A DNA stretch of 56,032 bases, taken from NCBI RefSeq assembly GCF_000003605.2, contig NW_003157228.1, positions 357,195 to 413,226 on the forward strand, read 5' to 3'. The stretch comes from Saccoglossus kowalevskii (taxonomy: Eukaryota; Hemichordata; Enteropneusta; Harrimaniidae). The notes beneath the pieces are model-generated. The model saw only the letters and a list, made by a program, of their open reading frames with translations, searched no databases and was not told the origin of the DNA. The translations under genes and the position numbers were made by a program. This document shows, in pieces, positions 1 through 56,032 of the stretch; position 1 is the first letter of the stretch; the number at the start of each line of letters is the position of its first letter.

Positions 1-290
1 GTGGTTGTTATCGCGCACACATAGGCTGGGGTTGTTATCGTGCACACATAGGCTGTGGTTGTTATCGCACACACATAGGCTGGGGTTGTTATCGTGCACA
101 CATAGGCTGTTGTTGTTATCGTGCACACATAGGCTGTGGTTGTTATCGTGCACACATAGGCTGGGGTTGTTATCGCACACATAGGCTGTGGTTGTTATCG
201 CGCACACATAGGCTGGTGTTGTTATCGCGCACACATAAGCTGGGGTTGTTATCGTGCACCCATAGGGTGTGGTTGTGATGGCACACACAC
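1..290. repeat. 27-bp minisatellite, about 11 copies
   Basis: The core GGTTGTTATCG recurs at positions 4, 31, 58, 85, 112, 139, 166, 191, 218, 245 and 272, giving a 27-bp period with one 25-bp unit. Each unit continues with GCACACATAGGCTG. Copies differ mainly at the dinucleotide after ATCG (CG, TG or CA) and degrade after about 260. The array runs off the left edge of the window, so its true length is unknown. No coding capacity is apparent. Confidence 0.95.
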
Positions 291-3200
291 AACACGCGCT
301 GGGGTTAGCCAACACGTACACACTGTCTAGACTAGAAGTTGTTATCAAGTACACAGCTTTGAGTACAGGCCTCCCGACATACTTAAAATGTTTACATCGT
401 TTCATGCTCGTATCTGACCCCTGAAAACCTTTCGTTTTCATAATTATAGTGCGGTTCGGGTTGTACTTTTTCCCGTATGACTCGCATCGCAGTTACCATG
501 TCAACTAATATTGCCCTTATTGGTTCCTTTGGCAACCGCACCAATTTATTCATACAAACAGTACAAATGATCCGCGCTCAGTATTGTTCAACAACCACTT
601 TACGCGGGCGGTTCTTTCAACGTGCACTTATTCTGAAGTCACGAGACTTTTGAAAAGGTTGATGTCCTCAGTTTTGTTCGTGTTCCTAACATTATTCGCA
701 TCGCTAATTTGTTTGATTCTTAGTCTTGTTTTGATGGACCGGCGGTGAGAAAATACATAAACTTCCTTAACATTATTAAATAAGTAAACTAATCGTTCGA
801 ATTCCGGATCAACATGCCATTTTACGTGATCTCGTGAGATCTTAAATGTAGAACCAAACGATTTTCTCACCATATGGCTAGAATGAATAGATACGCCACA
901 TTCGCAACCAACAAGACTATCAATAAGTTTCTTCGCTTCATTTCCATTTCCTCGTACCAAAATATATTAGGTCACACGAACTCTATTTCGAGAAACAGGA
1001 ATTAGAATTTTTTCAGCTGCTAAAGTAATTTAGTTTCGTGCTGAGAACAATTCGTATACACTAGTCATATTATAATTTCAACCATTAAAATAATGACATT
1101 TTAACTAAGCATGCACATGTTGAGCTGCAATAAAGGCAAATTAAATTAATCAGTCTTTTGTTGTCAAAACAATTTAGCAGTTGTGATGCATTACTTTTCC
1201 TATTACCAACACTAACACCTTTTATATTTTCACTGTGAATTTTAATATCATTTGTAATGGAAATCGAGCCGAACTACGATCACCTCAGCCTTCCGGTAAA
1301 AAGTGCTTGTATCCACTTTCGAACAGTTTTAACAGATATAATACGCGTTTCACAGGTTCTCCGCTGACATACATCACTGCTGCCATGACAACGCGTAATG
1401 ATTCTTTTTGAAGTGGCGAGAAAATCATTACGCGTTCGCAAAGTGACGCAGGGAAAACACATACTTTTCCTAATATCAGTTAATGGACAGAGGTCACGTG
1501 TCATAAATAATTCATATTTCACGAGGGGTTTATATGCACAAGTGTTCGAATTAAAACGGTTGCCGTTGCCTGGGGTTACCAGGATTTAGTAACACGCACG
1601 ATGGTGTGTATATAGAAAACTCACTGTTCCTGTCTTGAGTCCTCTTTTAGGCTAATTCTTTATTTGCAATGAATCGGCCACAGCTGAGGAAAACACTATT
1701 TTGTTTTCAGTGCGTATATTTTTTTTAAGTCGTTATAGTAGAGAAACTTTATTTTTGGCTAGGAAAACTGATTAAATCTCACATTAAAATGTCTATAATA
1801 AAATGGCTGCTCTTCCATCACCATTTATTGAGAAATTTGAATTGTTTAGTTTATGTACATCCGCTCTTTTCATTTTTATTACTTCTTAATGACTATACGT
1901 TCGTGCCGTGTTTTAAATTGACAAATTGAACATAATGAATTCGACCTCGCACTATCAAGATTAAGGCGATATTTTATCAGTGAGGGGCGGGGGGGGGTAC
2001 CTGTTGAGTGCAACAAAGCACGCAATAGCAATGCAATGAGATCACACAACATGAAATTGAAAAAAACTACGAATACGATGTGGATTTTCTCCTGCATTTT
2101 ATGTTTGTTGTATTGTAACTTTTACAGACACCATCGACAGACCTTGAATTAGCTCATCCGTTAGCACTTCGTGTTGAAGAACACCTAGATCTATGGCAAA
2201 CGTTACGTTAATTATTGGGATATCAAAACAAAAACGTTCTGTAAATTAAATATTGTCGGCGAAAGCTCAAAGTAATCACAAAATAGTTTGAGTTATTTAA
2301 AAAATAATGATAGAAAACTCCCAGCAAGGTACAGTAATTATTTGTGTTGTACGCGATTGCGTCGTGAGCCAAAGTAACTGGATACAACATTTGTTTTGAT
2401 TTACATTCCACGCTCTTTCACCTCGTCTTTTATTCCATTCAGCTACCAAATACTTAGCAACAGTGAATACATCGTCGACTGGTATTGTGGACTACACTGT
2501 GTGTCACAGAGGGTAAATAATGCCAACTGAGAGAGGAAAAACATTTTAATATTTCCCAGTGTAACCTGTTGACCCATTGCTACGTACGTTTGGCAGTACA
2601 ATTGATCCTGCAATCTTTACAAAGTACACTGACTTTGTTTTCTAATGAAACAGTTTACGCTTTGAAAACAGCGTGAATAAGCCGCATGTGGTCTAAAAAA
2701 CAGAAAATCGTTTATTTGTTATCAATTATAACGGACCATACACGTGTGGCAGCACCATTTTACAACTGGGCCCCATTTCCTGCAAAATATTGTGAACATA
2801 TTTATACGGAGTGTAGTCAGAATGTAAACAAATGTTGGATCTCATAGACATGACGTGACCTTGCATATTGATTTTGAATAAATAGTTTGTAATGTGTCTT
2901 GATTGAAACGCGCACGAAGCAAAAGTTGCAATGCCGAGTTTGTGAACGGCCATCTTGTTTTCAATAAGGCTGCCTGACAAGATCTACGCATACTTGGACA
3001 TTTCTTGTAATATTAACAGCAGTTTTTACACAAATGCTTTACTGTATATGTTATTGTTGTTGTTCGAACGCAAACTTTTTTTCTTCAAAATTTGAACTAA
3101 GACCTGTATCCAATGGGATATTATTTTTATTTGATCCAAAATTGAAGAGAAAAAAAATCAACGAATTAACTGTAATCCCCCATAATGCACTGTAACCACG

Positions 3201-3713
3201 CGATATCGCCGACAACGAAGTATACAGTGTATGCACTAACACATATCGAGGTTCCATGTTTTAATTATATATTACAAATCGCAAAACTGAGACGATTCTT
3301 AGAATATGTATACATCAAACGGTCTTCCAGGACCCGGCTCGTTAAAAGCGCTTTGCTTGGAAGCACGAACACTATAGTTTACGTCAAATCTGAGCACACG
3401 TTTCTAGCCAACGGATACGATTGCGTATAAATTGAGTAATAAATTACTTTTCCTACTTCAGTTGTGACAAAAAAATCAACGTGAGGAGAACAAATACTTT
3501 TTTTTAGAATGTAATTATATTTTACATAAATCATAAAAAAGCAATAATGACCATATCGCTGTATTATCACCCCTTCAATATGATACTGATAAATACTCAG
3601 CTTTGTGTGCTCATTTGGGTTTTTTGACATTGAGTTAGCGTCGTTTATTCTTAGATATGTTAGTTTTATACAAATGTGTTAACAGCTTATATGATTCATC
3701 TAGTATTTTATAA
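291..3713. other. Intergenic, no supportable gene
   Basis: AT-rich sequence with only short ORFs. The longest (628-960, minus) opens with TTG rather than ATG and matches no family I recognise, so I do not call it. A poly-G tract lies at about 1986-1996. Nothing else in this stretch is interpretable. Confidence 0.6.
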
Positions 3714-4070
3714 GTGTTAAATTTTTATGTCCTAAATTGTAGTTTACGTTTCACCCCTCTGTTTTGTCTACCGCGCTGTCGTATTGATATTTTTAAATAT
3801 TCTCCACTTGTGAGATGTATGAACAGTTTCAATAATTTATTGCGGACAGGTTCAGAACTAGATAGTTTTAGTAATTTGAGCCGTTTTAAATCTGAGGTAC
3901 ATCAATTAATTTTTGAAAGTTAAATTCAGATATTTCAAAAGTATATGTATTTTATTGTATATTTGTGTATGTTATATTTATTGTATTTCGATGTATGTGT
4001 GAATGAGGAGCCTGTAAATGGGCCTTGTGCCCGTATGTCTTTCAAATAATAAATGAATAAATAATAACAA
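3714..4070 (+). mobile_element. 3' end of a degenerate non-LTR retrotransposon (LINE)
   Basis: The plus-strand frame 3714-3923 encodes a segment resembling the extreme C-terminus of LINE reverse-transcriptase polyproteins (CR1/Jockey-like). It has a basic and Cys-containing run, then SPLVRCMNSFNNL, then a SNLSRFKSEV tail ending in a stop. The downstream part, from about 4005, carries a terminator-like GGGCC..GCCCG stretch and ends in AATAAATGAATAAATAATAA, typical of LINE 3' ends. In-frame stops directly upstream (TAA at 3711) show the element is 5'-truncated or decayed. The family assignment is by resemblance only. The 5' boundary and target duplication were not resolved. Confidence 0.7.
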
Positions 4071-7000
4071 TTCAGAAGTTTTCAATTCAGGTGTAACGTG
4101 ATACAAATTAAATAAACGCTACTTCACACACCCTGACACTTTAGATGTATCTGAATAACACACGTTCCAATTACCGTATTTTGAGGCGGGAAATGGACAT
4201 GGTTAATAATAGCGTTAGTGTAATAAAACACAATACCCGTTTCTATTTACTTTACGAAATAATATAACCGCATTGGCGATCAAATAGATGTGTTTAAACC
4301 TTCACGTTCTGAGGATATGACCTGCTATTCCATTAGTGTTATGTATTACACACTGTTGCGTGGAGTCTATTGTCTACGCAGTCCTTTCCATAGTAACTAC
4401 AACTAAACTCATGTTTTAATTTTGATTTGTTTGCCATAGCATTGATACAATAATCGTGATATATAATGCCAGCGCGTAACAGAACTCACGTGACTAATTG
4501 GTTGGCATGTTTTCATGGTAGTTCATTTCACTAGAAGTTCCAGAATTGTGCGAGCGTTAACACAGATGGCGAAACGGACACGTTCGCCGAAACTTATTGA
4601 ATGTAAATTCACACTTACTATTTTAAATTGATTCAAAAGTGTAACAGCAGGAATACAAACATGTCACATTAGATATTGCACAAGACTTTTTATAAAATTG
4701 TGTTTTTAACGTTGAATCATGCGTTGTCATTGTACAACACGCTACAAATACAAGAGTGTTTAATATTATAAACGCAAGGCAGGTAATATGATTTACTGGT
4801 GAGAGACGTGAGACCACTGTCTGTTCGTACGTAGATATTAGATATTAAGTTGGTCACTAGAGCTATAAATACAGATGACTGAGATGAGGGACACAGGGAG
4901 ATGATGAACACGATAGTAGGTCTTTTTTGATATACGCAATATGGATGCCCTGAAGTGACGTCACCTACTGTCATCAACACTTTGTATCATACTAAGCACA
5001 GATTATACGGTCTGCTGAGAGTCAAACGTCCACACTACAAATGCATTACTGCCATCGCTAAAGCATACATCAACATTTTCACTTACCCTGCTGTTTACCT
5101 GTGAAGCCGAAACACTTCCCAATGTGTCCGTTACGTAATGCAGTATGAGAGTCACGGTAGCCATCGATAGGCAGGTCTTACTGTTAAAACCACTACACTG
5201 GAAAAGAACAAGCGACTCGCGACTGATCGACAATCAATACACTGTCGCGCTTGCTACGGGCTGCGAATAAACGGCTTTGCGAGGACATCCCCTCTCATCG
5301 TCGTCTAGGCAACGATACAGAAAGTCGCCCGAATGTCTATGACGTCGGCAATTCATATGCATTGTCACTAATCATTCGGTAATAATGTACTATTAGACAG
5401 CAAGTTTTTCGGTGTATTTGTTCGTTCATTTTATACGTTTTCTTAACGTCAAGTTAACATGTTTGACTACTCAACACACACGTGGGGGTTCAAGTTGTTG
5501 CGAAGACGCATATAAAATATTCCATAAATCGACAATAAATAAATATTATTGAATTATGGAATAATTTGGTTTTCTTTGTATTGAATCACAGTTTCGATTG
5601 GTGAATTGTAAAGTAATGTCGCATCTCTATAGTTCTATAGTCAATTTGGGGTTTGGGGTAGGTACAACGAACAGATGTTTTAATAAAACACACGGATGAC
5701 AGAATTATGTCGACAGCCAAATGAATATTCGGGATATTACTATTCTGGGCAAAATAACAATTTTACCAATTGACCTCGTTTTTCAGAAGGGCACAACGAA
5801 ACTGCTTTGAACATACCTCATATATTGTTGTGTTTAGGGTTGCTATTAGCAACGATGATGTTGATTGTGATGGTCAGCATGTTCATCGTTATTCAACGTT
5901 GCACCAGTGATATGATATTATCTGAAAAACGATATTATTTTAATCAAATAATATTAAACGATTGAGTCGTCTTGTTGGTAGTTGCTAGGTTACGAAGGGT
6001 GTGCAGTAGCTTTAAATATCACCTACTGCTAGCAATGTATAGTAATAGAATAATAATGTTTTAAGTAAACACTACGATAATGACTTTCCGTTTTCGACAT
6101 TGGGAAATTTTTTCGTTATTTAAAAAAAAACACACCTGAAAACAACTAATTTTGACAATTAAATATATTAAAAGAAATATATTAAGAATATTTCATAACA
6201 TAATGCATTCCATATGCATACCAATAATAATTTCCATAATTACCGATTACACGTGAATATTGAAGACATCACTTAATTTGTTATATTCTCTATAGTTTTG
6301 CATTTCATTTGTTTTGAATCGTGACTGAATGAATCTGAATGAAAGTACAAACTAAGTAGCGTGTTCAAGATCGCATGTATGAACAATAATATTAATAAAT
6401 ATAATTTTACTTGGTAAAAATACTGTAAACTACTCTCATTTTCCTGCATAAAAATGACAGAATTTTATAATGTCGAAAACAAAGTTTTATCGTAGTGTTA
6501 GTTGTTCTGCTTTTGTATTTCATGTTTAAATGTAGTTTATGCAAATATGTATTAACAACATTATTGTTTTATTTTAGATTGAGAGCGTGTTGCTCTATTT
6601 TTAACAGCAGCAAATTATATATCGACCCTGGTGGCCGAGGCAGAAACGAGGAATTTCCAAGTTTTCTGAGTTTGACCCATGTAATCAACCCAGACAGAAA
6701 CTGCAGTTAAAATTTTATTTGAAATTGCTCAACTGAAGTCGTTGTTCCCTGTTGACAACCGGCGTAAACAAACAACACCGTTTTAAACATATACACCACG
6801 CAGTCACGGTGTAAACATTCGTCAAGTGATTGGTTTATATATATAGATACCACACAAACTTTGGCCTGACATTTGATTGATTGACTTTTGACCGATTAGA
6901 ATTGAACTTGTTTTCAATAACTGATGAAAACCATGGCACTCGTGGCGCCATTGCATGACGGGTTCCTAGCTACAGTAAAAGAATCATTGGAAGCCATTTT

Positions 7001-7789
7001 CCGTTCCAATATTAGTAGTCAAGTCTACACCTCAGACATCTAGTCTACATGTATGGTCCTTGTTAAAGGCTTATGCGTAATTGTCTTATGAAAGCCGATG
7101 TGTGAGGGCTCTCTTCAATTACACCAGCTTTGAGACAGCATGTGTTGGGTTGTTCATTTAGTTACCAATAGGACGTAAATCTTCACAACATTTTACATTA
7201 AATTTACATATTTCAGGAATGTACATACGAGAGAACGGATAACGCCAGTTGTTTCCGAAAGAAACTTCACTTATTACCGTTGATGGTGTTGGATGTATCG
7301 TTGAATCCATTGTATGTTTCCCGACAAAGTGTATGAGTCAACGATGAGTGTGACGGAAGATCTGAGGATGCAGTAATACTGAAGACTACGCCTGAATGAA
7401 TATAATCCCTATTCAATTTTATTGCTAATGTGAAATTCAAAAATTACGGGTAATCAACGATGCGGCGTTGCCCGTAACTTGAAGTTTGGTTAAAGCGCGG
7501 TAGTCGTCGCGCTGCGCATGTTCGACATTTGTGTTGATAAACATTGATTTTCCCACAATACAATGCACTCTCCAAATGGAAATCACAAGTTTGAGGTTTG
7601 ACCTGGGCGCGACTTGCACTGACTACCGCCGGTGACTTCTTCGATACCTTCCAATCACATGAAATTTACCCAATTAAAGCTTGGAAACATGTCAGTTCGT
7701 ACTGATGAACTGCGCAACAGTCAAATTCGCCATCTTTGTTTATATGAGACCCATATATCTCGCACATGCGCAGCCCGACGTCTACCATG
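4071..7789. other. Intergenic, no supportable gene
   Basis: AT-rich unique-looking sequence. Palindromic CRE-like TGACGTCA occurs at about 4957. ORFs here are short and lack family features. I see no RNA gene and no mobile element with definable ends. Confidence 0.6.
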
Positions 7790-7870
7790 CTTTAACTGCT
7801 AATTGTTCATTGAACATCGAGTTATAATTTGGGCATGGACAACTCGGACAATTCAGCATCTTATTGTTAT
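7790..7870. repeat. Fragment of the TAACTCGATGT foldback family
   Basis: The segment contains TTGAACATCGAGTTATA, then AACTCGGACAATTCAGCATCT. The same words and the same terminal CAATTCAGCATCT occur at the right end of the foldback element at 34534-34938. It is probably a truncated copy of the same dispersed family. No second terminal repeat was found nearby. Confidence 0.5.
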
Positions 7871-9791
7871 ATGGTGGAAGAACGATTTTCGTAAAGTTGT
7901 ACTCACTTTTTGGACATCTTGCCCAAACGCCGGCCACTTTTTATTTTTTGCTAGTTCAGCTGTTTTAAACAAGTGCCCGCTCAAATACAATTCCGAGACA
8001 GCGACTCACACGCAATTTGCAGCGAACCTCGTTCTAGGGCCCTAGTTTTCAAATATCAGGTTCAACTAACAATATGCATATTTATTTCTCTTATTTCAGT
8101 GTTAACGTAGTACTGTCAGTATCCTTCATTCTGTGTTTTGTGTCATATGACCTCAAACCCTGCAAATAGAAGTGTGCATGGAATCATGGGAAGAAACGGT
8201 GTGCATTGCCGTGCAATAACTGTCTTAAAGGTGATTGACAGGTCATACTTGTTTACAACGCTGAAGGACAATTGGAATCTACCAGATGTACTTGTGATTT
8301 ACATAACAAATGATGTTTACAATCTACTAACTTGCAAGACCACATTCTGATTGGCTCATGTGGAAACCCAGGTGGTGTCCCTGAATCTGGGCCATTTATG
8401 CCTATAAATAGGCTGGACTGAGGACAGTTGTGAACCACCATTTCAACTGAGTACCAGTTTGTTGCTGGTGGAAGACAAGTGATACAGGCTTCGATGATCA
8501 TTCTGTGAGACTTGTATGTATATTTGGCCTCCGTAATGAGTCTGTGACTTAGGACACAGTGGTTTTGGTTTCCACATTAAATCTGTGGCATACCCAGAAT
8601 GGCGATTCAAGCGGTTTTTGGTGACAAGATATGAATACAATCAATGTGTATAATTAAATAATTTTAAGCAATCACAGTTTATTGCAAACAAGCATATAGG
8701 ACACAAGTATTTTACAAATCAACATAATTCAATAGAATATCACATTATCAATATTGTCAATATAAGCAACTGAGTTCTGTAAAACATTTATTACAAATAT
8801 ATTAGCCCACTTTTATCATCCCAGGCAGTCTATAATACAGGTATCCTCAAGTTCAAGGTCTTCCTCATTATGTTTGGCAATAATGTCACACAGTTTTTCA
8901 AAATATTTCTAAAGATTACATCACTCAACTTGAAATAATGTTTGCAAAGAAATATTTGGAGAGAAAACTGGAACACATTATTATAATACAAGTTGTATCA
9001 TTGTCATATTGTGAACTACAATTTGTAAATTATCCCACATATTCCACAACGTTTCAACTAAAGCAACAAGGGAATATAATCAATGAATTTATGCAACAAA
9101 ATATAACTTTTTTCTTACAAAATAATTTTTTTTTTTGGGGTTGTAGTAAGATTCTGCAAAACATCAACATTAAAATTTTATGTAACAATATCCGGTACTT
9201 AAAATCAAATTAATATCACTGACTACATACATTTGAAATAGTAGTATTGAAACGCTGCATTTTTATCTTACAAGTCAAATGTATTTGTAGGAATGTGCAA
9301 TGTTCAATAATCACCTTATTTCACTCAAACACATCCGAGATATAACTACAATGACACTGGTACTGATAATATGAGGTGCACCTGTTCTGGATTTTGTGCA
9401 TACATTCATTGTGTAGATTTTACTTACTTTAAAACATTTCCAGTCAAATAAATATGGCATGAACATTTTATTGATGAAAAAATTGGATTTAGCCATGTTA
9501 TGGATTTCAAAATTTAATTTTGAAAGACAATATTTAACAAATTTAACAATGCACAGTGTTTCATGTGACTATCATGTTACAAAGCAATTCTCATTGGTCG
9601 GTTTTTGCTGTCGAGAAGGTTACTCATTATATGTACAAATATATTGATTCACCTTTTAAAATAAAGTCAAGTAAAACAAATCTCAAGTAATATGCTGCTA
9701 ATCACATACTGGGTAAGTAGTTTTTTTAGTTATTTTTTTTGTTTATACTTGCCAATACATTATTAGATTATTGCTAGAACATAATCATAGT
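7871..9791. other. Intergenic, no supportable gene
   Basis: Apart from the possible core promoter near 8.35-8.45 kb, this is AT-rich sequence with short ORFs only. The ORF at 8938-9213 is low-complexity, rich in Asn, Ile and Phe, as expected of translated AT-rich DNA. Confidence 0.55.
8350..8445 (+). promoter_or_regulatory. Possible CCAAT/TATA core promoter
   Basis: An inverted CCAAT box (ATTGG, 8350-8354) lies about 50 bp upstream of TATAAATAG (8403-8411). This is ordinary RNA polymerase II promoter spacing, and initiation would be expected near 8434. No credible ORF follows, so it could drive a noncoding transcript, serve a first exon not recognised here, or be a chance match. Confidence 0.25.
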
Positions 9792-10220
9792 TTAACTAAA
9801 GACATAAAATATGACATCTAAGTTATTTCTGATGATATATTTCTTGCATACAAATAAGTGCAAATCATTCATGAAAACGCAGTAAATGAAATAAAAAATT
9901 ACATTTCTGGAGCAATAATGGCTAGTTTGCATAAAAATAATTAATTTTGGGCCCACAATAAATACACTTTTTGATTCCCCAAAAATATGGGAAGGTGTGT
10001 TTACCAAAAAAACTATTGAACTATTCTGTTGAATGGAATGATGTTGTCTGCAGTTTGGGCATTTAATCGTGTCACGTGGTCCCTTCAACTTCACCAAACA
10101 CTGATTCTCACAGAAAGAATGGTAACATGGTAAAATCTTTGGATTCGTGTAACGTTCCAAACAAACAGAACATGTCAGTAGATCTTCATCAATCTTGTCG
10201 ACAGATATTTTAGCTGCCAT
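9792..10220 (-). CDS. TRIM-like RING-finger protein, first exon or truncated gene
   Basis: The ORF starts at an ATG at 10220 and opens with a RING domain: C17-x2-C20, C32-x-H34-x2-C37, C41, then C54-x2-C57. The flanking LTCSVCLERYTNPKILPCYH and CPNCRQHH are typical of TRIM-family E3 ubiquitin ligases, which transfer ubiquitin through an E2 bound at the RING. After about residue 64 the frame becomes hydrophobic AT-rich translation with no B-box, coiled coil, NHL or SPRY. A GT donor (GGTAAAC, GT at 10004-10003) would end a first exon of 72 codons in phase 0 at 10005, so the real coding part is probably 10005-10220. No downstream exon is visible in the roughly 10 kb remaining on this strand. The C37-to-C41 spacing is three residues (Glu-Asn-Gln) where TRIM RINGs normally have two, which may weaken zinc binding. 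It is either a RING-only remnant or exon 1 of a gene with a very long intron. Confidence 0.7.
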   Translation of the reverse strand: MAAKISVDKIDEDLLTCSVCLERYTNPKILPCYHSFCENQCLVKLKGPRDTIKCPNCRQHHSIQQNSSIVFLVNTPSHIFGESKSVFIVGPKLIIFMQTSHYCSRNVIFYFIYCVFMNDLHLFVCKKYIIRNNLDVIFYVFS

Positions 10221-13200
10221 GGTTCAGTGATTCGTGGGTCAAGGACGAGTTGAAACCTGATTAAACGCGGAAACAATCTGAGGTCAACGAGGTCAATTAA
10301 ATATCAACATATTTCCTCATTTCCCAACACAAACTAAGAGAGCGTTTCACAACTCGAACAATGATTGAGGCGTTTTCCTGTTTACTGTGAGATTCCGCGT
10401 ATTGCGAATGTCTGCCGCAAAATCGAAAGATTTGACTTTGAATTTAACATTTTTTTTATATAGCTCACTGTCGAAATGCTGATCTTCGAGGGGTATTATC
10501 GCATTAAGATACCCTTACTTCATTAAAATTGATTCTCATTAAATGTGTATAGCACATTAACAAGCGTTAAAATATTCCTTCTTTCCCGTTTGTCGAATTC
10601 CACGCGATGTTTTGACGTTACGTCACGACATTTATCCATTTTTCAAGTTCAATGTTATGCATGAGATCTCACGGTGAACGCAAAATGGTCTATTGAGATA
10701 TGACCCATTTTGTATATATGTGATGAAAATATTTTGAAGTCAAACGAAATCTTTTCTGTATCATCAACTTTCTTTACGATATACAGTTATACACAGCTAT
10801 GGGTGTCCTGAAGTGTACAAGTCTGCTGTTGACATGTGTGATTGAACATAGTCCATTATTATAATAATGGTGCAACAGTGCAAAGACATGTTACGATTGC
10901 ATGGTGTTGGTCGCTGTCGATCGCAGTCCGGTATTGCGATGTATATTAATGGTCCCGTCTGTAAAAAAACAAAGTCAACGTTGTGTTCAGCCGAATGTAT
11001 GGCCAATTGTCGGGACAACTGGTATTTAACCAACTCATATTTTTCCTGTTTTCTGTGGTAAATTGTAATTTAAGTCAAAATAATTTAGTCTTAACCACAT
11101 TCATGAGCAGATACTATGTTTTAAGTGTGTTTACACGTTTGTAGAAATAACGAACGCTCTACCTGATCAAAATAGGTTCCCATCTTTTTATATAAATATT
11201 TGGAAATTTCCATTCAAACTGAAACGAGTGTTTTTATTGGTCCATGTAATAACTCTAACCCGTTCGCATGATTCAAGTCTGATGTCCACTTAACCTGGCC
11301 ATCCAGAATCAGTTAAGACGCGTTAAACATAAAACAATACCCGTCGCTCACAGGTGTGTCGTAATTGAACACTTGCGCTCGCTGATTGCATGCTTGAAAT
11401 TTATTCCTATTGACAATATAAATAATTATAAAAAAAAGAACGGATTTGTGAGAGCAAAAAATAGATATGTATCTTTCATTTACCGATACGCTTTAAAGTC
11501 CAGGTAATACGAGGTAAGTAATACAAGAAAATAAAAGAAATGATGTGAAAGTGGTATCCAAGTTACACACTGCGACCCAAAATAATCCTTGCGCCATCAG
11601 CGTCATCGTTGTGGTATGATAACAGACCGGAAGGGAAGCATGTCTTAGGAGATATGACAAGAAGGAAACATAACTTTCGAAACGCTATATATATACAAAC
11701 AATTCGCTACGCGTTACGGTAATCTCATTTCTCACTAGATGAAAATGGCTTAGATCGTGTGAAATGAATCAATCGGTCAGTGAATATGCCTGTTACCTGC
11801 CACTGAGTTGGAAGATGGGACTTTCTGAAATATTCAAATACTGCACTCTGTGAACGACGACCAGAAAGATGTCTAAATAAATGTGTCTTTCTCCAAATTC
11901 GACTCTCTAGTTAATTTCTTGAATTTAATACTTAGTTCTTCAATACAGAATTACAACACTTGGTATGGTACTGTCTGTGACTGTGTTGTTTGTTTTGAAC
12001 AAAGGCAGTTTTAATGTAAATTTGTGGAAACCTGTGCAATGAATTAATTTAAATTGCGTTTGAAAAACAAACCTATACAATATGAATATTTGTCTCATCA
12101 AGGAAACGAATCTTTATAAACCCTAATTGGAATAAATAATTGTTTATTATTATACATATGTCACCGAAACGCCATAAGTTACAGCGTGTCGTAATTTCAA
12201 ATATGGAATGATTATGCGCGTAATCGTTCTCTGATAATAAAAATAAACATGTCTGCCACCAGGGTTTGACCTGACTCCACACAAAGAAGTTTGCTGATTT
12301 TGTTTTAAACTTTTGGATCTCGGCATTCCCATGATGTATCATTGGGAGGAAAAGATGTATAATATATAATAGGGTTATTACGAGGATAGCGCAAAGTATG
12401 CACTCAGACAGTACGCCATCGCATCGATACTCCCGTTGTATTGTCTTCGTGCACAATATTATATTATGTTATAATTATAGATAAATTTACAATACATGCA
12501 TAATTGACAATGTTGCATTCTGGGAAACAGTTGAGGTATATTCGTAATCCGTAATATTTCAACACAAAATAAAGATTTATATTTTAATTCGCGTTTCGTT
12601 TTTTTTTATAAGTAAAATGTTAATCCACCAAACATGTGACGTATTTGGTTGGCTCTGGGTGACTTACAATATTTGTTATGCAAAGGAAGATTATAATTTT
12701 AGTTTTCAATCAATAGTGAATTATTCAGACCCAAGCACTGATTATAAACATTTGTCGCCTGTACATTTTTATTGTTTGTTGTACGTATAATTGATGTCGA
12801 TTTTTCTAGTACATTGATATAATGTCGGAAAAATCGTTTTTCAGATTAGTCATCAGCTCGCCCCCTAACTTTGAATATAAATACTTGTATAACAAACAAA
12901 CAATACTATATTGTTAAGATAATCAGTATCAGTTCACACGAGACGCAAAATCTCGGTAGGTATAAATAGATAAAGAGATGTCAAACGCTAGCTTGACAAG
13001 ATTCCCAAAACCAACTCCAATCTTCCAGGTGCCACAGAATAATTGTTAATCTTACTAAACTTATTTATATGTTTATACCAACCGCTACATATTATCCATC
13101 TGCATCATGACAATTGATTGTATCTTTTCAAAATAACCCCCCCCCCCTCATCAGTGTTTATAAAATAATTATTTTGTATCACTGCTTGCGTATGGCTTTC

Positions 13201-13503
13201 ATATTTTTTTGTTGTGTTCATGATTTCCTCGGTTATATATATTCATAAAAGACGTAAGTCAAAAAGTGCGTTCCGAACATTTTTCCATATATTCCGCCAC
13301 TGCACAGCGCCATCTGTTGATGAATTGGTCACGCCTGCAAAATGTGTGCGCCATCTAGTTTACCATATACGAAAACAAATCGCATTACTGAGTCATTTTT
13401 TTAAACAAAAAAAAAAACGTTGCAGCTATCAACCGGTTACCATTACAAATTCTAATGAGTATACATTTGTAACACACGATGTTGATGTTGATGTAATGTA
13501 GCA
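10221..13503. other. Intergenic, no supportable gene
   Basis: AT-rich DNA upstream of the RING exon. Two GCGCCATCT words (13307-13316 and 13348-13357, 41 bp apart, same orientation) resemble the core of invertebrate CTCF sites. A C9 run lies at about 13139. ORFs at 12073-12456 and 13214-13501 lack recognisable features; the first opens with TTG. Confidence 0.55.
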
Positions 13504-13630
13504 AGACTTGCATACAGTCTCTTGTTTATTTTTTGGTGTTTTTCAATAAAATAAAATTTTATGGAGTATCATGTATCATTTATACACTCCCATATAAGCA
13601 AAAAATAAACAAGAGACTGTATGTAAGTCT
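13504..13630. mobile_element. Short MITE-like element with 32-bp terminal inverted repeats
   Basis: The left arm starts AGACTTGCATACAGTCTC and the right arm, reverse complemented, starts AGACTTACATACAGTCTC. Both continue into TTGTTTATTTTTTG. The arms match over about 32 bp with one mismatch and flank a 60-70 bp AT-rich core. The 127-bp length and lack of coding capacity fit a miniature inverted-repeat element. No convincing target-site duplication was seen, so the superfamily is not assigned. Confidence 0.65.
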
Positions 13631-16112
13631 ATAATACAGACTACGATTATTTATGCACGATTGACATTGATGCAATGACAGAATAGCGTTGAATCCAATG
13701 AACAGTGAAACCAACAAGTACATTTAAATAAAACACGGGTCCGGCATGTGTGTTTTTTGCAGTGTGTATAGTAGTCATAGCGTATACTTAACTGTACGTA
13801 ACGATGTGGAAATTAATAGGAATAATAGAAGGCATAAAGAAAAAAAAGGTCACTAGTGTCACATGATCGTTATATCGATTGTACACAACATGTGACTGAC
13901 AAGAGTAGAACAGTGAATCATTATACGTCTTTTCCCGACCTGTACAGAGTGTATCCTACTAATCGAATCACTGCAGTGCATTATTTGAAGTTCTGTGTTC
14001 TCCGAGATTGAAACAAATCTAAATGTTTCTCCACGGTTCATTGTAGTAGCCTGGCATGTTGTTTTCATGGAACTGGAGGGGTTTGTATGATCAGAACAAT
14101 CCAAAACATCGCTGTCGCAATAGCGTCAACGGACCACGTGAATTTATTTGGGGTAACATGTTGGGCACGTCGAGTGTAAAATGTGTTCGCCCAATATTAA
14201 CTAGGCGCCTATAAGTGAATATATATTTCGTCTACTTCCGTCTAGTGTGTTACTTACTTCAAGAATGTGAAATGTACAAATGTAGAATTCTCGGGAACGA
14301 ACATCATGGCATTTTCACCGCCTGGCACTACAACGGTCGAAAACATTTACAAAACTATGCTTTGGTCTAATTGTTGGGGCTCTTCACGAACTGTGTAACA
14401 AGATTATACATACATGTACAGCATATATATATATTTGTTTTGGATTTTCATATAGTTGAGTTTGTGCTGTTTTCTTGGCTTTTTTTCGACTTCATCTGTT
14501 TTCACCGTCTCTTCGAATCCATAGTAACACATGGTACAGTGGTGCGTGTGTTAGAACATAGATCGTTCTGTGACGTAGTTCCGTTCCCAAGATTTATTCA
14601 AAATTTCCAGCCACTCCAAGAAATAAAAGCAAACATGTTGGATTAGTGGATATACGTGACGCAATAATCTCAAATACACTTGACTAGGTTTATCACTTAA
14701 TCTATCAAAGTAGATATCTAAATCTAGCAACGTGGGTGTATAGAAGTGGGTATAGTTCCCAATTCCGAGGGCGTCATTCTCCTGACAATTTAACAGGTGA
14801 GACCCATTTCAAGGGAGGATCAGCATTCATCTCGTGAGATATATCATATGAAACGGAAATATGTCAATATAGTATCGGGTACAGGTGTGGAAGATGGAGA
14901 TGCGAGTACGGAAAGCGGAACAATGAGAGAAGGCATTGTAAAAGGTAATTCTTTGTTTTGAACTATTAGAAATTAAATCACACATGTCTCAAAAACTATA
15001 TTTTGGGTTGAGAAGGCAATGAAACATGTCAGCAGATTTTAAAATGATGCAAAGAACTAGGAGCAAATATAATTACTAGGGAGTTGAAAGGAGAAAACAA
15101 ATCATTTTTTTAGGATTTGTAATAGTAGAGGGGTATCAATATACATGGGGAATAATTTCGGAGGAACTTTTCGGAGCGTAACACACAGTGAAAATGACAG
15201 AAAGCTGCTTTTAAACTTTGAGGTAGATAACTTTCACATCATATTCGAAGATTTTGTGGTTTACTCGTTATTAACTGTCGGTGGGTTAATCATAAAAAAG
15301 ACTTGATTTGATTACCATTTGACGAGTAAGTGGTTTACGAATGAGTGTCATTCTATAGAAATCGGAATGTAAGTTGATAGATGTTAGTTACGATGGAAGG
15401 AGTTCAGTCACAAGAAATGTCGTTTGTATGTCGGTTCAATTTTGGCTAAAAACATAGAAAAACATGCAGTGTAAGAAACAGAAGAGAAGCAACAGGTCTC
15501 CGTCTTCGCTCTAACTGGGTTAAAAATGGCAGTCAGCCAAGGTTATCTCATTAAAATAATTTTAGGGTTTTAACCACATTTAATGGCATGAAAAATTATT
15601 AATATTTATCAAGGAATCCGGTAAAAATATGGACTCGGCTCCGCCTCAGCGCAGCGACATACCCATACTTCAATCTGTCTGACATTATATATCATTCAAG
15701 GTGCAATCAACAAATCGCTGTTTTTTTTCAATTTCCCCATTTTAACAAGTAAAATCCGCTAAGTTAAATCCACGTGAACATGGGGTCTAACAATAGAACT
15801 TATTATTTCCCCGCCAAGTATGTGACTTAAAACCCGGTGAAATTGCTCAATTGCTTAACATCAAAAAAGTGAAATCAAATCCAGTGAAAATAAATGTTTT
15901 TTCAGAAGTGCTCCTTAAACACTATTCCAAGAATATTTTTATAAATTTTCCATAGTGAGAGGAGGATTTTATTAGCAACATATTGAGGACATGATCTCGT
16001 TTTTTTATTATTTCCGAGAAATATTTCGCCCAATGAAGTATCAATTCGCGTAAATTAACGTGGGCATTTTTTACAAAATGTATCATTGTCTTCTTCTGAC
16101 ATTTCACAAATT
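13631..16112. other. Intergenic; contains decayed repeat near 15.75-15.9 kb
   Basis: No gene is supportable. At about 15760-15895 the sequence shows repeated words of the type AAATCCA(C)GTGAA and CCGGTGAAATTGCTC. Related words recur at 26550-26600 and, inverted, at 46395-46560, suggesting a decayed dispersed repeat. The rest is featureless AT-rich DNA. Confidence 0.5.
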
Positions 16113-16146
16113 AACAGTTGATATGTTGTTAAAGAGGAAAGGGTCG

Positions 16147-16260
16147 TCACCTGCGCATGCGCGGGAATTGAGTTCCAGGCGACGATCATAACAACGCACG
16201 CTAAAAACGCAAATACTACTAGTACCTTGTTTGTAAACAACAGCACGCATGCGCAGGTGA
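16147..16260. mobile_element. Small inverted-repeat element with NRF1-like ends
   Basis: TCACCTGCGCATGCG at 16147-16161 is repeated exactly in inverse orientation (CGCATGCGCAGGTGA) at 16246-16260. Weaker symmetry continues outward on both sides for about 18 bp. The left arm contains TGCGCATGCGCG (16152-16163), which fits the NRF1 consensus YGCGCAYGCGCR. The element may be a MITE or a foldback structure. An overlapping minus-strand ORF (16055-16246) is considered spurious. Confidence 0.5.
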
Positions 16261-18073
16261 TGGCTCTATCGCTTTATTAAATTCAGTGTACGTGTATACA
16301 TGCCAACAGTTGTCGGGAACTTATTTATTGGTATAATAGCCAGATTTCACTCGGCATGCCTTGTAATGAATACAGGAACATGATCCCCACTTAAAGTAAT
16401 CAAAGCCTCACAATCAAGTCTCGTGAGATGAAGTCACTTGTTTAGATCTACAAAGAATGCATAGACCCATCGCGGCTAACGGACTCAATTCTGCATGCAC
16501 GACGTCGTCTTACTTTCAGTAGCGTGTAGCAGTGCCTGTCCCCAAGTCAAATTCGACCTATACTTAGGTCAGCCGTATATCGCCTGCCACCGGATCAGTA
16601 ACAATTTCGTTACATTCGCATAGCGTGAACTACACGCATTCAGTCAATGTGAGTTGGGATAAACTCGAACTCAAATATCAGGCGTTGCCATAGTCACCGT
16701 AACAAAATCACTTCGTAACTGTGTGATAGCGTTACTCGCACTGTATTAGATTCGTTGATGTTTATTGCTTTTTGTTACCTAAGAAACGTCAACAAATTTG
16801 GTCACGACCGCCGATACCCAGTCTGTTTACGCCAACATTGTGCCGAGACTTTTAAATTGCGCCGGAAGATTGTGTATTTTCCTCGGACCCAGGCAGAGGT
16901 ATTGGCACTTAACCGTCGATAATTTATGAAAGATTGTCACGCCGGATGAGCGGCACGCCGTGCTTCGTTCCGGAACGCTTCCAATGCACCTGTTTGCACT
17001 AGCTGAAAACGGTTCCGTAAACTGTCTGCTTTCTGAGTGTGATCACTTCACGAAGAGAGCGTACACAGCCGGCCGATGACTGAAGATATCGCTAACTGAG
17101 GTGGGTTGAAGTTTTCAATCACACACTTTTAAGTTTGATTCTATTTGTCAAAATAGGTTAGTATTTCTCATTATTAAACTATAATGACCACTCAGAACGC
17201 TTCTAGGTCCCCAATTTATCAGAAAGAAAGAAATTCAGGTTAAAATCGAAAACATCCACGCCGAGTATAAGCCTGACAACATGACTGCGCTTCGAAAGTA
17301 GTCGAAGTCCTAATTTAAAAAAATTCCATGCTATAATTGGACGCATACTTATTAATGGATAATCTGCCTCTACTTGAACTCTCACGGAGTCGATGAACAT
17401 GCAGACAATTCTAGCCAAAGTGCATTCAAACGGAAAGATCGGTTCATCTTAATTAATTTACCATGATCGCTTCGAATCATGAAAAACATGACCGCCCCAG
17501 CACAGTGGAAAAGAACAAATGGGTATCATAGATATCGACTTGCAGTAATAGTAGAAGTAATACAAGACCGGACGTCATAATGAATTATTTGATATATCGT
17601 GAAATGAAAGGGAATTGTGACATTGTGACAGAAAACCAGAATACTTAATGAAGTATATTGGGGGTTGATTTCCTTCGATGCGTGCTTTTTTAAGTCTGTT
17701 GAAGAAGGATAAGTATGACAAACAATAGCACTTGAGCCTGAGTGCATGTCGCTAAGTCTGTATTTCTTCTTAGGTACAATTATTTTTGTCTTAAAGTCTA
17801 AAGTATATTTGTAGTGGTCGTTGTCGTTATTCCTATTTTCGAAAACATTGTAGTTTCCTCGTGGAATTCGAAGGCGGCACAGCGTGACGGAATTCAGTGT
17901 CACATGGTACGTTTTTTGGTCGGGTATTTTACACTGGCCTTTAATGGGTTGCCGTTTTCAGCAAGTAAGGAGTAAGTTCGGTTATTAAAGTTGAGGTCCA
18001 TCTTCGCAAATCTAGATCTGTGGCTAATATGTGCACCAACAAGTTTTGGGATTGCGGATGAGTAGTGAGAAAT
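16261..18073. other. Intergenic, no supportable gene
   Basis: Somewhat less AT-rich than the surroundings between 16.4 and 17.1 kb but without a convincing ORF. The ORFs at 17526-17903 (GTG start) and 17900-18130 run partly into the MITE at 18074 and have no domain features. Confidence 0.55.
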
Positions 18074-18220
18074 CAGTGGCGGATCCAGAGGGGGGGGCAG
18101 GGGGGCATTAATACCATCTGGGTTACGCATAGCTTCTCTGCGATTTTCGCTCCGTATATCTTAAGCGAAGCTTGCCCCCCCCCCCCAATACATTTTGCTG
18201 GATCCGCCACTGTGAGAAAT
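18066..18220. mobile_element. hAT-type MITE with intact 8-bp target duplication
   Basis: The element proper is 18074-18212 (139 bp). It begins CAGTGGCGGATCCAG and ends CTGGATCCGCCACTG, a perfect 15-bp terminal inverted repeat. Each terminus runs inward into a G or C homopolymer-rich tract. It is flanked on both sides by TGAGAAAT (18066-18073 and 18213-18220), an 8-bp target-site duplication as made by hAT-superfamily transposases. CAGTGGCG-type termini are common among animal hAT elements. There is no coding capacity, so any movement depended on a transposase supplied elsewhere. The perfect repeats and duplication suggest a relatively recent insertion. Confidence 0.92.
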
Positions 18221-19153
18221 TAAATGCAGAATAGAAAATGTAGCTAAAACAGTATAATTTTATATTACCTTTTATATGTTTACCTTGTTCTGGGAGTGAT
18301 GTTTCACATATTTACATTGTGGGAATGCAACGTTCAGCATTTCCAAGGATGCGCTGGCGACTGTGGTCCTGATTACAAGTTCGAATCACAATTGTAATAT
18401 GTTGTATAAAAATATTAGCGTTTACTTTATTTCGTTATATATTTCACTAAATCCGCTTTCTCGTTGGTAGCTACTAAGTTAGCCGAAATTGTCCTTTAAA
18501 TAACTATTAATTCGAATCAACGCAAAATCATGAAAAGGTTGCTGTGTGCACAAGGCAGTATCTGTGTTTGTTATAAGCAATTGCGAACGAGCCTAGTGAG
18601 TCAAGTTTCTGACCTACTCGGACAGAAAAATTCATGCACACCTTAACAAAACATCGAAAAACCTTCGCTGAAAACTTAACTTGAAGTTCAGAATCAAAGA
18701 ATGTTTATGACAATTTATGATAATTAAGTAATTATGTATTGATTTTATTTTATTTACAGTCATATTCAACCACGTAACGTGGTTTAGAATACCCGGATAT
18801 ACCGGAATGTACAATATTGTGCCTGATTGGCTACCGAACTCTAGCACCTAATAGTCAGACCAATCAGAGAGCAGCCTGTTTGTTGAGGTTTTTCTTCAAC
18901 GTATCAAATACTTCCTTGTATATATGCTTCGATTCAACTGACACTTTGCATCGTTCTTAATGAATATCGAGTCAGTACTTACAAGACTACTCCTTGAGAG
19001 AGTTTTGTTATAGTTTACCATTTAGTCACGCCACCGTGACGCCTGTTTGTGTTCAAATTGACCAGCGCCCTCTACAGATCATCTAGAATTTTTCACATCT
19101 GGAATTGGTCTATTGCTGTTCATTACGGGAATTGATGATCAAAGCCACCAAAC
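18221..19153. other. Intergenic region upstream of paralog A
   Basis: No ORF of note. A CTCF-like core GCGCCCTCTA lies at 19065-19074, about 80 bp before the start codon of the downstream gene. No TATA box was identified at a convincing distance. Confidence 0.5.
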
Positions 19154-19873
19154 ATGAACACCAAGTATCTTCGCAGAGAAGGCGAACTGGAAGGCGAAAT
19201 AACATTGCCACCCCTTTCCTGTTCCAAATACGTCATAATTGGTAACCCTAGGAAACGAAGGCAGCGAAAAGAGAAAACTCCGATGTGGGAGCCGTACGGA
19301 GGCAAGCCCATCTTTATGCTTCCGAAAAATAAGATTGATAAATATACAATATATGGCGATAAATATTTCGAAAAACCGGACGAAGAGGACCCGGATATCG
19401 GACAAGGAAAGATTACTCATTACGAAGAAGGATACGCAGACGATACAGTAGAAATGAGTCTTTTGCCACGACTATCCGGAATCCATATCTCGTCAAAAGC
19501 GAAAACAAAACCACGGACGTCTTCGCGTCGGAAACGACGCAGGAGGAGAAAGGTTCGTGAGCGTTCGCCGTTTATGCGATTCACCGACAAACACTTGTTA
19601 AAATCCGGTCATTACTGTGACGTGCTGGGACCAAACTGCTGCGGGCTTTGCAACTCTAAAAGAGCGCGAAACTTAGCGGCGGCGAAGAGTTATGAAAGTT
19701 TGCCGGTGGTGGAGCTGACGGCAGCCAGTCTCGTTGCACCGACTCTAGCATCACAATTGATGAAAGCCGCCAAGTGGAAGAGATCGAGTCAAAGTAGGAA
19801 AAAGAACCGTGATGCTTTTAGGAAAGGAACAAGGGGACTGGAACGATTGCCGAAGATTGCTTCTCAGTATTAA
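19154..19873 (+). CDS. Lysine/arginine-rich CDVLG-motif protein, paralog A
   Basis: Single-exon ORF of 239 residues with an ATG in good context (A at -3). I do not recognise the family. Residues 19-36 read LPPLSCSKYVIIGNPRKR; paralog C has a near-identical block and paralog B a diverged one. Residues 72-102 are acidic, and residues 119-137 are strongly basic (RRKRRRRRK, a plausible nuclear localisation signal). A putative metal-binding block follows: C155-D-V-L-G-x3-C163-x2-C166, with an extra C162. The C-terminus is basic (RKKNRDAFRKGTRG). There is no signal peptide or membrane segment. AATAAA polyadenylation signals occur at about 20041 and beyond. A nuclear or nucleic-acid-associated role is an inference from charge and cysteines only. 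Conservation of both blocks in three separated loci argues that it is a real gene. Confidence 0.8.
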   Translation: MNTKYLRREGELEGEITLPPLSCSKYVIIGNPRKRRQRKEKTPMWEPYGGKPIFMLPKNKIDKYTIYGDKYFEKPDEEDPDIGQGKITHYEEGYADDTVEMSLLPRLSGIHISSKAKTKPRTSSRRKRRRRRKVRERSPFMRFTDKHLLKSGHYCDVLGPNCCGLCNSKRARNLAAAKSYESLPVVELTAASLVAPTLASQLMKAAKWKRSSQSRKKNRDAFRKGTRGLERLPKIASQY

Positions 19874-20734
19874 ATACTTGGTAAATTGGCAGTGAACGTC
19901 GTCTCGAGCTTGTGCATCAGTTTCTGACGCATGCAAATAACTTGGATATAGACATTGTCCATGACGATTATAACGTCCTTGTGTGTCAATGTTATTCAGA
20001 ACAAGATCTATTGCCGCACAGTGAGGAAATGGCCGAACAAATAAACCCTGGCTGACAAAGTAGCAGTGTGAAATCATGAACATGGAAACATTTTCATAAG
20101 GTTCCAAAATATACAGTATATAAACTTATTTCCATAATTACATGAAATATGAGAATCACCATTTATGGACATGCTGTTTGTGAATGCCAATGCAGGGGGC
20201 AAATAAACATTATTGACACCTTTTCACCACCAAACTTTATCTCCTAAATTATTCTGCACTTTTTTCTTATATTCTTCAAATTTTCTGGAAATAAATCCCA
20301 CTTTTAGAGCCAATAGGCCAATATATAGAAATATTCGACTATTTTTGTCCCATTCTTCTGAAGGAAAGTGCAGACTATAAACGGGACTATTTTGTGAACT
20401 TGTGGTGAGAAGAAGAAACTGGTGGTAAAAAGGTTAACGTTCAAGGGTTTATAACTTTTCAAAAGATTTTGTTTATCACAAGTTACATACAATTACCGCG
20501 ATTTACAAACTGTTGAATTGTTGATGGTATGTGCGTCATGGACAACAAGCATCATTAGATAAGATAAGTATGGATTACCTTTTTTGAGGTTTTTTTTTTA
20601 GTTCGATATTCAATGTTTACACTGTAATGGCTATGATTTAACGAAAACTGAGAATTGTTTTGTTCACACACAAAATTGCTGAAACTGTTAAGCGCATGCT
20701 TGTTGGTAGACAGGCGCAGTCGGGGCGATTAATT
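19874..20734. other. 3' flank of paralog A, no gene
   Basis: Contains several candidate polyadenylation signals (AATAAA near 20041, 20204 and 20287). No supportable ORF; the minus-strand ORFs here overlap the end of paralog A or are low-complexity. Confidence 0.5.
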
Positions 20735-21010
20735 AGGGTTTCGAGCCCTATGGGGCGAAACCCTTTTGTAATTGATATGTTTATTATTAGGCTTTCAAGT
20801 CCCTTCAGGCTTGAAAGCCTATTGTTTTTGTTATGTTTATTATTATTATTATTATTATTAGGCTTTCAAGTCCCTTCAGGCTTGAAAGCCTATTGTTTTT
20901 GTTATGTTTATTATTATTATTATTATTATTATTTAGGCTTTCAAGTCCCTTCAGGCTTGAAAGCCTATTGTTTTTGTTATGTTTATTATTATTATTATTA
21001 TTATTATTCT
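20735..21010. repeat. Hairpin plus (TTA)n array, four units
   Basis: Three units of about 71-75 bp each contain a perfect 11-bp-stem hairpin, AGGCTTTCAAG/CTTGAAAGCCT (20789-20820, 20860-20891, 20935-20966), followed by TATTGTTTTTGTTATGTT and a (TTA)n run that lengthens along the array. A diverged fourth unit at 20735-20764 forms the analogous hairpin AGGGTTTCG/CGAAACCCT. The long ORFs here are translations of the repeat (Tyr, Leu or Ile runs) and are not genes. Confidence 0.85.
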
Positions 21011-21298
21011 TCCGCCAACTTCAAACGACTTCTTCTCTGAAACGGCTGGACCGTTTTGCCTGAAAATTTGTATATACCTTCTACATGTCATGCCATTAAA
21101 AGTGACTGAAACAGATTTTCGATTAGTCACGTGGTTCGGCCGCTATCTTGGAACTCATTAAATATGCATGTCTCTTGTATCTCAAAAACTATTGCATGTA
21201 CAAACATGGAACTAACGGTATATTGAAGGCAACGGACAAGAGAATTGGCCAAAATATTCGTTGACCATATATGGTCATAGAACTCATTTAATATGCAT
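21011..21298. repeat. Repeat flank containing a 129-bp duplication, abutting the gap
   Basis: The array leads into CTTCCGCCAACTTCAAACG and then two copies of GAACTCATT(A/T)AATATGCAT, starting at 21151 and 21280, 129 bp apart. The second copy is cut by the assembly gap. This looks like the body of a dispersed or tandem repeat that the assembler could not traverse. Confidence 0.6.
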
Positions 21299-21348
21299 NN
21301 NNNNNNNNNNNNNNNNNNNNNNNNNNNNNNNNNNNNNNNNNNNNNNNN
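21299..21348. other. Assembly gap of 50 N
   Basis: Fifty consecutive N characters. The round size suggests an arbitrary gap length. The gap begins immediately after a repeated ATATGCAT word, so collapsed tandem repeats are the likely cause. Confidence 0.99.
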
Positions 21349-23481
21349 CATATTATAATGAGGTGGGGGCGTAAATACGTGCATAATGAGGTCAACATGG
21401 TAAAGGTCACACTGCAGACCCAATATGGCGGCACGTTGAAATTAGAGTTTGTCGTAGTCGTCGTTTCTAATTCATCACAATGTGTAAAAAAGTAACTCGT
21501 ACTAGTCGTAGAATTAAAAAAATCGGCTGCTACAATCAGCCGACGTCTTCTCGGTCAGAGGTCAGTTGAAGAGACGTTGTGATTGGCTTAGATGATTGTC
21601 AATTAGAACACTCATTAACATAATTACTCGTTGAAAAATCGACAGGTTCCTGCAGTGTCGATAGAGGGCCATGCAGAATAAACCAGTCAGGGTGATTTCG
21701 CAGTTACAGGGGATTTCGCGCTAACACATCCATTTCACGATTTTTTTTTATTTTAATTAAACTACAAAAACAAGTTAATCGCCCCGAATGCGCCAGTCTA
21801 GCTTGTTGGGTAAGTGGCACGTAATGTTTAAGCCAAAATGCACGTGCAAAAACAACGTTTGAGTTTACAAGAATTCATAACAAATTGTATGATGTCAGCC
21901 TGCAGCATCGAGCAAACATCCACTACAAATTCGTGTTACAGGAACTACCCGATGCCGTTACTCACTGTGGTGTTCTTGGCTGGTAGAATAACTTCAAAAT
22001 GTCTGTGCATCGTAGTGCGCGCATGCGCAAAATGACTCAGTAAGGTACTTTCTATATTAAGCCCAAAATACGAACATATCACTGTTTGTCATACGATTCT
22101 TAAAAATTAAAAATTATTTCGAGATACAAATAGATGATGGAACTTCTATTTCCGTTCTGTTGACGATTACTAAGTGTGTTTGTATTTTTTTGTGTGATGT
22201 CGCGTGGCCTTTGGCTTACCCTCGTGAGCTACGTATCATACAAGTCATGAGATTAAGTTCCGACATTGCATTTGACTTTCTATCATCGATAAGAAGAGAA
22301 ATTGTACTTTTGTCATTAATTTTACGACACTATATATTTGTTTCATTACTACATACCACGGTTACTAGAAGAACCGTTAGGAAACTCTCTCGGTTCTTTT
22401 GATAGGATGCCAGCCTGAGTGCGTGTCACGGTAAACATTTAAAACAAAGGGAATTAGCATACTGCCACCGTTGCGGCGATCGTAATTTGCGTAAAATTGC
22501 ATATTCGTTCGAAGACGATTCCATAGATTGAGGTTTTCTGCAATGTTTTTGTTCTTCCCGATTAATTCAGCATTGTCAGGATTTGGTATGAATATGAACA
22601 CAGAAATAAAAAAAATATAATTAGATGAAAACTGCACTATGAAACCATACAACTTCCTGTGATACTTCGGTCAGGAAAAAAAAGATGGTCGACATTGCTA
22701 TTTGGGAGAAAAATGTCTGCAAACTTCGAGAAAATGAAACTAACATTGTTTAAACTATCGTAGTTCTCTTATAAAGAACTCTCAGACGCCAATTCAATGC
22801 ACAAATTAGACTTTTGAAATGTTTCGAGATGCATTTTTGGATTACAAAATTTGCGTTGTACTAAAATATAAATCCTTCCGATATTTCAGCACTTTTCCCA
22901 AAACGCAGACAAAATGGCTGACTTCCGTCGCTAACCTCAAAAAACACGTTTTTTTCTAAAGTTACTACTGAAATTTGTTATGATTATCACAGATCCCAAT
23001 TAAAATACCCAGTCATTAACGTAGTAGCGAATTCTAACATTTTAGAACATTCGCAGACAGAGTTGTTGGGGTACAAAATGCCGATTCACAGATGGCAAAT
23101 ATGTCAACATGAACAAAATATTGATATTTTTTATATACAACATTCGCACAGAAGTCGGTGATGTTTCTACGTCGATCTTTCGGCCTAATGAGCTCTAGTT
23201 CTCAAATTTAGTGGACACACGTGGAAAACGAATGGAGATAGCAATATATGCGATGACGGCATAGTGGTTGAACACGCATCAAAGTGAAGTCAATGGATAA
23301 TTAGCATATCTAACAATAGAGTTTCCTAACTGTACTTCTAGTAACCACGTAGTACTACATACATACTAATTGTATACGAGTAGCAGCGAAGACAATAGAA
23401 TTCACTAGTCCGTGAAAACGCCGAATCTATTACTTCATTAAAAAGTGTGCGTCATTTACGTTGATTTCAAATACTTTTTGT
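21349..23481. other. Intergenic, no supportable gene
   Basis: Contains a full NRF1-type palindromic site (CGCGCATGCGCA, 22018-22029) on otherwise AT-rich DNA. ORFs at 21838-22035, 22160-22402 and 22377-22652 have no recognisable features. Confidence 0.55.
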
Positions 23482-23617
23482 GTTTACATTGGAGGGTCGA
23501 GCAGACACGAACAGTTTGCGCTGTCGTTTACATTGGAGGGTCGAGCAGACACGAACAGTTTGCGCTGTCGTTTACATTGGAGGGTCGAGCAGACACGAAC
23601 AGTTTGCGCTGTCGTTT
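23482..23617. repeat. 44-bp tandem repeat, three identical copies
   Basis: The unit starting GTTTACATTGGAGGGTCGAG and ending TTTGCGCTGTC is repeated at 23482, 23526 and 23570 without a visible difference, followed by a GTTT stub. Perfect identity implies a recent expansion. The short ORF at 23445-23642 is a translation of this repeat. Confidence 0.95.
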
Positions 23618-24197
23618 CAGATTTTATATCCTGCTAATTTAAGTATAAACGGTTAAACGGATGATAATTAAGGTTATTACGGTAATACCAAAAAGTGTGA
23701 AATAATGCAGTACGGAGCCACGCTATGCGTTGTTCGATATGATCAATGTATTCGTGCATATTTGACGGTATTCTCGTAATTACCTCATAATATGATGCTA
23801 TTTTCGACAGACGAGAAGTTCACAACGCTTGTTTGATCCACCCTTGAAAACACACGTGTTAGGAGCCATGTTTCTGCCTAATCTATAACACCGTGGTGTG
23901 AATACCTTGACCCGTTTACTATTGGTGCTACAATATTTACTGAGACATATATTTTTATAATAATCTGCATTGCTTTGTTTAAAAAAATACTATTCGAAAT
24001 AAATTGATTAAACATATACTGTTGTGTTTTTTGTGTTTTGTGTCATGCTGTGTTACACATATTATCGTGTATATTGGAATGAAGAGTCGTTTTGAAAATA
24101 ACAAATTACATGTAATGTCACTGTACTGTGTATTAGACAGACTATGAATTCACAAATAAATATACTAGTAATTAGACTTCGTATACTAGTATTTGAT
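23618..24197. other. Intergenic, nothing recognised
   Basis: AT-rich sequence lacking ORFs, repeats or sites I can name. Confidence 0.5.
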
Positions 24198-24400
24198 ATT
24201 TATTTATTTAACACTTTAGGAACAAAAAACACAATATACACACTATAGGCTTGAGCCATTTACAACACATTTTTCACTAAGATATATTTTGTATGTTTTC
24301 TTAAAAATGCCTAATGAGGCTGAATTTCTGATATGGAATGGCAAGTTATTCCATAGGGTTACCCTCTATACTGAAACGTCCTCTGATCTATGGATGTTTT
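24198..24400 (-). mobile_element. 3' end of a second LINE, minus strand
   Basis: Read on the minus strand, 24362-24243 encodes 39 residues beginning VTLWNNLPFHIRNSASLGIF, then KKTYKIYL, then a stop. This is the characteristic C-terminal block of CR1/L2/Jockey-like reverse transcriptases (usually W-N-x-L-P...S-x-x-x-F-K-K). Upstream, RTFQYRG lies in another frame, so a frameshift separates it from the VTLW block. An AAATAAATAAATA tail sits at 24210-24198. It is a 5'-truncated, inactive fragment. Confidence 0.8.
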
Positions 24401-27400
24401 CCATTTAGTAATGCATAAATTATTTTTAAAGGGGAACCGCTCAATCCCTTGGATTGCACCAAGTGCTCATGGGTAATTAACTCCGCCTCTGTCCACTGAG
24501 TAAATGAATGCTTATCTTTCCCCCTGTACCGCTAATTCCACAAAACAACAACTGATATACAATGTAAACATCCTAAGAACGGATTACAATTTGCTTGTTT
24601 AAATATAACATAGCAATTGAATTTCAAACAAATACAGAGCAGTCTTCATCATATGATGTGCCATGATTTGAAACATCGCGCGCTCGGTAATTTATACATC
24701 GTCGGAAAAATATGACGCGGAACTAATTTAAGTTGATGATGGCCAACAAGAAAAGGCGGCAGTCCACCGGATACACACGGCCAGAGTGTTGCTAAACGGT
24801 CGCGAAGAAAATACGCCGACTCAAGTCTATTTGCCTGTTTCCGTTGCGTCGGTCTATTGACGGTACTGGTCTCGTATACAGTAAACCTGAGAACGAAACT
24901 TCCTATGCACATTCTGTATACATACTACTCCTCCAGACTGCTAATATAACAAGTGTGAAAACACGAAGTCAATGACTTCGGTTTTCATATTTCCGTCACA
25001 AATCGGTAAACAGTTCTGTATTTACTATTGCCCTCAAATTTCCATATAATATTGACTAATTGGTAGAGGCGACAATGAAAAAGTTTACTGTATATTATAA
25101 GTACAGGTTATTACACGGAAATTCCCGTGATAAAATATCAAAATCATTAGTAAAGAAAAGTCGCCGCGACATCACGGGCTTATCTTGTAACCTGTTTACG
25201 ACACTCGTGTGGAAAATCAAAATCATGGGTGGTACCGGCTGTATCTCGTGTGAGATTTGAGTTCTTGTGATCTGGTGGGTGAACGTCGGGTTGACTTTAC
25301 AGTCAAAATCAAATGAGCGGTGAGGGGGAGAAGAGCGTTCTGTCAAAACAATTTTACGACCAATCTGCAGCGTTGTATTTATTATAAATAAGAATCCAAA
25401 AATAGAATATAAATACACACATACACTCGATTAAATTGTCTGGACATATATGCGACGCATGAACGAAAACGATCTCTTGTAAAAGATATGAATTGGAACT
25501 GCCTGTGACGTGTTGTCTAGGCGCCGTTTCGTCCTACAGTCAAATACAGAAACAAAAACTGATTCATTTTCTTATGCCAAGACCTGGTTGTTCATGCATT
25601 TCAAGCATGGCGTATTTACTTCTTGTACTCTGTGGTGTGTGCTGTGGAAACATCTGATTTCGCTGTTTTGAGCTGTCGAAGTATTTCGCGAAAAATAAAA
25701 CAAAGGGTAACACCATAGGAAGCAATCAGGCCAATGTCTTGTTAATATCCGAAACTTGGAACCTCTAACAGAACGGTTATTTCCTGCACGCCTACCAGTA
25801 TTACACAGCTACCATTTGCAGCTCATTGCAGTCTGACACTTATTCACTGTACCCCTTCCTGTTTCCAGACTGTCTAGAAAGTTATGCAAAAAGTTTCATC
25901 CCTTAGGAAACACAAGTCTTTGCCGTACGATCAAAAGAAAAATGTTCACATAGTAGTAACCAACATCGTTCTGGTGTTTCTAAAATAGCACTGCATTGCT
26001 TAGTAATAAATAATCACGGTAGCGCAATCCGACCATGCTACATTTCACAATTATTATTATTACTTGGTAGTGATTATTAATAAAGTACAAAAAGTAAAGT
26101 CGTTGAATTGTTCTGAAATGCAAGTAAATTTCAATTTAGTTTCATCGATTCCGGTCGCATGCAAATGCTCGACACCTTATAGGTCAAATCGCTAATCAGC
26201 CAGTCAAAATACTCGGTGATGCCAACGTGTTCAAATTACCAAAACGGAGGAGATTTGCCGATGTTCCAGCTCGATCTTTTACCTCTGGTTTTGATGGGAA
26301 GACGGCACGTTTTTTTTTTTTTTTGAAATCAAAACATTAGTTGTTTTCGGTGATAGATTGGCCATTTGAAGATTATTTTGACGATGATAACAGCTCGTTG
26401 TCGAATCGAAGCTTTACCCATTCATGCTAACCACAATAAACGTCGTACTCTTGAATAGGCGTCAATGACTACGGTAAAATTTGTAAGATTGTGGGTCAGG
26501 AGTGAGTGTTGTTTTGACTTGGGTATTGTGTTTTACATTCCAACATTATTTTCGCGCGTTTGGACTCACCGCGAAATTTAAACCACGCGAATGATTTCTA
26601 CTTCTACATTTAATTTATTGCAATGGATATCCGAAAGCCCGTAACCTAATGTTATTGACATTGTGTACTGTCTTACATCGTCATGTCCCAGTGTTACCGA
26701 TGGTTAGACCATGGAGGTGGTTAGACATAGACAAACTACGTAACGATAATGCTGTTTGTAAACCAACAAGCTTTGTAGATTGAATAAACATCTAGGGGAT
26801 TTTCATTTTCGTTTACTCAAACTGTGATTGACAGAAATTTTGCATACATTAGCCACCATTTTAAACTCGTGATTTTCACTAGTCGCGGCACGTTTCGACC
26901 GAAAATAACAACATGTATACATCAAAAGCTCAACCAGACGAGTGTAATCGCTAGCGTGCATATTCATGCCCCCGTGGATATGTATTTGGAACCACAGCCT
27001 GATCTCCAAACATCGTAAATGGCATATTTCACGGAGCTCCCGTCAAGATGGTAGCTGCTTGGTTCGGATTAGCATACTCATACGGCGGCCATCTTGACTC
27101 TTATTTATAGTATCGGTTATATTTATAGGAACGTGTACTACACTTATGGGTTTGGGAGATAGTACCGCCGCCTACGGCGACATTGTATAAACGATTCTCT
27201 ATTCTATTCTACAAATAGAGGGCGCACTCAGCTTGACTTGAGCTGCAATTTTCACTGTCAATATCTATAATCACAAAGCGGATATGAGTAAGATTTATTG
27301 CATTTAATATAAATTCCTCATAATTAATGGATAATGTACATGGAAGATAATCAAATCTTAAAAAAATCTCACACAGTTCATGGCACACACAATGCTGTTT

Positions 27401-28321
27401 GAGGTGCAGCTGGTGTGTCTGTCAAGTTGTTACGCCAAGAACCCACCCCTTCCCCTCCATCGGGGATACGTCAACATTCACAGTGGCGTTATCAATTTAA
27501 GACATGTGTAGCATGTTGGGGTAGAGGGCGAACCTTCACAATGATTTGAATGGGTCACAGTGCGAGTCCTTGTTGATCTATGTTCTCCAATGCAATATTG
27601 TAACCGTCACCCCCGCACTCCACCACCGTACTTACTTTAATTTCAGTTTGTAATCTTGTTTTATTTAATGATATATAGAAAAGATTACAATACTGATTAA
27701 ATTTTATTATATGAAAAGAAGTTTACAATAATTCTTTCTTGGCGATTGAGAAATCAGAATAATGCGTAAAGCCATTTATTACGACCGTCATTCAATCTAA
27801 CTATTGCAGTAATTTTAGTACATACTCTCAGGTTATACAATTTACGAACACGCCGGCTACGCAACGATTTCCACTGGTATTTCACATACTCACGTCCATC
27901 CAACTTGAATTTAGCGGTCACCACTAACTGAATCAGCGGAAAGGAGAAGTTGCGAAGTCCAGCGAATAGTTCACAGAAGTACTAGTAGTTATTTTTAAGT
28001 TTGTGTTCATAACTACAAGTTCGATACTAAGTTATTGGGGGCGACTATTGAAATGGTTGGGGTAATTCGCGTATAATTATTTTAGCTCAGTTTAATGAGG
28101 TCTCTTATTAAGTTCTGCATCCGAGACTCGAAGGATGACGTGGAGACATTTGAATAATTTAAACGGTACTTGATACGTAGATTTGATACAATACAAGAAC
28201 ACTTTCGCGCGTATGGGAGACGAAACATATTAAAATAAACAACCTCTGATGAGATACGTGGCGATTGTCTAAAGTGTGTCTAATTTATCGTATAATATCG
28301 TCAAATATCAGACAAATACGG
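24401..28321. other. Intergenic; small inverted repeat at 27.04-27.1 kb
   Basis: No supportable gene. A 57-bp inverted repeat, GTCAAGATGG...CCATCTTGAC (27042-27098), has arms carrying YY1-like AAGATGG cores. A CTCF-like TAGAGGGCGC is at 27216-27225. GCGAAATTTAAACCACGCGAA-type repeat words occur near 26570. An 18-T run lies at about 26311. Confidence 0.5.
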
Positions 28322-29161
28322 TTAATAACCAATGGTCGTTGGTGGCGATATTGTCTCCCACTCTACCGGTGTGTTTGATGGTGCGGGACTCTCGGGTATC
28401 TCCTGCTTGAACCTCACCTTAACCATCGACATTCTTCGTGGTGACTTCATCAGTCGCTGATGGATTTCGTTGTCTGTAACGCACTGTTCAGTTCTATATC
28501 TCTTTCTGGCAATACTACCGGCGTGAGAATGGTCGGACGGAGTCGGTGACGCCGCAGTGCTGGGCGTGGACGTCCTCCGAGTTTTGCCGATGCTGCCAGT
28601 CTGAGACAGCGTCGCATGCGCAGATGCTCGTAATTTCTTCTCTGCACACAAAGTTCGCGGATTGATTTCCCTTACAGGAGGGAATGTCCGGATGTAATCA
28701 AACTCATTCTCCAGTCGTTTCTTCTCTCGCATGCAATCTCGACAGGAATATAGTCCCAGGACCTCGCAAAATTCCTTCGCCGATTGGGCCCGGGAGAGAT
28801 ATGATATACGAGGGGTTAATCCGGTACGTCCGCATAGCTGACCCCTTCGCTGGAGCTGACACAGACAGCAATCACCTCGACGCCGAAACCCGCTCTGGAC
28901 CCTCTCACTCGGAAATTGAACCATTCGATTCCAGGCATTGTTGATAGTTGGTAATTTCTCCGGTATTGGGATCCCCTCGGGTCCGTATTGAACGTGACGT
29001 GATCGCTCAATATAATGCCTTAGAGAATGCCGCATTTGTTTTATCTCATACTTAATTTGTGGATCTGAGCGAGACTGCTTCGGTTCCCCAAGTTCCAGAA
29101 AACCAAACGGGTGGATCGGGTATTGCGGCGGCGGTTTCCATCGGGGCGTTGCTTGCGTCAT
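28322..29161 (-). CDS. CDVLG-motif protein, paralog B
   Basis: Single-exon ORF of 279 residues from an ATG with A at -3. The family is unrecognised. The N-terminal block HPFGFLELGEPK (residues 17-28) aligns with the YVIIGNPR and YLVIGNPK blocks of paralogs A and C. Residues 98-110 hold a Cys cluster (DCCLCQLQRRGQLC). The central block is C132-E-V-L-G-x3-C140-x2-C143 followed by REKKRLENEFDYI. A Ser/Thr/Pro-rich stretch at 185-215 looks disordered, and basic patches (ARKRYR, SPRRMSM) may be phosphorylation or nuclear-localisation sites. There is no signal peptide or membrane segment. It is the most diverged of the three, with a longer C-terminal tail. The Cys residues could form a small zinc site together with the 98-110 cluster, but this is an inference. 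Confidence 0.75.
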   Translation of the reverse strand: MTQATPRWKPPPQYPIHPFGFLELGEPKQSRSDPQIKYEIKQMRHSLRHYIERSRHVQYGPEGIPIPEKLPTINNAWNRMVQFPSERVQSGFRRRGDCCLCQLQRRGQLCGRTGLTPRISYLSRAQSAKEFCEVLGLYSCRDCMREKKRLENEFDYIRTFPPVREINPRTLCAEKKLRASAHATLSQTGSIGKTRRTSTPSTAASPTPSDHSHAGSIARKRYRTEQCVTDNEIHQRLMKSPRRMSMVKVRFKQEIPESPAPSNTPVEWETISPPTTIGY

Positions 29162-32100
29162 GTTGCCCTCAACGTTGCAGCAATTGGTAGTTAAATGCGT
29201 TCACTACGCATGCACACAGCGCATTTGATTCCAGTCAAAATCTGAAAGACGAAGAGAGGAAGTAACGTTACACATTTACAAAGAGGACCACCAATGATGC
29301 GCATCGCCCAACAACAAACAATTACATTTATTCGTATCAATTATATGTGGCGTTGTACAGATGACAAATCGACAAGAAATATTGGCTGGATTCTCCAATA
29401 TATTCTCGTATATACTGTACCATTGTGACGTATATTTTTTACATTATAAAATACAACTGGTATGCGAATGTCTTACAGAAAAAATGTCGCTCACTAATTA
29501 ACACTAGCTTCGCGATCTGCCATAATAACGTTGTCCAAATGTTACCTTTTAATAGGTACGCACACACTCTATTCTACCTCCAGGTGCAAAAATTCGGTTC
29601 TTGCAAACCTGTCACAACACACTCACACGCGCGCATAACGTAAACAAATATTTTGTGAAGAACGATAATCATACATAATAATAATAATTCTTTATGAAGA
29701 AAATATTTTATTTTACGTAACATGTGTCTTGTAAATGCACCTATTAAAAACAAATACCCCCAAATCACATCTTAAACAAAAATAATCCAATGTTTTATTA
29801 CGTTACTTGCGGTGTTCAGCATCATTAATACGTATATCTTTAATGTACAGGCGAAGTATCGTGAACGTAGTTCTAAAAAAATGTTTTTTTTTTATTCTTA
29901 TATGTAGACTGTCTTGTTTTCATACTGTGAAAATGCAAACATTCAATATTTCGAATGATTTACACAGTTTTAAAGGATGATTTGGCCAAAAAAGGCCTCG
30001 CCAAATTCTTCATATAATTTACTGTTCATTTTTTATTACAAAACAGTGATCGATCTGTTTATGTGAGAGTTACAACGAATATAAAAGCGTCTGGCAAATA
30101 TGCACTGGGTGAAAGGTTGTGCAAACTATCCAGTCTCTCATTACTGGTTTTACAGTTGAACACGAAAGTTCAAACCGAAATAGCTGCCAGGCCATAACTT
30201 TGTTTTCTGTGAAACTTTCAATTTATGTTGGTGTCTAAACGTAACGTCGGGGATTGTTGAAGCTCTGTTTTGTTATTTTGTTGCCATGTTGCCATGTGTC
30301 AAACCAAAGACAAATCTCTTCCTATTGTCGTTGATTTCACAATTGAAACATGGGATCATTGTTTGAGAACACAGTATACAAAACCCGGCATGTTCTATTC
30401 TTGAGAATATCACACCGTGACTACCTACAGCGCCCCCATACGCCAGACAGTTATGATAGCATCCACACAGTACACACGCCATCCTTGGAATAAAGTATTT
30501 GTCAAACCATTATTAGGAAAATAAGACTTTATCTAGTACGTTGACCTCTGACCTAACAAATATTTAAATACATATAAAACAAAAAAAGTTCATAAAGTTC
30601 GATAAATACAAACTTCGAAATCTAAATTATTTTGAACACTTTCATCATTTGAAGAGTACAATTCTACGTTTTTTGTAACAATCTTATTTATTCATTATGA
30701 ACTATAACACAGAATCAAATCATATTTACAGTTATTTTTATTACTTTTGACAATGTTTTGTTTTATTTCGAGTTACGAGATACTATTTATACAATTAACG
30801 ATAAGTAAAACCCTGAAATAACAAAAACAAAAAACAAAAAACAGTAAATAAAATATGAAAACTTAAAGAAATACCCTATACAAATAAACAGACAAATTTA
30901 GTGGTGCAATTGTTCGTAATTTATAGCAACACTAAATCTTACATTGAGGAAAACAGGGGTCGCAGTGAAGCCTAGTCAAAGTATGTCCATCTCTAATTAT
31001 AAACTAGCATCTCATTGTACCGTCCGTCCTAATTGAAATTTGTTTCAGTTAGTGTTGTACTGTGGTGCAAATAAGCTTCATGGTTAGACACTCACAAAAC
31101 TGTAAATATGATGTTGATTCGCTGCCGAGCCACTAGTGTTGGGTTTATGAGGAGTCATCGCAACTATCCACATGTTGTTGACCAGAGTCCACATATTTGT
31201 AACGTCAGGTAGGTGTGTTGTGTAAAATTTAAGGGAGCGCTCTTGAGATCGTCTAGTTTACGATGGAATAAAGATATTGTAGCAATAACAATAACGACAA
31301 TGGCGTGACAACGCTTCTTTTATTGGTCACTCGCATCAAAGGTCATTTGTTCTAAGTTTAAAGGTCACATTGGTTTTGTTAGACAACGTATTTTCCACTA
31401 ATCTTAGCATTAACAACGATCTGCGATAATCCCCATGTATTCAACATGACGGTTTTACACGTACCATAAACTGACTTGTTTAGTCGCGTATACTATCGTG
31501 GAGGTCGCACTGTATTCTGCAAGCCCGTTGTAATTAGTTGAACTGTTAGTTCTTTGGAAATACCTCAACGCCATTCTTTGATTGTCAATCATGATCGATT
31601 TTTAATTTGTACATTGCTGGGTGGTGAACTCGACGGAAGTCTTTTTTTGTGTACAATGTGTCAAATGTGACAATAATTCACCTTTTGCCGTACGGAATAT
31701 TTACTGCTCTTGCCCTATTATGATTAGATAATTGAAAATAATGCTAAGATGGCATGTTTTTATTTAATCTGGCCTTGAAGTTTAATTTCTATCATTTGTT
31801 CTATCCATTGTTGTACCTTTTGTTGACTATTTTGGCTCACTGTCTGACCCCCCCCCCCCCCCCGGATGATGAGGAATATAATACCATGTGATCTGTGTTG
31901 GATTGTTGAACACATATTAAATGATAATTTAACCCATAAAAATACCACAATAAATAACATGTTAACGTTCTGTTCTGTCATTTGATTGGTTAGCCATTCT
32001 TATCGACTGAAACAAAATAAAGTACTAGCAACCGTCATGGTTCAATATAATCAGGCAGGAATATTGAAATATACATTTCATATTTTGATGAATTAATTTG

Positions 32101-34533
32101 TTTGGCAAAATAATATTCCCTCGGAGGACTAAGACACGTGTATGGCGGTTCACAGAGCGGTGTTCGGATGCATCGATGGCAGCCCTTTCCCCGTAAATCG
32201 ACAGTTATAGTCCGGTCATTTGTAACAATCGGAGATTAAGGTCACTGGCAAGTTGTTACTTTATACATAAATGGATACATACAATATGAACGTCACTTTG
32301 CTGGGAAACAATCAATGCACTGAAAACCATGCCTTGTGATACCGGGTGAAATGTGTTACTCTAAAACACCTGGCTCTGCTTAACTGGTCGTTTTCAGTTA
32401 ACTTTAATCATTGACATACTAGACCCATGCTATAATTAGTGTTGACACAACAATTTGAAATGATTCTCCGATATAGGATAACATACTAGTATATGTTCAA
32501 CTAACAATTGAATGAACATGACAATTCATTATATAAAGATGTACCTACCTCGCGACTCTCTTGGATGCGCCGGGAAGCTAGTACCGTGGCGATAAAGGGG
32601 AAACCAGCACAGGCCGACACCCTGTGACCGCGTGAAGGTTTAGCCTCAATAGTAAATTGAATAAACAACTTCATCACCGATCAGACAACACGATCGATAT
32701 TGTACCTGTGTAAACACAGTAATGGCGATAATCTCCGAGCAATACCGTGGTTTCAATCGGTATTTCTTTTGTCATGAAACTGTAGTTAGCGCAATTTTAT
32801 TTCAACCGTTAAATTGTATTTCAGTGAAGTAAGACACAAGTTTTAACAAAATAAATAAAAACACGCCACATTCCCATCTTGAAAATTTGATTTTCAAGTT
32901 ACCAGCTTAAGACAAGTCCGTGACACGTTCTGTATATGCGTCAATTTGTATACACCTCGGTTACAGTTGAACGATTCAAAATTGTCAACCAGAATGACTG
33001 GAATACCACTGGACTATAAAAGCCTATTGTTCTTCGCTCAGACCATGTGATTATACTGTGTTATTGGTTCTTACGATGTCATCATTGTGACATGCCGTGA
33101 TAGACAGCATAATGCAAACCCCTCTCGGCTCTACAAATACCAGATTCATACGCTAAGCACGTATAGCTTGGTGACAACTGTCAATACCAACATCGAACAC
33201 CGTTTGAACTCTGAAATGACTGGCAAAAACCGCCCTAAGTCTAAAAAGATTTATTCACTTTTCTATCTCCGATTGAATTCTAGCGTTTTTTTGTTTGTGT
33301 TCAATATGTTCGACATAAACTACTCGCTGGAAATGTCGGATTTGCGATTACTATATTTCACTCAAGGTGAACAAGTATTATTCTGTTTAGTTCTAACGCT
33401 TTTAACAACTCACAGTGTGTAGAGCTACACAGTTTTCTAAACCCCAGAGCCGTACTGCCCATGTTGCCACGTTGCTGGCTCTAGTGCCTCTGGGTAGAAT
33501 GACCAACATACGACGTAGTCCGTTGGGACAATATCTAGTCTCCAAGCCCTCGGTAACCAGTGTTGCCAACACTGCATGTATACGGAACAGGAAACGTTTC
33601 GTGGATTTACTTTGAGCGAACTGTGTAAATGGACTGCCGTTCGTAACATTGGCAGTGGGGTATCATACCTTTATATGTACATGTAAATGGCTATATATAG
33701 TAGACGCTTCAACTAGACACAGACAAGTAAAGTACTAGTACTTACCAACACCATGTAGCAAACACCGCAAGTACACTATAAACTAGAGGTCCCAGGAACG
33801 GTTATTTCACACGTATCAGCCAATCGCCCGCGCCTGATTAATTAAGAAGCTTGTCGTGGTGACACCAGCAAATAAACCCCTTCAGGTTAGTCAGCTAGAT
33901 GCGCACACTGAACTTAAAATAAACATCGGTATTGTATGTTGACGGCTGTTAAAATTAAATAGCGCAGCACTGCTCAGCAAATAAAATGCATTGAATGGGT
34001 GGAATACCAGTCGGTATTCATGTGCGCTACCGTGGCTACGCAGTCATAGGACGTTACTAGTGTAATAATACAATGAAGGATTCTTTTCACGATGGTGATC
34101 CACTGATCCTATTCTAGTTGTTATTGAAGACATGCATTAACTTTTTGTGGAAATGAAACGCCACTGGGTACAATAAACAGACTCGAATAATACACGGATC
34201 TGATGGAAAAAGTATAAAATTCATCGGTCCATTACGCAAATGAGTGTGGATGATTTTGGACAATTGACCAATCTAAATGAGTTTGAAAATAAATTAAGCG
34301 TACCGGAGATCGTCTTCCTCTACACTGAATGATCTTAGTATTGTAATTGTGATCGGTCAATGAACTTTATATTGAGTGTGATATCCAAAACCAACATAAA
34401 TAGCCCCTTTATTAGTAATTCGAAAACTGATAAGGTATACAGTTCGTGCCGACAATGAGATCGAAGTGTCGGTATAACTGTGAGGAAAAGAAAACACTGC
34501 TTTATATCGATAGACACTGTGACTGTGGCAGCG
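29162..34533. other. Large intergenic stretch, no supportable gene
   Basis: AT-rich sequence with a 16-C run at about 31847-31862 and only short low-complexity ORFs. The ORF at 33087-33422 and those on both strands at 33415-33649 have no recognisable domains and no paralogs here. No RNA gene was identified. Confidence 0.5.
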
Positions 34534-34938
34534 GAGAAGCTGAATTGTTCGATTTTCTAACATCGAGTTATGGAAACATCAAGTTACAAAAATGACCACA
34601 CCCATATTTTAGAAACGACGCTCAAATTGTAACTCGATGTTCAATTAACAGTTAACCGAACTTCGATTTACGGGAAACATATATTTTACATATATGTTTC
34701 CCATAACTTGAAGTCACTTTAACTGTTAATTCAGTGATATTCGAGTTAGTAAGTTAGAACGTTTAACTAAACAAACGATCTTTGTTGTCCGTACCTCGAT
34801 GTTCTGACTGTTAATTGAACATTGAGTTACATTTGGATGAGGTCTCGCAAAAGACGACGTGGTCATGTCTGTAACTCAATGTTGTCGTAAATTAATGCTC
34901 GTAACTCGATGTCCGTAACTCGATCAATTCAGCATCTC
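34534..34938. mobile_element. Foldback/MITE element built of TAACTCGATGT repeats
   Basis: The ends are inverted: GAGAAGCTGAATTGTTCGA on the left and TCGATCAATTCAGCATCTC on the right. The interior contains many copies of TAACTCGATGT or its complement, plus ATTAACAGTTAA words arranged as inverted pairs. The centre is a perfect hairpin (13-bp stem GGGAAACATATAT, 5-nt loop, 34672-34702). No coding capacity. No clear target duplication was seen, so the class is uncertain. A fragment of the same family is at 7790-7870. Confidence 0.7.
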
Positions 34939-35935
34939 ATGACAGTACATGCATTAACATGGCATAACAATACGAGTGTGGTTGACTCTGGACAAAAATG
35001 TCAATTGTGTTAACTAAATACAAATTAATCATTTTCTCTTTTTAACGTGTAAGTTTTGTATTAAGATTAATTTCTTAAACCATAGAGAGCGCATACCAAT
35101 ATCTCTCTCCGAATTCCTGATGTCAGACAATCGTGAATAGAGAGGCTACACGTTTTACGTGTAAGTATACGCGCAACGTCGTCATGCGTTTATGTGGTGA
35201 CGTCATCAAATCCTGGGAACGTCCACGCATACGGGTGAACAGATCCGCGGAATTTACGTCTAGAGAGCTGATCGAGTGCATTTACTTCATTTTGGGACGG
35301 GAAGTGTAAACACTCCATGATTTAGTCATGTCAGCTGCTGGTTGGATTACATTGTTACATACTCAGACAATATTCAATGCATAAGTCATAATTATATATA
35401 CGTACCACCACGTCGGTTGTTTAGGAACTATGGCTACCCTACCTGCATGGGCACTGAAATTGGCTTTAACTTGATCATCAGTCATCTGTCAAAAAGGCAA
35501 TGGCTACGTAACCCGAAGTTGACGATTTGAACGTCATTTTGATATCACTAGAGGGCGTACTCGTTGAAAAGGTGCACTGCGTAACTTAGGAACACAGCTT
35601 TATATGGAAAGCAAACAAGTGTATTACTTGAGCATTAGAGAATAAACACAAACATATCACGCTATTTTGGAGTAAATATTAGTTAAAACTCCGAGATTGT
35701 GGTTATTCAAAATTACCGGAGCAGTGAAGCGGATTGTTGTGTAAAAATGTAGCTATTGATTGTAAACATATTTCTTTCTTTTATAGTTTTGATATAGTGT
35801 TTCATTGTTAAAAATATCTACGATCTACAATGTACAATATGCATGTAAGTACGGCATGGACGCGTTAATCGCTCTGATAAATCCCAGAATGCAATTGTAT
35901 TGTGTAGTATTATGGGACATAAAATTAGATTCCAG
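34939..35935. other. Intergenic between foldback element and glycosyltransferase locus
   Basis: CRE-like TGACGTCA is at about 35199. A strong CTCF-like core CACTAGAGGGCGT is at 35546-35558, 380 bp beyond the 3' end of the glycosyltransferase-like locus. No supportable ORF. Confidence 0.5.
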
Positions 35936-36951
35936 TCAAATGTTCAAACGTTGACATATGCTAGGTATACAATGTTTTGTATTTTGTCTTAAAAACCAAT
36001 GTCCCCATTGGGTGGCTCTTGTTACTTTGTTAGCGTTACCGATGATATAATTGTTTTGCAACACAATTGGAATGGTTTTGTTCTGCATGTCTTTACTACT
36101 GTACCATTGGCCACTGACGAACCTGTCCCTGTGTAGATAATCCAATCTAATTGGGTCTTCGTAATTTGCTATTTTGGATAACATAACTTGCTCAGCGAAA
36201 ATTTCGCTAATGTTCCATTGCGCATTGTCTTTGAACGTTTCAATACGATGTCCTAGTCGGCGACCTAATGTTTTCCATACTCGTTGTGCTGCGCTAGATG
36301 CGTTTAGATACAAAAATCCAGCACGGAATTCTGGTCCTCCATAATAGTTGACGACGCTGACGCGCATATCAGAAGGATGTTCCCACGTACTCAAAACAGG
36401 CACCGGGTTGCTGAACCAGACATCATCCGATTCGGTTATCAGTAAATTTATTCCATTTTCCAACAACCTACCAATCATTTTGACATGAAACAGTCCGAAT
36501 TGGTAGTAACTGACGCGCCCGTATGACATGTGATTCTCTGTACCGAACCGACGAAGTACGACGTTCAGACCAAGTACGCAGAGTTCAGAAACTGTACAAT
36601 TACAAAACCATACACTTTCTGTATAGAAGAACATAACTGGATTACACTTAGGTTCGCAGCAATAGTTGTATTTATTCTAGGTTGTTCCGATAACTGCACT
36701 GGTATTGCGGTTTTCATGATCGAATCCACAAAACGTGAAGTCTCTCCCCTGGTTACCAATGGAATATACTTGTCCGCTGCTGCGTTATCTGCACCAGATT
36801 CTCCGTCGCTAATAATAGACGTACCAGGTTCTATGTTCTCCCATCTAAATAAATAGTTTTTCCCGCTGTACGTAGCCAACATCAGGATGGCTATTGCACA
36901 CACACTTAAGCGACATCGTGTTATTATCTTTAACGTGTTTAGGGACGCCAT
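35936..36951 (-). pseudogene. Nucleotide-diphospho-sugar transferase-like gene, split by a frame change
   Basis: Two minus-strand frames overlap. The first (36951-36565, 128 residues) has an ATG in ideal context (AAAATGG) and an N-terminal hydrophobic anchor at about residues 14-30, giving a type II Golgi-like topology. The second (36634-35936) carries the catalytic-type region. It has SYGRVSYYQFGL, then LLITESDDVWFSNPVP (E/D-rich metal-binding DxD-like segment), GPEFRAGFLYLN, AEQVML, and N-glycosylation sequons at NAS, NIS and NKT. These match the layout of the nucleotide-diphospho-sugar transferase family (Pfam PF03407 type), which moves sugars from nucleotide sugars in the secretory pathway. 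The frames differ by one register between about 36565 and 36634, and the segment linking the anchor to the catalytic part looks shorter than usual. Possible causes are a real frameshift with internal deletion, an assembly error, or an unrecognised splice. I call it a probable pseudogene; function is unproven. Confidence 0.7.
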
Positions 36952-39520
36952 TTTGCTCGCACGTTACCGTTGCATGGTAACTACCCGATGATCTCTTTGC
37001 AAGACAGTTATTAAATTCTCCCCATGTCGCAGTAGATTAAAAATTAACAGACTTTTGACTCAGCGTGAGACAAAGTCGTAAATTACAGGTTTAATTCACC
37101 GAGACGTGTGTCTATACGCCTCTATGGTACTCCACTATGGTATTGCCTCTCATCGGTATATAATACGGTAATACGGTAATAATTTCTTTCCTGCTGTCTC
37201 GCCTCAAAACTGCTTATACATCGTTATTCATGCCATATAATGCAGACGATTGTGGCGAACCATATTACATAAATAAACTATATTTACATTGGCACACGTG
37301 CTGGATTCAAACGGGGACTTACAAAAATACAGGGAGAATATTGACAGAATGAATTAAGTATTAAAAGTAACAGCTGGTATCGGGTATCGGTATAGGTCCC
37401 ATATATATATATACATACATATATATGTTTAATTCTTTTAAAAGATTATTTTTCATGATTAAAGGCGCCCTCACTCAACAATAATTAGAATGAGTGGTTG
37501 GTCAAAAGTTTGATGAGTCAGGTGCATCTATTGGCTAAGCTTGTTGTTCATACATTCAAATGAGTAATGAACCATTGGCTCTGTGGGGTGTATTGGGAGG
37601 GGTGGAGGATTTCATGTTTGCAATGACTGGTTGTAATGTGCTATATTCACGATGCAGCCTGATATTTGTTGCTTTCTAAGAGATGGGTGGCAGATATGTT
37701 GATTGGTTGTTGGGTCATTGTTTAGACACCATGTAGCTTGACATGTTATGTTATGACATGGCGTTGTCTTCTAAAATCACGGCATCAAAATGATTTTGGT
37801 TTATTTATTTATTACTATTGTAGATTCTGAGAACTTGCCACGGAATATGATGTCGGGAATAAAATTTATAAAATGTTGCTGGAAATTTCAATTCCAATAT
37901 GAAACTGTGACGCAAAATCTAGTCGTTGTATTGTTATGCTTCTAAAATAAATTCTTAAAATGTCTTGACACTAATTCAAATATAAGGATATGGATTTTAA
38001 AATATGAAGTTGAAATAGTGTCCAACAAATTAATTTGTATATGGTAACAGTCAAGTATTATTGACACTCACGATCTTAGTTAGGATGGACATTTTAATGT
38101 AATAGCAAGGGCTTGTGAGATGGTGCGTTTTAATGTATTTTGTGGCCATTTGTTCATTTTCAATTTTCAAAATTTCAAAATCAGAATTTATTGCAATATT
38201 TCATTAATACCATAAAACATGTCTTTTTTGCTAGAATGTTATTTTAGCTAATCAAGCCATCAATTAAAATAAATTATATTCTCACAATGGTATTTCAGGC
38301 ACTTCAGCTAAATTGAAAAATTTGTTAATTAATGTCTTCGCAAATTCGCTAAAAATGGCGTGTAACTATTTCATCATGTTTTACAGTGTAACGGGTTGTT
38401 AATTTCCCTCAAAAACAGCTGGTGTAAAGCTGTTTCTACTCTAGCTGAACAAACGGATAAAGCTTTAATCATAGTGTTGTCATGCATTCGAAATCAGACA
38501 GGACTGTTCTTTCACTACACATGTTATGCTGTTTGTTACTCAAATTTTGCCATTCTTAGTTAACGTGTCAGGAATAATAATATCGGCATTAATGTACGTG
38601 AATCTACACTGCCCTCAACGGGTGATCCATGTGAGTACGGCAATTATCTGCAGACGTCTTCACCAGACTGCACCAACACGCAGCACACTAAACACGATAG
38701 GTATAAGGTTAGGTTGCAGGATGTAGCCACGTGGAACAGTTCAACCATCCATCTATTTACTAATTTCACAAACGCCATTCCAAAACAGTCATACGATTTA
38801 AAATCGGCAAAACTAAAATTCACATCACTAAAGTAATAACGATAACATAACTAAGAACAAGCAGGTTTAATGCAACGAAACTCAAAAAAAAAATGATACA
38901 CAAATATAAACTAATTTATATCCCCCCTTTTTAGCACACATACCGCCCAGAAAAAAAAAACAGAGATAAAAAACCCGCTTTGGGGAATGTATATAATGTA
39001 ACTTTTTATATGAAATGTCGACGGCATTGTATGTCAGTCAATCGACTGGCACAATGTATTACACATTACTGCGCCATCCGTCACGGTATTAATGCCGATA
39101 TACCGATATGCCGATATATATATTTTGAATGCGAACAAGTGTTTACATGACGTTTCTGCAGCTTCAGATATATCTCTTTTTGGCGAGAGTTCCATCAAAA
39201 TTAGCAACCATTAATTCGGTAACACACGCTGATATGATTCATTTTGAGCCTCTCTATCTTAATAAAGTGATGAACCACATTTGGCAGTTCTCCCCTATAC
39301 ACGCAGTTGAGCGGAAGCGTGTAAACAAGGCAAGGTTACGTACCATGGTTGGGTAGTCAATCAATCATGCACAATATTATAAGTAGCTTTGTACTGAATT
39401 TATATACATTTTAATGCCTGTACCCGAAAATGACTATACCGTCATGCAGAAAATCTGAGGCTTTTAATTTTGTCCACCCGTGTACGTCACCTCAAACTAC
39501 ATCTGTCTTACATGATTTAC
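36952..39520. other. Intergenic, no supportable gene
   Basis: AT-rich with a TA/CA microsatellite at about 37401-37428 and runs of A at 38885 and 38951. Short ORFs only. Confidence 0.5.
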
Positions 39521-39521
39521 T

Positions 39522-39595
39522 GTCTCAGTTCTGCATACTTTTTTTTAAGCTTTGAAATGATGGCGCTATTAAAATGAATTGTTATATCACAAATC
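39522..39595. repeat. Dispersed repeat copy 1 (pair with 40694-40765)
   Basis: The segment from GTCTCAGTTCTGCATACTT through AAAATGAATTGT is repeated in direct orientation about 1.17 kb downstream, with several substitutions and a shorter T-run. Both copies include AAGCTTT(G/A)AAAT and ATGGCG(C/T)TATTAAAATGAATTG. The nature of the repeat is unknown. Confidence 0.75.
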
Positions 39596-40693
39596 TCGTT
39601 CAGATCTCGCGAGAATAGCAGAACTCCGAGTCGTCCTTCAGGTCTCATGCCACAAATTAACCAATGGCTGCTCGTAGCTCGTAGCCTTGCAAGAACCAAT
39701 GAAATTTTTTAAATATTTTTTTTTCGCAGGTGCTCCCTGTTTGAGGGCGTAATCACCTGGGTCAAAGGTGACACCAACATGTGGTCTTTTGTTTACAACT
39801 TAGCGGCTGTGTACCGGTGGGTTTATTCTGTGTGTATTTAGATGTTCTAATCTTGGTGTTTTTCCAGTGATTTCTCTAGGTGCAATCAAAATACAGTAGG
39901 TGTGTCTTGTTTACCTGAGATTTGTAAGAGTTTGAGCTGGCCAACATGTTAGTTTTTTTTCATATGGTTGATTACTGGCATGTTGATTTCCCATTTTTGA
40001 GCCATGTTTTCAACTTTCTTCATCATTTTCATATAGCAATCTTGTCATATGTTAACATTGTCGTCTATGGAAATTCAATTAGTGGTATGAGCCCTACAAG
40101 ACATTTTCTAGTCATACGCCCTCTAGAGCCATGATCAGATTCTAATCAGATATGCACTAATACTTCTAGACTAAACATAGTAGACCAGCATTTCTATGCA
40201 TATCCACGGAAGTCAAGATGTGTGCCCTCAGCGGCCGAATATCTGCTAAAGTAACCTGAGATCGCATGACCACTAACAATTGACGTTACATAATTCAGAG
40301 ACAGTTTACGTGAACATTAGTACAACGTATGCGCTGACAAAATGATTTATTTCATAGCACGTCACATCCATATTACCTATCATGATTGGTCAGTACGTAG
40401 TCACGTGAAATTATATATATCATGCACGGGACGAACTATTTATAAAGATGAAGTCACTTTGAGAACAGTTAATGAAATAAACGAAATGGCATTGTGTGTA
40501 CGAGCTGAATTATTGGTGTACATGATGTCGGCTTTGTCGACTGCTACTCAAAACAGACAATAACATTACACGATGTGCGCTCTAATAATTGTGCGACCAA
40601 TGATACTCATAAAATAATGAAATATTGGTTTTTGATAAAAATAGATTAGGTAAATACATAATTTGCACTCCGTAACGATAGATCCAAAGTACA

Positions 40694-40765
40694 GTCTCAG
40701 TTCTGCATACTTTATTAAGCTTTAAAATAATGGCGTTATTAAAATGAATTGTAATTTCGTCGTAT
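40694..40765. repeat. Dispersed repeat copy 2 (pair with 39522-39595)
   Basis: Direct repeat of the segment at 39522-39595 with roughly 85-90 percent identity judged by eye. The flanking sequences do not align, so each was probably inserted, or the intervening DNA has diverged. Confidence 0.75.
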
Positions 40766-42721
40766 AATTGCATTTTTATAATCTTTTGTTCACCAGACAT
40801 TCTCTACAAATAATTCTTGACAACATAAATGTATCTAATCTTGGCATGTGATTTCGGAGAATTTCTCTTTCTCTCAAAATATAAAAATAATCGCATATGT
40901 ACACATTTTAATCACATGTTTGGAACGAACCCGAGGTTATGCGTTAAAAAAAGCAAATGTGGGTAGCAACCACTAGACTGTTTATTTATAAGCATTTCTT
41001 TCCACACACTATTAATCTTTTACGGTAACGCATGTTGGGAAATTCAGACACATTGCAGTCTGTTCTATTGTGTCAATTATTCGATTTAGACTAATAATAA
41101 TACTAATCCATTATACATAGTATAGTATTAATATAATGCGCGTATCTGCATAGTTACTAAATTTAACAAATCATGCTCGTTTTTTCCTAGTGCACAGTAT
41201 ACATCTCGGGAAACATGGTATTTAGGGATAACTCACATTACCCCGGGGAATAGATGCATGCATTGACATTGCTAGTAAATATATGTTTTAATCATGGCAT
41301 GGGTAGTGCGAAACAGGTGCACGCCATCAGAAGTCACCACATTTTATAAAATGTGACGTGAAGTCAATGGTGGAATAATAAGAATGTCGACAGTTACGTT
41401 TAAACTGCTCCACTGAGTGTTTATATCTTTTTCAAGTCAGACGTAACCACTTCGCGTCTTTCAAGTGTTCCCTCTACATAATGATGCCGTTCCGTTTCAA
41501 CGCCAATCGATACAAATAATCGAAATAATGCACTGTGCAACGTTTTCTACTCGTCATTATTCTTTTGATTGGTTACTATGGCAATAGTCACAAGAGAAGT
41601 AATCTAGTAAAAGACAAATCCGTTTTCAAAAATACATTTCTTCCGTTCGTGATACAATTTACGAAACATTTATTGAAATCGTTTCTTTTCCATCAAAACC
41701 TTAATAGATTCATGCTGTATGTGAACTCATTTGTGAAACATGTAAAAAATGGTAAAAAATTAAGGTTTAAGAAAGCATATATTGTTACAGATTTATCTTG
41801 CGCTCATTATCAGTTATTACTGTAAAAAGCGCAATACTATAGTATATGAATTATCATTTTAATTATTATTCTTGAAAATACCGAATAATGAGCTGTATTT
41901 TAAGAGAATTTTAGTTAGAAAAATATTATGGAAACTCTGGGAAGTTCACTCGATTGTACCTGTCAGAGAATATTTCATATACATATGATACATATATCAC
42001 TTTTTTCAATATATTTGTAAGCGCTGTAGAAATTGTTTCACTGTTATTTATGCTGGGCATTATTCTATCGGTCGCACTAAACCTAACAACTAATACGTTA
42101 GTTATGGCAATATTAAGTTTTTGTGTCTCAGTTTTCGAGGTATGAGTGTATTGCATATGCCCGACATAACAGGTATTTTTACATTATAATACGTATGGAA
42201 TCGACATTTTCAGAAACTTTGTCATAAATCTCAGGGATTGACTTCAAATAACGGAAAATGAATTGTGTTAATAATATTAATAACGTGAAAGACATCGCTT
42301 GTTTTTTTTTCTCGTTTACTCTCTTATTGTGTCGGTATATTGTGAAATGAAATGTGATGAGGTTTTAATTTTCATACGAGAATATCATTTTTGTCAACAG
42401 CAGTAACATTACAGCGGCGATCGATATTTGACATATTTTGTCGCAACTAATTAGAAATCAACAATGCAGACGACAATGAATAAAATGTAAAATGTGCACG
42501 ACAGGCTTAAATTGGACTAGATTTGCATATATTGTATATACACAGTCATGAATTCAAAGCTAGAAGAGGGAAGTATTACATCAGTCTGGGATGGAATTCA
42601 ACATGTGACACTCAGCAAATAACGTATTCTCGTATTTTTTCATTGTATTCATCACACTGTGAAAGAAGGACACAAAACACTTGACATCAATATCAATATT
42701 ATTCCAATCAATATCATTCAT
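40766..42721. other. Intergenic, no supportable gene
   Basis: AT-rich sequence with a perfect 18-bp palindrome, CACATTTTATAAAATGTG, at 41338-41355. The ORF at 41535-41825 opens with GTG and is not called. Confidence 0.5.
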
Positions 42722-43552
42722 GAATATAAAAAATGCTACGTGTGAAGTACATATGTTTAATATATGGAATATGAGCACGGTATATAGCATGTGTACACTG
42801 TCTATGGCATATGCGTACCATATGGAATGTGTAGGCTGTACATGGGCATTTATGTTTTGTATGAGGGCATGTGCACTTCGCATATAGGCGTATGTGCGCC
42901 GTATATGAGCATGTATTCACCATATATGAAAATATGTGCATCGTATATGAGCATGTGTGCAGCATATATGAGAATGTGTGCATCGTATATGGCATGTGTG
43001 CATCGTATATGGGCATTTATGTTCCGTATGTGGGCATGTGTACTACGCATATGGGCGTATATGGACATGTGAGCACAGTATGTGGTCATGTGTGCATTGT
43101 ATAAGAGCATGGGTACATCGTATATCAGAATGTGCGCATCGTATATGGCATGTGTGCATCGTATATGGGCATTTATGTTCCATATGTGGGCATGTGTACT
43201 CCGCATATGGGCGTATGTGTACTCCGCATATGGGCGTTTGTGCACCGTATATGAGCATATGTGAATCGTATATTTACATGTGTGCACCATATATGAGAAT
43301 GTGTGCATCGTTTATAAGCATGTGTGTATCGTATATGGGCATTCATAATCCGTATGTGAGCATGTGTACTCCGCAGTTGGGCGTATATGCGTCTTATATG
43401 AGTATGTGAGCACCGTATGTGGGCATGTGTGCATCGTATATGGACATTTATGTTCCGTATGTGGGCATGCGTACTCCGCATATGAGCGTATGAGCACCGT
43501 ATATGGGCATGTGTGCATCGTATATGAGCGTGTATGCACTATATATGAGAAT
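42722..43552. repeat. Degenerate part of the ATG-rich satellite (about 21-bp monomers)
   Basis: About 40 diverged monomers of 20-21 bp of the form GTGTGCATCGTATATGGGCAT. Monomer types seen in the homogeneous array downstream appear here in irregular order, with extra types such as GTGTACTCCGCATATGGGCGT. The many ORFs on both strands are repeat translations (rich in His, Cys, Tyr and Met) and not genes. Confidence 0.9.
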
Positions 43553-44240
43553 GTGTGCATTGTGTATAGCATGTGTGCATCGTATATGGACATTTATGTT
43601 CCGTATATGGGCATGTGTGCATCATATATGAGAATGTGTGCATTGTGTATGGCATGTGTGCATCGTATATGGACATTTATGTTCCGTATATGGGCATGTG
43701 TGCATCATATATGAGAATGTGTGCATTGTGTATGGCATGTGTGCATCGTATATGGTCATTTATGTTCCGTATATGGGCATGTGTGCATCATATATGAGAA
43801 TGTGTGCATTGTGTATGGCATGTGTGCATCGTATATGGACATTTATGTTCCGTATATGGGCATGTGTGCATCATATATGAGAATGTGTGCATTGTGTATG
43901 GCATGTGTGCATCGTATATGGACATTTATGTTCCGTATATGGGCATGTGTGCATCATATATGAGAATGTGTGCATTGTGTATGGCATGTGTGCATCGTAT
44001 ATGGACATTTATGTTCCGTATATGGGCATGTGTGCATCATATATGAGAATGTGTGCATTGTGTATGGCATGTGTGCATCGTATATGGACATTTATGTTCC
44101 GTATATGGGCATGTGTGCATCATATATGAGAATGTGTGCATTGTGTATGGCATGTGTGCATCGTATATGGACATTTATGTTCCGTATATGGGCATGTGTG
44201 CATCATATATGAGAATGTGTGCATTGTGTATGGCATGTCT
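43553..44240. repeat. Homogeneous 83-bp higher-order satellite, 8-9 copies
   Basis: The 83-bp unit starts at 43553, 43636, 43719, 43802, 43885, 43968, 44051, 44134 and 44217. It is a tetramer of four related monomers of 20, 21, 21 and 21 bp: GTGTGCATTGTGTATGGCAT, then GTGTGCATC..GGACAT, TTATGTTCC..GGGCAT and GTGTGCATC..GAGAAT types. Copies are nearly identical; differences include ATAGC in the first unit and TGGTCAT in one unit. Because 83 is not a multiple of three, the reading frame rotates each copy and the same 80-residue ORF reappears every 83 bp. This is an array artefact, not coding. Confidence 0.97.
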
Positions 44241-44350
44241 GCATCGTATATGGGCATGTGTGCCTCGTATATGGGCATCAATGTTCCGTATGTGGGCATG
44301 TGCTCTACGAATATGAGCGTATGTGCACCGTACATGAACATGTGTGCTCT
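44241..44350. repeat. Degenerate right edge of the satellite
   Basis: Four or five further monomers with substitutions (for example ATCAATGTTCCGTATGTGGGC) decay into unique sequence after about 44350. Confidence 0.85.
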
Positions 44351-46644
44351 GTGAGTAGTATGTGTATTTCGTTGCCGATAATTCATGGTTCTATTTTAAC
44401 AACAATAAACGCATCTCCATAGAAGAAATTTGTTTTATCTCTGTGATCACGGTTCATGCGGTTACTAAAAAAGAATGTAACCGTGCTGTGATGACATGTC
44501 TCAAAATGGCGAACATCTATACAAATAAAGTGAATGCTGGTTTTTAATAAAGGGGCCATGACGACCCTTAATATATTGCAAGTATTAAAATATTAATAAA
44601 ACACATAAAAGGAGAAATAACAGAAATATATCAAACTTTCATTTCTTGCAACCACACACCTATAACATAAATACTAACATAAAAATGGCAATATAACCTC
44701 TATAGAGTCCGTAATATATGACTGCTGCTTGGCAGAAATGTGCGGATTGTTTAGTTAATTCGTACCCGTAATACAATTCCTTGCGACTAACAGTTGTCCT
44801 ACTGCGCATGTGCAAGCTGAGTTTATTGCTCAAATCGATGTCTTACACTGTATGTATTTTTATAAGAGTTCGTCTCCGGTATGAGCAAGGGCATCCATAT
44901 ACTCTGGACGAGGGTGTCCCGGGGCTGGGCAAAGGGCTTTTGGTCTGACAAAAGAAATCATGGTCTTTCCAATATAGCCACACCTCAGAACGTATATCGG
45001 GACGGCGAATTCAATGAATATAATTTCAATTTGTCGACATAAAAATCATTGATTGATAAAATAAGGTTATTGTGCTCCTTTCTTTTCTTTTCCGTATCTG
45101 ACGTTATACTTTCACGACAATTTACCCGAGCACGATAATACGAGGCATGACGCGCTACCATGACAACGTACAATTGATCATAGCTACCACCGTCGAGAAA
45201 TTAAGCTTATCTGTATTGTACATCCAGTTTTTGAATAATTCCAACAGTTTGCCGATCCGAGAGCTTGTACTCAAGTCGCGGGAAATCATATCGTGTTAGG
45301 AAGGTCAGTGGATAGCGGCGTCGTTAAAGTGTTCGACATAAAGCACTGCATGTCGTAAGAATAGTTACCACGGACCTATAAAACACGAGTAGGTGTTGTG
45401 GTTATGAGTACCTCATTAAGATCAAGCCTCAAACGATGGGCAATTGATATTATGCATGTACTTTAACGATAGTTCGTTAATTCAATTAATTAAATTGGCA
45501 GACTTTTTAAATCTTCAGACAAGAATTCACACGAAAATTCATTTATGTGCTTCATAACTCATACAGTAGTTTTACTATTAACAAAATACACGTTTTTGCG
45601 TGTGTGTATTGCTAGCACATCGCAGGTTATATTTTGCATTTTCCAGTTGTCACAACGTTTCTCTAAAACTTCTACCTGCATGGTAAGATTAAAAATGTGT
45701 GAGACTAAAGTACACCAACATTCGATTCATTGAAAATATATATTTTTTAATGACCACAATTTCTTTCAATCCAAATCTGCTGTTTTACGATGGCACGTTT
45801 ATCGTTTTATTCACAATTCAATTAGTTTTTATAAATTAAGCAACGAATCACGATAAATTCACTGAAGGACGTTTAACTTGTTTGCGTTTGAATTACCAAG
45901 GTAATATTCTCGCGTCGATAGGTCACGTGACTGTTAAATAAACACTAAAACACGCAATTAAACACGGCATCAGTGACTCGCGACTCAGAACAGTATTATC
46001 GATTGTTTTGCACTTATTAAGCAACGTGTAGACATGACGCTAACATGATGGATAGTCGTTTACAGCAACAATGACTGTGGTTATTTGAGCTCACTGATGA
46101 CGTCATTTATTTATAAATACTGATAAGAGCTTCTCGCGAGCACAGAGATGATCAATGCGCACTTATCGTGAAGCACGTTTCTCGTATTTAAACTGCCACT
46201 CAACAGAATTGAAAAAAAAACTACAGAATTATTGATCAAAAGGCCCCAGTATGGATTCCAATTATCAACGTCCGAAATTAAAATGGCTATCTCAATGACA
46301 CAGAACTACAGAAGCTGATTACTTTTCTTTGTAATAAGCAGATTATTTATGTCCACACGCTCAAAATCCAGAACAAATTAAATACTGTATAACGACTAAT
46401 TTTCACTGGGTTTAAATCTCGCTGATTTACCATTTCAGGCATATTCAGTTGGTTTTAAATTCACAGTTTTATCATTTAGACAATGTGTTCTATGCTAAAT
46501 TTTAGCGCATTTTCCAGTCAACGAAATAAGCAAAATTAAAACCTAGTGAATAATTAACCTTTTACAGTAAGCACAAATGTCTCCGTATCTCAAACATTCA
46601 TTAATATAACGGTAACGATCGTAATTTGCCTGTCCCAATCTCAG
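44351..46644. other. Intergenic; candidate CRE/TATA promoter inside
   Basis: No supportable gene. At about 46098-46121 a palindromic CRE is followed closely by a TATA-like box. Elsewhere only short AT-rich ORFs are present. Confidence 0.5.
46098..46146 (+). promoter_or_regulatory. Possible promoter: palindromic CRE plus TATA
   Basis: ATGACGTCAT, a full palindromic cAMP-response/ATF site, is followed within about 5 bp by TTATTTATAAATACTG, a TATA-like element. CTCGCGAG, half of a TCTCGCGAGA-type core promoter motif, follows near 46134. No recognisable plus-strand ORF lies downstream, so the transcript, if any, is unknown. Confidence 0.25.
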
Positions 46645-46902
46645 CTAAATAGATGAGAAAACTACGACCACTATCACCCTGGTTACTCCCGTTACGACAG
46701 TACCCATAATACACCAGGCAGTATGTAGTAAGTCAGCTCGAAAATCCTTGGAAACAGTTTCCTGTACAACGGCATTTGATATTTTTGCATTTAGGTGGAA
46801 TCCCAGCGTGGAGTAAAACGGTTTACGAAAACATACACATAACGTGTCATTAATAAGAGCTTGAATCCTTCGTTTAGTAAATTGTTTGGTTTCTATATTC
46901 AT
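46645..46902 (-). CDS. Hypothetical small protein with one C-terminal membrane helix
   Basis: ORF of 85 residues from a true ATG with a purine at -3. Composition looks more protein-like than most short ORFs here: a polar N-terminus (MNIETKQFTKRRIQAL), a Cys-containing middle, and a hydrophobic segment of about 22 residues near the C-terminus (CIMGTVVTGVTRVIVVVVF). I recognise no family and there is no supporting paralog or splice evidence, so it may be a chance ORF. Confidence 0.2.
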   Translation of the reverse strand: MNIETKQFTKRRIQALINDTLCVCFRKPFYSTLGFHLNAKISNAVVQETVSKDFRADLLHTAWCIMGTVVTGVTRVIVVVVFSSI

Positions 46903-48023
46903 TGCTTTTGTCCAGTGTTCCAGTGTTTGCCGCTAGTCACACACATATCGAAGAAAGCGATGATTATTACAATCTTAAAGAATTAAATCATTGCGTCTCG
47001 AACAGATTATCCCTCCCGAATTGCAATTTCCTTAATCCGCAGTTCCATTCATATGCTTAGTGAAAAATAAATCTTTTGGTTTCTAGATTGGAACGTGCAT
47101 TCACTGCGGTCATTGCTTTTGTATTCACATCCATATTGCGACCCTTTGAGCTATTAAATCCCCTAGGTTACGTATTAAATGTGACTGGGTGGATTTGTTT
47201 AATTCCCTGTTAAGCACCTGTATTTGTACTCAGGGGCTTGCACCATGTACGACTTCGAATCTTAAAAACTATTATCCGGCAATAAATTGTTCAGTAATTC
47301 GCGCTATTATTGTCACTAATCCAGCCAATGGCAGACTCAGTCGGTTGTCATGGTGACGCCACAGAAATCCATGACTGCTGTCTCACAATCACATTGGTTA
47401 TAAATCCATGTGTGGAAATAAGGTGGGGGTCAACAATGGGTTGTCTTGCAATACTTTAGCACAACAACATAGACGTTCTGCTTCACTGTTTAGTAAAACA
47501 CGAATAGTACATGGACCGAATGACCGCAATAATGACAACTGGTATTGTCTGTGTGCTGTGCAGTGTCGCTAAATAATCTTAATGTTATCCCAACTGTAGG
47601 CCTTAACCCGTTGTAGACGCAAACCACCTGCTATGTACAGTCATTTGCCGGGCATGGAAAACCCTTTACTATACTGACTTGCTCCGACAAATATTTACAT
47701 TCAATCAGCTGACATCAGGTGGCAAAACAAAATAATCACAATTGGGCGAGAAAGCACCGACCTCCTCGACCAAATGGTGATATTTTTTTACAATTGTAGG
47801 TCAAATTAATGAGCTGCGAAAAAGACGTGTATCGCACGGCGAAAGAATGTTACACGGGCACAGCTTTTCATAAAGCAAACATAATTATTTGTTAACAATG
47901 TCGCACACCGTGAAAAGCAAAATATAATTAAAAAACCGTATTTATAGACGAATAAATGTTGCCTTTTCCAAAGGAGTGTCGAAATACTGATTAACAGTGA
48001 GTTTTACTAGCCACCTTCGCTGT
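46903..48023. other. Intergenic 3' of paralog C, nothing recognised
   Basis: AT-rich DNA without supportable ORFs. No clear polyadenylation signal for paralog C could be chosen with confidence. Confidence 0.5.
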
Positions 48024-48950
48024 CTAGCCAGCTGTGCTACCTTTTCCGAGCATGCCGGTCAGACTGGGGAGTTTTGAACACATACACGTCGTCGATATTT
48101 CTTTGCTCTTTTTTCGTGATCGCCTTTTATTGTAAGCACCTTTCTGCATGGCTCGTGATAGATTGGTCGATGTGACATTCTTCGGCGAGGAGACTCGTAA
48201 TATTGGCAGCATAAGTCTTTCGTATTTCTTACGATTGTGATAGGCAAGGCAGCAAGAACAGTATTTATGTCCCAGTACATCGCAGAATTCCCTGGCCTCC
48301 CCTTCGCACACGGGGGAGCCTTTGCATATCTTCTTGTGGTCGGGGCTCTGGCACGTGGATTTGTGTCGGTGTTTCTCGTTACCACTACCGTTGCCATCAG
48401 CTTCTTGGACAGTTTTATTACTAGTAACCTCATTTTCTTCGACTTCTATTTGTTTTTCCTCGATCGGAGGCAGTTTGAACGACACTCGAGTTTTTTCCCG
48501 CTTACTCGTCTTCCGCGGTAAAGGCAGTTTTCGACCCATCGTGTCAGTCCGTGTCTTTTCCCGGTTACAGATCTCGATTAATTTTTTCTCTTGTAAAATT
48601 TCCACATTCTTTGGCTTAGCGTCCTCGTGGATAATCGGTGGCATGATTTTCATATCTTCGTCGTCGTATCGGCGGTCGGAGTAGAGAGTATCCCTGTCAA
48701 ACTCATTACTATCAGACCCATTCATCGAACGAAATACAATCCGTTTACGCCTGCTTCGTGCGTGCGTTCGAGGAACCTTCCACACAACCTGTTGTCGTCT
48801 GCTGCGCTTGCGTGCAACTCGCATCTTCGGGTTGCCAATGACGAGGTATTTAGAACAGGGAATCATGGGTAGTTTCGTCATTGGCACGTCAATTCCGTGA
48901 TCAACAATGCTGCGATATGGCTCCGAAACTCCGGCACTTTTCACTTCCAT
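48024..48950 (-). CDS. Lysine/arginine-rich CDVLG-motif protein, paralog C
   Basis: The open frame reaches 49022, but its first codon there is TTG. The first ATG at 48950 gives 308 residues and follows a pyrimidine-rich tract ending in CAG (AG at 48987-48986), which looks like a 3' splice site of a 5'-UTR intron. The family is unrecognised. The N-terminal block LPMIPCSKYLVIGNPK matches paralog A closely. It is followed by basic runs (RKRSRRQQ, RSRRKRIV), an acidic region (DRRYDDEDMK) and a Glu-rich linker. The Cys-containing C-terminal region has spaced upstream cysteines (TCQSPDHKKIC, PVC), then C-D-V-L-G-H-K-Y-C-S-C-C. In numbering from 49022 the core is C247-x7-C255-x2-C258. The tail is basic (KRRSRKKSKE) with a CMC. 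No membrane segment exists from the chosen start. It is probably nuclear from charge, and possibly zinc-binding; function unknown. Confidence 0.8.
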   Translation of the reverse strand: MEVKSAGVSEPYRSIVDHGIDVPMTKLPMIPCSKYLVIGNPKMRVARKRSRRQQVVWKVPRTHARSRRKRIVFRSMNGSDSNEFDRDTLYSDRRYDDEDMKIMPPIIHEDAKPKNVEILQEKKLIEICNREKTRTDTMGRKLPLPRKTSKREKTRVSFKLPPIEEKQIEVEENEVTSNKTVQEADGNGSGNEKHRHKSTCQSPDHKKICKGSPVCEGEAREFCDVLGHKYCSCCLAYHNRKKYERLMLPILRVSSPKNVTSTNLSRAMQKGAYNKRRSRKKSKEISTTCMCSKLPSLTGMLGKGSTAG

Positions 48951-49015
48951 TTTGCTTTTTATAAACTGCGAAATATATATTTCGGCTGAAAAATGAAAAA
49001 AAAAAAAAAAACATA
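48951..49015 (-). promoter_or_regulatory. Putative 3' splice site of a 5'-UTR intron of paralog C
   Basis: On the minus strand a T-run of about 18 followed by CATTTTTCAG ends at 48986, with a second CAG near 48966, before the ATG at 48950. A polypyrimidine tract directly followed by AG is the standard acceptor arrangement. The matching donor and first exon were not identified. Confidence 0.45.
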
Positions 49016-49022
49016 TCAGCAA

Positions 49023-52000
49023 TTGAATTCAAGTTATGAATGCAAGTGTGCTTGTAATTCGCTTTCGTTTAAGAACTTTTAATATATATATATATACTTT
49101 TTAATATACTTAGTACTAAGAAAGAAACACACTACTAAGTTACATTACAGCACACGCAAAACGACACGTTTGTGACTGTATTTTCGTCGAAACGGAATGT
49201 GGAACTGAAAAAAAAAATGCCAGCCAGACTTAAGTTTTTCACAATTCATTCAAATGGTTCCTCTTACCATACCAACGTGTTATTTTGGGATGAATCCGCG
49301 TGACTTTTGTATAGTAATTAGCATACAGTGATAACGGCACAATTTTTTAACAGTTATTAACGATATATTTGAATTATTTGACTGCACCTGAAGTTCGATG
49401 ACAGTTATTTGAAGCGTTTGGGTGTGAAGTGTTTGTAAGTGATGATGGCAGTCTGAGACGAAACAAACAAACAAACAAAAAACACTGTGTGTAATTTAGA
49501 GGTAACATCCATCCCTCCATCAAATACGTAGGTTCCCCTGACAACCAAATAGTTTTCCGTGCCACGTACGTATCTATGGAAGCATTAGCGGTACAATATA
49601 ATAACAAATATATACTTTAAACAGGTGTGTCGCTTCGAAGCTGACAATAAATAGGTTTCACATGCAATCTACCTGTTTATAAACGCGGGAATGGAAGCGG
49701 CCATTTTAAATTGACTTTAATATTGACTGATAACAGCGAGCTGTTGAAAAGTGACCAAGTCATGCGTACACTCTAACTAAGCATCACTGATTAGACACAT
49801 ATTTATCCAGAGGTTCACGCGTCTTGGTGACAAACAATGGCGCACCTGTATCATTACATTTCGATAACCGTCTATGTTTACTGGCTTCGCTCACGGACAG
49901 CGCTCTGAAATAATGACATAATTGGTTGCAGTTCAAATGAAAGTGAAATTACCATTCCTCAAATATTGGTTATTTAGAAATTACGCTGTGGTGTTGTCAT
50001 GGGGATGAAAAAAAACTCTTCCTAATTGGGTCCGTGGCGTCACACTAAATTCAATAATAATTTTAATTAATGTTATCACTGTATACCCTTTGTGTAAAAC
50101 AGCACATAATAAGAGCAGCCGCAAATAATATCGATAGTTTATATTCTCTATGTATCAATGTATACCCCACCAATTAGGTCGGAATGCTCATTTAAAAGAC
50201 AGCCCTCGTGTTTGAATCGTTGTATCCAACGAAAATCCATTTAGACTTGTATGCTGTGTAGCTGTTGAGTTTTCCGGAATGAAATCTGAGTTCAATAACT
50301 GGATAATGCACACAATACAGTTTCCATTGCGAGGTCGTTTTGAAGCGGTTTCGTAAATTCAGCAAGGTTGGTCTGGCTACATTGAGTTCATTAACATTTC
50401 AATGAGAACTCATTATTATCGCCGAAAGATATTCACAATTGCATTGGCACTAAGAATTGGAGTTGGTAACAAAATCATTGGACCGAAGCTACTACTGCCT
50501 GTAGGAGGACCCTTGGGTAAACACTGACGCTACCTTCAAGGAACAATGAGTTCTACTTTTAGGGATACTGTGAATTTCGTGAAGGCATATATGTTTTTCA
50601 TGCAACATATTTATAGAAGATTATCAACTGACCGTTGAAACCAACTTAACCACCAAGATACAACGCCATAAGGCATGGCGGAAAATTGGGTTATTGGCGT
50701 TACTTCTTTTGCCAATGAAAGCATATACTACAGAGTTAAAGAAGCGCAAGTATGCGGGGTAGATGTTTTATAAATAATTAAAAAAAGAATTCTTGAAAAC
50801 ATTCACGAATTTATGAAATTCACAGTATAATCTGCAAACAACAACTTTTAGTGAGACCCATTCCCGAAAAGTGAAACCAGAGATAATGAAGATTACTTTA
50901 AAGGCGTTCCAAGAAAGCAATGTTTCAGGGTGTAATTTGCGGCTCATTTATATAAGATAAAATTGTTTATTACACATCACATCACATGTATAGTGGTGAA
51001 CTTGAAATACTCATTGTCAAGGTTGGGCTCACATGTTTCACCTAAGTGAACCACTCGGGCCATTTTGTTCATACGAATTAGGGATGCACGTATAAACTTT
51101 GGTGGAAAAAAACATTTATTCACGATCTGCTGAAAAACAGTGTTTTTAGATCGATATTAGATCGATATTAAACAGGCCCAGGACCCGGGCCATTGTTCAG
51201 ACTACTGAGATCGGAAATTCTCAAACAATTATTGGATAACTGTTGAGTTTTTAGATCAATATTTCCAAAGTCCAAAATATGATTCAAACTCACGGACACG
51301 CCCCACCGAGTACCTACTCTTAATGTTTCACACCGTCATTTTAAAACACTAGATTTTGCAGAATTTCATCTAAAGATTTCAGACTTGGTCATTTTTGTAC
51401 CATATTACATAAAACAGTTTGTGATGCTACCACAACAGAGTGAATTACATTTGTAACAATTCTAATAGTGGCGTGGAACCTTTAATTATTTTAATAATAT
51501 TATTATTCACGTGTATGGAACGCAGTGCACACATATGACAAAGATGCCAAGTTATATATTCACCACAGTCCACATAGGAGTTCATTTTGGTAGGATTGTA
51601 TTATCATGGGAATACAGCCACCAAACATCCCAACGAAAAGATAAGTATGCAATTATAAATAGTCGGTCCCCAGACGAACATACATCAATGAATACAGGGC
51701 AAGTAATTTATCAACGATATAAAGTCCTGTGTGTTGGCCATGTATTCACGAGACGTCACGAAGCCACGCCAATTATTTCCGCTTCAGTGATAAAGCCACT
51801 AATGCATTCCCACCGGACATTATCTACCAGTTGACGCCCTCTTGCCGTGTATCATTCTAATTTCAATGTCTTGGTTAATTCGTCGGTATTATTTTGAGGA
51901 CGACTTAAAATGTGTTAATTGGCTGACCTCGCGCCTTGTCCGGGGTAATCTGAGTTTAAATAAACCCGCCTTTCCCATTCAAGTAGTTGTCGTACTGGGA

Positions 52001-53452
52001 TCCCGAGATCAAATCTAGTATGGGGCTAAAAACTAATGGGATCAACTTGATCCGCCCACTAGTCCGCATGTTAAGTGCACGGAGGTGCTGTGCGGTCTAA
52101 GTCATTGTCAGTTAGATGTTTAATAATTGACGTGAAAATACGATAGGGGCGCCGTTCACTTTTGATCCCTTAGACTAGTCTTTCATCTATAAAATACTTA
52201 ATTTTGATAACGAATTAGAAACGAATGACGCCACAAGGCCCAGAAACTAACGACATTGTTTACACCCATCTACTTCGAGTGCGTGAATTTGTATTTAGGT
52301 CAAGTTCTTGGATTTCTGATTTCTCTGTCATTGCCATATTTTACGGTCACCCAACTCTCATTTTACCCCTCCACGGTATATGTACGAAATCCCCCTGACC
52401 ACAACTAGGACTAGGACATGTCACTTTATATAATCCTAAAGACGGAATTTTGAGCTACCATGTAGTAATTGTGTATGTGATTTGCGCATATGAATGCCAA
52501 AGAAGACAACAAGAACTTATATTGTTCAGAGCTTACGCTATGTCATTTGAATTTATGTGATATTGACTGACAGAGTCAGGGAATCGAATACCTATCTGTC
52601 TTTAGTAAAATCGGGACACTAGCAGGAATCCTCATGTTTATTAAAATTGGTGCTTCTCTCACATACACGTAACAGCATCGTGTAGTAGTTGGTTACACAT
52701 AGTCGGCCAATCGTATCCTTTGTTGAAATTCTGAGTACGGGGTATTATTAGTCTGACGGTGCGCCCTCCACGGTGCTCCAAACCCAACACAGTTCAATGT
52801 TAGTGAAGTCTGATGCCGTTCGGCTGGCGAGGGCGCCACTCACGCCTACATGTCAGGCAAGGGGTATTTCACGCCTGTAAAAGCACGATTGTGATTGGTT
52901 GAGAAGTAGATATAATTTATGCAAAAGCCGGTCTAAAATACCATTAATTTTTATTATGTAGCATACATTATTTTGTGGTAGGTACATAACGCGTAATAAA
53001 GAACATTGAAGCATCGGGTATTTGGGGTTCAAAGGAGAGCCGTGAGAAATGTCATCAGAATTACGCAAATTACGCCCTCGTGGAGGGAGGGGCTCCCAAG
53101 CATACCAACAGAAAGATGCAGCGTTAACATCTTGTCCATGAGCTGCCCATTTTTGCTAACAAGAATCTACTCGAATAATCCTAGCAACGCCCAAATACGA
53201 GTGCGAATTTGTGAAACCGCTCTATGTATCTATAATCGCTGCAAACTGGTTTGAGGCCAATTTCATTTAGAACATTTCAAGAGCTGTATATCGTTGGAGC
53301 AAGGTTTCGAATGTTTTAAAATGTCTCAGAATTTTCTTAAAAATGAAGTAGTTATAATGTAATAAAAATAAACTCCCCAAGAGGCGAGTATACCGCTCAA
53401 TTTTCAGTTGTTTATTGTGAAATTGACACTAGTTTTTTTTTTTTTTATTTCA
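49023..53452. other. Intergenic, no supportable gene
   Basis: Includes a TA run (49083-49096), an (AAAC)n tract near 49466 and a CTCF-like ACGCCCTCTTG at 51834-51844. ORFs such as 51511-51834 lack recognisable features. Confidence 0.5.
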
Positions 53453-53454
53453 CA

Positions 53455-53705
53455 ACTAGAAGTAGTTGATTCCAAGTTAACCGCAGTTTATTCCAAGCTA
53501 AGTGTAGTTGATTTTAAACTAACCGTAGTTGAATCACGACTAGTCTAGCCGTAGTTGATTTGTAACTAATTGTAGTTGTTTCGTGAACAGTCATAGTTAA
53601 TTTGAAGCTTGCCCTTCTGAATTCGACACTAGCAGTAGTTGATTCGAGAATAGCCGTAGTTGATATGTAACTAGCCGTAGCTGATTCTGATTCGCTACTA
53701 GCCGA
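53455..53705. repeat. Degenerate GTAGTTGATT minisatellite, left part
   Basis: About ten imperfect units built around (C/A)GTAGTTGATT, often followed by TGTAACTAGC or CGACACTAGC, at irregular spacing of roughly 22-30 bp. Substitutions within the core (TTTATT, TTGAAT, CTGATT) show that the array is old. Confidence 0.85.
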
Positions 53706-53707
53706 CC

Positions 53708-54117
53708 GGTCACTGGTAGCATAGTTGTTTTTATATCAGACTCATGATCGGTAGACCCAAGTTCAAATCCTACATTAGGCTGAACACTATAAAGAGTCGA
53801 CCCCTACCCTGGGTGAGTGTGCCACAGACTCAATAGGAAGGCCAATTCCACTGGCCGAGATTCATTCACTAATGAATGCGACTTGGGAATCTTGGTTAAC
53901 CGTGCTTGATTTCGACCGAGCCTGGTTGACGCCAGGATAGCGCATTAATTTGCCATTTGATAGAGAGATGGTCTTACAGCCCTGACATGTGTATAGTTCC
54001 AAAACATGAATATGGCTTCTGTGACAAAAATGCACTATATGTCAGCACTTGAAACTTGCACATATAAAAACTTGAATAAGACACACAAGGCACAAAAAAA
54101 AACATTAAAAAAAATCC
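53708..54117 (+). mobile_element. tRNA-derived SINE inserted in the minisatellite
   Basis: A polymerase III promoter is visible: A-box-like TAGCATAGTTG at 53717-53727 and B-box-like AGTTCAAATCC at 53760-53770, 43 bp apart, inside a decayed tRNA-like head with a CAT anticodon position (53743-53745). A tRNA-unrelated body of about 300 bp follows and ends in an A-rich tail (54092-54116). The flanking minisatellite units continue on the other side, so the SINE probably split the array. Target duplications were not resolved and the tRNA of origin is uncertain. Confidence 0.6.
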
Positions 54118-54205
54118 GCAGCTCGCCGTAGTTGATTCTGATTCGCCACTAACCGTAGTTGATCCGTCACGGTAGCTAGCCGTAGTTGATTTAAAGCCTA
54201 CCATG
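54118..54205. repeat. GTAGTTGATT minisatellite, right part
   Basis: Three further units (CGTAGTTGATTCTGATTCGC, CGTAGTTGATCCGTCAC, CGTAGTTGATTTAAAGC) of the array that begins at 53455, ending at a G10 run near 54212. The first of these closely resembles the last complete unit before the SINE. Confidence 0.8.
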
Positions 54206-55530
54206 AGGAGGGGGGGGGGGCAAGGGTTATTTTCGTTCAACGTAATTGCAATATTTTTTGGTTCGTACAACGTAAATTGAAAAAAACAATTCCGTAATTC
54301 TGTAATCACAGGCTAGACGTACAACGTAATCAATCAAATATTTTTTTCGTACACTGTAAAAATGTGTCATTTTTCTCGGTATGTACAAGAATTTACATCC
54401 AAATAAAAAAAATCGTAAAAAATAATCCAGGGAAATTACATTTTAGAAACTGTAAAACGACTAGACGCAATGATCCCGGGACCCGCCGTAGGCGGCAGTA
54501 TTTTCATGCGAGGTCAATTTTGGATCACCAGGTCATTCCTAAACGCGAAATTAGGACTGAGACGAGAATCAATTTTGGGTGCCAGAAATCAACCAAAGAC
54601 GCTTATTTGGGTATAATTTTCTCTGTCAATACAAAGATCAGGTTAATAAAATAAGATTGACGACGTTTTCCCAGGAGAAAAAAGTGAATTATTTGTTGAA
54701 AATAGAGGAGAAAAATTGATACGCACAAATCGTGACGTCGACTCTACGCATGCAATGCAGCGTCATGGAAATTGTCTACAGTACACGTACACGCATCTTT
54801 TGATGACGTAGGTTATTTTTCTTGCTAGCCCAGGACGCCGTACAAACATTGTACTAATAGAAGGAAAGAGCTCTTGCCTTCTTCCACAAATTTTAATATA
54901 TTCTTAACAATTGCTTTACCTATAAAACTCTGCACACCATGCTATGATCATTCAGTGTTTTGAACTAAACTACTCATCGCTTAGCAAAGCCGATTTTCAG
55001 GATTTATTGGCACATGATGTCATGAATCAGGGAATCTAATGGCCAAAAATAAATCGCCAAGTATTGCATCGTATATAAATGATGACAGCGATTTACTAGG
55101 CCTATGGCCTGTGAACTCATATGATGTGTGTGCACGGTACGACTAGTAACAATTACCTAACCTAGCGGTCCTTCACGCCACAGTTGTCACGATGCATCTC
55201 AATAAAATAACATCTAAAATCAAAATAAGGCCGATATGTGTAAATACTCGTACATTAGTCTGGTCTATGCAGCCAACAATAATGAAATTGCATGAATGGC
55301 ATTGGCAAAATGATGACCTCGGATGTAGCCATGTCTAGGGCATGGATATGATTTATAGTCTACTAATGTAATGTTATAGTGTCTATGAAGTATGTGATCA
55401 TGATTAATCATTTGTGACCACGCCATTGATTATATAGGCTACCACACACTGTATAATATTGAGCAGAAAGCCATGCAAAAAACTGCATTTCATTCACCAT
55501 ATTGGCATGGCTGGCTGTACTTATTCTTAC
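54206..55530. other. Intergenic, no supportable gene
   Basis: Begins with a G-run and a stretch with repeated TTCGTAC/CAACGTAA words (54230-54340). Otherwise AT-rich with only short ORFs. Confidence 0.45.
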
Positions 55531-55644
55531 TTTCTCATGACCATTGTTTGGCCCACTACAATTTTCTTGTGATTTAGGCGGATTTTTGTCACATGCAAGA
55601 AACAGCAAGAGCTGCAATGTATACATCAAAAATGCTCTTATCAT
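55531..55644 (-). CDS. Possible first coding exon of a secreted protein
   Basis: ATG at 55644 (A at -3) opens a frame with a classic signal peptide: short basic start (MIR), hydrophobic core AFLMYTLQLLLFLAC, then polar DKNPPKSQENCSGPNNGHEK. Directly after this the minus strand reads AAA|GTAAGA, a good 5' splice site (GT at 55530-55529), giving a 38-codon phase-0 exon. Past the donor the frame continues for 40 codons without recognisable features. No second exon was found, so the gene's identity is unknown and a chance ORF remains possible. Confidence 0.35.
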
Positions 55645-56032
55645 GCTTGTAAAGTTGCTATTGTAGGTAAATGCCCACAGCAGGAATGTACATAACTGTC
55701 ATTTATTAGGCAGAAACTGATAGGGGCCAATTCCTTGTGTTGATGTCATACACATGTACATCAGTGAAAGTTTTGCTGTCACCAGCTAGCTGTCATTCTT
55801 GAAATGGTGCTATCGATCAACAGTTCATGCCACTCATCTCAACCTTAAACAATGACATGTGTTGTCATTTGTTAACAAGGTCAAATTTTATTTTTATGGA
55901 AATGAGTTACCTTTTTCTAAAATGAACAAAAGTTTATACTAATATCATCATTTAAAAAAACAATTGTTTAAAATGATTGTATTTGATGTAGATTGAACAT
56001 GTTGGGGAAAAAATAAATCTAAAATAATAAAA
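55645..56032. other. Right edge, nothing recognised
   Basis: AT-rich DNA ending in an A-rich stretch. If the exon at 55531-55644 is real, its promoter and 5' UTR would lie here. Confidence 0.4.

Follow-up and report, generated by a model that had tools for sequence, protein, structure and literature searches.

Do three dispersed open reading frames in one stretch of DNA belong to a single gene family, and which part of their products defines it? The window, the whole stretch of 56,032 nucleotides that was analysed, contains three such genes, here named P1 (the 19-kb gene), P2 (the 28-kb gene) and P3 (the 48-kb gene). An earlier note described them as single-exon paralogs of an unrecognised family that share an N-terminal block and a C-terminal cysteine block. 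A further family member, P4, is located on another contig (C2120) of the same 572-Mb genome. Judged by its general look, the window is probably animal DNA.

Reading frames

The coordinates first assigned to the three genes are right, and all three frames are intact. P1 (19154..19873, forward strand) encodes 239 aa with a pI of 10.1 and a net charge of +28. P2 (28322..29161, reverse strand) encodes 279 aa (pI 10.0, net charge +21) and P3 (48024..48950, reverse strand) encodes 308 aa counted from the ATG (pI 9.85, net charge +29). Across 60 random sequences of 56 kb that share the window's dinucleotide frequencies, the longest ATG-initiated frame has a mean length of 134 aa and a maximum of 195. 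In-frame stops are found 18 and 21 bases 5' of the P1 ATG on the forward strand and 42 and 45 bases 5' of the P2 ATG on the reverse strand.

The C-terminal cysteine domain

The motif C-[DE]-V-L-G-x3-C-x2-C is present in P1, P2 and P3, as had been claimed. The looser pattern C-x-[VIL]-[LIM]-G-x3-C-x2-C matches only these three genes in a six-frame translation of the window. For each of the four proteins the cysteine-motif pattern appears in 0 of 100000 shuffles, a post hoc count for a pattern written from the same sequences. The conserved C-terminal unit is larger than the motif and covers approximately 55 residues. It spans 19607..19768 in P1 (forward strand, aa 152-205; motif 19616-19651), 28625..28780 in P2 (reverse strand, aa 128-179; motif 28733-28768) and 48132..48296 in P3 (reverse strand, aa 219-273; motif 48249-48284). 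Alignment columns C15, V17, L18, G19, C23, C26, R32 and P44 are invariant in all four members. Each member carries the features taken as the family criterion, which are the motif together with one invariant arginine and one invariant proline.

When each member is held out of the C-domain profile in turn, it ranks first of 2001 sequences, and the best shuffles reach E values of only 0.21 to 0.48. The E values are 1.3e-9 for P1, 1.3e-4 for P3, 3.9e-10 for P4 and 2e-4 for P2, the last being partly post hoc because P2 had been picked by its motif. P4 was found independently of the earlier note. In pairwise comparisons with 1000 shuffles per direction, P1 and P3 are clearly homologous (z 15.0 and 15.7). 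P2 and P3 give z scores of 5.1 and 5.7, and their score is reached by 1 and 0 of 1000 shuffles in the two directions. The comparison of P1 with P2 is not significant (z about 0.5), and 275 and 290 of 1000 shuffles reach its score.

That unrelated reading frames share the motif by chance is extremely improbable. The P1-P2 comparison taken alone would fit such a coincidence, as would the selection of P2 by motif and its lack of much in common with the others outside the C domain. However, the leave-one-out profiles separate all four members and contradict chance for P1, P3 and P4, with a weaker case for P2, and P4 came from a genome search rather than from the motif. Judged by these profiles, the shared C domain is a matter of homology rather than chance. 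The paralogy proposed for the three window genes is borne out, and the cysteine-domain family looks real.

Family members elsewhere in the genome

P1 and P4 find one another reciprocally in the 572-Mb genome with E values of 1.2e-4 and 6.1e-5. The match between them has an E value of 1.4e-5 when the 55-residue domain alone is the query. With the P3 domain as query, the sole other match in its own genome is P1, and this match is weak (E 0.93). Searches of the genome with whole P2 or whole P3 return no match besides the query itself. In all, the family numbers four genes or more in this genome.

No further paralog is found in the readable sequence of the flanks, 100 kb on each side; this absence is weak evidence because 135,502 of the 256,032 bases in the window and flanks are N. 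On contig C2120, the motif is not found in L027 (6,611 of 10,000 bases are N) or in L028. Three other long reading frames occur nearby, two that measure 469 and 596 aa when counted from the ATG and one of 1148 aa from stop to stop. They match neither the family nor one another at BLASTP E 1, and two of the three have no Pfam match at cut-off.

The N-terminal block

The N-terminal block of P1 (LPPLSCSKYVIIGNPR onward; 19205..19399, forward strand, aa 18-82) is homologous to that of P3 (48645..48872, reverse strand, aa 27-102), with 31.6% over 79 columns and an E value of 9e-6 in BLASTP. The block had been placed in all three window genes, which is supported for P1 and P3 but not for P2. P2 contains FLELGEPK (29078..29101, reverse strand), which fits the proposed pattern, and homology to the P1/P3 block is unsupported. 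This eight-letter pattern occurs in 4 of 200000 shuffles of P2, a post hoc count. Against a profile of the P1 and P3 blocks, P2 ranks 362 and P4 ranks 113 of 2001 sequences. On these ranks, the idea that every family member carries the N block is rejected.

A definition of the family by two blocks is not upheld, as the N block is found in only two of the four members (P1 and P3). On the profile comparisons, it is the C domain, not the N block, that defines the family. The description of the remaining sequence as largely unalignable is too strong for P1 and P3.

Constraint on the protein sequence

Selection on the protein sequence had also been proposed, and the codon-position data favour constraint. 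In the four aligned blocks, identity at third positions is near random (0.23 to 0.39) and identity at first and second positions is 0.45 to 0.73; the test is biased toward positions 1 and 2 because the alignments were built on amino acids. For example, identity at codon positions 1, 2 and 3 is 0.58, 0.62 and 0.23 in the P1/P4 C domain and 0.45, 0.73 and 0.39 in the P1/P3 N block. Among the residues that are identical within the four blocks, different codons are used at 12 of 21, 12 of 21, 16 of 25 and 10 of 21. Less favourably for constraint, 5 of 10 four-fold sites of P1 and P4 are the same.

Searches against known families

The family is unrecognised in the sense that the libraries searched contain no match to it. 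No match at the curated cut-off is found in Pfam (P1 to P4) or NCBIfam (P1 to P3), and no match below E 0.4 is found among the PDB sequences. With P1, the Pfam family Conotoxin (PF02950) reaches 14.6 bits at E 0.067, short of the cut-off of 25.1, and is read as a coincidental match in a basic, cysteine-containing stretch. Ras_bdg_2 (Pfam), Ssp4 (NCBIfam), 4g06, Prp18 and ThiC are likewise chance matches, either below cut-off or with E values of 0.8 or worse. Pattern matches in viral contigs (168 and 10) and in prokaryote genome contigs (45) are not confirmed by tblastn, and a viral or prokaryote origin is rejected, with no relative confirmed in those contigs. Publications containing the letters CDVLG concern insect peptides, gamma-delta T cells and a semiconductor and have no bearing here.

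Among the profile matches in the PDB, the best is to the RH domain of Rubicon (PDB 6wcw), whose RYCEYLGKYFCQCC segment has LG and the same C-x7-C-x2-C spacing. This spacing is also that of a half-site in FYVE and B-box fingers, and the pattern turns up in the B-box and iron-sulfur literature. The C domain could accordingly be read as a degenerate treble-clef or RH/FYVE zinc finger that retains the second half, with the proteins acting as zinc-dependent adaptors, and additional ligands could come from CCLC at residues 98-101 of P2 and from cysteines 200, 209 and 215 of P3, all upstream of the motif. This reading is unlikely. The RH match has an E value of 0.42 over 17 residues, which is chance level, and RH domains are absent from the Pfam matches up to E 10; a place of the C domain among RH domains is rejected. 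RH domains hold zinc with many more cysteines and histidines, which are absent here. Only three cysteines are invariant among the four members, with no invariant fourth ligand. P1 has no cysteine between residue 23 and the motif and P4 has only Cys78 there. Both are without the second ligand pair of treble-clef and cross-brace fingers, which also give no Pfam match. The AlphaFold models of the region are helical without strands, at low confidence.

A structural role in sperm or cilia is improbable to a similar degree. The proteins would be basic, flexible chains that run along microtubules by means of short anchors, in the manner of THEG/SPMAP2. LP-x-[IL] is present in P1, P3 and P4 and GNP[KR] in P1 and P3. 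THEG/SPMAP2-type repeats have a short leucine-proline-lysine motif within a basic chain, a putative resemblance. Unlike in those repeats, the motif is single-copy here, and the C domain is dissimilar. Neither THEG nor another ciliary repeat family is among the Pfam matches up to E 10, a range in which the HMMER filters drop most matches above 0.1. The PDB, with many axonemal proteins among its entries, gives nothing below the limit stated above.

Predicted structure and possible function

The two AlphaFold models, of P1 alone and built from 3 and 4 sequences, are poor overall (mean pLDDT 50 and 58, pTM 0.19 and 0.27). Confidence is highest, at a moderate level, where the motif ends in C-x2-C and along the helix that follows, with ten-residue pLDDT means of 75 and 78 in one model (161-180) and 70 and 77 in the other (160-179). 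The C-D-V-L-G stretch reaches only 56 to 57. In the predicted order, C-[DE]-V-L-G sits on a short helix, which is followed by a turn, a longer helix that starts with C-x2-C and, past an [LF]-P segment, another helix. The models disagree on this last helix, which covers 198-231 in one and 191-205 in the other.

The explanation tentatively favoured here, which may well be wrong, is an old, small and divergent paralog family of basic proteins in which a helical cysteine domain docks on a partner and the arms bind a polyanion. Its observed basis is that the members are homologous, that their frames are intact, that the protein sequence is constrained and that a copy lies on a second contig. The three cysteines would stabilise a helical hairpin, either through cysteine pairing or through a metal whose fourth ligand is not invariant. 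Metal binding, also suggested earlier, is putative: a zinc-binding domain in general would have four conserved Cys/His ligands, and three invariant cysteines are seen among the four members. The C domain would dock each protein to one conserved partner. The Lys/Arg-rich arms, which are probably disordered, would bind DNA, RNA or acidic tubulin tails, and the paralogs would have specialised through their diverged arms.

A sperm nuclear or chromatin role, in line with the nuclear site suggested earlier, is less likely than either the zinc-finger or the ciliary reading. All four members have a pI of 9.85 to 10.1 and a net charge of +16 to +29, and Arg/Lys runs occur in the family, as such a role would predict. 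Composition by itself is non-specific, however, and a high pI would fit DNA, RNA or tubulin binding equally. Conservation across all four members falls on the cysteine domain rather than on the basic runs.

Somewhat doubtful is the more specific proposal that the C-[DE]-V-L-G-x3-C-x2-C unit is a domain not described before, a helical hairpin with three cysteines held by a metal or a cysteine pair, in basic proteins that keep this domain although their arms evolve very fast. If true, the unit would represent a novel docking module that serves chromatin, RNA or cilia. Should orthologs prove the domain widespread, an unnamed family would gain a defined core to express, solve and knock out, and the corrected motif definition would permit a sensitive profile. 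If limited to one lineage, it would be another taxon-restricted orphan family, which is a common thing.

Candidate introns

The description of the genes as single-exon stands for P1 and P2, which have in-frame stops just 5' of the start, and is less certain for P3. A candidate splice acceptor of P2 (CTTCCTCTCTTCGTCTTTCAG; 29242..29262, reverse strand) is located 80 bases 5' of the P2 start. The bases from there to the ATG contain in-frame stops, and a 5'UTR intron is suggested. The candidate acceptor of P3, a long T tract with the end TTTTTCAG (48986..49011, reverse strand), is 35 bases 5' of the ATG. It could be the end of a 5'UTR intron or of an intron preceding a further coding exon, the latter being possible because the reading frame runs through the acceptor without a stop.

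In PMC8302217 the term uiSEGs is defined for genes that have a single coding exon and introns in the UTR. The genes described here differ in that their introns are predicted from sequence and that P3 may carry an upstream coding exon. The likeness is that P1 and P2 each seem to consist of a single coding exon and that the P2 candidate acceptor lies upstream of in-frame stops.

Gene structure

The three window proteins P1, P2 and P3, which the earlier note had proposed as paralogs, are encoded by intact open reading frames (ORFs) at the coordinates it gave: P1 at 19154-19873 (+, 239 aa), P2 at 28322-29161 (-, 279 aa) and P3 at 48024-48950 (-, 308 aa). All three are longer than any ATG ORF in 60 random 56-kb sequences matched to the window's dinucleotide frequencies (longest per sequence: mean 134, maximum 195). 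The description of the genes as single-exon is favored for P1 and P2, which have in-frame stops directly 5' of the ATG. Candidate splice acceptors lie 80 bases upstream in P2 and 35 bases upstream in P3. The position of the P2 acceptor, beyond the in-frame stops, suggests a 5'UTR intron. In P3 no in-frame stop separates the acceptor from the ATG, the nearest being 81 bases upstream; this gene may therefore have a coding exon further 5', and the single-exon description is less secure for it.

Family membership

The C-terminal motif C-[DE]-V-L-G-x3-C-x2-C matches three times in the six-frame translated window, once in each gene, as had been claimed. In Smith-Waterman comparisons (1000 shuffles, each direction), P1-P3 reaches z 15.0 and 15.7, P2-P3 5.1 and 5.7, and P1-P2 approximately 0.5.

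The assembly holding the window (C4657:357195-413226) comprises 572 Mb in 4830 contigs. A P1 search of this genome returns P1 itself and one other place, C2120:143276-143440 (E 1.2e-4), where an ORF encodes P4, 187 aa from the first ATG. The reverse search with P4, carrying one additional leading codon, returns P1 at E 6.1e-5, and the 55-residue P4 domain alone returns it at E 1.4e-5. A third match of the P4 search, on contig C4323, was disregarded (E 6, internal stop). Whole P3 (E up to 1) and whole P2 (E up to 10) find only themselves in the genome; the P3 domain matches P1 at E 0.93. The family has at least four members, a lower bound because the six genome searches scored 1 to 4 candidates each at the first stage.

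The best test of real sharing is the leave-one-out profile of the C domain, the unit of about 55 residues around the motif. With P4 included, the held-out protein ranks 1 of 2001 in all four cases (P1 E 1.3e-9, P2 2e-4, P3 1.3e-4, P4 3.9e-10; best shuffles 0.21 to 0.48). The P2 value has a post hoc element, since the motif was the reason for choosing P2.

The part common to P1-P4 is the C domain. The P1/P4 alignment spans 52 residues with 21 identities, which extend past the cysteines and include SLVAP-x-LA. Invariant in all four members are C, V, L, G, C and C of the motif, one Arg and one Pro. The N-terminal [FY]-[LV]-x-[IL]-G-[NE]-P-[KR] (GNP) block was not found in P4, and a P1+P3 profile of it ranks P2 362 and P4 113 of 2001. 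The P2 block is thus unsupported as a homologue, and the two-motif pair, proposed as family-wide, is confined to P1 and P3.

Selection

Across four aligned blocks, identity at the third codon position is close to random (0.23 to 0.39), against 0.45 to 0.73 at positions 1 and 2. Identical residues use different codons in 12/21, 12/21, 16/25 and 10/21 cases, and four-fold sites agree in 5/10, 1/5, 0/5 and 3/7. This pattern supports old divergence with protein-level constraint, in line with the purifying selection suggested earlier; the comparison is biased, as the alignments were built on amino acids, and does not amount to a dN/dS estimate.

Predicted structure and possible function

P1-P4 carry a small conserved Cys domain on basic, diverging chains (pI 9.85 to 10.1, net charge +16 to +29). 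The AlphaFold model of P1 from three sequences has mean pLDDT 50 and pTM 0.19; 149 of 239 residues score under 50. Averaged over ten residues, pLDDT is 56 at 151-160, where C-D-V-L-G is located, and 75 and 78 at 161-180. The model from the four-member C-domain alignment has mean pLDDT 58 and pTM 0.27, with means of 57, 70 and 77 across P1 150-179 and helices at 152-158 (GHYCDVL), 164-181 and 191-205. The last helix is at 198-231 in the three-sequence model. The models suggest a helical unit within a mostly disordered protein and do not establish the fold itself.

No match above curated cut-offs is present in Pfam (P1-P4) or NCBIfam (P1-P3), PDB sequences give nothing better than E 0.4, and viral and prokaryote contig collections gave no relative that could be confirmed. 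The Rubicon RH domain matches over 17 residues (E 0.42) with cysteine spacing identical to the C-terminal motif. RH membership was rejected; the match is the best lead, toward a zinc half-site. The proposed mechanism is that the C domain would dock and the arms would bind polyanions. Rival readings, any of which may hold, are this zinc reading of the C domain and a place for P1-P4 at the cilium or on chromatin.

Other features of the region

Long ORFs occur near P1-P3 (L005:3380-4834 and L007:3532-5346; 469 and 596 aa from ATG) and near P4 on C2120 (L028:2701-6144, -, 1148 aa stop to stop). None of the three has a BLASTP match at E 1 to P1-P4 or to another of these ORFs, and two of them, scanned against Pfam, have no match above cut-off.

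A 139-bp MITE at 18074-18212 (region 18066-18220) lies approximately 0.9 kb upstream of P1. Its 15-bp terminal inverted repeats (CAGTGGCGGATCCAG) are perfect, and it is flanked on each side by an 8-bp target-site duplication (TGAGAAAT), from which we take it to be hAT-like. A large minisatellite at 42865-44365 has nested periods of 21, 83 and 249 bases; several frames are open in parts, including a 152-aa ATG ORF at 42850-43308 (-). An ORF at 35936-36634 (-; region 35936-36951) matches PF03407, nucleotide-diphospho-sugar transferase. The ORF upstream of and overlapping it, 36565-36951, has no Pfam match and may be a first exon of that gene or a broken frame. The ORF at 9792-10220 (-) encodes a RING finger (zf-RING_UBOX, E 8.9e-9) and can be read as a TRIM-like start.
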